From positions 620,001 to 684,000 of the forward strand of contig JAOVFP010000018.1 of assembly GCA_025738555.1 (NCBI GenBank): DNA of 64,000 bases. The letters are read 5' to 3'. This stretch comes from Cyathus striatus (lineage: Eukaryota > Basidiomycota > Agaricomycetes > Agaricales > Nidulariaceae). Position numbers and translations under genes: made by a program. Below are positions 1-64,000 of this stretch, piece after piece. The notes under the pieces are model-generated. The model saw only the letters and a list, made by a program, of their open reading frames with translations, did no database searches and had not been told where the DNA came from. The first letter of the stretch is position 1; each line of letters opens with the position of its first letter.

Positions 1-329
1 CTAGGTAGAGCTGGCGTCGTAGCTGCCTCATACAAAACGTGAGAGGGTATATGGTGGTGGTGGTATTGAATAGTGGATGGGAGCTGGGCCATGTCATAAT
101 CCACTACTGGCCTAGAGTGATACTCTAGGAAGTGATGCTCGCGTGCACGGGTAGGTTTGGTGCTCGTGACATAGGTTGGATAGTGGTGTCCAGCCGTATA
201 AGGCGAAGGTCCTGGTAGTCCGTACATTGTGTTAGGAGCAGGAGAAAAAGACGAATATGTGAGGGCGGGAGATGGTACAACTGGATGTACAACGTTTTTG
301 CTAGAGAATCGGACGCGCTTTCCGGGCAT
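1..329 (-). CDS. DUF6699-type protein, N-terminal part, runs off left edge
   Basis: Reading the minus strand from ATG at 329-327, an open frame continues without a stop to the window edge (about 109 residues). It begins MPGKRVRFSSKNVV and continues into a Pro/Ser/Tyr/His-rich stretch with PSPALTYSSFSP and QYHHHHIPSHVL. The MPGKxVRF start followed by a Ser/Pro-rich leader is the hallmark of a large family of basidiomycete proteins of unknown function (DUF6699), whose conserved domain would lie beyond the edge. The frame is too short for the main tracker of long ORFs because it is cut by the window. Function is unknown. The family call comes from memory of the leader only. Confidence 0.6.
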   Translation of the reverse strand, partial: MPGKRVRFSSKNVVHPVVPSPALTYSSFSPAPNTMYGLPGPSPYTAGHHYPTYVTSTKPTRAREHHFLEYHSRPVVDYDMAQLPSTIQYHHHHIPSHVLYEAATTPALP

Positions 330-3070
330 TTTGATGTGAAGGTGCTGCGAGGAAGGTAAAGGTTGTAAAGAGGATGTAGTGGAGAGAAGTGGAGGGAGTA
401 TTGGATATTAAGTCGCGCAACGGAGGGTTTTATACTTTACTTCTCCACAGGTTGTGACGAGCCAATGTAGCGTACCGCCTCGTTTCGAATCCAAAAAAAG
501 ACGAAGATCGGACACCCGTGGCTTAGCGTGACCGCGCCGCCAGTGCGCAGCGGGACATTAAGTTGGAATAAGCCTACCGGAATTGTGGAAAAGTTAGTCC
601 ATGAATCTAAGAATGTGGAGCCAAGATCTGGTATGAAACACTTTTGAGATCCACAGCAGTGGGGCCCTCTTTCTCTCACCGAAAGAGCACCAATCTGATT
701 TCTACCTACCGGAAAGTGAGCGGAAAGAAGAGAACATGCTGACGACGTTGACGGATTGCAAAGGAAGCAGCTTAGTCTGCAGACCAAAGGCGGGCACCGC
801 CTATTCTTAGACACTTGTATAGCCTCGATACGTAACCGAGATCGGGAATTTATGGTACAGATCTCTGTCAAATATTTTTGTTACGCTCGGAGTTGCGTCG
901 CCTGCAATCCCTCATAACTTCAACTTGGATATACGGACCCAAACATATGCAGTCATAAAGAAAACGTATGATAATTGTAGCACAACATAAGTTGTAGAAG
1001 GTTCTCATACAAAGTCCCAAAACATAAGTATCGAATGACGAAAGCGGCGAAATTAAAATGCAGCTGACTCCGACGCCGAAATCAAGCCGTGGGGGGTGAA
1101 GTTCCGCCTTCCAAGCGAAACCTGTCGCAGGGCTCTTAGCTGGCGTTGAGTAGCCTCATGCAGTAATGTTTATTTCCTGAATATTCCTCGGAATGGAGCA
1201 CGTAGCAGTGCATAGAATTAATTGCGGTGCAGGCGGGATCGACAACCCGTACTTTGTTTTAAACGGAGATTGAAAAGTGACTTGAGGGCCGACGAACTTT
1301 GTTCAGGTGCCAGTGCTAAAAACGGAGTGGAGAGTCGACGTACTTCCCGTTTGAATGAAGGACGCGTGTACCATATTGTACCGTTCGTCTGGAAATTATA
1401 CGGAAACAGTAGTAAACGAAATAGAAATTCTTGTCTCACACACAGAAGATACAATCTAAACCTTAGCTTGAATGGAGGTTCAGATATGCTACAAGGGTAT
1501 ACTTTACATTCAAATCCAGTCGGAAACCATCAGGAAGTGAGGAGTATGTGGGTTTATCTAACGGTGTGTGCTGTAAAGTGGCTTGATACACGTGTATCAA
1601 CGAGCGGCGGGAATGCTGTAGACCTCTTCTCTCCTTTCTATCCCTCCACTCCATAACACGTTGCACACCCTAAGCGCCGTCGGCGGGGATCTTGTCAATC
1701 AATCTGTAACTAGCTTGTGGGCGGTCGTTAATCACCTTATGACCACTGAACCTACCGTTATTGGCACTCTGTGAGAACGCGGCCATAATCCCGTAACTTG
1801 GACTCAGAATCCTAGAATATGCACACATTCTTGGTCTGCGGGCGTATTGTGTTGTAGCTTTGCAGTTATGCAGAGGTAGGAATTGATGTCCGTTGTCATG
1901 AAGAACAATGAACATAGAACGCATAACACCCCAGTTGGATGCAAAGACGCACAAACGAATTCGGAAGATACTGTACAGGATTTTGCATCCACATAAATAA
2001 GTAGTAACTGGAGGTAATCTGAAAGTCGTAAGTCTTTCTCGAGTGAGTTTCACATATAATTGGGAACCCTGAGTCGTAAGTGAACAACCATATGAAAAGT
2101 TTAGATCAGACATTACTTCTTTCAATCTCAATGCGATGCGTAAACTCAATAGAAGTCACAACGACCTGGAAGTAACAAAGTCGGTGCCGGCGTTATTCGA
2201 ATGCGTAGTTCAACATGTACTTAGACGCACAATCCCTGAGCCATGCATTAACGTTTTAACCTATGTACGAGGCCTGATTATATCTCAATAACAAAGCTTT
2301 CATACTCCTCAATGCGATACATTCAGTCGACAGAATGAATCACTATGACCTGGAAATAAAGCAAGCCGGTACCGACGTCATTAACACTGCAATATCCAAT
2401 CGCCATAGAAGCGCTATGAAGCGCTAAATACCCGAACGAGTCGGAATCCCATGCATACGACTTGATTACATTAGGAAAACAATGACGTTCTGTAGGCGAG
2501 CGTTCAGTAGCCTCGTGGTATGCCGCTTAAAAAGCAGTGCAGCCCTTAAGCGAGTGGACCTGAAAGAGAGACACCAAAGGGGATGAGCGCACCGGCACAA
2601 CTATGTAGGAGCTCACTTAGACCGTGTAACTAAAAATGGAGAAGGCATTCTGTAGCCAGAGGCGCAGATCGCTGGAGTAGACGACTTACTTCCGCACGTT
2701 CACATTGAGCACTTTGCCACACCTCCGAATACTTATGGTTGGAAACTATGGGAGATGTGTTATGAAATATGTACGGGATAGGATAGATGATACTTCATAG
2801 TAAACCCCGAGGTACTGTACTATTTCGACCAACTGTTCGGACCTATCTGAGTGTGACGGCCCAAGCCTCTGTTCGATGGTTACTAAAGTGCGTGACCAAT
2901 ATTGTGTACTGATTGTAGAAAACTCCTTCCGCTGAGCATACCTTATAAGAACCCCATTATTTCTCTCCAATGTTCAGTGTACCTCTGTTCGCGACCCTCT
3001 GTGACCAGTGACAAAGTCCTTCAACTGTTCTGTTCATGACCCATTGTGACGCGTGACCGAACAGTCGGTC
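330..3070. other. Gene-poor stretch with a diverged short duplication
   Basis: Open frames here are short and overlap on both strands, and none shows a recognisable domain or a convincing exon chain. A diverged direct duplication is visible: about 2128-2200 and about 2311-2390 share CAATGCGAT, a T(A/C)ACGACCTGGAA-like core and a GGTRCCGRCGT block. The base composition is CpG-normal, unlike 31-33.6 kb. I see no convincing gene between the DUF6699-type start and the hAT-like element. Confidence 0.4.
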
Positions 3071-3078
3071 AAAATAGT
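3071..3078. repeat. Left 8-bp target-site duplication AAAATAGT
   Basis: AAAATAGT directly abuts the left terminal inverted repeat that begins ATGGAAACC at 3079. The same eight bases follow the right terminus at 7292-7299. Confidence 0.8.
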
Positions 3079-3289
3079 ATGGAAACCTGGAGCACCACGC
3101 TCAGAAGCATCAAAATATTTCGTGCTCCGAGCATCGGCTGCTCGGCAGATCGCCTATGACTTCGCTTAGATATGTCTGCTCCGGTAATGAAATTTGGTAG
3201 CAACTTGCCTCGCATAATTATCCGGACTCATCCGGTTTTGCCTAAATTCGGATAATATTCGTGGGTATTCGGCCTTAGTCTGTGGGGTT

Positions 3290-4753
3290 GAACTTGGGTG
3301 CCATACTTTCATGTATTTCACTTAAACTATGGTTTCTAGACTAATACATTACGAAAATTTACGAAAATTTAACCAGTAATAGTTCATGTTGATATAGTTA
3401 AAATAAGAATCTCTATTGAATGTCAAGGACAATGTATTAATTATATAATTTGACTCTCTCGTCCTAATTCTATAGCTTGTTCTTTCTTTCCTTCCCCCCT
3501 CAAATAAATTATCATATATATCCACCATTTATTCTCCATTCCTTTTGTAAATTGGTGTACTATTTCAACTTCCTTCAATGTCAAGAAAGACATATTGACT
3601 GTACGTTTTGGGGCTTTTGTTCTATTGCTATTGAGTCTTCTATTATCTCTTCCCCAAACTAAAAATTATTATCATTTCACTACCATGTGTGGTCCATTTG
3701 TTTCTTAAATTGATGTATTGTTAGCACTATACTGAATGTTGATAACAACCAATTAAACATAAAATTTAGTGCTCAGATTTCAATGCTATCTATTTTTCTA
3801 TCATTCATTCCCCACACCAATGATTTATTATCATTTCGCCACCAGTTGTGGCCTGTTCGCTTCGTAACTTAGCATATGATTAGCCCTCGTTTCAAAGTTT
3901 AGAATGACATATTAATCATATGATCTGGACTTCACATTCTAATGCTATGATTTATTCTTTCCTATCTACCCCTCCACTAATGATCTACTACTTTAAAGTC
4001 TAAACTCTTTCTTTTATGAATGTATGCACAGGCACATTCTATTTTTGATTTAAACTGTATTATTATGGGTCGTGTACTTGTAACGGTGGTGTATTCCTAT
4101 GAATATACTAGTTAGTGAATATATATGTCTGTTACCTTTGGTTTGTAAGTCTTGAGCCTTGAGTCGAGTTGGGGATCTGTTATAGCAGTCTAGATCATGA
4201 TGATCAATAAGGTACTGCCAAAGGTACTCATAAGCAAAGGTCGCATAACAAGTAACAATGTGAATGTCAGAGCAAGTCTTGACATTCTTAGGACAGTGCA
4301 AGTAGTACAGAGCGTAGTCTTGTACTATAGTCACATAGTTGATAGCTTTCAAAGGTATCTAGTAGGTAATTCTTAGCTTATTGAATAAGTAGTGGTTTAA
4401 GTGGGTAAAAAAGATGTATTGCTATCATCTAGAGCTTCTGATTAAATGCAAATGGAAGTAATAAGTGCTAGGATACTTGCATAGAATCTATTCTACATGA
4501 GATCATTCTACATGGTTCTACAATGCACAAGTCTCTTCTATGTATGAGAAGATACAATTTACTAGGAAAATAAAAGAATAAAGTAGTTGAATACTTTAGA
4601 AGAAACTCAAAGGTACAAGTAGAGGTAGTATATGCTAGAATATACCATAACATGTATCATGTATACATACTTCAACTATACACCACACCAATCTGCTATA
4701 CAATTTTATTTTATTTCTCATTCAACTTAATCAACAACCCATGGGAACCCATA
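3290..4753. repeat. Diverged copy of the 21.6-kb repeat family, left part
   Basis: From GTTGAACTTGGGTGCCATAC onward this stretch runs parallel to 21838-22660, sharing ACCAGTAATAGTTCATGTTG, TTGATATAGTTAAA, TCCTAATTCTATAG and other blocks in the same order. The copy resumes after the LTR insertion at about 5365-5440 with CCAAGGGTATGG and ACCCATGGGTTACC. Its own left terminus is not visible. Confidence 0.6.
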
Positions 4754-4758
4754 CCTGT

Positions 4759-5359
4759 TGTTACGATCCGAGCTGGTCTTGTGATGTCTTCTGGTCTTGT
4801 GATATAATAATCATGTGACTTGTCACTACACTTGTAAGTCATATGACGAAGTCAAAGTCTAAACAGTTATAACGTAAGTTATACACTAATGGACTTGCGG
4901 CGTCTTCACAGTAACACTTGAAGAGCGGAAATGAAGTAGCGGTGTTCTGGGTCTGAGGGGTTCTCAAAGAGGATAGAGGGGATTAGCCAGCTATATTGGA
5001 CGATAGCTAAACTAAGATCAAGCTGAAGAAGCTTGATCGGAATACATGTGATATTTATACAAAAGAAGTATGGTCCGTGCGAGTAAAGATGTGTAGCTAT
5101 AAATAAGTCCATGACTTGCCATGACTCGGCAGAGGTCTATAAATAGAATGCGCAGTAATGCGCAGCAGATCAGTAAGCGAGTCCGAGGAGATAAAGGAAG
5201 TCCATGCTTGTAGTATGACAAACCAGAGGAGCAGGGTCGGGGATGATGAGTAAGTATGTACTCATAAATAGAACGGGATGAGTAAGTAAAAAGATATAAA
5301 TAGAAGAGTCACGTGGAAAAGTGGTACTCTGGCGGGGTTGAGATGAAAAGAGTGTAACA
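4759..5359. mobile_element. Solo LTR of an LTR retrotransposon
   Basis: The 601-bp unit starts TGTTACGATCCGAGC and ends AGTGTAACA, that is TGTTAC...GTAACA with the TG...CA ends expected of LTRs. It is flanked by an exact 5-bp duplication CCTGT (4754-4758 and 5360-5364). It interrupts the repeat copy around it: the sequence left and right of the insertion is contiguous at 22675-22700 in the 21.6-kb copy. Several TATAAATA-like strings (about 5137, 5266, 5295) lie inside. No internal retrotransposon coding region remains, as expected after LTR-LTR recombination. Gypsy-type is likely from the 5-bp duplication and TGTTAC end, but the superfamily is not proven. Confidence 0.75.
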
Positions 5360-5629
5360 CCTGTGGCCAAGGGTATGGTTTTTGGTGGGTATGGGTCTGG
5401 GTAGCCACTCAGATACCCATGGGTTACCTGTGACATTGCTTAACATTGGTTACCAGCTCCTATGTAGCTCTGTTTCCTCTTGTGTACCAATGGCAAATAT
5501 ATAGTATGAGTTAATGGAGTAAGTGCATTGGCTTGTTCAAAGCTATTAATACCTGGAGCACTATTATTATCTTGTTCTAAATTTACTATATGCACTATTC
5601 AAGAAGTCCTGTGTTTAATCTGTTATATG

Positions 5630-6800
5630 CTTATTGTGTCATTACAACTCAACTAGCTTTGTTTCTACTTGCCTCAGTTCTTTTAAATTTGTCTAACTTT
5701 GTTAATGGTCCTCTAGCTTCGTTCTAACTCTCTGAACTCATTGAAACAAGTCTAGATTTGTAAGTACTTGTATATATTCATTCTTACTCATCTGTTAACT
5801 TGCTGGACTCGTTAAAATATGTCTAGCTTTGCTAATGCACCTCTAAATTTGATCCTGCTACTCTTGGTTTGCAAAAATGTGTGTATCTTCATGAACACTC
5901 ATCTAGTTTCATTCCAACTCGTCTAGGATCACTTAAACATGAACATCTTTTGTGATACTTATCCATCTTCATGAATACTCCTCCAGCTTCTTGAATACCC
6001 CTCTATCATTGTCAATATCTCATCAGCTTCGTTGTGAACCCTTTAGGCTTGTTCAAACACTGTCAGATTCATTCCCAATACTCTCGGCTTATTCAAACAC
6101 TCCCTACTTCGTTTCTAGTCTTATGGGCTTGTTCAAACACCTCTAGCTTCGTTGCAAGTCCCCTGGGCTTGTTCAGACACTCTCATCTTCGTTGTAACTC
6201 CTTTGGACTTGTACAAATACTCCCAGCTTCGTTAAGTTCATTCAATTTACAGATCTCTGGTTGGTTCTGAAGGTCATTGCTTCGTTAGAAAGGTCTGCTT
6301 TGAGTTCTAAGTCTGTGTTTTGTTTTCAAGGTTTCTGGTTTGTTCTGAATGGTATTGCTTCATTATAATACTCTGTTCTTCATTCTCAAAGTCTGTGCAT
6401 TGTTTTCAAGGTCTCTAAATTGTTTTGAAGGTCTTTTCTTCGTTATAATACGCTGTGCTTCGATTTAAAGGTCTGTGCTTCCGTTTCAAGGTCTCTAATT
6501 CATTCTTAAGGTATTTGCTTCGTTATAATCCTATGTACTTCGTTCTCAAAGTCTGTGATTTGTATATAAGGTTGTTGGCATGTTTTAAGTGTCATTACTT
6601 TGTGATACTCAGCACTTCATTTTCATGATCTCTGGTCATTGCTTCATTTTTAAGCTCTCTACTTCACTCTTACTCTCTTTATTTTATTCTCAAGCAGTAC
6701 TGATTTGCTCTGCCAGTGTTTTATTGTGCTACTTATTCCCTTTGCTTTATTCCCAAGTGCTGTACTTTGATATTGCAATCACAGTTGCACTGGCTATTGT
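5630..6800. repeat. Degenerate tandem array, period about 40 bp
   Basis: Two related blocks can be read. From about 5630 to 6240 a unit like CTCTAGCTTCGTTNNAA, then CTGGGCTTGTTCAAACACT, recurs many times. From about 6240 to 6800 a unit like GGTCTGTGCTTCGTTCTCAA recurs. Copies vary in length and sequence, so this is an old decayed minisatellite. Short open frames across it (for example 6034-6270) are by-products of the repeat. Confidence 0.6.
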
Positions 6801-7049
6801 CTATTTGCTCTAAAAAAATAGTAAACTTTAATACTATTTATGTATCTAATGTATACACCGTGGAATGTGTTCTAAATTCTAATGCATGAAAGCTCCCGGG
6901 TTAGCCATGGGTATTGAAACCTGCGCCAAAACCATACTCTTTCCCACAGGTATGGATATGGGTCACATTCAATACACCCGGGGGTTACCCATGCTATTCC
7001 CTAGCTAAACCTGACTTTAAAAAAGAAGGCCAAGGTGCAGTCTATCTCA

Positions 7050-7092
7050 GGTCACGAGCGTCGTTTCCATTGTGGAAACGATGCTCGTGACC
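7050..7092. repeat. Near-perfect 43-nt hairpin
   Basis: GGTCACGAGCGTCGTTTCCA, then TTG, then TGGAAACGATGCTCGTGACC form two 20-nt arms with one mismatch and a 3-nt loop. The centre GTTTCCATTGTGGAAAC carries the same TGGAAAC heptamer as the ends of the enclosing element. Confidence 0.7.
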
Positions 7093-7299
7093 ATGCTTAA
7101 GTAATCGCCAATTTGGCTTTATTTGTACTGCTCTAGCTATTAGTAAAAAAACCTCACTAATGCAAGTTGCTACCGAATTTCATTACCGGAGCAGACATAT
7201 CTAAGCGAAGGTGCAAGCGATCTGCTGAGCAGCCGATGCTCGGAGCACGAAATCTTTTGATGCTTCTGAGCGTGGTGCTCCGGGTTTCCATAAAATAGT

Positions 7300-9349
7300 A
7301 CAGTATACTTGGAACGTTATTCGGATGGGCTCACATCTGAATTGACCTTGTGGTCTCCGAACGTGTACCTCACATGCGTACTAGTTCAAAATCTGAGTTG
7401 AGCAGAAGCTGGACCATCTGCACACTATGAGCCTCCTCCTGCTCGCCACTGATATCGAATATCATCCATTCCAGTGCACAACTTCCAGTGTATGACAGTA
7501 AACTACATAAAGGCAGGAATGCAGGAATATGCATTGAGGATCATGCGTGAACATAGAAATTCGATACGATGCATGTGGGCCTGATATGAAAGGCTATTTG
7601 AAACTTGGCCTGTCGTGTGAGGGAGGTAGTAGTGGGGGTGGGAGATGGTGGACGATAGGAGATGGTGGACGGTTCATCTAAGTTGCGGGCGCCAGCCCAG
7701 GGAGAGAACAAAGCTACGACGCAGGATACCGAGCTCGTTGGTTCGAGTGGGGAGACCATGACGCGCGAGGATACACTCGCCATACCGCATTCCACAACAG
7801 CTAGGTCGGGGTGGGACTTCTCAGACCAGCCTACACCTGCAGATTTACAGTGTACTCCAACCCTCCGACCTCCTCCGCAGCATTAGTTCTAACAACCAAC
7901 ATCGTCACCATTGCACACTCCAAGCACGAGAAAGAGCGAACCACGTCACAGCAGGAATGCACATTGAACATTGAGGTCTGAGGATCTATTATAACAGAGT
8001 GGCCTGCGATTATAGGAGAACAGGCTGGAGTAACTTGTAAGATACTAGTAGGTGTGCATTGAGGACTATGAGTGGATGTGAAGCTGGTTGCATTGCGGAC
8101 ACTGGGAGTTGGGTACCAAGAGTTGCGCTTGTCGTCAGAGTGGGATGAAGCCTATAGCTGGCCATGAGAGACATGGCGTTTGAGTTATGCCAGCCTTGAG
8201 TAGGTTAAGTGAGCATCTTGTCATGTGACGAGCTCAAGCCTCAACGTGCATGAAAATCAACTCGGATCTCCGAATCCCGCGGAGTCTCATGCCAATAACA
8301 ATGAACATACACACGTGACATTTCCATGACCATGACATATTCAATCACTGTCAATGTTGAATAAGGCTCCAACACTATAAATCAATAAGGCCAACGAGTG
8401 GCAAGGCCCGCTACCTGACATTCTCTCCAATAAACATATAACATATTATTTATATATTTAGTTAGACCTGTTGAAAGTCCACAAGCGGGTGTATCAGTGA
8501 AAGTTTATTGAATGGAACATCCCACTAAAATTAATTTTCATGAAAATGTCACATAAATATATTCTTAATGATTTACTTATTGATAACTTTGCTATCATCT
8601 TGGCCCAAGGCCCACGAGCTACAATCAGTATAAAAAATTATAACATAATGGACTAATTTAATGGTGTGATATTCACAATCTACAAATTAACCTACAGGAG
8701 TTGTTCTTGATGGTATTTCTATATGATATCTTGGACATATGATGTACTATATATGTAGTATAAGCTATTGAAATATTGAAATATAAAGGTGTTTATATAC
8801 TGAGATACAATGATATTTATGTGAGCCTTCTTATTTGTCAGACCTGAGAAATTGCATATTTAATTGCTATATAGACTAATGTAGCATTACAAGAATCCCT
8901 GAGTATATGTAGAATTTATGCTTCAGAGTAGTACTGTGCACACAGTATGATATTTACTCAGAGAGAGGAAGATATTTACTGGTAGGAGATGAAACACATA
9001 TGTATATCAATTATGTGTGATCAAACTTATTACTCCTATTTTCAGTACAATAATGAAGCAATCATTAAATCATCTTGATATTACATTAGTTGGTATAAAA
9101 GTTATGTCTCAGAGAAATTTTGAACAATTCCACAGCTTTCAAAGTGCTCTGCTGGTCAATGAATCATTTCCTTTAGGAAAATGTGGCTTTGTAGAAAAAT
9201 AGCTTATAATATGCCACCAGGATATTAAATTCAGCCCTAACTTTTGTACATGTAGTTTACACTATCTAAAATATATAATCAAATTTTCAAGGTATTTCGA
9301 GTTGTATGTAACATGCTACAACCCAGATGATGAAAGAAACAATTCTCAT
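7300..9349. other. No convincing gene; two parts of different base composition
   Basis: The first part (7300-8450) is moderately GC-rich with short frames such as 7662-7886 (Thr/Pro-rich, no recognisable domain). The second (8450-9350) is AT-rich with many stops in all frames. No exon chain, LTR or terminal repeat was recognised. Confidence 0.35.
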
Positions 9350-9889
9350 TACAGTCGCTTACTGGTCACTGGGACACCACCACTCAATGGGAAAACCTCA
9401 TTTACTCAACAATTTCTCACCGATGTGCTCCACTTTTTTGTATTTAGTAGATCTTATACCATTACATAGCTCTGTTATTATTTTACTACTACACTAACAG
9501 TCCATTCCTAAATTGGTTACAAAGGACCCAACAAAGGGGGTATCTTTCCCAAACACAAGACCATGCTTGAAATCGGAATGGAAAAGACAGTAATATGTTG
9601 TATAACATTCATCTAGATATCATAGTATACAAATGAGAAATGAAAAATGTTAGAAAGAGAAAAAATAGCGATGCTGAAGAATAGAAACTGGGGAGATAAG
9701 ACACACCCTGTCACATCACGCTATATTTAGTTTTAAGTCCGATGCACAGGTCAGCCACCACCCGATGGATTCGATTACATAACCTTCACATATCACTTTA
9801 TTTTCCTAATTTAGTACATTGTACATGTAATGTGACTGTCCTACTGAGTGAGAACGAGCCAGCATAGGACCCCCGAAAATCTCTACCAC

Positions 9890-10045
9890 ACTTAGATGCC
9901 AATCCGGACAAAAAACGGGGCTGCAGGCCCTGGAACTCAGAAGCAATCCGGACACTTTTGGGGCTTGAGACCAATATTCTTTGATCACCTATCCGGACAT
10001 TAGTGGTCAAACTTTTCGGAAGTATGATCCCTGTCCGGACAAATA
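9890..10045. repeat. Cluster of ATCCGGACA motifs, left
   Basis: Four near-copies of (A/T)NTCCGGACA occur in about 150 bp (AATCCGGACAAA, CAATCCGGACAC, CTATCCGGACAT, CTGTCCGGACAA). Just before them is AGGACCCCCGAAAATC at about 9869, whose reverse complement is present at about 12673. Such arrays can be subterminal transposase sites. Confidence 0.5.
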
Positions 10046-10929
10046 TGACCCGGTAAGTGATATCAACATTACTTAATTTTTATCACACCGCTGTAAAAAT
10101 TTCCGGTCATTGGCTTAGTCTGTATCTTACCATCTCTGAATATCCTCCTTGTGCTTTCCTTCAAATGAACATCAACAGGAGCTGAACCGATATTCAAGAG
10201 TAGTAAATATGTCACCGCAAACCAACACACCAAGTCCCCCTACCCGAGGCTTAGGCAAGTCCACTCTTCAAGTCAATGAAATTACTAGGTTTTCATTTCA
10301 TTCTATCAGGCTATGTTGCATTTCTCATTCTTTGTACGAGTGCGGTCATTTACCTCCATTGTACTGTACAGCATTTAGGTCCTTTTGTTACATATAAATC
10401 GTTATATTTGCTCTGCAGAAATTCATTACTGTCTCTCATACTCGACTTGAACTTTCATATTTCATTCTCTATTTGCGAAGTGCTCAAACTTTGTTATCGC
10501 TATTGTGTCTACCTTGCAGATTCCTTTGACATTTCACATCGCTCTATCCAAAATCTATACTGCTAACACTTATTTCTTTGTCTTAGAAATCACCCACTAG
10601 TATATCATCACTTTGGATCACCAACTCAAAGTCTCAAACTCATCTTTTCACTATTTTGCAATTTGTTATGAACAACAATTGTATTGTAATTGACAAAGAT
10701 TATTGAGAATTTCATGAATCTGATTGGATTGATTGTGGAAAGCCATTTCCAGCTTCAAATATGCCAGAGTTTACTACCAAAGCCATGGGCTGCTTTTATG
10801 CAATACAGCTTCAGTCTGCAATCTCCTCTCTTTTTTGATCCCAATACAAACAAGTGAACTGTTGTTGACTGCAGGGAAGAATTCCAAACATGCTGCCATA
10901 AAAGACTCCTCAACTATATCCAGTAATTT

Positions 10930-11100
10930 ACACTCCCCCAAGAGGTCTGTATGGATCTGTACAGACCCGTACAGACCTGTATAGATACCATACAGAATTT
11001 ATATAGTAGCTATTATTATTATTAGAGGTGATTATTCTATATGGATTCCATACATATTCTGCATGGATTCTGTGTGGATTTATGCATTGCTGCCTTGTCA
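10930..11100. repeat. TCTGTACAGA-type palindromic motif cluster, left of minisatellite
   Basis: GATCTGTACAGACC, CCGTACAGACCTGTA, ATACCATACAGA and ATGGATTCCATACA follow each other. The same vocabulary recurs on the far side of the minisatellite at 11960-12135, suggesting the two are ends of one element. Confidence 0.45.
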
Positions 11101-11109
11101 CACATGTCA

Positions 11110-11935
11110 AGTGTAACCCTAGGTGAAAAGTGTCACACTATACAAAATCCATGATACACTCAATATATAGTATCATTCTCAATGCATAGTATCACACTTA
11201 ATGCATAGTGTTATGCTTAATGTATAGTGTCACACTCATCACTTAGTGTTATGCTTAATGCATAGTGTCACACTCAATACTTAGTGTCATGCTTAATGTA
11301 TAGTGTTATGTTTAATGTATAGTGTCACACTCAACACTTAGTGTCACACTTAGTCACACTCAACACCTAGTGTCACACTTAATGCATAGTGTCATGTTTA
11401 ATGTATAGTGTGACACTCAACACTTAGTGTCACACTCAATGCTTAGTGTCACACTCAATGCCTAGTGTCACACTCAACGCTTAGTGTCACGCTTAGTCGC
11501 ACTCAACACTTAGTGTCACGCTTAGTCACACTCAACACCTAGTGTCACACTTATAGTGTCACATTTAATGTATAGTATCACACTCAACACCTAGTATCAC
11601 ACTCAACACCTAGTATCACACTCAACACCTAGTGTCATGTTTATAGTGTCACATTTAACATATAGTGTCACACTCAACACCTAGTGTCACGCTTATAGTG
11701 TCACATTTAATGTATAGTATCACACTCAACACCTAGTATCACGTTTATCATGTCACATTTAATGTATAGTATCATACTCAACACCTAGTATCACACTCAA
11801 CACCTAGTGTCACGTTCATAGTGTCACATTTAATGTATAGTGTCACACTCAACACCTAGTGTCACGCTTATAGTGTCACATTTAATGTATAGTGTCACAC
11901 TCAACACCTAGTGTCATGCTTAATGCAGAGTGTCA
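11110..11935. repeat. Minisatellite of TAGTGTCACACTCAACACC units
   Basis: About 830 bp are built from a unit near 20 bp, TAGTGTCACACTCAACACC(T), alternating with TTAATGTATAGTGTCACA-like variants. Higher-order units (TTATAGTGTCACATTTAATG, then TATAGTATCACACTCAACAC) appear in the second half. No coding content. Confidence 0.85.
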
Positions 11936-11959
11936 CATGCAAGGAAATAAGTATAATAA

Positions 11960-12135
11960 AATTCTGTACAGAATTTTCAGGTCTGTAATGCGGAATTCCG
12001 AGGAATTCTGCGTAATCCGTACAGAATTTTCGGAATCTGTGCGGAATCTGTACAGACCCAAAAAAACCTCTGCCAAAATGAAAAAAATCTGTGCAGATTC
12101 TGCATGGATTCCGCGCGGATCTGTACAGAACACAT
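11960..12135. repeat. TCTGTACAGA-type motif cluster, right of minisatellite
   Basis: TTCTGTACAGAATTTTC, GAATTCCGAGGAATTC, CCGTACAGAATTTTCGG, AATCTGTACAGACCC and GGATCTGTACAGAAC crowd this stretch, mirroring 10930-11100. The frames here (for example 11892-12272) are read through motif repeats and are not called as genes. Confidence 0.45.
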
Positions 12136-12549
12136 GGCTAAGTGTAAAGAGCTCACTATATCTGCTATTTCAACCCTCAGTGTGCAAATCTTTGAGAATT
12201 GTACTGCTAATTTCTTCAGTGCTACTCCGAAAACTTTATGATGGTTATTCCATTTTCTGCTGTCACTCTTAGTATGATATTGGCCTCGCTTTGGAAAAAA
12301 AATAATTATATGGACATATTCCAAGACCTTCAAACTCAAAAATCTCAGCTCGCGGCAGCACCGAAGATTTTCAATAGTCACAGGAAAAATGGGCACAATT
12401 AGCTTTATGTCTCTTTCCATAGATTCCTGTACTCAAAGTGCTAAAATACACATTCTATCAATGCTCAAGATTCCCCAGAAGCTATATTTCGCCAAAAAAA
12501 ACAAAAGAATATTTGGTAAAATAGCAAATTTTGGAACTTACATCACTAG

Positions 12550-12685
12550 TCCAGACACAATCTGGGGCCCCCGGCGTGGACATAGATACTATCCAGACAA
12601 AATTTGCGAAATTTTGGAAACTCAATCCGGACAAGATTTTTTTCTCCCGGGATCTAACTTCAGTAAGGATTTTCGGGGGTCCTGC
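12550..12685. repeat. CCGGACA/CCAGACA motif cluster, right, with inverted GGACCCCCGAAAATC end
   Basis: AGTCCAGACACAATC, CTATCCAGACAAAATT and CAATCCGGACAAGAT precede GATTTTCGGGGGTCC, the reverse complement of the left-side motif at about 9869. Together with 9869-10045 this could delimit a 2.8-kb element carrying the minisatellite. Confidence 0.45.
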
Positions 12686-14968
12686 CAGCATTGTGCCAGT
12701 TAATGACTAGTTAATATAACTTGACTCAGTTAACGCCTAGTTAAATTAACTGTAACTTGACTGAATACTGTTAACTTACATAATACACGCCGCGAGCACC
12801 GAATTTGACTTAGAGTAAGTAATGTTACATAATGAAATACAACGTGTTGACAACGCGAGTGTGATTGAAGCTTTGAACTTGCTTCGAACAACACAACTTC
12901 TGGGTATTAATATTTTTTCTGAGAGATACATTATTGTATTACATTACATGTTAGGTTGTAGAACTTAGATAGAGATTGCAAATTAAAAGTAATGCTCAAC
13001 ATATAAGGGCCAACTGCATGACAATGCTGCGAAGATAATAGGTACTGATACTATAAAGGATAAATATAGAGAATAGCACACGACAAATCAGAAGAATGTA
13101 CTTATGCGGTATACTGAGATGGATCGATGTAACATACATATCAATTTATCTCTGGATGTAGCGCCAGAGGAGCATAGCAAGTGTTGCGTTGATCTTCAGT
13201 AGCTTTATGTCGTCCAAATCCTCAATATTGCATCTTATCCAAAACGCATCCCTCACTCAAAACGCTCTTGAAGACACCACAAATTTAGGGAATTCAATCA
13301 AGAGACAGAAAGCGGAGGTACAATTATCTATTGTATGTGCAGTGACCATACAACGCGAGTACATTATAATGGAATTAACAAATCTGCTTTCATCCACTTC
13401 AAAATCCACATTGTCTCCAGAGATGGTTAATTCCAACATTTATTCAGATGTGGCTTTTATGTTCAAATTGGACGATATTCCGAATTTTCATCATTGTATC
13501 ACACATACCTCATTCCATACTTACTCAATAATCCTGTACATCTGGATTGAGAACCTGCCACTAATTCTGGATAGGTTTTTCAAATTATAAGTCGATCGGA
13601 CAATATATGCGTACAAAATTCTGTTTTATAATCCGCGATAGTGTTCACTGCATCGTAAATCAAGCCCAGTCAAAAGTCGGTCCAGGGAGAACTAGTGGTA
13701 TCAATTGAGATCCAACCGCTAGATGAAACTATACCTCACCATAGAAAATAGAATACATTGTTTTTTTGCGAGCGTCATCTAAGCACATCTATTCTAAACT
13801 AACGCCAAGAGCAACTCCCACTTTCCAAGCATTTATTTACCTGGTAGGTATAGTCATATCTAGCGACAACGTAGCATTTGGTAGTGTCGTTCTAGGTACA
13901 TCTTGCCAGGTTTTTTACATTCTGAGCCGTTTTAAAACAAAAAATGTATATTGGAAATGTATCTAATAACATATAATACTATCTACACAAATTACACAAA
14001 TATAACACCAACAAAGCATGCAGTACAGCACCGCTGAATTTACTATAATACCATCAGCAACAGTTCAAATATTCAGGTGAAATTATACATACAATATGTA
14101 CACAAATATGCACCCCTCCAACCAGTAATCCTACTCCGGAAACATCGAGACTAATTCCAGCTCAGTGGAATGATAGAAAATCGAAGTGTCGGCAAGGTTA
14201 ACTGGGAAGTTTGAAGTTGTAGGGAAGTAGCGGATGTATGTTGACAGGAAACCCTGTGCGCGAGAAGACACAATCAGATTGATTTTTATAGTAGCACTGT
14301 AAAACTAAGGAACATACCTTCGAAATTGTAGTGGGCTCATGACTTCTAAATCCAAATGCTTTTACAGGAAGTGTCGCATGCAAAACTCGAAGAGGAATTA
14401 GTAGGAGAAGGGTGGAGTGAAAGACATACCAAATTTCCAAGAATAACGTGAAGCGGAAGAGGGGGAAAAGGAAGGAGGGTCCCGCACGCCACGGGAAAGT
14501 GCCAGGATTATAATAGAGAAAGGAAACGAACGACTTATGCAAATATTTTGATGTCGCTTCCGCAATCGCATTCATATTAGATATCCCTCGATATGCCTAG
14601 ATTTTGCATCATGAAAGTTTGAAGGACATATTGTAATTTGTGTTCGAGAAGATGCCAAGACATTGTTAGTAGCCTTGGAGGAATTTTTTGGGTATTTTGC
14701 TAGATGCCGCTCGACAAAAATCTATACACTATTTCTCGCTCAACACCGCTTGAAATCGCTAGACCGACTTTTGACTGGGAATCAAGATGCACACTCGTAT
14801 TAGTCATCACATTAACTATGTGTAAACAGTGCTCAACATTACAAGCGAGCCGATGACAAATATTAACTCAGTTATCAGTCAACACCAAGCTTTGACTGAG
14901 TCATGACTCAGTCAATTGACTTGACTTTAACTATTGACTGAGTGATCGACTGGCACAACGCTGGAACG
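12685..14968. repeat. Span between 16-bp inverted repeats CCAGCRTTGTGCCAGT
   Basis: CCAGCATTGTGCCAGT at about 12685 and its reverse complement with one change at about 14953-14968 face each other. Inside each end are GTTAA/TTGACTGAGT-rich stretches (12700-12780; 14870-14950). No target duplication was recognised. The span may be a decayed element; it contains the small gene model at 14131-14571. Confidence 0.3.
14131..14571 (-). CDS. Possible small protein, three exons, 101 residues
   Basis: A gene model on the minus strand uses ATG at 14571 and exons 14571-14430, 14358-14318 and 14253-14131, with canonical GT-AG introns of 71 and 64 nt. The joined frame is 306 nt with a stop and gives a 101-residue protein ending ELELVSMFPE. 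It has a hydrophobic stretch SFPFSIIILALS near residues 18-29, possibly a late-starting signal or anchor. Nothing about it is recognisable to a family. The support is only the clean intron chain; an alternative 125-residue unspliced frame overlaps it. Chance remains a real possibility. Confidence 0.3.
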
Positions 14969-14974
14969 AGCTGA

Positions 14975-15600
14975 TAACAAACATTTTATAGATAGTTGAA
15001 TTTCTCGATAGAATTTGGGGGTGTTGATTTATGCCTCTCACATATCATAGATATAACCATTATATATATTTCTGTGAAAACAAAATTGCCATAAAGTAGA
15101 CCTAATATCTTTAAACACACTCAGAGATTTCGGCGTCCCAGTGACCGGTAAGCGACTGTATGTGTGGGAATCGTTGTTGGTTGCCATCATTTTTGGCAAC
15201 CACGTGTATTTAAACTCCGGTTGATGGGAGGTGTTCGCTCTGCAAAAAACGAGTTTTCATCGCCCTACATAACCCTACTACCTTGAAATGTAGCGGGAAT
15301 AGTATACCGACTGTATATATACAGTTGGATATGTATATGTATATGTATATTTCTCAATTGTAGGTATATACAGTATATAGACATATACAGAGGGTTGTAT
15401 AGGGTTATAATTTCTCTGGAATATTATTGCTGTAGGCTTGCTTATTATCGGCTTATCAATTATTTGCTCATTTAGGGCCATTTGAACCCGTGCAAAATCC
15501 AGGGTCTCCATGATAGCCAATTTACAGCTAGCGCAGGTCTCAGGGATATATTGGTAGCAGTGCAACTAATGTCTATGGGTTGTCAGGAGTTTTCTCGACA
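14975..15600. other. AT-rich spacer with TATA-type dinucleotide repeats
   Basis: No gene recognised. 15300-15400 has ATATGTATATGTATATG and TATACAGTATATAGACATAT runs. Similar TATATACAG strings recur at 16660-16735, so the two may border one decayed element around the hAT remnant. Confidence 0.35.
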
Positions 15601-15603
15601 TTA

Positions 15604-15654
15604 CCTGTTAGTGTGTTATCATTGTTGACTCAACAATGACAACACACTAACAGG
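15604..15654. repeat. 51-nt hairpin
   Basis: CCTGTTAGTGTGTTATCATT plus GTTG, loop ACT, then CAACAATGACAACACACTAA plus CAGG. Arms are 24 nt with one mismatch. A second small inverted repeat, AGGTTGA...TCAACCT, follows at about 15667. Confidence 0.75.
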
Positions 15655-16123
15655 GGATTGTACTAAAGGTTGACGTACTTATCAACCTCAAGGTAAGTAT
15701 AAACAAGTTACAATCAAGTGTGGGGAATTTCAATAGTTCACGGCACTTATGCAGCCTATAGTAAACTTCATAGACACTTTGACTGTAACTAATCTATATG
15801 ATACAGTGATATTACGCCATATGGTGTTATTTTCTCTGGTTTTAGAGAAATGTGCAGTGTAAGTAATGACAAGATAAGTAGCAGGTTTGAGATTGTACAG
15901 AAAAGCACTGGATATGTTGTGAGCAGGTGTGATTCCAACCAGCTAAACAATGTAAATAAGGAATAGTCTGTGATACTGCTGCAGCACCATAACAAAATCC
16001 TTCTTAAGTTTTAATCCTCATGATTGCCACTGCAGATTCCCATTTGATTTTCACTCATATTGAGAGGTTGTCATACCTTACATCTTTTCTTCTAGACTCT
16101 ATAACTGTGCTGACGACGATAGC

Positions 16124-16631
16124 ATGATTAATCATGTTTTTACCACAATCCCACTTTCCTCTGTACTGAATGGAGACCATTGGCTTGTGTTCAATCGGCG
16201 CATGGACATTTTATTTGGAGAAGATAAGCATATCACGGATGGGAACTTGCCTTTTATCCAACGTGGTCAGTATGGAATGGATATTGTTGTTGACTACATT
16301 CATTCTACAGTCAAGTTTCACAAAATTCCATTTGATATTGCTGACATAAAAGTCAAATGACTTGTGTACGAGCTTGAAAAGTTGATGTATAACCATTTCT
16401 TGATCAAATTTTCCAACTATTTCCAGAGTGACTCAAGATTTCTTCATAATTCCTGCCACTAGTGTTTCAGTTGAACGTATTTTCTCAAAGTTCTGCTACA
16501 TTTACTCTGACCTTCGAAGCTCATTGAAAGCAGAAACTGTGCACAAAGCCCTTCTCTTAATGGTTTGGATTAGAACTGGCCTTTTAGAAGCCATTTCACC
16601 TACAGTAAAAGGAAGGAAGCATGGTGATTAG
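16124..16631 (+). pseudogene. hAT transposase remnant (C-terminal dimerisation region)
   Basis: The frame 16428-16631 reads DFFIIPATSVSVERIFSKFC followed by SSLKAETVHKALLLMVWIR. The IPATSVSVERIFS and LRSSLKAETVxxALLxxxW signatures are those of the hAT C-terminal dimerisation domain. An upstream frame at 16124-16360 may be an earlier part but shows no motif I can place. No N-terminal zinc finger or catalytic core is visible, and the two frames are separated by stops. It is a decayed fragment. It could once have mobilised the 8-bp-TSD elements of this window, but that is inference. Confidence 0.7.
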
Positions 16632-16876
16632 GCGGTATTTGAATTCACATGACTCAACCCTATATACACCGTATATATACAGTAAATAGTGTGTATGAAC
16701 CATATCCATATATTTACGCCTTCTAAAGTATACATATACTAAACAGTTGGAGCCTTAATGTTGAATGTTCGCGTCAGCCACAAACTTTGAATCACTCCAT
16801 TCCGAATTCCTCCCTCCCACCCCACCACGAGTAAAATCCACCATTTCCTTCCCCTCCACTCTCAATACTACAAGAA

Positions 16877-19363
16877 ATGAGAAGATCATCTCGGTTCTTC
16901 AAGTCCACCTTTACAACAGAAGACGAGACACCAGCTGCAGGCAACAGCGATATGATTTCCGATACGGATTTCGACGCTGACCACCGGTCTCATGAGGACG
17001 TATTCATCGACCAGCCTCCGGCTCGCAAGAAACAAAAGTCAAAGGGCTCTTCTTCGATGGTGAAGGAATCTAAGGCTGGAAGAAAAGTCCGCAGAAAGAG
17101 AGGCGTATTGAAATATTTCGCTGAGATGCCTTTAGATATCCTATTCGAGGTCCGTTTTCCTCTTCTCCAAACGTACAATCAAAACTAACTTTAAGGGTTA
17201 CATATAGATATTCAGCCGCCTGGGACCACTAGACCTCGTCAACTTAACACGAACCACCAAACCCCTCCGAAAACTTCTTCTAGAGCAATCAGCTACATGT
17301 GTATGGGAAGATGCACATGGAAATGTTCCTGGGTTGCCTGAATGTCCAGAGGACATGAGCAAGCAATCGTATATCTGTCTTATTCTGGAAAGTCATTGTC
17401 AGAGATGTTTGGGTCGGACAGCGCATATATGCTGGGAGTTTAGATTGAGGATCTGCAATAAGTGCTTAGCTGCCGATAGCAGGTACGAACAGAATCAGTT
17501 AACCTTAACTCTGCTTTCATGCTGATTTCTATTTTAGCTTTATAAACAATACATATATGTATCAGAGTGGTGTGGTCATGCAATGTTGCCCTACTGTTGA
17601 AATGCCGTTTAACGAGAGCGGTCGTATGTCTTTCTCTATTCCATTACCTGCTCGTTTCGTTTATAATTGGTTATTTAGGACGTCGTTATACCAGCAGATA
17701 CTTTGACGATACATATCTGAAGAAAAACTACCACTCCTATATTGCGCTGGACGATAAACAGAAAGAGCGGTGGGCGAAAACGGAGAGGGAGAAGAAAAAC
17801 AAAATTCGAGAGGTTCATATTATCTCTCTGGATATACGATTAACTGATGAGAAATATAGCACGCTCAAAAATGTGTAAGGTGGCTTGAAAGTCGTGCTGA
17901 AGAACGCTCGAATATGATGGAAGAGATTCGTATAAAACGCGTAGATGAGTGTGTTATCAGTTATCACGCATTGATATATATCTGAAATGTGTTGGTAGGA
18001 TTGTAAAGAGGCTCACTGATATGGGCTGGGGAGAGGTAATCGACAACCTCCCTCCCACTGAGCGTATACAAGTTCATCCTCTCGTGTATCAGAAGAAAGA
18101 GCTTACCGAGCGTAGTAAGTCCATACTTCCTCTTCGAAACGCCAAACTAACTATCATTAGTTTGGAATAACATTCGACCCAGGCTTCTCGAGTTCCTATA
18201 GGAACAAAAAGAACTATGCTTCGAACGACTTCAGAGAGCAAGAGTTGAAGCTCGTGTACCCGTTTTACTCAAATTATACGAGCAATTCGCTAGTGCAAAG
18301 CTGATTAATGCAATTATACCGCCAACTACTGCTCTTTTCCTATTCGAACCTATTCAAAATTTGATTGTCAACACACCAACGGCAGTTGACCTTGATGTGG
18401 ACGATTTGTTACAGGAATCTGCTGTTGGCCTCGACGAATTCTGTGATCAGTGGCGTAGGGAGATGGATCTTAAACTTTTACGGATGGTCCTTGATCTCAC
18501 TGGACCATTTAATAAAAGCGACATTGAGAACGTTGAAGAAACACTTTCCAAAGCCACCGTTGCATTCAAATGCGGATTTTGCTACGTGCAAAATAACAAC
18601 AACTATATCAGGTATCCGAGAGTTCTAATGCACCAACACGCGAAAATTGCCCATGCGTTCGGTATCGATTCTCGATATCCGGATAATTTGAAGAGGGCAT
18701 TTGATAAATTGGCAGGCACCTCGGAGATGGTATATTGTCGTGCGAACGCTAGGATTGATTTTGATAGGAAGTATGCTGTTGCGGCGTGTGCTGTTGTTTC
18801 TGCTTGTGGACTTGACTCGGAATCAGCGAGTATTGCCGATATGGATAGGCTTGATCCGTTCTTGGAGTGTGCGAAGTGTAAGCCTGGTGTGGAGTGGACT
18901 ATTAGGACTTGGAGAGCTGCTGTATGTTTTCATCCTTTCCTTCTTTCTTTTGAATGGTTCATAATGGCTTTGTAGATTTCACACATGATTTCGCATATGC
19001 AGAAAAATGACGATGATGCGGGGTGTAAGCTCGTCACTGATCAAATCATGGTTAAGAAATTGAAAGATCGGAGACATGAAGCCTTTTGAAGGAGCCTGAG
19101 TATAGGCGATTTGGGGATGCTCCGGTATTAAGGTTTGTGTGTACGGTGTGTCGGTTTAGGGATATGGCTAGGGGGATGAAGGAGCATTTCTTGATTGAGT
19201 ATGTTGTTTTTGTTTTTTTGGGGGGTTGGGTATTGATTTGGCTTGTTGTAGACATGATAAGACGGATATCAATCTGGGAGATGTGGTCCGGCATATTGAT
19301 GAGGAAGACGATTATTTTGAGTATGCTTTTCCGGTTGATTTTTTGAGGCTTTTTGAGCATTGA
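16877..19363 (+). pseudogene. F-box protein gene, copy 1, with nonsense codon and frameshift
   Basis: Exons are read from ATG 16877 (MRRSSRFFKSTF, then a Ser/Lys-rich leader with RKKQKSK) into the F-box LKYFAEMPLDILFE plus, after an intron, IFSRLGPLDLVNLTRTTKPL. A cysteine-rich segment follows (HCQRCLGRTAHICWEF, LRICNKCL), then GRRYTSRYFDDTYLKKNY, a Lys/Glu-rich coil, VKRLTDMGWGEVIDNLPP, a long central exon (18202-18922), CTVCRFRDMA...EHFL, and a last exon ending FPVDFLRLFEH. This is the expanded F-box architecture of Agaricomycetes; such proteins recruit substrates to SCF ubiquitin ligases. TAG at 18199-18201 interrupts LLEFL_EQKEL, and a reading shift near 19084 separates HEA from LKEPEYRR. 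Copy 2 at 27.7-31.2 kb shares the order and intron positions. CpG content is normal here. Confidence 0.65.
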
Positions 19364-19857
19364 GAAGGTTATGGTAGCCTTTGTCTGGCATATTTGTGAT
19401 GTTATTATTGCACCGAAGAACTGCTACTAACTTTGCTAAAAGACATGGCTGTAAGTATGTTTATCTGGCAAATATACTGGGTAACATTTGACTGTTTTTT
19501 TGACTGATTCCAGTGCATATTTAGCAAAATGAAGACTATACCCCGGTCTCTGTCCTGTGTAGTCTGAGTGAATGTGGGAACAGGACATAACATTACATCG
19601 GCAAACAGAAACAAGTAGAATTGGTATCTTCATTGTTTTTTCAGTGATGTTCATATATACACTGACATACAAAGCAGAAGTAACAAAAGTAAAAGTGATT
19701 CGAAAGACTTCGAATATACGGAAGGACAATGATAAAGCGAGCCGCGTCAACAAGCATAATGGCAATGAAGATGAAAATGAGGGTTGAACCTATTTTCCGT
19801 CAGTGCTTATCCAGACTATCAGTCACCTTCTCGTGCCAACATACAGGTGAAATCCCT
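19364..19857. other. Spacer without recognised gene
   Basis: Short frames lie on both strands (for example 19572-19787, Lys/Asn-rich) with no domain and no support from splice sites. It separates the F-box copy 1 from the convergent truncated gene at 19858. Confidence 0.35.
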
Positions 19858-20237
19858 CTAGGTACCCTTGGCCTTGACATTTGGATGCACACCCCCTAGT
19901 ATGAGCTGGCCCAGTTTATCCGGGGACAGTGATCCAAGATCAGCGGAGGAAATTGCATCCACCATTCCCTAAGAAAATTGCAGACATCAGCGCGAACTTG
20001 TAAAATCCTGGTAAGGTTATAACAAACATTTGTATTCAACTGAGTCAATACTTTGAGGGACTGTGCAGCTCTCGGATCACTTCCTACTTGAAAGAGTATT
20101 GCAGGGGTGGCTGCAAATCCATTAGCCTTAGACACATCGCTATACGGAGTCCACTTCGCCTGAGGAGGGACAGAGATGGGAGATTGGCATTTCCTGTTAT
20201 TACACACATACATCGACACCATCGATTCACCTGACAC
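19858..20237 (-). CDS. C-terminal exons of an unrecognised gene, 5' end lost
   Basis: The minus-strand frame reads KCQSPISVPPQAKWTPYSDV, KANGFAATPAILFQVGSDPR and LKVLTQLNTN. A 59-nt GT-AG intron (starting GTTTGTTATAACC) then joins in frame to GMVDAISSADLGSLSPDKLG and ends NVKAKGT at 19858. The peptide looks like genuine coding sequence, with a clean intron and a good amino-acid composition, but I cannot name the family. The 5' side runs into a different sequence near 20240 (TGTTCCGAGGTGTTGAG on the plus strand) that may be an LTR fragment, so the gene is probably truncated. Confidence 0.5.
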
Positions 20238-20239
20238 AG

Positions 20240-21120
20240 AGCTGTGTTCCGAGGTGTTGAGTCACGCGACGAGTTCTAAGTAATTCTTAAATACTCAGAA
20301 TATAAAATCCTAAATATAATAATAAACTCAAATCCCGAGGTGTAAGTTCAGTAAGTTCGAGGGGCGCAATGATTTCTATTCCAAATTTAGAACAAGTTAA
20401 AATTAGATCAATTGAACAATTGAACTTGCGCTTATTCTTAGAACGCGTCAAGGTATTCAGTTGTCAAGGTATTCAGATTATAATTCAGCAAACTCGGTAC
20501 GTAATTCAGTGTCAAAACGTCTCGTAAATAATTCTGATTCTCGTCTGTATACCACCCTATCTGTGGGGGGAAGAATGCCTGGCAGTTCCAGCCTTATTTC
20601 TTCCCTTTTCCCCTACTATATACAGTTTCTAGCTATTTTACTTACAAATTGCGTAGTAATAAAAATCTATTTGATCTCCGGTATTTCCCCGGTTCATGTG
20701 TAAGGTAGTGCTTCGTCAGCGCACAGGCGGCGGTCAGCCAATCGTGCGCATAGCTCAGCGCGCCCTCTTTCTGCAACGCGCGCTCGTTTGAGCGTCACAT
20801 CGGTTACCTTCCTAATCGGGTAATCAGCCGATGCGGCAGCGGCAGCTGCTCATATCAATTTCATTTATGTCGGCCTCTCGGGTCGGTTTACCGCTTCCGC
20901 GTGAACTCCTGACCGTTGGGGTACTCGTTCTCGTTCCGTTCTTTCTTCCTTTCCCCACTTCTCGCGCTCTCCCTCTCTGTCTCGCTGGCTCGTTGTTTCA
21001 CTGTCTCGACGTCGTCTTCGCTACTCAGGCTCGCGGGTCTCGTGTCTTTGATCTCGTGTCTCAGAGTCTGGCTTAAGGTCTTGGTAAGTCTGTGTCTCGT
21101 CTGGATCCATACTTTGTAAC
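20240..21120. other. Possible LTR-derived stretch with abrupt GC-rich block
   Basis: 20240-20700 is AT-rich and begins TGTTCCGAGGTGTTGAGTCA. It is followed at 20700-21090 by an abruptly CpG-rich block (GCGCACAGGCGGCGG, CAGCGCGCCC, AACGCGCGCTCG) and a T/C-rich tract. This looks like LTR or promoter sequence of a retroelement, but no matching second end or target duplication was found. Confidence 0.3.
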
Positions 21121-21617
21121 TTGTGCTGATTTTGTCATAGTCATATAGTCACTTCTGGGCATTGCAATATGCAAGTTTAGGCTACAACGTCATTTGTAAA
21201 AGGTAAAGTATTATGTATTTATTTGTTTAAAGTGTGTAAAAACCAGTACTAAGGTGGAGTCATGTTTTAATAGGTGTATTTGTTTTTATTCCCTTGGTGT
21301 TTTATGGCAGGTGGTGTGGGAACTCAGCCCCTCCCCACTGTTTCCTCACTCTACACACCTGGTACTGGTGTCTTGAAGTCAAGACATAAGGAAGTTTAAA
21401 TTAAGGTACATTGTATTCTTTTTTACATGCATATCAGAGGGCTCAGACAGAAGAAGGGTATTCTTCTTTCTATGAACAGCAGAACTATTGCCTTTGACAG
21501 GGACTGGAATAGAAGTCATTGAGTCTACTTCACATGCATCATTAATGTCAGGTGTGATTACTAGAGAAGTGATAGTGGAAATGTCTTTGTACTCTTTAGA
21601 CACTCACCCTAGGTTGT

Positions 21618-21625
21618 GTTTGGGG
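21618..21625. repeat. Left 8-bp target-site duplication GTTTGGGG
   Basis: GTTTGGGG abuts the left end TAGGCAATG at 21626 and is repeated exactly after the right end at 22774-22781. Confidence 0.85.
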
Positions 21626-22773
21626 TAGGCAATGGCATGGGTGCACCATACCCATGTGGGTCACAGGTATGGGTGTGGGTCAGATTCAAGGTACCTGTGA
21701 GTGGGACATTGGATAAAAACATGCAAGAACAAAGCCAGTAATAAATTACCTTTAAACAGACTTAATAGAGTACATCAACATAGAATGTGCAATGTATTAG
21801 TGCAAGAACCCACCTTTGTATTTTGTTCACCCTGCAGGGTTGAACTTTGGCACCATACTCATGTATTTTACTTAAACTATAGTTTCCAGACAAACACACT
21901 CCATATTTTTATGATAATTTAACCAGTAATAGTTCATGTTGATATAGTTAAATTGAGAATCTATATTCAATGTCAAGGATGGTGTATTAACTGTATAATT
22001 TGACCCTCTGATCCTAATTCTATAGTTTATCTATATTTCCTTCCCCAGAAATAAATTATCATATATCTCCACCATTTGTTCTCCTTTCATTTTGTAAATG
22101 GGTGTATTGATTGTACTTCTATTAACATCCAGAACAGCATATTGACCATACATTTTGGCACTTTTGTTCTAATGCTATCACATCTTCTATCATTTTTTCC
22201 CCAAACTAACAATTATTACCATTTCACCATCATGTGTGGTCCATTTGTTTTGTAAATCAATACATCATTAGTACTATATTGAATGTAAAAAACAACTAAT
22301 TGAACATAAAATTTGGTGCACATGTTATAACACTATGTATTTTTCTATCACTCTTTTCCACACTAGTGATTTTTTATTATTTCGCCACCAGTTCTGGCCC
22401 ATTCATTTCATAACTTCATATAAGATTTGCCCTCAATTCAACATTTATATTGACATATTAAACATACAATTTGGACTTCTCATTCTACTGCTATGATTTA
22501 TTCTTTCCTATCTACCCCTCCACTGTTGATCTAGTACTACTTTCAAGTCTAAACTCTTTCTCATATGAATGTATGCACATTTGTGATTAAAACTGTGTGT
22601 CATGTATATATAATACTACTATATATCACACTAATCTAATATACATCTTTATTTTATTTCTCTTACCTGCCATACCCATGGGAACCTGTACCCATGACCA
22701 AGGGTATGGGTTTTGGTGGGTATGGGTATGGGTAGCTGCTTATATACCCATGGGTTACCCATGACATTGCCTA
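21626..22773. mobile_element. Non-autonomous hAT-like element, 1.15 kb
   Basis: The ends are TAGGCAATGGCATGGGT on the left and ACCCATGACATTGCCTA on the right (reverse complements with one change). Both are followed inward by subterminal repeats of the CCCATACCCATGGGT type. An exact 8-bp duplication GTTTGGGG flanks it. The interior is AT-rich and non-coding. Relatives are seen at 3290-5440 (interrupted by the solo LTR), at 6890-7010 and with a right end at 30880-30983, so the family has been active repeatedly in this region. Confidence 0.85.
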
Positions 22774-23089
22774 GTTTGGGGATTGAAGAGACATGATTGG
22801 TCGCTTGCAGCTTGGAGTGAGAAGAGGTCATGTGAAGATGGGGATGGTTTTTGTTCTCAATGAACCATCAAAGGAGAACCCAGAAGCAGATGAAAATGAG
22901 AATAATACTAAGCCCTCTGATAAATGCATTGAGGAGGATGGATTGAACACTGTTGTATTTGCAGCTTGGGGAAAAAGCATTGTCATAGCTATCAAAGAAG
23001 TTATTGAAACTGAGTAGTGAAAGAGTGAGACAAAAATCACACTTACAGTTGTGGATCTACAAAAGCCAGAGTAGCCTGCTCAGCAGCAA

Positions 23090-23486
23090 ATGAGACATTT
23101 ACATTGCATTTGTTGTAATCCAGTGGATCAGCTGTCCCCCCTTATTATGTAGGCAAACATTAAAGAATAAAGGATTAACAGGGAGAAGTGCTTACTAGTG
23201 GATGCCTCAGATGACGATTTGAAATTAAATATGGTGTCTGTATAGGCAACTATTAGCACAGACACCATAAATAATTGGAGAGAATAAGCATCACACCATC
23301 AACAACAAATGAAGCAGCCTCATTTGTTCCTGGAGAGATAGCATAAGACATCTCGAATGTCTTGGGCATGTTCCCAGTCACAGAAATCATATGGCCTCTT
23401 TCACCATCTCCATTTGAATATCGGCCAAAGGTCCTAGAGCCACCACAAACAGTTGGGAAAAGTACAAAGATGAGAAATATAAGCAT
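23090..23486 (-). CDS. Possible secreted protein, partial model
   Basis: The minus-strand frame starts MLIFLIFVLFPTVCGGSRTF, a good signal peptide, and continues through RGHMISVTGNMPKTFEMSYA and NEAASFVVDG. A GT-AG intron then leads into an in-frame exon GTADPLDYNKCNVNVSFAAE ending FVDPQL at about 23050. Downstream exons are uncertain because two alternative frames remain open. The small size, the signal sequence and few cysteines fit a fungal secreted protein, but no family is recognised. Two hydrophobic tail options exist at 22840-23035. Confidence 0.35.
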
Positions 23487-24076
23487 TTTCAGGTCTAAAG
23501 TAAAGAGGTAATTTGAACAGTGGGAGAGTGGGGGACCTAGCTCTTATATATTTGTGGTCACACCATTATCAAAGTTTATTTCCATGAAAACACGGATATC
23601 AGATCAGTTTACCTGTGCTACAGAACTTGTGTCTTTCATTACCACACTGAGATGCCTGACGGGTGTACACTACCTATAGCAATTGATTTTAGCTTTTCTA
23701 TTATGTATACAAGTACTCACCAAACAGTAATAAACATGGGTTAGATAATAGGATTGGAGTCGAGACCCGAGCTGCCAGTTATAGTACTACAAAGTACACT
23801 CACCAAGGGTATTATTAATATAAAGCCTAAGGTAGTACTGAATACAGAAGTGGAGAGATAATAATGATGATGCTAAAACTCAGCGACTAAATGGATAACA
23901 GCCAGAACACGTCTAGCGATGTGTGAAGGTCACGTGATACAAACATGATCAGTATCCAAGCGAAGGAAGTGATGACAAAGCACCTCACTAGGCACCTCGG
24001 TGAGTCCCAAAGCCCTGAGTCAACCAATCAACTTCTCTCAGAGTAACCAGTGAAGCAATAACATGGCTAGATTAAG

Positions 24077-24736
24077 TGATGAACCCTGAACCCTGATTGA
24101 CACCTGAGCTATTCTTAGCACATCTGTGTATAGCCAATCCTACCACAACCAAAGGAATGTGTGCGGTGCCATATTCCCCATTGTGCAACTCCCTATGACA
24201 GACACGTGACCCCCTGTCCAATGCTCCATGAGCGCATGGCTTTCCCTTGTCAGTGACATAGTTTACAATCCCTAGTACCCTGGATGTACCTATCCAGCAC
24301 CTATACAGTACCATCAGCCACCATATTTCCAGCAGTATATATAGTAGACGAGTTTTGACATGTGGACCCAAGCTATCCCCCATGCAGCTTCCATTATAAA
24401 GTACCTTGACATAGTGTAGTGAATTAAAGTGACCTTTCCAAGATTATTGATTAAGTGATTTGATTTGGGTCTAGTAAGGAGGGCCGCAAACTCCTAGAGT
24501 ATCACATGTTACCTCATACATAGCCAGAGACATTACCTACCCACCACTTAGACCGTTCTCCACCTCCCTATACATCCTCCTTCTACCCCCTTTTGCCCGG
24601 AAGCATCCTTAATACTGATCTTCTGTGAAATTCCCTCCAAACTCGCCACCCTGTTACATTATTTTAGGAGTAAGTAGTTATTATTACATAAGCTAGCTAC
24701 TATCACCCCATTGTAAACATCTATAACCTCTTAACA
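24077..24736 (-). mobile_element. LTR-like repeat, minus orientation
   Basis: The unit reads TGATGAACCCTGAACCC...CCTCTTAACA on the plus strand. Its reverse complement parallels 29490-30165 throughout: TTAAGAGGTTATAGATGTTT, GGGTGATAGTAGCTAG, ACTACTTACTCCT and GGAGGGAATTTCACAGAAGA are shared. TG...CA ends and length suit an LTR, but no clear 5-bp duplication was found. Confidence 0.5.
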
Positions 24737-24739
24737 CCA

Positions 24740-26095
24740 CATTACATTCTTACTGCCACTTATTCACACACCCCTATTCAGGTCTCAAAATTATAAAGAT
24801 AGACTCTAACTTTGGCATGGAGGATATGCAGCACTTTTGGAGAAGAGATCTTAATGTTCTCTAGAGACTTTAATTATCTTTAATGTGTCACTGGGAAAAG
24901 ATTAGAAGATTGAAGACTCATATCCAGTTCCCCATATGTAACAGAGAAAGGGGACTCTGGATATTTTATCTCCATTTCCAGTGGCTTTATCTTTGCTTGC
25001 ATTTACTGAGTTTACTGAGCTATGAAGTCAATTAGAAGTGTCAACACACAACCACTATTCTGTTGAGTCAAGTGTTCAATAGGATTATTGTCCAAGTGTG
25101 ATGTTGTCAAGACCTGTATTTCTATGTAAGGTTGGAAGCATAAGGTAGGGAGTGCAGGACAGAAGGACTGTTGGCTTCAGCTTATGTGCTGTGCCCCTTG
25201 TTGTTCTCATGGTCCAGGTATTTAGAAGTGCAGAAGGGAGAGACAGGAGTGCAGAGTGCAGAGTGCAGAGTCATTACTATGAAGGCAACAATTCAAGCCG
25301 GAGTTGAGTAGAACTCAAAGACAAGTATGAGGAATAGTAACTTAGTCGATATTCGAACTGAGTATCAGTAGTACAAGATATGCTACTTAAATACTATATG
25401 ACTTCACTGATGACTGGTGAACGAATGGGTAGTAGTATACTAATTGATAAACATAATAAGATGGTGGCAGAAGGTGGAGTAGGGTTTGAATACAACATGT
25501 ACCAAGGACAAACTAAGGATTGAAAGGAATGCTGAGACAAGTATACCCAGGGTATGATGGAGAAAGCATAATGGAGAATGGATAAGAACTGGATGAATAA
25601 GGTAACATAAGCTCAGTGACCTTCATCAGAAGAGTGGAAGGGGAAAATAGGAGAATGAGATCTGTACAAGTTTAAGAAGTGTGGGAATAAGGTAGGAAAA
25701 GTACAGCTATGACAGATGTTTGATACATGTCCTCAAGTTATCTCTCCCAACTGTTTACTGTGATTGATGCACTCAGCACGCACATATAGAGCAACAAGTA
25801 GTATGGAGTTTCAATACTACACATATATCCCACTTCTAGATATCCATCGACATTCTCTGAGAATATAGTTCCATTTGAAAGGAAATCCTTCTCCAATGTG
25901 TATCTTGTTCAAGCTCTGTGGGCAAATAAATGTCGTAGCATTCACGATTGCAGACAGTAATCTCACACTTCATGCAGAAGTAAGTATACTAAAAGATTCC
26001 ACCTTGAGAGTAATTCTGAGGTGCCTAAGGGTTGTTATAGCAGATGTAATTGATGCTATTTTAATGCTGAAGTGCCACTTGCTTTTCTGAAGATA
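24740..26095. other. Repeat-derived spacer with inverted fragment of the 26-kb LTR
   Basis: 25160-25260 contains GGCTTCAGCTTATGTGCTGT and CCCCTTGTTGTTCTCATGG, inverted relative to 26615-26660 inside the solo LTR, so a related LTR piece lies here in opposite orientation. GTGCAGA is repeated at 25240-25275. No gene recognised. Confidence 0.4.
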
Positions 26096-26782
26096 TGTTA
26101 CATCTGTGTCCGGAATCCGCTATTCCGCACTTCCGCACTATCCCGCACTTCCACACTATCCCGCACTTCCGCGTTGGCCGCATTTCTGACCAATCGTCGG
26201 ATACATCGTCATGATTTATCACTTACTTACTCGTGCTCATCCACTATGTCATTATTTCATATTACTCGATTACTACTTCTATCCGTTTCACTATATCACA
26301 TACAGCCATTACTTCCATTCTTCAGCCACTACTCCTCTATGGTGGCTGACTCCATGTTTACCTGTCCCTAGTTATACCCTTATACTTCACTCAAAGTAAA
26401 CTACTCCATACTTTACTTAGTATTTAAGATCTAGTTTTTGTATAGTAACTTTAGTTTTCATATTGACTATGATTACGAATATACCACTATACTCTGTCTT
26501 CTTGTCTCTAAGGTTTCGTCCTTAGTTCTGGTCTCTATTCCGACCTTTCCGCATTTCGCACTCGACCTTGCTCCTACTTCGAGCTTGTTTCTACCTCGAC
26601 TTTGAAATACGAACCACCAAGAATCACAAGGGGTGCAGCACATAAGCTGAAGCCAAGGTTCCCTTCCGCACTTTTTGAGTTCTCCGCTTCCGACCTCGAG
26701 CTTACGTAATACTACGAGTAGCTCCCTCTGCGCTAAACCCAGCGCCTCCCTATTATCCCTCTGAGTGGTACGGTACGTAACA
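26096..26782. mobile_element. Probable solo LTR with one-mismatch target duplication
   Basis: The unit starts TGTTACATCTGTGTCCGG and ends GGTACGTAACA (TGTTAC...GTAACA). The flanking pentamers are AGATA (26091-26095) and AGAAA (26783-26787), one mismatch. Near the left end is a short array of CCGCACTTCCGCACTATC units. No internal retroelement coding region is present. Confidence 0.55.
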
Positions 26783-26929
26783 AGAAAAACAACTGAGTGT
26801 GATAAATATGCAAATAGTAGTATAAGCATACTGTGTCCAGAAATATGTCGTGTTCATGTATAGATAGATATGTCAAGTGAGGGTAGAGGAAGCTTAATTT
26901 GGATACTGGGATTGTGTGAAGAAGGTTAA

Positions 26930-27541
26930 TCAGTGCTTCGAGATAAAAAGTTGTTGAAGGGGCTCAAATGCAAAGTCTTTGATAACTGGATGATTCTCCC
27001 CATTGGTAATAGACAGGCATCTGAGCTCAGTCTGATGTAGGAGAAACTGAGATAAATGGTCATCCAGCCTTGGACTGACAGCAACAAAAGCTGTTAAGCT
27101 GAAATGATATTGGTATTGAATACTTTGGGAATGGCTAATCTGTGATAGAATTTTTGTGTCAAATATGATGAGACTTCTAAAATTTGTCATGTTATGCAAT
27201 ATGTCTGCTAACAATACCCTGAATTTCAATAGTTTGGAGGTACTGTTGCTTCTTTCTGATTGAGATGGAGGAGAGATTGTAAGGTACACAACTTTACTTG
27301 CAAGAATTTCCTTCGCTTTCATCAGTTCACAGAACTTCCCAACATTGTTTTTCAGCTGGATATCAGGGTATAGTACATATGTTGCACATTTGTAGAACAG
27401 TGAGCTGATGAGTGACAGTTGGGTGAGGTTGCTGTGTTGCCATACATATTTGAGGACCTCATGTACTATGTCTTCATTGAGGATCAATGGAGTGGTGTCA
27501 CTAGAAGTTGTCCTGCTTATTGGGCAATGAGTATGTGCCAT
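26930..27541 (-). CDS. F-box-like protein, single exon
   Basis: I choose ATG at 27541 (MAHTHCPISRTTSSDTTPLI); an in-frame ATG at 27676 would add 45 residues of little character. The F-box-like helix region ILNEDIVHEVLKYVWQHSNL and LSLISSLFYKCATYVLYPDI lies at residues 20-60. It is followed by the YLTISPP and MTNFRSLIIFDTK segments usual in basidiomycete F-box/LRR-like proteins, to an end at ISKH. About 203 residues is shorter than the 400-500 usual, so the gene may be truncated. Strong CpG depletion suggests an old or silenced copy, yet the frame is open. It is divergent from the adjacent F-box copy 2. Confidence 0.5.
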   Translation of the reverse strand: MAHTHCPISRTTSSDTTPLILNEDIVHEVLKYVWQHSNLTQLSLISSLFYKCATYVLYPDIQLKNNVGKFCELMKAKEILASKVVYLTISPPSQSERSNSTSKLLKFRVLLADILHNMTNFRSLIIFDTKILSQISHSQSIQYQYHFSLTAFVAVSPRLDDHLSQFLLHQTELRCLSITNGENHPVIKDFAFEPLQQLFISKH

Positions 27542-28311
27542 GGATGATGATGGTGAGTAGCAGGAGGGTGTGCATATTACTATTAAGTTCTGTGATTGAT
27601 GATCATTAGTAATCATTGCTGTTGATATGCTATGTAAAATTATGTCAATAACTGTCCACATGACCACATGGCACACTAGTGTCTTCTATCAGACCTCCCC
27701 TTTCATGCCCTCAGCATGCATGGCTTCTATGGTCCTACCATCATTGTCTACCCCCTCCAATATCGATTCTGATGATGGTGTGAATGAATTGCCACAGCAG
27801 CATTCACCTTACATGATGAACTCTTCTGAGCCTTCTGAAGCTGAATCCAATTCGCACCACTCTGATAATGACAGCCTCTCTCTGATTCTGGAGGAGCCAG
27901 ACTCGAATGCTGTTGTTAAAAATAGTCATATTTCATCAAAAAGATCCTTTTCTTCAACTCAGGTATTTGGTAAATGGGATGCATTGAAGCAGTTGGCCAA
28001 AATGCCTATTGATGTTTGGTTTGAGGTGTGGTTATACAATGGTTCTGTAGAACATTTAACTCTAAACTGGCCTATATAGATATTTGTGCTACTAGAACCC
28101 TTAGATCTTATTCACATGTCATGTATGTCAAAATCACTGCATAACTTTCTGATATGGCCTTCTGCCTCAATTGTGTGGAAGCACACATGAAGCAATCTCA
28201 ATGGTCTCCCAGAATGTCCAAAGGATATGAGTGAATGGGGTTATGCAGCATTGCTGTTATGATTTTCCTTTACTTTTACCTATTTATGTATGTTTTATTC
28301 TAAAACAATTG

Positions 28312-28350
28312 ACTTGTTTGGTATCACCTTTGATACCAAACACAAGACTT
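28312..28350. repeat. Short hairpin in the gap of F-box copy 2
   Basis: CTTGTTTGGTATCA, CCTT, TGATACCAAACACAAG form arms of about 14 nt. It lies where the central exons of F-box copy 2 are missing. Confidence 0.55.
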
Positions 28351-29489
28351 CTTACTTACACAATTGTTATTCATTCCTGACTCATCTTGAGTCATTTTAC
28401 TTTATTCAGTCTGTCTTTCTTTCTTCCTACTGTGCCACAGTAATGCACAGTTGATGTGCAGCATCACAACTTATTTGGTTACATTCTTACTTATTATTAG
28501 TATGAACTCATTTGTATTTAAGCAGTAGTAACTTGGGCTGTAGAGCTCAAGCTTCAGCTTAAATCAAACTAGCTTTACTTTGATTCATTCACTTCACTTG
28601 TACTTAAGTCTAAACAACTTAAGAGCTCATGAATAAAGACTCAAACCCGATACTGATTAACTTGTTCCTTGAACTTATAAATCATGTGACTATCAGACTT
28701 GTATGATAAACATCCCAACCAGAACTTTATTGTAACAATTGCTGTTTGAAACACACTGTCAAAGATGTCTTTTCAGCACTTCAAATGTGTGCTGGGATTT
28801 GCACATAAGGTTGTGTGTATCTTGTCTGGAGTCTGATGTCAAGTTCACTGTGTATAGAATTTCCATATCCCAGAATATTGATGCATGAACATATGGTGTC
28901 TCCACATGTATTTGGAAGAAACAATTGTTACTCCAAGCATCTTGAGACAGTGTTCAAAAGTCCCACTGACATGTTCAATAATGACATTGACAAGAAATTG
29001 ATCCACTATACACAACTCTATGAAGCAGCTGCCAGAGATGTTATTTATATCTGTGGGCTTGATGCAACTATTGCAAGCACTGCAGATATGGACAAGATTA
29101 GTCCTATTCTTCAGTGTACAGAATGTAAGCCTGATATAAATGAGACATTTATGACTTGGAGAATGATGGTTCATTTATTTATTTATGATGGAATATCAAA
29201 TTATTAATTTGATTCTTTCAGATTGCACATCTAGCCAAGCATAATAGTAAGGACAAGGAATGTTCTGCCAAGAACAATAAGAAGACCAATCTTACTACTT
29301 GCAAACTTGTTGTTGATGAAGCTACAGTGAAGAGAGTGAAACATCTCTGGCAGGAATACATATTGAGGGAATACAATGATGAAATGAAAGTGGAAAGCAA
29401 AAGGTGAAGCAATTTGTATGTATAATATGCCGGTTCCAAAGCACTTCACATGAAATGACAGAACATCTTTTCAAAGAGTATGTCTTAAA

Positions 29490-30165
29490 TTTAAGAGGTT
29501 AGAGATGTTTAGAACAGGGTGATAGTAGCTAGAATATGTAATTACAACTACTTACTCCTTAAACAATGTAATGGGGTGGCAAGGTGGAGGGAATTTCACA
29601 GAAGACCTGGTTTAGAGGTGCTTCCAGGCAAGGGGAGGAGGAAGGGGGGATGTGTGGGAACAAAGTAATAAACTAAATATAACTTAGGATAACATTACTG
29701 GCTATGTAAGGTAATACTATGGAGTTTCTCTATGAGAATGGCACAGTTGCTTTACTAGATTCACTTTAAATCACACTGAGTTAGGTCTTGAAATATCACA
29801 GTTATTCACTATGCTACATCAAGGTACTTTATAACAGAAGCTCTTGGGGGATGGCTTCCTGAATACATGGAAAGTTGTCTACTTATATACTACTGAGAAT
29901 ATTGTGGCTGCTGGTACTGTATAGGTACTGTATAGGTGCAATTGGCATACAGATTAGGAAATGGAGACATCACTGAGAGGCAAAGCTGTATGCTCATGGA
30001 GTGTACTAATCATAGGAGGTTGCATCTGTTATAGGAGGTTGTGCTATGGGGTTTAATGGCACAGGGCACACACTTTGGTCATTGTGGGATTGGCTATGTG
30101 CATGTGTGCTAAGAATAGTGCAGTGTGATAGTCAGGGCTCAGGGTTTGTCAGAGGGCCCCTTCCT
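29490..30165 (+). mobile_element. LTR-like repeat inserted in F-box copy 2
   Basis: Inverted partner of 24077-24736 (see shared blocks there), ending near AGGGCTCAGGGTTTGTCA. It lies between the zinc-finger-like exon and the last exon of F-box copy 2, so it inserted into that gene's last intron or was part of a nested insertion. Confidence 0.5.
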
Positions 30166-30182
30166 TATGAAACCCAACACCA

Positions 30183-30695
30183 ATCGAGAATGATTTGAAA
30201 GAGTTACAATAGCTCAAGTAGAAGTTACATCTTCAATCAAATAAAAGAGAAAAGTTAAATAATATATTCAGAAAGATTCATGCGGTCGATTTGAACGTTT
30301 GTGGGCTCTTTTTAACCGCATTTTAGAGTACTATTACCTCATAAAAACTGATATGAATTCGGATAGATTTGAAAGAGTTACAATGGGTTAAATATTGCAT
30401 TCAGACCGATCCATGGAGTCGACTTAAACGTTCGTAGGCTTGTTGTAACCACATTGTGGAGGGCCCATACGGTACAAAAACTGATACAAATTCGAGTGGA
30501 TTTAAAAGAGTTACAACAGTATAAATATAAATTATAAATTTATTCAAATAAAGAGAAAGGTTAAATAATACATTTAGACCGATCCATGCGGTCGATTTTA
30601 ACGTTCATAGACTCGTTTTAATCGCATCACGGAGGGCTCCTACCATTCAAAAACCGGTAAAAATTTGAAGTAATTTGAACGAGTTGCAAGAGGTT
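30183..30695. repeat. Satellite-like array, unit about 130-180 bp
   Basis: Four starts of GATTTGAAAGAGTTACAA-type sequence occur at about 30191, 30369, 30499 and 30671. Each is followed by a CAGACCGATCCATGCGGTCG-like block, ACGTTCGTAGGCT and an AAAACTGATAC block. It is diverged, with no open frame. Confidence 0.65.
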
Positions 30696-30879
30696 TAAAT
30701 CTGCTATGTCATCTTGATTTCATGGTTCAATCTCAGTCCAACCCTGTGGACTGAACAAAATTCAAAACTTGTTCATTGACATCGAAACTTACATCATCAA
30801 TGACATAAGATCTTGTTAATGTATATACAACTTTATTAATGGTGTTCCTATGATTTTTGGACTGGTGTATTGTACACAT

Positions 30880-30983
30880 GGGTACCTATGGGTTATGGGT
30901 GCCTTGATGATGACCCATACCCGTACCTGCTAGTACCCATACCTGTGACCCGTGCAGGTATGGTGTACCCATGACATTGCCTA
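30880..30983. mobile_element. Right end of a 21.6-kb-family hAT-like element
   Basis: GTACCCATGACATTGCCTA at 30965-30983 matches the right terminus of the element at 21626-22773, with subterminal CCCATACC repeats before it. The left end was not found. Confidence 0.5.
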
Positions 30984-31156
30984 ACGCCTACCAGGCATAT
31001 CAAATTATTGCTGTAAAAACTTTCTTGACATCATTTACATACAGGCATAATAAAACAACAGTTGGTCTGGAAGATGTAGTGTGGCACATTGATGAACCTG
31101 AAGATGGTTTTCAATGTGTACCACCATCTGACATATTTGGTCTATACAAAGACTAG

Positions 31157-32160
31157 TTATGATTGTGATAGTGGATTTTTGTCATCATTTTTATCATTGA
31201 ATGAAGAAGGGTTATGTATGTAGAAAATAAACTCATGTCTTGCACATACCAATGACAAGTCTGTGGGAGTTGTATTTATTGATTAATTGAATTCATTCAC
31301 AGACAAGCAGTCATTGCGACAAATGTTTCATGTCTATGATGACATTAGGAAGTATGGAATACTGTGACAATGGTTCACTGTGTCACTGAGAGTTGGAACT
31401 CAGAGAAGTGACTAACATTTAAGTGGAAAACCAATATTTAACACTAACTATGTCCCCAACTACTCTCTACTGTGCTCCTAAAAATTTTCAACTCACTGTG
31501 CACCCTATCAATATATCAAAACCCATGGTGCTTATCTTTCATTACAGTCAGAACCATCTCTTAGGAACCTCATCCTCAGCAATATCATCAGCAAATTCCC
31601 CAGGCACTAAATTAGTTTAATTGGTATAATAAGGGGTACCCCTTACCTAACTGCATCTAATCTTTGCTTATTTGGGGCTTATATAAACAAGGAATTGTTA
31701 ATAAGTAAAGATAAGCTGCTGCCAGCAACTAATTTGCAACTAATTAAACTACTTGCTATTTATTTCAGTACATATATTATACTTATTTAATACTTAAACC
31801 TATCTATTTTGAGCCAATGAAATTGTAGTTGTAATCATTGCACTAGCATTTAAACTTTACTTAACTTGTACCAAATTTGCATCATTATAATATCTCTACT
31901 TGTATGTAGCACACACATTGTAACACCCATAACATTCTAACAAATAAAAAGTACTTTTAAAGCTATGATATTGTATGAGTTTGCAATGTGCAACCAAGTC
32001 ATGAATTGGTCGTGAAGTCCAAATTTGGATTAAGTACATTGTAACTTGATGTGGCAGCTGCCATTGAAGCTTGAAGCTTGAGCCAAACAGTTGACAGCTA
32101 ATCAATTCAATTATTTGTTTCAATTGAGATGCTCACTAAATCATCATGTGACTGCACCAC
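31157..32160. other. CpG-depleted AT-rich spacer
   Basis: No gene or structured repeat recognised. Short frames end quickly. Only two CpG dinucleotides were seen in this kilobase. Confidence 0.5.
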
Positions 32161-32479
32161 ATCACAAACATGTTGAATTCAACTTGTTCAACTTGTCCCC
32201 CCTTCTTCTCTCTCTCATCCCTTCCTTTCTGCTATGAACACATATCTTCCTTTGTTATCCCATTGGTCCTCCTTCCCCCTCAAGTCCTCTTTGCACTTTT
32301 CTATGGCATTCTGTTCTGGGTGCTGGGACTCTGCACCAATGGCAACTTTGTACTACAAGATCTAAATAAACCGGTGTGTAGCTTGGCTTGTGTTTCCTCA
32401 AGCCACCAGGTGACCTTGCCAGCAAGCCCCTTCACTTATTGATCCCCTTACAGTTCTCTACCAATAAATTTGGCCTTCA

Positions 32480-32905
32480 TGCACCATCATCCTCTCTCAC
32501 CATTGGCCTCTCATTGTCATCATCATCATTGTCCTCTCATTGTGTCATCCTCTCTCACCATCATCCTCTCACACTGTCATTGTCTTGTCATTGTCATCAT
32601 CTCTTGCTGTTGTCCCCCCTTGTCATTGGCCTGTCTTCTTGCTGTCATCCTCTCTTGCCATCATTCTCTCTTGTTGTCATCCTCTCTCATTGTGACATCC
32701 TCTCTCACTGTCATCCTTGCTGTTGTCCTCTCTTATCATCAGTCTGTCTTCTTGCTGTCATCCTCTCTCACCATCATCCTCTCTTGCCATCATCCTCTCT
32801 TGCCATCATCCTCTCTTGCCATCATCCCCTCTTGCCATCATCCTCTCTCACTGTCCTCTTGTCATTGCCTTCTTGTCATTGTTGTAATCATTTCTTGCTG
32901 TTGTT
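32480..32905. repeat. Minisatellite of CATCCTCTCTTGCCAT units
   Basis: CATCATCCTCTCTTGC(C) units of about 16 bp, with TCATTGTCATCC variants, fill this stretch. The two long plus-strand frames across it (32388-33065 and 32470-33033) encode Ser/Leu/His repeats in different registers, so they are shadows of the repeat and not genes. Confidence 0.85.
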
Positions 32906-33599
32906 CTCTCTTGTTATCGGTCATGGTATCTTTATATTGTATTCTATTGTCTTCTGTGCATGTTACTGTTTGTCCCTTCACTCTCCTGCTGTTTCTCTTG
33001 GCTGCTTCAACTGGGTTTCTCTGTTATCCATAATACAACTATCTGTTTGTATAGTTCAGTTGTAGTTAATTAATGTGTATGTATCTGCTTGTTATATATT
33101 TGTAGAATATATATATATATGTTTAATGACAAATGCTTTATCACTATACTGTTGTTATACAATTTGAAAGCAAGTACATTGTGGGCTATAATATGAACTA
33201 ATAGTGTACAAAACTGAAGCTAATTTGGACCTAAACTTACCTAGAATATTCTAATTATGACCTAATGTTGACCTAATTTTTTTAAAATAAGTAGGGGACC
33301 TCAGCTAATTTGCCTAAAGTCCCTTATATTACTAATTTCAACTTAATTACCTTTAAATTGACTTATATTATCCTAAATTTTTTCTAATTTGACTAAATTT
33401 GTGATATCGGTATTTGCTAATGATCATCAATCCCTTCCCTGTTGCATTCATCAATATTCCATGGACCCAAGTAATTCATTTTTGGTCTCATAACAACAAT
33501 TTTGCAAACAATGAACTCTCAGATATGCTTCGAAATATGCCTAATCTTTTTATTTGAACTACTATCACCCATCAGTAGTTCATATTGATCACTGGTTCA

Positions 33600-33840
33600 T
33601 ATTGTTACAGGTGTGACCATGTGCAACTGTTGGCTGTTATTCCAAACTATACATAACATAGTGAGTTTAAAGTGTTTAAAAGAGGAACTGTAAACTCACT
33701 ACACTTGGTAAGTTCTTTCTTCTGAAATACAAGAGAATGATGTTGGATATGATCTGATGAGTACTGTATGTCTTTGATAACCTCTCCCCAGCCCATATCA
33801 GTGAGCTGCTTGACAATCCTATCAAACACATTCTTAGCTA
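33600..33840 (-). pseudogene. Fragment of an F-box gene (central exon), inverted
   Basis: The minus-strand frame reads DRIVKQLTDMGWGEVIKDIQ and HSLVFQKKELTKCSEF, closely matching VKRLTDMGWGEVIDNLPP and HPLVYQKKELTERSKS of F-box copy 1 (17990-18130). The following intron and the next exon start TTTGGAATAACA are conserved too, so this is a DNA-level copy, not reverse-transcribed. It corresponds to the part missing from copy 2 and shares its CpG-poor character. Confidence 0.7.
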
Positions 33841-33909
33841 TATCTCAAACTCCTAAAATTGACAACTTATCTATGTGCTTTCTATGAATTTTATTTGACA
33901 TATGTGTGC

Positions 33910-33917
33910 ATTCTATG
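33910..33917. repeat. Left 8-bp target-site duplication ATTCTATG
   Basis: ATTCTATG precedes TAGAGGTGGTCA at 33918 and is repeated at 34610-34617. Confidence 0.85.
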
Positions 33918-34609
33918 TAGAGGTGGTCACAGATAGCCAGTATCCGAATATCTGCAGATATTATCTGTTTTCGGTACCGTCAGATCGGATACGGATATCT
34001 TCCCACAGATATTCAGATAATCCGCAGATATCTGCTCAATGCATACCTTAATTTCCTTGCACACTGACTATTATCTGCTTATACCCCACTTTAAAATCAT
34101 ATATATAAAATAATAAATGTATTCTTCTATTTTACATACTTTTTCTAAGAAATAAACCAGTCATTGTATTTCTATGTTTAAATAAGTGTCATTTTCAGAA
34201 TTTCATAGAATTCGTGACATGAAAGGGACCAGTCACACATTGTAATCAGGGCTATCACTTTAATAAATGTCGCATACATTTTATGTAATTCAATTCAATT
34301 GCAAATAGGCGAAGTACAATTCAAGGCTTATACTGCAACTTTAGCTCTTTTGAATTTTTGTATTGTATTTTTGTGCTTATGGTATGTAAATATGAGCCTT
34401 GCTATTTTACGACTTCAACGACCTAAAAATCATGGAAATCGGTAAAGAACTACAATAGATAAATTAGAATTAAGTTGTATCTCTATGCTAAGGTAAGCTA
34501 GCACAGATGAGAGCCGAGATCTGCAGATACCATCCGATCTCTATCCGAATTTTATTTTATCCGACGGATATTATCCGGATTCATCCGGATCTATCCATGA
34601 CCAGCCCTA
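33918..34609. mobile_element. hAT-like MITE, 692 bp
   Basis: The ends are TAGAGGTGGTCACAGATAG and, reversed, TAGGGCTGGTCATGGATAG. Subterminal repeats of ATCCGNATATC/CTGCAGATA type crowd both ends. An exact 8-bp duplication ATTCTATG flanks it. The interior has no coding frame. The TAGRGNTGGTCA end is the pattern of widespread hAT MITEs. Confidence 0.85.
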
Positions 34610-34617
34610 ATTCTATG

Positions 34618-35210
34618 GCACAGATTTGTAGCCAACTTGCACATTTTTTGGCATGCTGTATGTATTAATCAGTAAATGTATACTAGAGATATTAATATGA
34701 ACCTCTTGAGTTATGTTCATTTTTGCTTTCTCCATTGTTGCCCACTGCCCTTTCTGCTTGTCATCCAGCACAATATAGGAGTGGTAGTTGGCTTTCAGAT
34801 ATGTTTCATCAAAATATTTGCAGGTGCAGTGACAATCTTAAAAGCAAGCATCAATGATGACGAGAAGCTAATAAGAATGTGGAATAAAGAATGACATACA
34901 ACCACTGTCATTAAAATGTATTCATGCAGAGGGGCAATCCATGGTAACTGCACCATTCTCAGGATACATGTATGCATTATCAATAATAATATATCTAAAT
35001 GGAACTTAAGCCAGTGCAAAAGTTAATTCAAAGTTGAATCATGTTACCTGCTATTGGCCATTACACTGTTGTTTAAGATTAAGTTAATCTAAGGTGCTAA
35101 CAGGAATTAACTTTGTACATGTTACAACACCTGAGTGTCAGGAAATATTTAGTGAATATATTCTTGGAAATTTAATGGGTGATCTTGTACAGCAAAAGCT
35201 GTATGAATTG
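34618..35210. other. AT-rich spacer
   Basis: No gene recognised; frames at 34676-34894 (plus) and 34795-35019 (minus) overlap and show no domain. Confidence 0.35.
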
Positions 35211-35214
35211 TATG

Positions 35215-35830
35215 AAACTTAGTATGAAGAGTAATGTACAGCAAAGGGCATGACAAATGTAGAAATGTGAAAAGTGTGACTAACATGAAGTGCAGGAATG
35301 TATGTGACAACTGTGATGCACAAGACAAATGTGACATGTGGGAATATATGTAACAATTGTGACGCATGTGACACATATGGAGCGCGGGAATATATGTGAC
35401 AATTGTGACATGCGAGAATGTATGTGACAAATGTGATGCACAAAAGAACATGACAAACATGATGTGCATGAAATATGTGACACATGAGAAATGTGTAATG
35501 CACAGGAAATATGTGATGTGTGAGAAATGTGTGAAGCATGGGAAATATGTGAGGCGCGGGAATATGTGTGACAATCGTGACGCGTGAGGAAAATGTGACG
35601 CACGTGACTAATATGAAGCGCGGGAATATATGTGACAATTGTAACGCGCGAGACGAATGTGACATGCATCAAAAGCGTGACGCGCATGACTAATATGAAG
35701 TGTGGGAATATATGTGACAATTGTGACATGCGAAAGAACATGACTAATGTGATGTGTGTGAAATATGTGACATGTAGGAAGATGTGTGACAATCATGATG
35801 CATGAGGAAATGTGACAAATCCATACAGTA
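35215..35830. repeat. Minisatellite of ATGTGACAATTGTGACGCG-type units
   Basis: Units of 22-45 bp combine ATATGTGACAATTGTGACGC, GTGACNAATATGAAGCGCGGGA and GCATGAGGAAATGTGACA. The array ends about 165 bp before the left end of the 24.7-kb element. The several minus-strand frames of His/Ser/Thr repeats across it, in all three registers, are repeat shadows. Confidence 0.85.
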
Positions 35831-35995
35831 GCAATATCCAATTAGTAGTTATCATTGATTGCTTATAATTGCCTAACCTAGTAGTAATCAATAATTGTTT
35901 ATGATCACCTCACCATCCATACAATAATATTCAATTAGAAAAAATCAATGATTGTTTATGATTGCCTTTCCATTCATACTAATATTCAATTAGTA

Positions 35996-36508
35996 ACACC
36001 TCAGACAGGAGTGAATCGGGGCGGGGTAAATATGGTACAAACAGATTTTCTTAACAATTAGAATGTGTACCAAAATCGGCTCCTTGAACAGATTCATGTT
36101 CATATTTAGAAAATAATGATGGATTGGTTCTAAACCCATACCGCGCTTCCATATTGAGAAAATGACAATAGAACAAAGGTAGAATCTGTGTGAAAAATTG
36201 GTTGTTAACGCAGATTCTCGCACAAATCCTGAATTGGAACGCACATTTGTTCACTGATCCTATCTAAACCCGGATTCTGGCTATGTTCAGCGCCCCTATC
36301 TTATCGCACATTCAGAATTTGTCCTGGTAACAGAGTCTGGATTGGTTCATTCATCAGATCCACTTGCCAATTCTAAATGTAATCAAAAATATGTTGTTCT
36401 ACCCTATGTACGTGCAGATTGTAAATATGGTAACGTATCATATTGATTGTCCCGCTCACAGGGCCACTCACAGGCCACTCACACCCGCTCATAACCCACT
36501 CAACCACT
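35996..36508 (+). repeat. Left terminal inverted repeat, about 510 bp
   Basis: Starts ACACCTCAGACAGGA and pairs with the right repeat (60188-60696) at about 94% identity, counted by eye (about 29 differences, many of them C/T or G/A). The inner 80 bp is an array of CCACTCA/CCGCTCA words, a possible set of transposase sites. A 67-residue frame is open in both repeats on the strand away from the end, with five changes, but lacks any domain. Confidence 0.85.
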
Positions 36509-36588
36509 CAATACATATATACAATTTCCCGCACAGCAGATATGTCCATATATGCAAAGAAATAAAAAATGAAAATTTGAAACTCTAC

Positions 36589-37231
36589 TCAAGCTCCTGT
36601 GCCACGAACGACCCTGGCTTCTTTCCTCTTCATTACAGATACTCCTTCAACTGCAGATGTGACTGGTGTTCGGCGACTTTTTCGGAAATTTCGCATTTTG
36701 ATCTTGATAATATCAAGAGTCAGCCAGTTGCTGTCATATCTACGAAGATCAGGATATCGACCTGCGGCCTTCAGAAGCGGTCGTTAGATATTGTCACAAT
36801 AATTAGTGGAAAGATGTACCTTCTCACATACAATATCAAGTTTACTGCTTTCCTGAGCAGCGTAAGTAATTCCGAAATCCAACTCCTCGTGGGCTAATTG
36901 AATGATATAGTTCTGCATGTCACAATGGTAAGAAAATAAATATTGCTCTGGAATAAATTATCACCTCCATATCGCTAAGTCGCTCCTGGCTGCATTCCAC
37001 ATGGTCAACTATTTTATAATTTTTTCCTGCCTCGCCCCGGGGTTTAGGAATAAGTACTCCAGAGCTTGTTGACGGCTCAGTGTCCTCTTCTTGTGGAAAG
37101 CAAGTCCTAAGAGTGCACGGAGGTGGGCTCAGAATACGTTCCGGCGAAAATCGTGAGCGTATAGTCAATGGAGAGAAATGGCACAAAACACGGTAGTTTC
37201 TAGTGGCAGGCATTTTTAACGTACCCATCAT
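36589..37231 (-). CDS. IPKPR-motif small basic protein, copy a
   Basis: The exon from 37231 encodes a Ser/Pro-rich leader and SSGVLIPKPRGEAGKNYKIV up to SDME. After an intron, NYIIQLAHEELDFGITYAAQ...IVCEK follows, and then a further exon RYPDLRRYDSNWLTLDIIKI with a basic tail ending GTGA at 36589. The module order (LIPKPRxE, a helical middle, a FPxLxxYExNWxxxD block) is the same as in copy b at 48741-49306. I recall this layout from small basidiomycete proteins of unknown function; a DNA-binding role is plausible from the charge but unproven. It is the first gene inside the left repeat and is transcribed toward it. Confidence 0.55.
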
Positions 37232-38010
37232 GATGTAGATGTGTACTTATAGTCTGAGAGACAAAAAAGAAGATAATTAACAAGGAAGGAAACATGTAGA
37301 ATTCAGAACAATATCGCCTCACCAAATAGGAATAGATGGGTTGGTATGGAGAATGGATGAGCACCTGTATGGAGAACGAGACAATAGAACTCTGCATCAA
37401 CTAGGGAGGCACTATTCGGTCGAATTGAACAATAAAATATGTTAAACGCAGTAATACACCGACACTATGGGTTACTAGAATTTGACATTGCCAGTGATTA
37501 TCTTGTGGCAACACCAGGCAACGTCGCAGAAGCATGAGGGGCGTGCTAGCGTAGCTGTGGTCGAAGCCGAAGGATGATGTGTAGGAGGGGGTTAAAACTT
37601 AGTACTTAGATAGTAAACGTACATTAAAACATATTGTAATTAATAGATAAATCCATGAATATATATAAACTCGTCGTGAGGGGGAGAGGCTTTACATGAT
37701 GTAGAGGTAGAACAACCGTGTGGGGTACGAGTGGGAGAGACAGGCCATGGCTATGCGCTGAGGTGGACGTGGTGTGGTCGTGCAAGATGGGGGTGGTGCA
37801 AAACCATGGGGTGGTGGTGCTGCGAGACGGTGTAGTGTTGCTGGTGGTGATACAGTAGCGTCGTACATACAAGGTTAATTCAGCTTAAGGAACAGTGGAT
37901 GGAAAGAATATAATAGTGTTGAACTGAAGAAATGAATTACGTTAGAATGAACTGGAGAAGGGGACGCCATAGTCGTAGAAGACAGTCATCGTGATGCAGA
38001 CACAGGGGAG
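37232..38010. other. Spacer inside the element
   Basis: No gene recognised. A GTGGTGGTG/CTGCGAGACGG-rich tract at 37680-37860 gives Thr/Ser/Pro/His frames on the minus strand, which I regard as low-complexity. Confidence 0.35.
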
Positions 38011-38013
38011 GGG

Positions 38014-38726
38014 GTGGTCATAGCGAGACGACGTGGGGAGAAGGCGACGGCATGGAGTTATGCGCCCTTCTCTGAGCCCGGGTTCGATTTCGGCTTGCGA
38101 AGGATGATGTCCCGCTACGCCGAGCGCAGGAGTTCCCGCGCCAGCACAACTACTGTGCTCCCTGACTATGAAACCAGTCAGCGGAACCGTGAGCTTCCAC
38201 CCATACCCATCCCTCGAAAGGTCCGGTCAGGGAAGCAACTTCAGCACGCCGCCGGGTGTGTTACCGAGTGCTGCTGTCTCACTAGACGATGTGATTGATA
38301 TTAGTCGAGAGACAGTGGGGCTGCAGAGGGCGATGACGCTGCATTCCGTGCGCTCGGTGCCCGCGATACACACCGCAGCTTCGAGGAGCGAGGAGGGAGC
38401 GTCTAATGCGAGTCTGACGACATTGTCGTCTAGTGTTACGCATTCACCGTTGACCCCGTTGAGGCTTGAGAGGAGCGAGCCGCCTGCGTATGCCAACGCC
38501 TTCTTTACCCTCGGTGACCCGTTGCATGCGGTATACGTTTTCGACTCTTTCATCCAACAGCATGGTTCTCCTCCCTCCCTCATATGCACTAGACACGCGA
38601 CCGATATATCACATATCGGCAGCAACGAACTGTTTCAACCCCTTGGCGCACACTATTGTCCGGAAAAGGCAGCGGTGGTGGGAGAAGGGGACCGCAGAGA
38701 AGGGGGGGACAGGGCATACGATGCAT
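38014..38726 (+). pseudogene. Captured fragment of a host Ser/Pro-rich protein tail
   Basis: Coding-like sequence starts FDFGLRRMMSRYAERRSSRA and continues STTTVLPDYETSQRNRELPP. It then shifts frame near 38170 into PYPSLERSGQGSNFSTPPGV, SNASLTTLSSSVTHSPLTPL and RSEPPAYANAFF. The PDYE, LPPIP and PPAY strings resemble cytoplasmic tails of fungal membrane proteins, where PPxY motifs recruit Rsp5-type ubiquitin ligase; that comparison is from general knowledge. No start codon context or domain is present. A frame change and the lack of a complete gene suggest a captured fragment. Confidence 0.35.
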
Positions 38727-38789
38727 AGACGGTGCTGGGAGACGTGAGGTAGCAGGCGGTGTTGACTCGAGCTAGGGGAAGGGGCTGAT

Positions 38790-39700
38790 CTAGCTCCGAC
38801 GTATGTGCGTGGCGTCGATATCACATGGCAGAATGGAACGTTGAGATTGGGGGACATTGAGATAAGGGTCGGTGAGGAGGAGGCGGTGGTGGTGGCAGAA
38901 GGGGCGCGTGGTAGAGAACGCGTGCTCGTTGAGGTGGGGGACGTTGAGGTAGCGGCCTCTGAGCCAGTACCAGTGCCGCTCTTTCAGCCTCTTCCCTTCG
39001 TTGCTGTCGAAATACCCTTTGGGGAAGTATGTGTCGAAGTAAGCCGCTTGGGAGTGAGGTGAGTCGAAGGCGCCAGTGGTAGAGATGAAGTGGTACGATG
39101 CTGGCTTGAGGACTGCACTGGAGATGGCTGTGTCTAGTGTGGACTGGGAGAGGCTGGTGCCGCTTAGGAGGAGGGTGAGGCCGTGTGTGGAGGAGAGGAG
39201 GGTGAGGGTGTGCATGGGCGAGGAGGAGGTGGTGATGGTGGCAGAAGGGAACAAGTTGGGGTGGGGGACGTCGAGGTAGGGGACGGGTCGGCCAGGAGGG
39301 GGCAGTGGTGGTGACAGTAGAAGGGAACGAGTTGAGGTGGGGGACATTGACGTAGGGAACAGGTCGGCGAGGAGAAGGCGGTGGTGGTGGCAGCAGAAGG
39401 GAATGAGTTGTGGGGGACGTTGAGGTAGGGGACGTTGAGGTAGGGGTCGGTGAGAAGGAGGCGGTGGTGGTGGCAGAAGGGAGCGCGTGGTAGGGGAACG
39501 CATGCTCGTTGAGTGGGGATGTTGAGGTAGGGGACGCGTGGTAGGGGACGCGTGTTCGTTGAGGTGGGGGACGTTGAGGTAGGAGACAAGTCGGCGAGGA
39601 GGCGGTGGTGGTGGCAGCAGAAGGAAACGAGTTGTGGGAGACGTTGAGGTAGGGGACGCATTGTAGGGGATGCATTCTCGTGCCTGTGGGGACCAGACGG
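38790..39700 (-). repeat. GT/CA-skewed minisatellite of GTTGAGGTAGGGGACG units
   Basis: Units such as GAACGCGTGCTCGTTGAGGT, GGGGGACGTTGAGGTAGGGG and GAGGAGGCGGTGGTGGTGGC are reiterated. All three minus frames stay open for 165-348 codons and encode Pro/Thr/Ser/His repeats (PLPQRPPPQ, TSTSPTSTS). Such triple-open frames reflect the skew and not three proteins. Confidence 0.75.
38950..39160 (-). pseudogene. Fragment resembling a Crinkler-like/P-loop ATPase gene, inside the minisatellite
   Basis: Between repeat blocks the minus strand encodes TSLSQSTLDTAISSAVLKPA, TTGAFDSPHSQAAYFDTYFP and LKERHWYWLRGR. The TTGAFD...Y...ERxWYWLRGR spacing is what I recall from a large basidiomycete family of P-loop proteins resembling Crinkler-type ATPases. 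A second piece may be at 39850-39996 (LNAWYGSVKEQDDVGLEKRL). No complete domain remains. The repeat arrays lie at both edges, so the gene was probably broken by minisatellite expansion or captured as a piece. Confidence 0.4.
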
Positions 39701-39999
39701 CAGACGTTGAGGAAAGAACGTACCGTCTACTCCACGTAGACGGCACTGGGTCGTGATCGTGAGTGGAGGAGCATCGTCGTTGGTCGTCGGTTAGTCGTGG
39801 GGGGTGGGGGGGGAGAAGTAGGCCAAGTGTTGTCACCGATTTGGAGAGTAGGCAGGGTAGTGGCGGGTATCCGTTCGAAATAAGCTTTCAAGCGCTTCTC
39901 GAGTCCCACATCATCCTGCTCCTTTACTGAACCATACCAAGCATTCAGAGATTTAAAACTGAGGTAGGTTCTTGTTATTTCAGATAGTTTTCTCAAAAT

Positions 40000-40900
40000 A
40001 ATATTCGCAGGTGATTGTTAAACATGGCAATAGAACCAACCTTCATCAGCTATAAGAAGCAGGCCGAGTTTTATAATGTGCATACCTTTCTCTTTAGTTT
40101 CTTGTTTTCTAAACAGCAAGATCACGGTAGGTAGGCGACCGAGTTATGGTGCGCTGGGGCGGCCCGGGGAGGCCTTGGAGAGCGGCTAGGCTGTTGGGCA
40201 TTCATCATCAAGGAGCGGAAAATGATGAGAGGAGGGAAAAAGGGCTTGAAATTAGCGAAGTGGAAGTAAGTCTCGTGTCAATGCAAACCAATTAACACTG
40301 ACCCCATCCTCATAATAGACAGTCCACTTCTACGTGTGCACGGGAAAGACGCCGAGAAGTTGTAGGATGGTGGGCTGGTACGATATACGCTACCCGTAAG
40401 TTTCTGTAACCGTTGTGTTTTTCTATCTACCATATCGTTAGTGCTCGAAATAGCTCAAATTGAATGGAATATATAGTACATAAATGTGTAGCTGAAAAGT
40501 TGTAACGTTGTAGCAATTAATAAATATCTTGGAAGAGACTGGAATGAGAACGCAAGGAGAACGTACAGTTAGTAAGGGGCAGGAAATATGCTGTATCATA
40601 AAGGAGAAGGGAACGTATGCGTAGTCCGTTGTCGTTATATAATGTAGCTCAGGATGCCATACCGAGGGTAAGGCACCAGGACGGGGTAAATGGAGGCATC
40701 TCCGGGGGAGCGCACACCATGAGGTGGTTGTCTTGTGTCCTGGAAGCCGTATGGGTGTTTGAGGTGTCAAATCTCTCATAGTTGGTCCCAAATCCATTCC
40801 GTCTCAATAAATCTTCATCAACTTCGGTCTTCGTCGGAGGGGGGCTTCCATAGAGGGATAACGCCCAACGTCTGTCGGAGACGTCCTGTAGCATTTGACG
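40000..40900. other. Spacer inside the element
   Basis: No gene recognised. Frames at 40438-40797 and 40649-40894 (minus) overlap in different registers with no domain. This may include the 3' region of WD40-A. Confidence 0.35.
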
Positions 40901-40906
40901 AGCAAA

Positions 40907-42520
40907 TTACAATGCAAAAGCCACGACGTTTACCAAGTAGTCGAACCCTACAATGTAAATAAATAGTAGACAAAAGATAGCGATCCCGCCGGCCACTTCA
41001 ACTACCGCCGGCATTCTTCGCTGAAATACTTGCATATGAGATGTCTGTTCAGAAGTAGGGCACGGATGATTTTTCGGGAAGGTACTGGTAGGTGAATTTC
41101 TGGTGCCTGACATCCATACTTTTATTTCGATGGCATCCTTATCTGATGTCCCAGTCGCAATAACACAATGCTCGTCAGAACTGAATGCCTGTAACCGTAA
41201 TTAGAGTTGCTCGTGTACTAGGCACATTGAACAAACCTCAGTGATTTGGACTAGTGTACCAACTAACAACAGAACAGTTAATGTGACATCAGCCGCATAC
41301 ATATATCATAATAACTTACCATAGCCATGGGGTAATAATGCGATTAATGTTCCCAAACACTGATCATATATACGTACTACTCCATCATCACTGCCGACAA
41401 CAACCAGTTCACCTTCGAATGCCGTTGAGACAACGAGAGGTACATTTGAGCGAATGGCATGTTTTAGTGATCAAAGCGGCTGTACAGGCGGTATAGCATA
41501 AATGTCGACACCATCTCTAAGATTTGAAACAATTAAAGTATCGTTGTCGGCGCTAACGATTGCGTGACCACTTAAGAAATGATACTGGGTGAGTTAACGT
41601 AATTGGGACGGCAAAAGACTAACATTCTGGTGTGTATCTCATGGATCCATCGCATCTTCCAAGGTGACATTTGATAGCAGAAACTGGCGCCGCATGATTT
41701 AACACTTTTACAAATGGAAGGACAATGTGACATACATTTCACGGGATTCCAAATAACAAAGAATTAGTTCTGTTCCGTTCTCAATAAATGCAACATTTCT
41801 AGCCGTGTGAGGAAGAGGAGTTGTCTCCACATATAACGTGGCCTGACCTAAAGAGATTAAGTGGGAAATGAATGGGATTTCGAAGATGAATTGCTTACCT
41901 GGAAAATTTAAGTTCCAAACCTTGAGGTAACCTTCGCCGAGTGAAGCAAGTCGACTATGGAACGGGTCAAACTTCAAGTCCTCCAAGGGGCCATCATGCG
42001 CAGAGATTGCCAACACTTGTTCATAACTATCACCGAAGGTATCTTCCTGATATCCCCGTATTATACCACTTCCAGTTCCAAAATATAACACTGTGGTACC
42101 AGTTTCGGGGAACGAGGCCCAGCAGATTGTAGTAACTTCCCCAATTATGGACGCTTCCCAAAGGCTTTCACCAGTATCCAGGTCCCATATTACTACAAGT
42201 CCGTCATCGCCTGGAAGGGTATTTTATTCATTCGTATAATGCTCAATCTATAGTATGAAATTGCACCTACCACAGCTGGCCAATTTTGTACCATCCGGGC
42301 TTATCTTTAATGCGCTGATCGCCTTCGAATGACGAGTGAACGTATATTCCAAGTCAAACTGCAAAAATTAATTCCTCAAAGCAAACACAAAATTTATAAG
42401 TACGCACAGTGAGAGTATCTGGCTTCATGAGGAGGGCGGTGTGATGGAACCACACCTCGTCGTAGCAATAGTATAAGTATCCAGATGCATATCACACCTA
42501 TTGTATTGTTTTGATACCTC
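40907..42520 (-). pseudogene. WD40-repeat protein A with C-terminal membrane anchor; one nonsense codon
   Basis: Multi-exon model on the minus strand. It reads FDLEYTFTRHSKAISALKIS, DDGLVVIWDLDTGE, ISAHDGPLEDLKFDPFHSRL then LKVWNLNFP, HTARNVAFIENGTELILCYL, VVVGSDDGVVRIYD and IEIKVWMSGTR. These are WD40 blades with intron positions equal to WD40-B. The C-terminus has a hydrophobic segment VAGGIAIFCLLFIYIVGF followed by a short tail ending at 40907. TGA at 41473-41471 falls after AIPPVQPL, where copy B has Lys, so copy A is probably inactive unless read through. The N-terminal exon is unresolved (start near 42520). It lies near the left repeat and is transcribed toward it. Confidence 0.6.
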
Positions 42521-42599
42521 ATTTCTTCGCTCACTCGGCGAAAGTGGAGCATGCTTAATCTAGCTAGTCTAATGGAATTGTGAGTCATGTAGATAAAAG

Positions 42600-43345
42600 A
42601 AAGATAGAGTACGACTCAGCGAACAAATTATTGTTCGACACCATCTGATTCTCTTATGGAGACCGACTGGCGCTTGTTCAGCGGATGGTAGTAAAAACAA
42701 TAGCAGTTTGACAGCGGAGTCCATCCCGTTGCTGAACGCCACTGTGTTTCATATCGCATCATTTTATGGATCGGGCCTAGGGACTACCAGACTGACGCCC
42801 CCTCGATATCGAAGGCTGCTAACATATTATCATTGCCATGATTCATCAACCTTTTGTGAATTGTGGAGAGGCTAAAGTTAATTGTGATTTGCGAATGAAT
42901 TCTATACGCCCATTCGAAAAACAAACGGTCAGCTTGTATAAAGTAATTACTAATTCATTCAATGCCGAAGCATATCAACATTACCGTTCCCCAATCTTCA
43001 CTGCATATATTTCCTCCCCAGTCTTAAGCTATAATCTTCAATTCATTTCGACAAATGGCAAATATCTGAAACATTGTTAAACCTCTCAGCTGCGACCTGG
43101 TATGTGGTAATAGAAACTTACCAGGCTATGTTCTTCGATATCTAACCAAATAACTCAGGAGTATTCTTCTGTTGCGCGGGCGATCAGAAGGACCCTTGTC
43201 AAAGGCATCAGTGTAAAGGGCGGTAGTTACAAACGCGGTACTCAAAAACTTGACAGCCCCTTAAGTAAGGGCATCCGAAAACGACGAAAAGTGGTATGTT
43301 TAAGCAAATAGACACTTGAACATTTCATGTCTAACTTTTCAACTT
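42600..43345. other. Intergenic region between WD40-A and the F-box gene
   Basis: The two genes diverge here. A first exon of the F-box gene may lie at about 43150-43275 (frame RAIRRTLVKGISVKGGSYKR, KLDSPLSKGIRKRR), ending at a GT donor with an AG acceptor at 43349. I could not find its start codon. Confidence 0.35.
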
Positions 43346-43349
43346 CTAG

Positions 43350-44849
43350 ATTATCGTCGAGAAGCAGTGTAATAAGGCTCCTGTCTTCCCCATTCTGAAC
43401 CTTCCAGCGGAATTGGTCGACTTGATAATTATTCAAGCAGAGGATGGTTGCATGTTGTCGCTGATCCACACTAATCGACAATTGCACTATGCTACTACGG
43501 AAGTGTTTCTTAGAAGGCAAGGAGCGCTGACCACCGACATTTTCGGACGTACCAATATATCGCTTAAAGGAGTCGTTAGTCCAGCTACAATTCATCTTCT
43601 AGCGAATCTATCCACACGTTCCCGACGCCTCAGAGTAGATGTCAGCCTACACTGTGTGCTAGAGCACCTTACAGGACTACGTACATTCTTAAGCAAGGCT
43701 TTTGGTATGGAAGAGTTCACCATAGTTCATAGTTATGATGATGGAGAAGATACTCTGCCGGCAGAGCTCCAAGTCATCCGTTCCATCACTGCTATTCTGG
43801 CGAGTCTCCCCTCTTCTTGTACAAGTGTTGGCCTTGACAGCACCTACTCTCCACGAGTACTGTGTTCCACGGTAGCCTTACCATGTCCGCCGGAGATACC
43901 TTGCGACATAATCAAAAACGGTGTTGCAGTTGGGCTACGAAACCTCCGTATAGCGACTCACATCTTCGGTGATTCGAAAATGCTTGATATATTGTCTGTG
44001 CTTCTGGACGGACCGTCGCTAGAATTTTTAAGCATCAAAGGGAAAAGCGGAAGAGATATCGTACCAATCTTGGTTTGTGGATTGCTGCAGACCCTAAAGA
44101 CACTCTTGATCTCCTGTGACGAACCATTTTCATTTGTGCCGTCCACCACGTCTTCCGCTATGTGCCAACTACAACGTTTATGGATCTGTTGTACACCGGA
44201 AGGATGTAAGTCAGTCAGGAAGGGGTTCATCAAGATACCAGAGAGTGTTACCGATATTACATGTAACGAGCAGTTCCAGCTGACAGCCGTCTCGTCTTCA
44301 TTGAAGACAATTCAGCTTCGACTATCCGATTCATTTCCCAATCCAGATAATCACGAATTCTGCAGGGCCATAGCGAACATTACTTCCCCTCTCCAATCCA
44401 CATACGTTTCGATTCCGACACAGAGCATTACCATTGTGCTTCCTTACTCGATGGACGAACATATGGTGGCCAAAATGCAGTGCAAGTGCTCCATACCCGA
44501 CATTAGTGCCATACGCAAATGTCAAAAGATTGATATCCGTTTGGATTGTTCAGAAATTCTTTATCATGTGCGTTGTGTTGCCATCTTTCCCAGCCATCTA
44601 CCTGAATTAGATTATTAGGACTACTTTATCAAATTAATGAAGCATGCTTCAAGGCTAAGGAGTCTAACGATACACCCACCTTATGGAAATAGCCCGCGGT
44701 TCACCAAAAGCAAGGACTACATGCAGTCTTTTATAACGAAGCTTCGGATGTACTGCCCCGAGCTGGAGTCAGTAAGTTGTTCTCCCGACATATGGATACG
44801 TCGCCCCGGCGGTGACTTCATAAAGCAACTACTTAAAGAAATGGACTAA
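43350..44849 (+). CDS. F-box/LRR-like protein
   Basis: The exon opening at 43350 reads VEKQCNKAPVFPILNLPAEL VDLIIIQ, a clear F-box core. It continues for about 400 residues with LRR-like periodicity (ITAILASLPSSCTSVGL, LEFLSIKGKSGRDIVPIL, VCGLLQTLKTLLISC). A 51-nt intron (44568-44618) then joins YH in frame to DYFIKLMKHASRLRSLTIHP and the end LLKEMD at 44849. An upstream exon carrying the start is likely. F-box proteins link substrates to SCF ubiquitin ligases through Skp1; the target is unknown. The frame is intact. It differs in sequence and architecture from the F-box copies of the left flank, so it is element cargo and not their duplicate. Confidence 0.7.
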
Positions 44850-44944
44850 TAACAATGTAGTGGTGGAACATATATGTACGTAAGTATATACCTTGCAAAA
44901 TGCATTAGAAATCCTGTAGCAATCGTCTCGTAAGTCGTCGATAA

Positions 44945-47900
44945 TTAAATAGATAGCCCAATAGCAATGCGTACATGAATATAGGGCTTCAAGGCCAAAA
45001 CTCCATCAGTCCATTTGCGCTTGATTGCGGGGTAGATCTGAATCTTGTTTGAGATTACGCGAACTCTCTCATCTAATAAATCCTTCCAGAGACTGACACC
45101 AAACTCTTCAAATCGGTCGAATACGCTTGGTATGTCTGCCCATTGCCTATAAGGGTGGACTGCGAATAAAATACACCCTTGTTCGTCAATTACTTCAAAA
45201 ATGTGTCGAATTATGGCTGGAATTAGCTGCTCAGAATCGGGATCTTTATAGAATATTACACTATTTCTCGATGTGTTATGCTTTGATGATAGCTGGCGTC
45301 CGTTGACTATATATCGATCATATTCGGTGACTCTAGTATCGTCCGCGAAGCCGGCCGCTTGTAACACTTCCAAATCAAGCTTAATATCTTTCCTGCTGGT
45401 AGGCTGACATGTATCGTCCGCCAACAATCGCATATCGTGAATCAATGTCCCAGACTGAACATCAGGAAAACACTCTTGCATGATTTCACTACTCCGTTTG
45501 ATAATTTTGGGACATCCTGGGCGTTGTAAGAATACACGCAGCTCCGACGCAGCACAGAAAGCATTCAACATCGATGCTTCCAGCTCTCCTAAAGATCCAT
45601 CAGTGCAGGTAATATGAAGTAGCCAATAAAACTCACCAAATTTAAAGTTGATATTTATTTTTTGTAAATTGCCGATTAACCGCTCGAATGGGAACATCCA
45701 CCAACCATGAATTGGTCCGAACAATGACAGGTATGTCGCCAGGTGGATAGCATTGTGATGAATGGGATGAAGGTCGACATCAGGCCTCAGTTCTCGAATT
45801 GAATGAAGATAGGCTAATATGAACTTCTTGAATTCCATGTCATGAAGTCCGGGTTGAACTCGGTGTGATGTAGCGTAACGAATAGCAATGGCGAGAAGCA
45901 GCGTGCTTTCAACCGCTTTTTGTTTCCTTCCATCTATTTCCAAGTTTTTACTTTCTCCACCACCCCACATTTTCGCCAATGAAACAGTCAGGTCGTAGTC
46001 AATGCAGGTCCGCCATTGATCGGCTTTCAATTTCCCATGAGACGGTGAACCAAAGTTTACTGGGGGACCTGCTTGCCAGCTCGGTCGGATCATATGCAAA
46101 ATATCTTCTTGTATCTTCTTTAAATCATCGTGTTCGAGAAGAGGAGTTCTAGAGAATTCCTCTTCAGGGCTTGTTCCTTCAGTATCTATCTCGATATCGG
46201 CAAAATCATGGATGATTGTACGTGCACGTTCTATCGAGTGGGGATCATCATTACGTTCCCTGGGTCCTGAGATTTCAAGCTTTCATCTAATTAATTAATG
46301 GTGAACTATTAAAAAGAGAAATGACTTACCAGTACGTTAACATATTGCTGCTTCTTAACCCTTCGACCAACTCGTCTCACCTTTTCTGAGACATTGAAGT
46401 GTCGACAAAGTGATTGCAACACGGGAATAGACAATCTGCATAGTCCTGAAGATGTTGGCTGGGACGACATTACTTCTAACCCTTTCTGAACTGACTTGGC
46501 CGTGGGTTCATTCGTTTCCGGAGTTTCGTTATGTTCCTGATTCTCTTCCCAATTCATACCAAGGATTACACGAAAATGATGTTTGACCAGACCTAGATAT
46601 AAGTTGTGCATTCCATCGACGACTGCGTACTTTGTCGGATCCCAGTATTCCAGACGGAGAAGCTCTGACCATCGAACTCCATTTTTTTTAAAAAGATTAT
46701 TCCTTTGAGTTTTAGTGGAAGCATCTCGCCAGTCGGCTGCCACTTTAAAGTGTTCTTCATATGTAACTGGCGTCCAGCTGGTGGAGGAGCAGTCGATGTT
46801 ATTAATATCTGGCTTCTGGAGATGACACAGAGAACAAAAAATTGTCGCAGAATGCGACGCACAACCTGTAAGTTTACGAGAGCCAGGTAGATCGCAAACT
46901 GCAGGAACAATAGCCTCACGACCACAAATCCCATTAGGATGTTCGTATGTGCGGCTATACCAAGTACCCTGATGATAGCTCTTGTGAAGGACGTCTACTA
47001 ATGGAGCTAAGTAAGGATTTAGGCCATCTAATGATGGCTGACGCGGCCCTGGTATCAACCCAGCGAGATAGATGTTCTCTGAACGGTACCGCAAACTTGG
47101 GGGTAAGCTAAGACATACAAGAGCCAACGATCCTACTGACGCCGATTTTCCTGCCGCTTTGTTGTGATAAGGGTTAAAAGCGTCATAGCTTATACTCCAG
47201 AGAGTACGTAGTTCTTCGTTTGAGTCAACAAATACTTTACCGTCAGCACCAACAAACTGACGAATTGCTACTGCTTGATTGATATCTCGAATCCCATCAA
47301 CAGATATTGCGCACCTAGTGCGATCAATCAATTGCTCTATTCCAGGGCGCGAGTACAGTGCTCCCGCAAAAGCCGTAAAGTCCTGCATTACATATGGCCT
47401 CGAAGGAACTGCGATGGTTATACCATTCCGAACAGCATGCTTTGTTAAGCGCACTCCGCACAGTTTCGCACCGGTAAAGCGTTTGAAGGTACAGCGAAAA
47501 GGGTATGCACCCTTTTCATCTGGGGGATAAATAGATGCGCAGGCTTGACAAGTAGCGAATATAGTTGTTTTGGGATCCAAGTTGAACTTTTTTCTCGCGG
47601 TTCGCAAGTCGTCAGGTATCAATTCGAGCACGGATTTCTGATCAGCTGAGAGAACTGAACCGAGTAAAAGCTTGACCATACGGAGGATAAAGTTGCAAGT
47701 AGGCCTGGCAGTATTCGCAAAAACATTGACAGCGACAGTAAGGAAGAGGGAGGCTGCAATGATTGGATGGCCGAGGTGCAAGGGATGGTCAAAGTGACTA
47801 CCTATGACAATCAAGTTACTAATCGCACTCTCAATAACATCGAAGTTACTCACTAGTATCATAGTATTTCCCATAAGAAACGCCCAGATTGCTCCAACGT

Positions 47901-48442
47901 CGAATGCGCGCATGGATGTCCACCAATAGATTCTCTGCTCGTTCCTGTATCGAACGTTTGAATGAAGTATTTGCATTGTCACCTGAAGTGGGAATGAGAT
48001 GAAGCCTAGCTATAAGGTCTCGTAGCCAGGTTTCTTGGTTCACGAGAAATGCATGTGCATCACTTCTTGCAAGGAACCTGGCGCCCTCTTTTTGCGAGGC
48101 TGGATTCCGTGTTCCATCTTCTAGCCACTCAAAATACACAGCACGGATGCTATCGCAAGAACTTTCAAGATTCCTATCATACTCGAATAAATTTCGGAAC
48201 ATCATTTGCGCGTCCATTTCATATGACGGAGGTGGGGCAAGAAACGGTGGAGAGTCTTGGGTAGGCAAGGAACAGACATCCTGGAGAGTGATGGAAAATA
48301 CTTGATCTTCAAGGTCTCGAAGATCAGCTTCAGCCCTGGCTTCTTCCTTGTGCACAAGATATTGCGCTTCTGTCATCGTTACCCCGTTACACCGACTGCA
48401 ATAGCAAACAGTAAGTTTCTTTTCCTTATTAGGACGTGGCAT
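44945..48442 (-). CDS. Tnp2-type (EnSpm/CACTA-like) transposase, intact model of 1131 residues
   Basis: Model exons are 48442-47854, 47801-46330 and 46279-44945, with GT-AG introns of 52 and 50 nt; the joined frame is 3396 nt with no stop. N-terminus: MPRPNKEKKLTVCYCSRCNG, a cysteine motif. Further cysteines CQAC (280, 283), C299 and C310 and the pair CSLC (518, 521) may bind zinc. The catalytic region shows SISYDAFNPYHNK (D402), LRYRSENIYLAGLIPGP, YAVVDGMHNLYLGLVKHHF (D591) and GWWMFPFERLIGNLQ (E886), which I take as the DDE triad by comparison with the Tnp2 family. The RPSW...SHGKLKADQWR and C-terminal IYPAIKRKWTDG blocks are typical of basidiomycete copies. It cuts and joins DNA at element ends. 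Being intact, it is the best candidate for mobilising the 24.7-kb unit. Confidence 0.85.
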
Positions 48443-48740
48443 TCTTGAAAAGGCTGTCAGTAAGGAGTGCGCTAATCTATGGTAGTGAAAACACTTACTA
48501 GACGCTGAGCTGTTGATGTGGGCAGAGTGGAGAGCGTCGGTGAAGCTTTATAGTTACTATAATATAATAACTGCAGGATACAGAATAAAGACAGGTCCTA
48601 ATAGACGACATCGCGGCTGAACCGATTTACTCGGACAAACATGGTCGCTTATAAAACAAGGCGTCGTTATGGTAGGCATTACAAGGCATGTATGATTTAA
48701 CGCACTACTTAAGAATGAGTCCAAGGTTGACGTTCCAACA

Positions 48741-49306
48741 ATGAGTTCCCTAAATTTGCACTCTCTAAGTTTACGTCGATCTTTTGAAAGAGAAATTTTA
48801 CCGAAACCACACCACATCCTTACGCTACACAAAGAATGGCCACTTGAAATACTGGGAAAAACATCTAATGTCGCAGGGAGTGCACGGACTCTTAAGGGAT
48901 CGTCCCTGATCCCTAAACCACGCAGTGAACTGGGCCGGCCAAGCAGAGGGGGGTATTCATTGCAGACTTCTCTACGCTGGGAGAAAGATGAGTATACAAG
49001 GGTACAGGTAATAGGCCTTTTGTATTCACCTAAAATATCATAATTACTTATCTATAGAGCAGAAGTTTGCGAAGATATGTATTTCTGAAAACATGAAGAA
49101 GGGTCAGCCATTTAGCGCACAACCGAAAGAGAAAATTGACCTTGTTGTGGAATTGGTGAGCGCACACATTTTTTTCACAAATTTACTAATGTCTAAATGT
49201 GTAGATGAATCAAGAGTTCCCAATACTACTAGACTATGAAAAAAACTGGGCAGCTATCGACTTTATTCGTGCAAGTATGAAAAATTGCTCGCGAGAACGG
49301 AAGTAG
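48741..49306 (+). CDS. IPKPR-motif small protein, copy b
   Basis: Three exons: 48741-49007 (start codon ATG at 48741, MSSLNLHSLSL, then SSLIPKPRSELGRPSRGGYS and LRWEKDEYTRVQ), a middle exon from about 49063 (QKFAKICISENMKKGQPFSA, EKIDLVVEL) and a last exon from 49204 (MNQEFPILLDYEKNWAAIDF, ending NCSRERK at 49306). Introns are about 50 nt. The IPKPRxE-GRPxRGGYxL, helical middle and FPxLxxYExNW order matches copy a. It is divergent from the transposase, with starts about 300 bp apart. Function unknown; the co-occurrence with Tnp2-like genes suggests a role in the mobile element's life, as inference. Confidence 0.6.
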
Positions 49307-49319
49307 CAGTATTTGATGT

Positions 49320-49660
49320 ATATACAATATAACCTGTACGAAAGTGGTATATACAAATAATAGTCTTTGTGGTCCGAGGCGACATATTACATATTACATA
49401 TGTACAGTAAACAAGAAAAGAAGTAAAAATGAAATCAAGGTATATACAAACAATAGTCATTGTGGTCCGAGGCAAAATATTACATATTTACAATATACGA
49501 GAGCAGTATGTGGGGTCCGAGGCGACATATTACATATGTACAATAAACAAGAAAAGAAGTAAAAATGAAATCGTGTATGCAATTGTGCTTAATATATATG
49601 ACTTCGTGTATACGTACATATCATATTAGCTTCTTTGTATCATTTCAGCAACACGGTCTG
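49320..49660. repeat. Tandem repeats of TGTGGTCCGAGGCGACATAT type
   Basis: Three units (about 49365, 49460 and 49510) share GGTCCGAGGC(G/A)A(C/A)ATATTACAT, and two share AACAAGAAAAGAAGTAAAAA then TGAAATC. The frames over them are repeat shadows. Confidence 0.7.
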
Positions 49661-49673
49661 CATTTATCACTCT

Positions 49674-52163
49674 TCAGCAACTAATACATAGTATAAGGAA
49701 AGCTTTATGAACTGTGTCAGGTAGTTCCCGTGGAGGCTGAGGATCCAATACAGTCTTTTGGCCTTTAGTAAGAGCCTTATACCAAGTTTGATCGTAATAG
49801 TTCGACGGAAGTCCTTTGACACATTGTTGGTCTTTCCTGGTCTTTTTTCCGGCCTTCGTTCCGGATGTAGATGCACCATGTTCCCTGAAGCAATGAACGT
49901 TACCGCCTCCCTTACAAAGGCCAGTGCCGTAAGTTTCTACGTTCCTGAATAAATCAGAAATACTATCGTTTCGCCAAGCTTTCACCCTTCGCCGAACTAC
50001 TTTCTGCCGTGTAGTTGTACCTTCGACTTCCGTTTCGTCCGAGCTCATCCCATCGACTCCCAGTATCTCATGAATGTGTTTGACCTCCTTCCATAGTTCA
50101 TTGTCCTCTTCTTTATTAGACAGGTGAGCCTTGATAACTTTTCCTCGGCGTTTCCATGTCTGCATAAGAATCTCAGCAGTGCGAAGTTGGATAACAAACA
50201 TAATGGAACACATACCCCTTCCCTACGAGTGAAACATCGGTTTCTTACTTTCTCTGCAACCCCACTTAGCTTAATTCTCTCTTTCTTTGAATGTGGTGTT
50301 TCATCGGAGTCCTCAGATGGCGGCTGTAAGGCCCGATATGCCGTAACACTATGTCCTAATCTACTCTTGATCTTAACTGCTAGGGCTTCCATCTTCATAT
50401 CATCCTCAGTAATGAGGATATTATCCCGTGTACTTTGATTGTTAAGCAGTGCTTGGTAGTCCAAAGCGAGGAGCCGGATCATCTCTGTGTTCCAATCAGA
50501 TGATAAAGGAGACATCCAATCAAGCGTTGGGGATGCAACATCTGGTACTGCTCTACGATCCTCAAACTCTTCGAGAAGCGCTTCGGATGGAGGACTGCGA
50601 AAATTTTTAGCATCTTTATACCACAGCCTCTTCGCAGCAAGGTAATTTCGTAGGTGTTCCTTTGTGAGAATCATTAGAAGGTTCAGTCCTGTAATTGAAA
50701 GATCAAACTTACGTTGAACCGTAATTCATCTGTGGTCTTTTTGGAGCGCTTCCTAGGAGATCGTACCGCTAAATCGTTGCTTTCATCCGCAGCGTCCATA
50801 CCATCATCCTCAGACGAACTTGGGCCATTAATCGGGCTAGGGCTCGTATTAGCTCCCGGGAGCGCATTTAGTAAACCTGTGAGGGATTGGACAAGCTGGT
50901 CATTGTAACGTTGAAGTTCTGGTCCAAGAGAAGTGGTGACATGCCGCGATAGAAATGTTATCTAAAAAGTTGAGATAAGGCACGGTATACAAGTATGTAG
51001 ATACTTACTTCCTCTAGGGAATAGCGCTGTGGAAAAACGGTTGGCTGAAAATTCGAAGGTATTGTTGGTTGCTGGTGGTCGGGCGAGGAATTGGCTGGTG
51101 GAGGTTGGGCTTGCTGCTGGTGGTTGGGCGAGGGAATAGCTGATGGATTGGCTTGAGCTTGCTGGTGGCTGGGCGGGGGATTGGGTGAAGGATCATTGGG
51201 TGAGGGGATTACGGGCAGCTGGTGTAATAGTAAACTTGGATCAATTTCCATACCTGAGAGCGGATCTTGGTGGGATGATGCCATGCCATCGATTTCCATA
51301 TGAAAATGGAGAGGGTGCGTAGGAGCAGGGACATCGGGAGGTGAACTCGGACCAGGGTTACCGGGCGCTGGCACGGGAATGTTAGACGACAGGACTGCAG
51401 AGGCTTGCGGTTCAGTCGCGGTGGATGGTGACCCATATGGTGTAAGATGATGGCCGTTCACAGAACTGGGTCGAGCAACAGCCAACGAAGGCGGAGGGGG
51501 TAAGGACCCGGGCAGTATAATCGATGCTGCTGCGCTAGCCTGCAGTGTAGGGGATGGTCCTGCTAGACTGGAGTTCTACACAAATAAATTTAGATGAAAG
51601 GGCGAGCAACGCGGTTACTTACTAGTGTAGCACGATAGAGCCCAGAAACCCTATCCTCCATTTCAGGCGCCTGGCAGGAAGGGATACTCGGAGGTAAAGG
51701 TGGAGGCGGAGGAACAACATTACCAGAAAGTCGAGGGGGCAAGGATTCGGTTTGCACTGGTGGCACAGTCGGGGATGGTCCCGTTAGACTGGGGACCTAC
51801 ACAATGAGATTAAGGGGATAAAAGGGAGAGTAATTAGGTTACATACTAGTGTATCACGATGGAGCCCGGAAACCCTATCCACCACTCCAGATACCTGGCT
51901 ATCTTCTGCGTCTGGGTGCCAGGTAGCAAACGGATTCTCAGTTACTGGTACTGGTTCATATTCATCAGGCCTTCGTTCAACCCTAACACGGGTGTATCAT
52001 GTAACTGCCTAGAAAGAAGGTGTAAGTTCATAGTATTATTTCATTGTACAACTTTACGCACTGGCTCATTGACGAGAGATTGAGACCGGTTATGGTTCAG
52101 CCTTTTAGGAACGGGGTAGTAAGGATGACCAGGTTCGACAGGAGGGTGTTGGTTGTTCGACAT
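49674..52163 (-). CDS. Proline-rich conserved-type protein with C-terminal globular region
   Basis: Minus-strand start at 52163 (MSNNQHPPVEPGHPYYPVPK). The exons encode two tandemly duplicated segments, DRVSGLHRDTL-VPSLTGPSP and DRVSGLYRATL-NSSLAGPSP, an internal exon duplication. A Pro/Ser/Gln-rich tract with PNHQQQAQPPP repeats follows, then ITFLSRHVTTSLGPELQRYN, a basic RSPRKRSKKTTDELRFN and the globular part (KEHLRNYLAAKRLWYKDAKN, LDWMSPLSSDWNTEMIRLLA, TWKRRGKVIKAHLSNKEEDN). The end is LPSNYYDQTWYKALTKGQKT and ISC at 49674. I recall proteins with the WYxxLxxxxKxxLxPxPPxELP tail from basidiomycete mobile regions, function unknown. All introns are GT-AG except a possible GC donor in the first. 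No lesion seen. Confidence 0.6.
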
Positions 52164-52591
52164 CGTGGAGTGCGCGTCGTTTGCTGTCGATGAATAGGGA
52201 TTAAATATTGAGCTAATCCGTCCCCATAAACATTATGGCGACCTAAACAATACAGATATCCAGGGTAAAAAACGAACAAGGAGAGAATGTACACTATAAC
52301 TATAGACGTCTTTGTAAATCTAACTATTGTCTACTAGTAATGAATAGGGTAGTCCTAGGTAACTGTACTAATTGTTGAGCGGGGAGTGAGCGGGGACACT
52401 TCACTGCGTTACCATTACCACTATTAATTAGGGCCTTATGTGATTATTCTACTGTCTGTTTTGTATATTAACTACTATCAGCTACTGCTACAGCTACTAT
52501 GAGGTATTGTTACAGCTACTATGAGGTACGACTACGAGAGCACATGGGTGTAAGTGAGAGAGAGGGACGCGGCGTTGCGATCAGTATGGCT

Positions 52592-52645
52592 GTTTCGAAA
52601 GCATTTAGGGCAGGTCAGCTGACCTGCCCTAAACGCTTTCGAAAC
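52592..52645. promoter_or_regulatory. 54-bp near-perfect palindrome 1
   Basis: Arms of 27 nt with one mismatched pair meet at GGTCAG|CTGACC; each arm reads TTTCGAAAGCRTTTAGGGCA outward-in. It sits about 430 bp upstream of the proline-rich gene's start. It could be a dimeric transcription-factor or transposase site, or a recombination site. Confidence 0.7.
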
Positions 52646-53360
52646 GGTCGTATTGTACCCACGACCACTACACTCTTTCTTCCATACTCTCATGATCTTC
52701 GTACGTACTGTAGCTAGTATAGGAATAGATTTAGGTCTTTTAGATAGATAATAGGACTTTTAGATAGATAATACTAAGCAAGCAACGAAAGAAAGGACGC
52801 ACCGGACGACGGTCTAATCCGAATGGAGGGAACAATGAGCCCTGTGTTATTGTCAACGTCAACGACAGCGCCAAAATGTGGAAAGCAAGCAACGAAAAAA
52901 AGGACGTACCGGACGATGGCCTAATCCGAATGGAGGGAACATTGGGCCCTGTGTTATTGTCAACGTTAACATCAACGACAGCGCCAAAATGTGGAAAGCA
53001 AGCAACAAAAGAAAGGACGTACCAGACGATGGTCTAATCCGAATGGAGGGGGAAATGGGCCCTGTGCTATTGTCAACGTCAATGACAACGACAATGCCAA
53101 AATGTGGAATGCTCACTAGATAAGTCATTTTGATGTGATCCTTGGCACGCCAACTAATATCGGTACGGTAGTCCTAGGTAATGGTATGAGCGGGGAGCGA
53201 GCAGGGACACTGTTGTACATTTTGCTAGGACCACTACTATTACTTAGGTTCGTACATGATTATTCTACGTACAACATACTGTTACTAACTATTATACTAC
53301 AGGTACTATGAGGTACATAGGTGCAAGTGAGAGAGAGAGGGGCACGGCGTTGCGATCAGT

Positions 53361-53424
53361 TGGCCATTTCGAAAGTGTTTAGGGCAGGTCAGCTGACCTG
53401 CCCTAAACGCTTTCGAAACGGCCA
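53361..53424. promoter_or_regulatory. 64-bp palindrome 2
   Basis: Arms of 32 nt with two mismatched pairs, same core GGGCAGGTCAGCTGACCTGC as palindrome 1, extended outward by TGGCC(A/G)TTTCG. It lies about 440 bp upstream of the WD40-B start at 53868. Confidence 0.7.
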
Positions 53425-53867
53425 TATTGCACCCACGCTTACTACTCCCTTTCTTCCTAACTCTCATGTTCTTCGTAGATACTGTAGTTACTATAGTATT
53501 GTATTTAGGTGCTTTTACGACGTTTAGATAGATAATAATTAGAAAACAACGAAAGAAAGGCATACTTGACGATGAACTAATCTTAATGGGGACCGGAGGG
53601 AACAATTGGGCGTTTGACAGCTTCAAAATATGGATTGTTCACTGGTTAGTTGTTTTTCTGTCATCCTTGAAACGCTAACTAAATCTTGCGATAATAGGTT
53701 GCGACTCCCTATTCAACAGGTAAGTCTGCTGTCACTGTCGAAAAATATTACAATTAACTGCATCTAGCGACGTGTTTTCCTAGTTTTCCTACAATAATAG
53801 TACTGGCATCTATCTCCTATAAAATGTACGCGTACTCTTCATTCAGTAACCAATCTCAACAGCATCA

Positions 53868-55492
53868 ATGTCCATTCAAGCCGATATTCCTAAGGTGTGT
53901 AGTGTTGCTTTCGCTTTCATGTCCCAGAACCAACAGATTAACGGAATAATACTTAGTTCAAGACTACTCAAACGCTGAGTTACCATATGAAGCCCATAAA
54001 TGTTTTAAAGCTAAGCCCGGATGCGTCAAAGCTTCTAAGTGGAGGTAAGTACTTACATGGATTTATAGACTTGCCACTCACTGTACTAGCGGACGACGGA
54101 ATGGTGGTTATTTGGGATACCATGAGTGGGATCAGTCTCGAAAAAGTTAACTTGGTATTTCATGGACCTGTGTCTTCGGCCGTCTGGATGCCTAGTTCAG
54201 ATGGTGTTACATGTTCCAACTTCGCAGTCGGATCTTCGGATGGTTCCATAATGGTATATCACCATGAAAGTAGCAAGGTATTTCGCTTAACGTATATATT
54301 ATTCGCTTATTTATTCTTTTTCATTTCCAGTACGTATGTAAGAGTGTTACAGAGGCACACGAAAATCGTGTAGAGGATTTAGCATTTGATCGGTATGGTC
54401 AGCGTCTCGCCAGTATTGGCAATGGCCGTTTGCTGGTATGGACGGTCAACCACAAAGGTACGCGTTGTCAAACGTGACGTCTCAGGAATTCACAGAGGAC
54501 ACAGGTGACATTGATGAGTATGCTGGAACTCCGGCACCAGACTTTAAGCATAGATTTCGTAGCGTCGCTTTTCACGACGACGGAAAACAGATCTTATATT
54601 CCGTTTTGGAAACGCACGAAATGTGAGTAATAACTCTTGTAATAACTGTTGCGATTACAATAGTCATGCTATGACTGATCTCTTGCGATAGCATTAACTA
54701 TCAAGTTAATCCTTGGACTCACCAATGGAGTCGTCGCTTAAGGTCTCGAATGTAGATATTTACCTTGTGCACTAAATTTCTTACCTACCACTTACCTGTA
54801 CCAGTGGTCATGCAGTCGTGTCTGGAAAAGAGATGCATGTTTCCAACCTGTTCAACGGAGTCGACACATACGCTCTCCCACCTTCCCAGCCGTTAAAGAC
54901 CTACGAGCATCCAATTTCCCGCAATTACCCCATGCATCTCGCATGTGGTCGACAAGGCTCCCTCATAATTGTCGGTAGCGACGACGGGTTTCCACGTGTG
55001 TTTTCGCGTTTCGGGAATATGCAGACGTCTTTGCCACACGAAAGAAATATTCTAACGCAGATTGTCGACGTAAGTATATTTCGTTTAGAATTGAGACAGG
55101 AGCTAATACGGTCTCTTTAAGTGTGCCGCGATCGGTTCGATATGCATAATAGCCACAGGATCGTCAGAAGCTGATAATCGTGAAACACACTATCCAATTA
55201 AGCTATGGAACTCAACTTCTGCTGTAAGCCTTCTATCTTGCTGCTCGTATTTATTGTTAATTGTAATTTCATCTACAAGCATAACACATCGAAGGGCATC
55301 TCCACTCCAGAGAAAGTCCGGAATACTGAATCATTGACCTATATGCAGATGTTATCTATTATATTGATTGTTCTATGTTTCCAGGTACTATTATCAAGCG
55401 AGATGGTTGGAGAGTGGGTTCAGACGCACGTGGCTTCAGTGTTGTTGGAGAAATGGAATTTAGATTTCAGTTTTCGCAACTACGCGCTTTAA
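53868..55492 (+). CDS. WD40-repeat protein B with C-terminal membrane anchor
   Basis: A nine-exon model (starts 53868, 53957, 54090, 54331, 54496, 54692, 54805, 55122, 55280) joins to 1197 nt, 398 residues, all introns GT-AG (45-70 nt). Blades include MKPINVLKLSPDASKLLSG then DDGMVVIWDTMSG, GSSDGSIMVYHHE, ENRVEDLAFDRYGQRLASIG then LLVWTVNHK, and VGSDDGFPRVFSRFG. The hydrophobic MLSIILIVLCFQVLL near residues 352-366 suggests a tail anchor with a short basic/aromatic end. A TATAAAA string is about 50 bp upstream of the start. It is homologous to WD40-A exon by exon but without lesion. WD40 propellers are scaffolds; the membrane attachment is predicted only. Confidence 0.75.
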
Positions 55493-55494
55493 AT

Positions 55495-55700
55495 AACAAC
55501 TACGCGCCTTAAATAATGATATCGGACTATACAGATATAAACTACGCGCCTTAAACAATTATATTAAACTATGGCTGGTCTCGATTCGTATGTTGGACAA
55601 TACAAGAGTGCATTGCTTTGAATATGAGGGCGTGGAGAATGAAGCGGGGAACGAGCGGGGAGCATGTGGAGATGTCACGTGCCTGAAGAGCCTGCCCTAA
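55495..55700. other. Spacer with ACTACGCGCCTTAAA repeats and palindrome half-site
   Basis: (C)TACGCGC(C/T)TTAAA occurs three times (about 55480, 55500, 55547). GAAGCGGGGAACGAGCGGGG at about 55638 matches the GAGCGGGG words of the terminal repeats, and GAGCCTGCCCTAAATGTTTT at about 55687 is one arm of the palindromes. This lies about 130 bp upstream of the Spt5-like start. Confidence 0.6.
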
Positions 55701-55827
55701 ATGTTTTCATATCCAATAAATAGAAAGCGGGTGTTGCAGGTTCTTTCCTTTGTACTCTCATTACCTCGACACAACATAGATATAGTTGAAGTAGATATAG
55801 TAGCTACCGTAGATACTTTAGCATACA

Positions 55828-58773
55828 ATGGCCAAAGACAACTGTGCACTGAATCAAGATGGTTCTTTGAAAGACGCGAGCCAGATTCAATGGTACTTTG
55901 ACCCTGATGATGAAGTATCTCAAAATCAGGTACCTCAACCTCGGCGGAGAAAAACAAAGAGAGCTAAAGTAGCAGTAACGAAACCATCTCAATATAGTAA
56001 CGCAATTGCTAACTTCAGGGTATAGACGTTTTTAGATCTGGAAGCTCAAGTGGCTTCCGGCTCGGAGGATGAAAATGACGAAGAGGAACCGGACGGTATG
56101 TATATCAAATAGCAATACCTGAATGCAACATGCTGATTGAGAACTATTTTTATAGAATTTATTGTAGATAGCGAAGAAAATGACGATGAAGATCCCAACG
56201 TTCCTGTTTGTCGGCTGGAGCTAGCGCGCTCGGTTCAAGCTGAACGACAGCCAGAAATTATCGGCCGTCTCTATAAAAAGTATGTCCTCTCACGCGGAGG
56301 TGCACATTCGCACGCTGGACCTAGTTCAACAACTGTCATAAGCAAGCACAATGTCGCCCATCGCGGTCGAGTAGCTCGGGACTGGTCCCTTTATGACATA
56401 CCAGTTAAGGTAAGTGAGTTGTCACCAGATCTGACGAGTATCTGGCTCACATTTTGTAGAATGGATCGGAGGAACGGATTGTATACCAGCTCAATTTACA
56501 TGCTGGCCCCAAGCACATTCGAAGTGCCTTTGCATTGTCCGTTATCCCGGGGCACGTTTACACAGAGGCTCTTAATCTTGAAGACCTGAAGAAATTTACC
56601 AAAATCTTTGGCGACGTCGACCAGTTCCATATTCATCCTGCACCAAATATTATGTGGGATTCTTACTTTGGAAACGTTGGCGCGAGCTATACACCCTACA
56701 AGCATACTTGGGTACGACTCAAAGGAAAATTTCGATATGATCTGGCGTTTATTATAAACGTCTGCGATCGCACATTTCGGATTGACGTCGTTCAGTTGCC
56801 TCGAGTAGAATACACAGATTCATCGAAACGAAAGCAGTCGTCGTCGAGCTCGAAACCAGCCTGCGAGCTATTCAACCCTGAACTTGCAAGGCAAGCATGC
56901 CCAGAAAAGTTCAAAGTTGAATATGAAGACGCCGATAATAAAATTATTAAAAGATATATATTTCGAGGATCATTTTATACTGCCGATGGTTTCTTACTAC
57001 GTCGGAAAGTCGATTCTGACGAGCACTATCAAGTCGAAGGGACACCGACAATGGAAGAACTGAGATCCTTTGATCGCTGTAGCCAAGTTCCTAAGGAGGT
57101 TTTGGAACAGACAAGACGTGCGGTATTATCGGCAAATATACGTATACGCGATCAGGTAAAGGTTGTCCTCCAAGGAATAGTTTCTCTGGTCTTCGTGGAA
57201 GATATCACAGAAGAAAACGCGACGATTAGGCTCTTCCATTCACCGGATGTTCTCTTCGAATATCCATTAAATTTACTTGAGAAGTGCTTCAAGATTGGCA
57301 ACGGAGTTAGGGTAAAGTCGGGCAAACACAAAGGAGTTGTCGGTATGGTCACAAATGTGGAGGCGTGTGGGCGTGTAGGCGAGGAAAATATTACAATTGT
57401 CGCCTTTCCGTTAAAGAAGGTAACTTTAAACCCATTTATTCCAGAGTATTTTTATTCTAACCGACTAAGCAGGGAAAACATGTACCAGTTCGCTCCTCAG
57501 ATTTGGACTTCTGTAGCGAAGTTCATAGAAATAGTACGTTTAGGTGGGAAGATAGTAATGACACAAGCACCCCAGATGCATCTGGGAGTCGGACTATTGA
57601 GGATAGGCTCATGCGTAATGATCCATATCGGTCGCTTTATGGGCTATATGGCGTGGTTACTTCCGGTCCTCAAAAGGGGGACATTGGGATACTAAAGTGT
57701 GTTAACGCCAATGGTCGCGCCGAGCTTGAAGTTGAAGCCCGCCTGATAAGTACGAGCAAACTTGAGGAGGTTTCAATAATGGATTTATATATTCCTGGGT
57801 ATTTACGTATCTCAATATGTATTCCAATCTATAAAACTAATAAATTATTACAGATATAACATTTCAAATATACTGCCATTTGACCTCGAAGGAGCTACAG
57901 ATCATCCTTCATGGAATGTCTGTCTGACACCTGCTTGGGAAAATGATTCTGGGATCGGGTCCCAAACACCAGCTTGGGATCCTAACTCAAGAACCCCGCA
58001 AGTAAGTACTTATAATTACATTTGCAAAGGATTAATTCTTGATCATATTCGGCCTAGATTTCCAATGTTGTATCCGCCGAAGAGCTTGCCTACCCCCATC
58101 GAAGTTAGTTACTCATTTTGATGTTGTCGCACGTCACTAATAGCAGTTTATAGTTCCAGAAAACATAGCTTCAATATCTGCTTTGCAAGCATCTGCTCCT
58201 CTTCCAGACTCAATGAGAACGGCTGTTATTGGTGAAGGGTCATCTGCTCGTGACGCTTCAACAGATGCATTCAATAGTGTGTATCATTCTTACAGTTCTG
58301 GATTATTGACCGATATTAATATCTTCGTAGGCCACTGGATAAATCAACTTCTCGAAGCGGACAGCTCATTTTTGGATCGTAGATATCTTCATGTGGTTAT
58401 CTCAGGATCTCTACCAACTGCTGCTAGTTCTGGGTTCGAAAGGGGCAGATATGAAAAATGCAGCGGTACCTATCTGGGATTGATGAGAAGTAATAGATCT
58501 ATCCGGGTGGAAATAACAGGCGGACAAGAACTTGAAGTCCCAGCTGAGTATGTGCACCCGGAAGCCCCTAGCAGGAAGGGTGAACGTGTAATGATCGTAA
58601 ACCGTCGTAACCACCAGCTGTACAGGGAAGTATTCATGGTACTTGGCCTGACGGAACAGGGAATTGAAGTCTGTCCTGTAAAAGGACAGAACAGAGCAAA
58701 GAAGATGCGTGTTGTACCGGCTCAGGATCTCGGAGTATTTGTGGAAAAACTTTTTAAGGGCATACGTTTATGA
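55828..58773 (+). CDS. Spt5-like transcription elongation factor paralogue
   Basis: An eight-exon model (55828-55929, 56026-56095, 56156-56409, 56460-57419, 57470-57798, 57854-58001, 58058-58103, 58154-58773) joins to 842 codons in frame. The N-terminus has FLDLEAQVASGSEDE and FIVDSEENDDED, the acidic region of Spt5. ARDWSLYDIPVKNGSEERIV then ALSVIPGHVYTEAL is an NGN domain (about 120-230). KCFKIGNGVRVKSGKHKGVV (about 415) is a canonical KOW, DPYRSLYGLYGVVTSGPQKG (about 510) a second, and SRKGERVMIVNRRN a third, weak one. TPAWENDSGIGSQTPAWDPN then SRTPQ (about 580-605) is a remnant of the Spt5 C-terminal repeat region. Spt5 with Spt4 clamps RNA polymerase and chromatin factors. The first exon junction is uncertain: without it an in-frame TAG (56023-56025) occurs. 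As element cargo this is unusual. Confidence 0.75.
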
Positions 58774-58853
58774 CACCTTGCACATTGCTCATGTATTATA
58801 ATTTCTTGTTCGACTTCAACATAGTATTTTAAATTTGTACATAATATTACATT

Positions 58854-59886
58854 TCATTGGCGAACTTTATCTACTATATTTTTATTGGTGCAAAGAATTA
58901 CTCGTAGGAATCCTTCTGGGTCCATGAGGTCGTCCAATTCATCAACAGTAAGCTTTCCCGAATTATATTGATAATAAGGATGATATCTCTTAGGGTCTAT
59001 GGGCTACAAATAGTCAGTAATTAATGGTGAGTTCATAAAATTTTCATACTAGAACTGTCATTGATGTTTGGAGCTGCTCTTCAATTATTGACAGGTGAAG
59101 AGTCCCTTCGTCATCGACGACGCAAGACATTTCGTGTATATGTCGCCAGTCCTTTGCAGATTTGTACACTCGAACAGCAACATCCTTATTTCGTGGCACC
59201 TTCACTGTGGTATGTCGAGGTTTCGTAGAATTTATTACGTTTCTAACCACATCCATAACTGTATCGGATTCCATGTATGTTAATTGTGGAGACTCGATGT
59301 TCTGTGTTACTGCTTCCGGTGTGTCACGATCTATTAGCTCATAGGGGAGATGCTGATACTGAAAATTGGTGTGGCTTGGATGTTCGTGTACTCTTTAGAA
59401 TATTCGGGATACTCAGTGAGATAGGCAGAAGGCAGAAGGGAAGTCTTAGGACATACCTCTTTTTTTTTCTGTTTCGGCAACTCTTCATGTTCGCCTTCGC
59501 CAATCGTTTTCTCGAATTAGAGGTATTTCCTCTGTAGTACAATATCAGCCTTCGAATTTTGACATTTGAAGAGAAGTCTTAATGACTAACCTTTTTCTTT
59601 TTCTTTTTGGAGGAGACTCTTCATGTTCGCCTTTCGCTGGTCGTTTCCTTGAGTTAGGAGCTGTTGATAATGCTTGGGTTTGACCATTCTTATATGCAAC
59701 AAGTGCAACTATGAAGTCGTTCTTAATTGGTACCCCCGGCTTCCTTCGACCAGTCGCTTGAACATTCACATGACTGTCTTTACAAAGTTGCTGAAGAATG
59801 TGGTATGGGAAGGACCTGAGTGCGGATTCACGAACAACGGCTCTTTGAAGAACCTGTTCTGCTTCCTGGATCGACAAGTTAGACAT
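58854..59886 (-). CDS. SAP-like, nuclear-signal protein
   Basis: The start at 59886 gives MSNLSIQEAEQVLQRAVVRE, then FPYHILQQLCKDSHVNVQAT and KPGVPIKNDFIVALVAYKNG, a SAP-like helix-turn-helix where the usual short loop is longer. A basic tract SRKRPAKGEHEESPPKRKRK, possibly a nuclear signal, follows; an exon repeating it (SNSRKRLAKANMKSCRNRKK) looks like an exon duplication with a 1-nt shift. After an intron come LPYELIDRDTPEA, the segment VDDEGTLHLSIIEEQLQTSM and a last exon PIDPKRYHPYYQYNSGKLTV ending IVDKVRQ at 58854. SAP domains bind AT-rich DNA; here it is inferred from pattern only. Tail-to-tail with the Spt5-like gene, 80 bp apart. Confidence 0.55.
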
Positions 59887-60187
59887 TGTGATTTAACGAC
59901 TCCAGAATGAACCATGACTATAAGTATTCAATGCTGGATATGATGCCGGGCACTTGCCGAGCAAAGCTTGCCATCCTCTTTTATAGCGCACAAGTATATT
60001 CTTATTGTTTCTTATTGTATTCTCAATCACTGTTACTACAAAGAGCTTATAATAGGAAACATTCACTGTCTTATATCGAACCTCCCGGTTCTATAATAAA
60101 GGTTGAAAAAGCCTTATCAACCCAAGGTGTGGGGCTAACATCTCGGCTCCATCCCTAGGCAGGAACTGAGTGGGGACGGAGCGGGGA

Positions 60188-60696
60188 GTTGAGTGGGCCA
60201 TGAGTGGGTGTGAGTGGCTTGTGAGTGGCCCCGTGAGCGGGACAATCAATATGATACGTTACCATATTTACAATCTGCATGTACATAGGGTAGGAGAACA
60301 TATTGTTTATTACATTTAGAATTGGTGAGTGGATCTGATAAACAAACCAATCCAGACTCTGTTACCAGGACAAATTTTGAATGTGCGATAAGATAGGGAC
60401 GCTGAACATAGCCAGAATCCGTGTTTAGATAGGATCAGTGAACAAATGTGCGTTCCAATTCAGGATTTGTGTGAGAATCTGTGTTAGCAACCAATTTTTC
60501 ACACAGATTCTACCTTTGTTCTATTGTTATTTTCTCAATATGGAAATGCGATATGGGTTTAGAACCAATCCATCATTGTTTTCTAAATATGAACATGAAT
60601 CTGTTCAAGGAGCCGATTTTGGTACACATTCTAATTGTTAAACAAATCTGTTTGTACCATATTTACCCCGCCCCGATTCAGTCCTGTCTGAGGTGT
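60188..60696 (-). repeat. Right terminal inverted repeat, about 510 bp
   Basis: Ends ...TCCTGTCTGAGGTGT at 60696, mirror of the left repeat. The inner part is an array of GAGTGGG/GAGCGGG words (GAGTGGGGACGGAGCGGGGA), as on the left. Flanking base order differs from the left side, and no duplication was found. Confidence 0.85.
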
Positions 60697-60932
60697 GATA
60701 TTAATCTGTTGGTAGGACTGGTATCCTGGCGCCAATCACTGTTCACAGGAGCACGTGAACGCTCGCTAGTGGGGACTGGGGGATTTACTGGGTGCAACAT
60801 CTCGAGAGTCTCAAGAATGGCCGCGTCTCCGATTGCTCGAAACTCAAGCTCGTCATCCATACTTCTAAATCCATCAGGGACATCTGTAATACACAGGAGC
60901 ACGGTCACAAGTGTAGGAAGGGACATAAACAT
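60697..60932 (-). pseudogene. Flanking gene fragment cut by the right inverted repeat
   Basis: The minus-strand frame reads DGFRSMDDELEFRAIGDAAI, ETLEMLHPVNPPVPTSERSR and VNSDWRQDTSPTNRL. It then enters the inverted repeat, which supplies SHLRQD and the stop. The peptide looks coding. Upstream minus frames at 61080-61180 (LPIPLRLVQSIPRPACDFLL) may be earlier exons, but the joins are not clean. This supports an insertion into or beside a gene. Confidence 0.4.
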
Positions 60933-61299
60933 TACGCTTGGAAGTTTATCAGTTGTGGAAGGATCGTCGTTGATAGGCAGGGTGCACTATGTGAGTTTCT
61001 ACAAGGACAGCTGATACCTTCGTCCCTTTTCGCTCTCTGACTAGTTCTGTCATCACTGCTCCATCTAGAGCGAACTCGTTTTGAAGGAGGAAATCACAAG
61101 CGGGCCTGGGTATGGATTGCACAAGGCGCAGGGGGATGGGAAGCTGGTGTTGGTTAAGGTCTTCGGTGGGCCGTTGAAGAACGAGGTTCGTTGTCGTTAA
61201 AGTATAACAAGATACTTGGTTTAACCACTTAGTAAAGCATATCAAGAAGAATGTAGATGCGCAAACACGGTATGAAGGGTAAGGGGGTGTTATTGACTC

Positions 61300-61984
61300 G
61301 TGAATCCTACTGACAGCAAACTAGATATTGGCATCCGAACATTGGTTGTTTTTCAAATGTAATCAACGACGGATCGAGATTGTATCTGGTGTGTCCGCAA
61401 TTGGGTGAGTGTATCCAACTTTGTTGGAGGTCGTTCACTGTCAGTCCACTTACAATCTTCTCAGACCCCAATTCACCTTGCGATCTGTTGGAGCACATCA
61501 TTGCAAAAGAGCTGAAGATCGGTCTTGTGGAGAGTATCATAATATCTTTGAAAACGGTGAGGTGCTACGAATGAAGTGTTGATGGTCACTGATGTATACG
61601 TGATAAAGGTTGTGGGAATCACTGTATGTTACAATGCAAACACTTATATGCGTAACTAACATGATCTCGTGTAGAGAGCTATCAGCTTTCTCAGCCAGGC
61701 TGGATTTCCACTCATAGAAGCATATTCGAAGGTTGATGAGGTAAGAATGATTACGCTTTACATTAAGCTGCTTATATCGACCAGATATGCTATTTCAGTG
61801 CTTTGACGTAGTTTCGGGATCTGATAAGAACCCGCTTTTGGTCATCCATGTAGAACGCTTGGATACGGTTGTCGTTTTGGACGCCGAACCGAGTGCAGAC
61901 CAAGCTCCCGCTGACTGGGTGGTGTTTAACACCCTGTGTAGTAAAGTTAGCCATGTTCTTCCGGAAGGCTTGAATGCGTGTTAA
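61300..61984 (+). CDS. Unrecognised gene, C-terminal exons
   Basis: Exons join in frame. 61465-61557 gives DPNSPCDLLEHIIAKELKIG and SIIISLKT; 61676-61739 gives RAISFLSQAGFPLIEAYSKV DE; 61799-61984 gives CFDVVSGSDKNPLLVIHVER, VVVLDAEPSADQAPADWVVF and ends PEGLNAC. The GT-AG introns are at 61558 and 61740. No family recognised and no start located. Composition and CpG content are normal, so it may be an active flanking gene. Confidence 0.45.
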
Positions 61985-62095
61985 TACCCCCTCTCTTATT
62001 TTAGATATTTAAGAAGGTCAACGTGAAGTTGTACTGTAAGCTCGTAGTTTGGAGTAAGAAAGTGGTTTTAACGAACTAACTGAATACCAGCGGAC

Positions 62096-63385
62096 TTGCC
62101 ATTAGTTCAACATGAAAGGAATCCTCATGTGTCCACAGTGCCCCGTGACCCCGCCTATAGTGAATTCATGGACCCCCAGCTATCCCCAGCTCTATCGTCT
62201 TCAACGAGTCGCACGCGCAGGGAGCTTAGCTGGGTGGCTGGCCACACCGAGATCCCGAGCTCCCTGCGCGACATTGCTGACACGTTGAACAGTATTTTGA
62301 AAGTCCCTCCTCCGACGCCAACCCTACTTCCTTATAAGGAAGGGGCAAGAAGCGGGATCGTACATGGGTGTAGCCAGTATCTTCGCGAGGAAATTATACT
62401 AACTGTACGAGCTGATAGATGTGCAGTGGTTGCATATGATTCCCCGCGCATCACACGGCGAACAAATGACGTTCCAGTACTGTCAAAGTCGGTCATTCCA
62501 GTAACTTTCCAGTGACCATTCCAATTCCAAACACGTGGACTACTCGTGTACCGGCTCGCAAATACAAAGGATGTAGGTAGGCTGTCTTGCTTATATAATG
62601 GATAAGAACTGAACTGATTTTGTCGAACACATGGCAGATTCCTTTGTGATTGGAAGGTTTTCCACACGGTATCATCGTTCGGTGTGTTTCTAATTGCATC
62701 ATACTTTTTTACTGACATCTCTTGTATCTTCCTGCAAGAAATGTTTGTCCACCGGACCAGGTTTCCGAACAAGCCAGTGGTCCAGGGCCCCAGGTCCTAG
62801 GTAATTGGCGCTTGATTAGATTTCTTTGTGCTGTGGGAACTTGGAAGGGAGAGACCGAAAAGATGGCGGCAATTTGGCGGTGCCTTCTTCCACTACCAGG
62901 GGCGGTGGAAAGGCAATGCCTTCCGACATTTCCAAGAATGTTTCTTGCCTACTTCCGCCCAGAGCAAAGTCCACACCCTATACCAACAGCTTTGCGGCAG
63001 AGCTGCTTAGCTCTCGATTAAATATTATTGTAACTTTAGGACACATTGAAGACGTAAAATGATCTTCACGCGTCTGTTACTAATTTTAGTCAGGTGAACA
63101 ATCGAAGCATAAAGAATACAAGAATGCCCTTCTGGGGGATTGTCCAGTGTTTGCTTCTTTCAAGGTGTTATTACTCTCGTGGTACAAGGAAGCCCGGGTT
63201 CGCAGCACTTACTCTCATCAATAATCGCTTGGATGGCTTTCTCTTATACTCATACAGTTTATAACGTACGCCGACAAGTGGTTTTTAAGGATTCAAGTGG
63301 ACCCATAAGTATGCACAGATCCCATGATGCTCGACACCTTCATCTAATGGAATCACCTATTTCGGCAGTTGCTGTTCATCAACAA
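62096..63385 (+). CDS. Unrecognised gene, tentative exons
   Basis: Coding-like segments on the plus strand: 62096-62340 (FMDPQLSPALSSSTSRTRRE, SSLRDIADTLNSILKVPPPT) and 62925-63057 (ISKNVSCLLPPRAKSTPYTN, AAELLSSRLNIIVTLGHIED). A 36-nt GT-AG gap leads to SGEQSKHKEYKNALLGDCPV and FASFK, then possibly VLLLSWYKEARVRSTYS. Whether these form one gene is uncertain: the stretch 62340-62900 has no continuous plus frame, and an opposing minus frame (62332-62772) overlaps. No family recognised. Confidence 0.3.
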
Positions 63386-63389
63386 TAAC

Positions 63390-63670
63390 AGCAAGTAATA
63401 TAAGAAACGCGCACGTGTGACGTTTATCTCGGCGGAGGGCCAAAAAAGGTACAATATGTTATCCATGTTGTTAAAAATGAATTACAGGGTGATTTTAATA
63501 TGACGAATTTCAAGACAGTCGTTAACAGTAGAATAGAAGGGAGGAAGTAGCAATAAACAGTTTTTCAACTTTAATATGGTCAAAATGCTGCTGTATAAAT
63601 GCTATGCTGCGCAGTGCAAGCGCAGGCTTCTCCTATTTTGCGTTAACACCGGAGCTTATTAATAGATTTG
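63390..63670. other. AT-rich intergenic stretch
   Basis: No gene recognised. It is probably the upstream region of the gene starting at 63777; TATA-like strings occur (TATAAATGC at about 63595). Confidence 0.35.
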
Positions 63671-63776
63671 GCACATGCTATACAGGCAACCAACCTATAA
63701 GTATATCGCTGTTATTGCCTCGCATCTAACTCATCAGCTCGCCTACTCCTTCCTACTCCTACACACGCTCGCCACA

Positions 63777-63934
63777 ATGCCAGCCAACTTCACTCTATCC
63801 AGCGGTGCATCCTTCAACATGCGAGACCAGACGATCAGTGGCGATACTGGGAACACTACGATATCGGACTCGTACAACAAAACTTCCACAGTTATTACGA
63901 ACAGCCATAATACAAAGAGCACCACGGATAATGG
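63777..63934 (+). CDS. First exon of a gene running off the right edge; Thr/Asn/Ser-rich leader
   Basis: ATG at 63777 in the context CCACAATGCCAG gives MPANFTLSSGASFNMRDQTI, GDTGNTTISDSYNKTSTVIT and NSHNTKSTTDNGT before a GT donor at about 63935. Such repetitive SGxTxNxTISxSYNxT leaders are known at the N-termini of fungal NLR-like (STAND) and related proteins, where some act as amyloid or low-complexity signalling segments. That assignment is by style only, as the rest of the gene is outside the window. A pyrimidine-rich leader with CTCCTACACACGCTCG precedes the ATG, as in many fungal promoters. Confidence 0.45.
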
Positions 63935-64000
63935 AACATGTAACGACTTCGTTTTATACTGTATTCCTAATCGTTGAGCTGATCATTAATATTAAGATAC

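Follow-up and report, generated by a model that had tools for sequence, protein, structure and literature searches.

A 24.7-kb member of a putative giant DNA transposon family with a fixed seven-gene set in Cyathus striatus

The element and its genes

The window (the whole stretch of 64,000 nucleotides of Cyathus striatus DNA analysed here) carries two opposed repeats that the sequence-only reading had put at 510 bp and about 94% identity. These repeats are real, as the arms at 35996-36504 and 60188-60696 span 509 nt and are 94% complementary, while their outermost A/T is flank and not element, which corrects the limits to 35997-60695. The ends had been read as beginning with CACC at best; that start holds, and the complete termini are CACCTC...GAGGTG. 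A search of the genome with the left arm scored 40 places among 309 candidates, and its matches (best non-self E 9.9e-266) exclude a chance origin of the repeat. The features of this element, E1, are listed below; E2 to E6 and E17 are further copies.

35994..35996, no strand: left flank triplet TAA; as TTA, pairs with the left flank of E2 after the inversion is undone
35997..60695, no strand: whole element E1, 24,699 bp, CACCTC...GAGGTG, limits based on the ends common to 18 paired copies
35997..36504, plus: left terminal inverted repeat, about 508 bp, matching the equivalent end of E2, E3 and E4 at 99-100% identity
37900..40200, no strand: GC-rich minisatellite segment of E1, covered by alignments to E2, E4, E6 and E17
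41100..42448, minus: left WD40 gene (WD40L), best exon 41711-42223
43350..44846, plus: F-box/LRR-like gene, exon 43350-44615, possible additional exon 44619-44846
44948..48442, minus: Tnp2 (EnSpm/CACTA-type) transposase, open frames about 48442-47849, 48009-46312 and 46282-44948
49677..51575, minus: gene G5, no assigned function, exon limits by eye
53957..55489, plus: right WD40 gene (WD40R), right limit by eye
55828..58755, plus: Spt5 homolog with NGN, KOW motifs and CTR-like TPAW..GSQTPAWDPNSRTP, from tblastn of P0121
59548..59892, minus: small protein with a SAP-like motif (by eye) and a basic NLS-like tail
60188..60695, minus: right terminal inverted repeat, about 508 bp, 94% identical to the left
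60696..60698, no strand: right flank triplet TGA; its partner is the right flank of E2, reversed

The transposase, earlier called intact-looking, was borne out by a Tnp2 domain match above the cut-off (PF02992, E 1e-11), accompanied in the adjacent exon by a DUF4218 match below it (E 1e-4); the start of the gene was set from homolog P0001. Its translation contains DLPGSRK..G (DLPGSRKLTG) and CSLC, with HNAIH and FPFER in the next exon, and C(2)C and H(3-4)H motifs are present between the second D and the last E, all assigned by eye without a reference alignment. Three copies (E1, E4 and E17) keep the main Tnp2 exon open from end to end, and 229 relatives of the transposase were found in a set of 5.8 billion proteins.

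About nine further genes had been counted, which is too many: six beyond the transposase are conserved across the two subfamilies described below. The left WD40 gene gave weak WD40-type Pfam matches below the curated cut-offs, and its region 41100-42448 shares 71-72% DNA identity with subfamily B; the right WD40 gene, whose WD40 match falls slightly under the cut-off (E 1.8e-5), is a paralog of the left one, with about 32-47% identity in the aligned parts. The Pfam scan returned neither an F-box nor an LRR match for the F-box/LRR-like gene. Its low-confidence AF2 model (pLDDT 50.8) had just two PDB matches at E <= 0.001, the ubiquitin-ligase subunits D3 and COI1, which we take to be F-box/LRR proteins, and a single relative, from Cyathus striatus, was found in the 5.8-billion-protein set. 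No Pfam match was obtained for the small SAP-like protein. Apart from Tnp2 and the Spt5 homolog, the putative gene functions come from weak domain matches. In the minisatellite segment we recognised no conserved gene, and the frames scanned there had no Pfam match.

For the Spt5 homolog, Pfam matches to Spt5-NGN and KOW each lay below the curated cut-off, phmmer linked the protein to Spt5 at E 3e-6, and a profile comparison with Spt5 chain 8qsz_Y gave E 4e-11 over its full sequence, where the top-scoring single stretch reached 21.6 bits and the TPAW stretches were not significant alone. In Foldseek, whose best matches were taken as support only because both AF2 models were poor (here pLDDT 34.8), the top matches were Spt5-containing complexes, and the NGN part alone was modelled confidently. 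With its NGN and KOW domains and its stretch like the Spt5 CTR, the predicted protein belongs to the Spt5 family as judged from its sequence. Its four relatives in the 5.8-billion-protein set are all from Cyathus striatus, and a candidate host SPT5 lies at C20:1395325 (26% identity).

Copies, target duplications and empty sites

E1 is one of 18 paired copies that make up subfamily A in the Cyathus striatus genome, which also holds at least 12 paired copies of a diverged subfamily B. Both subfamilies have paired inverted ends starting CACCTCAGACAGG (about 508 bp, as measured for A). The earlier reading would have been undone by an end repeat occurring mostly as dispersed single copies; for the long repeat this is not the case, since 36 of 38 subfamily-A end matches fall into the 18 opposed pairs, spaced 8.5-50 kb. 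Of the 18 A pairs, 17 end in CACCTC..GAGGTG, E11 having T in place of the first C, and so do 9 of 10 B pairs. Six full-length copies compared with E1 (E2-E6 and E17) are 96-99% identical to it: the interior matches E17 at 99.1% across 23.8 kb and E2 at 99%, where the alignment falls into three blocks; for E3-E6 the figure is 96-99%. Indels are present in E2-E6 and stop codons occur in some exon of many copies, and 10 of the 18 A pairs are known from their ends and exon matches alone. E1 and E2 are inverted copies 159 kb apart, the left flank of E2 being at C18:456879. Near-identical inverted 24-kb copies of this kind are potential recombination sites for large inversions.

Transitions make up 95-98% of the differences between E1 and the six copies, and at least about three quarters of the differences set CpG against TpG/CpA. 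Such heavy CpG decay suggests that the copies are methylated.

An exact 3-bp target duplication flanks 16 of the 18 A pairs as assembled and, by eye, 8 of 10 B pairs; among mispaired controls for the A pairs it is seen in 32 of 306. None in the A pairs reaches 4 bp. This tally covers the 18 A pairs and 10 of 13 B pairs, with the start of E11 placed one base before ACCTC. That no target duplication was visible had been held against a transposon, and this remains true of the window taken alone (TAA / TGA), but not of the family. The only exceptions among the A pairs, E1 and E2, repair each other's duplications, and the count rises to 18 of 18 once their inversion is undone; E1 lacks a clean duplication because its flanks are swapped with those of E2, 159 kb away. 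Undoing the swap rebuilds a minisatellite of about 59 bp at one join, and unoccupied relatives in L015 and L018 align to it across this join. For the second join, that of the right flanks, the search yielded neither an unoccupied relative nor a reading frame that spans it. These data support the swap itself; an inversion and an assembly flip would look alike as its cause.

Two joined sites have unoccupied relatives. The joined flanks of E17 align unbroken to L022 (91% over 767 bp) with a single TAT, and those of E5 align to L016, L017 and L019 (about 89% over about 310 bp); both sites lie in repeated DNA. For 14 of 16 joined sites, no unoccupied relative was present among the sequence fetched. 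Throughout, we infer movement from the copies, and on this ground 35997-60695 of the window is a single copy of a giant DNA transposon family that has multiplied as a unit.

Gene order and selection in two subfamilies

The seven genes keep a fixed order and orientation in A and B, namely WD40L (minus), F-box (plus), transposase (minus), G5 (minus), WD40R (plus), Spt5-like (plus) and SAP-like (minus). All seven are present in 11 of the 18 A pairs and six in another 6; among the 12 tabulated B pairs, 8 have all seven and 9 have six or seven. The table was compiled by hand, with secondary fragments and weak WD40L/WD40R cross-matches omitted (76 of the 101 Spt5-like rows remained, for instance), as were the B pair C11:382507-422009 and about ten B clusters for which both ends were not scored.

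The proteins of the seven genes are 45-77% identical between A and B. We used the A-B comparison for selection and dropped the comparison within A, because most within-A differences are CpG transitions. dN/dS was 0.10 for the transposase, 0.12-0.13 for WD40L, 0.10 for WD40R (over 77 codons), 0.21 each for the F-box, Spt5-like and SAP-like genes and 0.28 for G5; these ratios are rough, with dS > 1 and one B partner per gene (two for WD40L). As measured on these alignments, all seven genes have been under purifying selection since the A/B split, with dN/dS of 0.10-0.28.

Of the 76 tabulated Spt5-like genome matches, 49 lie outside the tabulated A and B pairs, some in untabulated B elements and others near distant Tnp2 genes. 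Distant Tnp2 matches (28-39% identity) have a Spt5-like gene within 15 kb in 8 of 29 cases, where chance would give 0.5 (maximum 4 in 2000 shuffles, the lengths of C1, C5, C7 and C16 being assumed values). Judged by these matches, the pairing of Spt5 with Tnp2 predates the giant-element family.

Placement, mechanism and alternatives

The Tnp2-type transposase, the CAC..GTG ends and the 3-bp duplications place the family in EnSpm/CACTA. We read E1, with a probability of roughly 0.85, as a giant DNA transposon of autonomous type that belongs to EnSpm/CACTA (CMCT clade) and has a fixed seven-gene set. A new kind of giant DDE transposon had been proposed earlier. The giant gene-carrying DDE element stands, on the strength of paired ends, 3-bp duplications, two empty sites, six near-identical full-length copies and an open Tnp2 exon, but its transposition chemistry looks like that of EnSpm/CACTA, and what is new is its size, the length of its ends and its set of genes. 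Typical EnSpm/CACTA elements have inverted ends of tens of bp and one or two genes, features that do not define the group, whereas E1 has ends of about 508 bp and seven genes. On the favoured reading, giant fungal elements are not restricted to tyrosine-recombinase Starships, and seven genes over 24 kb can persist as one stable cut-and-paste DDE unit, in contrast to DDE elements of one or two genes with occasional passengers. The Spt5 homolog of such an element would offer a direct means of studying how transposons achieve their transcription in silenced chromatin.

As far as the sources consulted in part describe them, fungal EnSpm elements of the CMCT clade share with E1 their CAC..GTG ends, a 3-bp target duplication and a Tnp2-type transposase that bears the C(2)C, H(3)H and final E motifs (Kojima 2025, PMC12730594). 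The 24.7 kb of E1, its seven conserved genes, its ends of about 508 bp and its Spt5 homolog set it apart. Plavaka A/B of Agaricomycotina, of the same clade and with a related transposase type, has TGT..ACA ends with a 2-bp duplication, or in another form CATCA..TGATG with 2-3-bp duplications (PMC12730594), unlike the CACCTC..GAGGTG and 3 bp of the E1 family. CACTA families have been described in fungi (PMC1636069). Outsized CACTA elements with several ORFs are exemplified by the enlarged En/Spm of the red alga Chondrus crispus, which is smaller than E1 (16-20 kb, 4-5 ORFs) and for which the citing passage names no Spt5, F-box or WD40 (cited in PMC6431247), and a plant element, a 20.5-kb soybean CACTA titled putatively autonomous, is similar to E1 in length (PMC2613891). 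Eight Starships, at least one with terminal inverted repeats, are reported in the basidiomycete Tremella fuciformis (PMC13066641). In the open-access literature, searched mostly by title and abstract, we found neither a Spt5-encoding transposon nor a giant fungal CACTA, nor any match for the size, the long ends and the selected companions, the Spt5 homolog above all.

We propose that the Tnp2 transposase would bind both ends, excise the 24-kb unit and join it at a 3-bp staggered target. Recombination between the inverted E1 and E2 probably flipped the intervening 159 kb, which would have hidden the target duplication of E1. The companions might, with less support, serve the life cycle of the element rather than the host, and may counter silencing: the Spt5 homolog could help RNA polymerase II through the CpG-methylated chromatin of the element or act as a competitor of host Spt5, the two WD40 proteins and the F-box protein could be ubiquitin-ligase receptors or scaffolds directed against a host silencing factor, and the small SAP-like basic protein could bind or tether the ends. 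That the family is a giant DDE lineage with its own transcription-elongation and ubiquitin-ligase module (Spt5 paralog, F-box receptor, two WD40 propellers), co-evolved for transcription and spread in CpG-methylated chromatin, is a tentative proposal with the odds leaning against it. No TET/JBP gene was recognised among the 40 E1 frames scanned.

Somewhat short of even odds is the possibility that the transposon is as described while its companions are selfish or neutral riders, selected for host-like functions rather than for escape from silencing, and the E1/E2 swap is an assembly flip. Two inverted copies that are 99% alike are a classic place for such a flip, and the swap fits either cause. 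Nevertheless, purifying selection on all companions in two subfamilies argues for a role in the spread of the element, and since the copies are apparently methylated, selection for escape from silencing is plausible.

It is very unlikely that E1 is an ordinary CACTA element which recently captured neighbouring host genes as passengers. Plant CACTA elements do carry captured fragments, and hosts have their own proteins of the WD40, F-box and Spt5 families, the candidate SPT5 above being one; however, subfamily B shares all seven genes and their order, at 45-77% protein identity and under constraint, and this largely refutes the reading. Furthermore, all tabulated F-box and WD40L matches (by eye), those of G5 exon 50048-50725 bar one weak match (C3:6711015), and 39 of 40 for the SAP-like gene (exception C24:1438539) sit with other element genes or, G5 apart, near element ends.

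A Starship-like or Polinton/virus-like giant element, which the size range, the multi-gene content and, for Polintons, the usual TIRs of hundreds of bp would suit, was rejected as scarcely credible on gene content and duplication length: Starships have a tyrosine-recombinase captain, direct repeats and largely variable cargo, and Polintons a 6-bp target duplication, whereas the E1 family has a DDE transposase, fixed content and a 3-bp duplication, and a Pfam scan of 40 of the 84 E1 open frames >= 75 aa detected neither a tyrosine recombinase nor a DNA polymerase B, a retroviral-type integrase or a capsid.

Equally improbable is a composite in which two oppositely oriented single elements enclose chromosomal DNA, as had also been suggested. 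Short elements with similar outer ends do occur in the genome, but six or seven of the interior genes recur in 17 of 18 A and 9 of 12 tabulated B pairs, both ends have the target duplications on their outer side, no terminus was noticed at the inner edge of the E1 repeat, and the six full-length copies at 96-99% identity speak against both a composite and random cargo. The same Tnp2 enzyme may mobilise short elements with similar ends. The first 13 bp of the end are dispersed over 277 places in the genome; among 100 such places listed, 79 lie outside A/B elements and 21 at A/B ends or clusters (by eye). Of six dispersed places sampled, four are complete short elements with similar ends, three of them with an exact 3-bp duplication (by eye), and the A end resembles the six sampled in its outer 43-80 bp only, plus stray stretches of 13-25 bp.

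Paired ends and interiors of the element

The opposed long inverted repeats claimed from the sequence alone are real: the arms of E1, the window copy of a giant EnSpm/CACTA-type transposon, lie at 35996-36504 and 60188-60696, measure 509 nt and are 94% complementary. The 107.45-Mb genome, assembled in 24 contigs and containing the window at C18:620001-684000, was searched with the E1 left arm, and 40 places were scored among 309 candidates. Among the 38 matches at 91% identity or more, 36 formed 18 plus/minus pairs with 8.5 to 50 kb between the partners (subfamily A, E1-E18) and two were unpaired (C12:2954546 and C1:1842090), so that paired loci dominate in the search that the sequence-only reading had proposed. 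Two further matches at 74% belong to a diverged second set of paired copies, subfamily B. Searching with this 74% end scored 40 places among 312 candidates, many of them paired, from which 13 B pairs were read off.

The junctions of the 18 A pairs revealed that the element proper starts with CACCTCAGACAGG and ends with its complement, while the outermost A/T of the arms is flank, which places E1 at 35997-60695 (24,699 bp). The divergence between the two ends of a copy is about 6% in E1-E4 and E9 and only about 1% in E10, E11, and E15; on this basis, subfamily A probably comprises at least two lineages.

Full interiors were fetched for seven of the 17 other A pairs (E2-E6, E17, and E18), and the ends only for the remaining ten. 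E1 is 99.1% identical to E17 over 23.8 kb, 99% to E2 in three blocks, and 96-99% to E3-E6 with insertions and deletions, while E18, at 8.5 kb, is a diverged copy shortened by deletion. Random cargo between the ends is ruled out by such near-identical interiors. The six full-length copies differ from E1 by 0.55-2.2%, and 95-98% of these differences are transitions, mostly at CpG, suggesting that the copies arose in a recent burst and then decayed in the manner of methylated DNA. The ten other interiors were seen via exon matches alone, some at 76-85% protein identity, and therefore not every copy of subfamily A stems from a single burst. The longer fetched copies hold nested repeats. E2 carries a 15.9-kb insertion, and in E3-E6 (pieces L014-L027) we observed nested insertions measuring about 1.9-4.1 kb. 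Several of these combine TGTCAGCC-type ends with long internal repeats, and some show an overlap of 6-7 bp where they are inserted.

Target duplications, exchanged flanks and empty sites

Left and right flanks match exactly over 3 bp in 16 of the 18 A pairs, none reaching 4 bp, compared with 32 of 306 when left flanks were set against wrong right flanks; among B pairs, an exact 3-bp duplication was seen by eye in eight of the ten examined. The two A pairs lacking a duplication are E1 (TAA/TGA) and E2 (TTA/TCA), which lie on one contig, 159 kb apart and in opposite orientation. When the intervening segment is flipped back, the E2 left flank TTA meets the reverse complement of the E1 left flank, TTA, and the E2 right flank becomes TGA, as in E1. 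The first of these joins also restores a continuous ~59-bp minisatellite, the halves of which now adjoin E2 and E1. Because both duplications and the minisatellite reappear upon flipping, E1 and E2 have evidently swapped flanks. The absence of a target duplication noted from the sequence alone thus holds for the window by itself, but not for the family.

The sequence of the first join aligns across it to unoccupied relatives of the minisatellite in L015 (71% over 1,082 bp and 88% over 323 bp) and L018 (84% over 421 bp), all of these being tandem repeats in inexact register. For the second join, of the right flanks, neither an unoccupied relative in the fetched sequence nor a reading frame across the join was found. 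The 159-kb segment from E2 to E1 (C18:497165-655996, ending at window position 35996) seems to be reversed compared with the ancestral order, which would reflect either recombination between the inverted copies or an assembly flip caused by two repeats that are 99% identical.

The flanks of the 16 other copies were joined and compared with all fetched sequence. Joined E17 flanks have an unoccupied relative in L022 (91% over 767 bp, with one TAT), and those of E5 have such relatives in L016, L017, and L019 (some 310 bp at about 89%). Both sites are in repeated DNA; for the other 14 sites no unoccupied relative was present in the fetched sequence.

A conserved gene kit

Fungal EnSpm elements have CAC..GTG ends and 3-bp duplications, and Plavaka other ends, in the account by Kojima (2025, PMC12730594), where TET/JBP is the captured gene; En/Spm elements of 16-20 kb with 4-5 ORFs are described from a red alga (PMC6431247). 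The element is of a known transposon kind, and its gene kit is unusual. Among literature titles and abstract openings, we found neither an Spt5-encoding transposon nor a giant fungal CACTA element.

The transposase, Tnp2, matches PF02992 and, below its cut-off, DUF4218 (Pfam), carries the motifs DLPGSRK..G, CSLC, HNAIH, and FPFER, and has 229 relatives, the best at 51-57% identity; identity is 47% in Coprinellus aureogranulatus. Its most distinctive companion was modeled as follows.

55828-58755, + strand: Spt5-like gene, model from Cyathus striatus protein P0121

NGN and KOW matches in this protein each fall below curated cut-offs, while phmmer matched it to Spt5 (E 3e-6) and the whole sequence matched the profile of Spt5 chain 8qsz_Y (E 4e-11; best stretch 21.6 bits), with its TPAW stretches aligning to that profile, although not significantly alone. 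The top Foldseek matches of its model are chains of Spt5-containing polymerase complexes, and the candidate host SPT5 (C20:1395325) is just 26% identical to it. For the low-confidence F-box/LRR-like model, D3 and COI1 were the sole two Foldseek matches at E ≤ 0.001. The left and right WD40 genes, WD40L and WD40R, are paralogs, and neither the small basic SAP-like protein nor G5, the fourth gene, has a convincing Pfam match. Database relatives of the Spt5-like (4/4) and F-box (1/1) genes come from Cyathus striatus only, and going by these two genes the host is probably a Cyathus, one of the bird's-nest fungi.

Genome searches with seven E1 exons, compiled by hand, gave one order and strand in A pairs: WD40L (−), F-box (+), Tnp2 (−), G5 (−), WD40R (+), Spt5-like (+), SAP-like (−). 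All seven genes occur in 11 of 18 A pairs, six in 6 more, and none in E18; of the 12 tabulated B pairs, eight contain the full set in unchanged order, and the remaining four contain six, four, four, and one of the genes. Between A and B, the proteins are 45-77% identical and dN/dS is 0.10-0.28 across the seven genes, the ratios being rough with dS above 1 and each gene compared with a single B copy (WD40L with two). Given the gene order common to A and B and the low dN/dS, we conclude that the companions are co-inherited under selection as long-standing parts of the element.

Tnp2 would act on the CACCTCAGACAGG ends by cut-and-paste, and the Spt5 homolog, F-box, and WD40 proteins might aid expression in, or escape from, CpG-methylated chromatin. 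A hint of such a role is that eight of 29 distant Tnp2 genes (28-39% identity) have an Spt5-like gene no more than 15 kb away, against 0.5 expected, partly on assumed contig sizes.

Short relatives and other repeats

The genome contains 277 exact copies of the 13-base end, versus 3 of the reversed pattern, and 79 of the 100 places listed are outside A/B elements. Six were fetched, of which two proved to be cut short and four to be complete short elements, about 150 or 400 bp in length. The outer 45-120 bp of these four are similar to A or B ends, and three of the four have exact 3-bp duplications; they look like non-autonomous elements using the same transposase. Furthermore, 49 of 76 tabulated Spt5-like matches in this genome fall outside tabulated A/B pairs, several of them near distant Tnp2 and WD40 genes (C4:6441845-6458207, C11:100346-114381), and these clusters suggest a third family of giant elements whose ends differ.

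Elsewhere in the window, arms in inverted orientation, 64 and 106 bp long (24576-24734 and 29491-29648; 78-82% complementary, about 5 kb apart), show no duplication at their outer ends, and direct repeats of several hundred bp at 3309-3992 and 21859-22538 (about 79-85% alike, 18.55 kb apart) are a dispersed repeat. A 4.2-kb element at 3078-7292 has 131-bp inverted ends TATGG..CCATA (93%) and is flanked by AAATAG on either side, in agreement with IS3EU as described in PMC12730594, with TAYGG..CCRTA ends and a 6-bp duplication.
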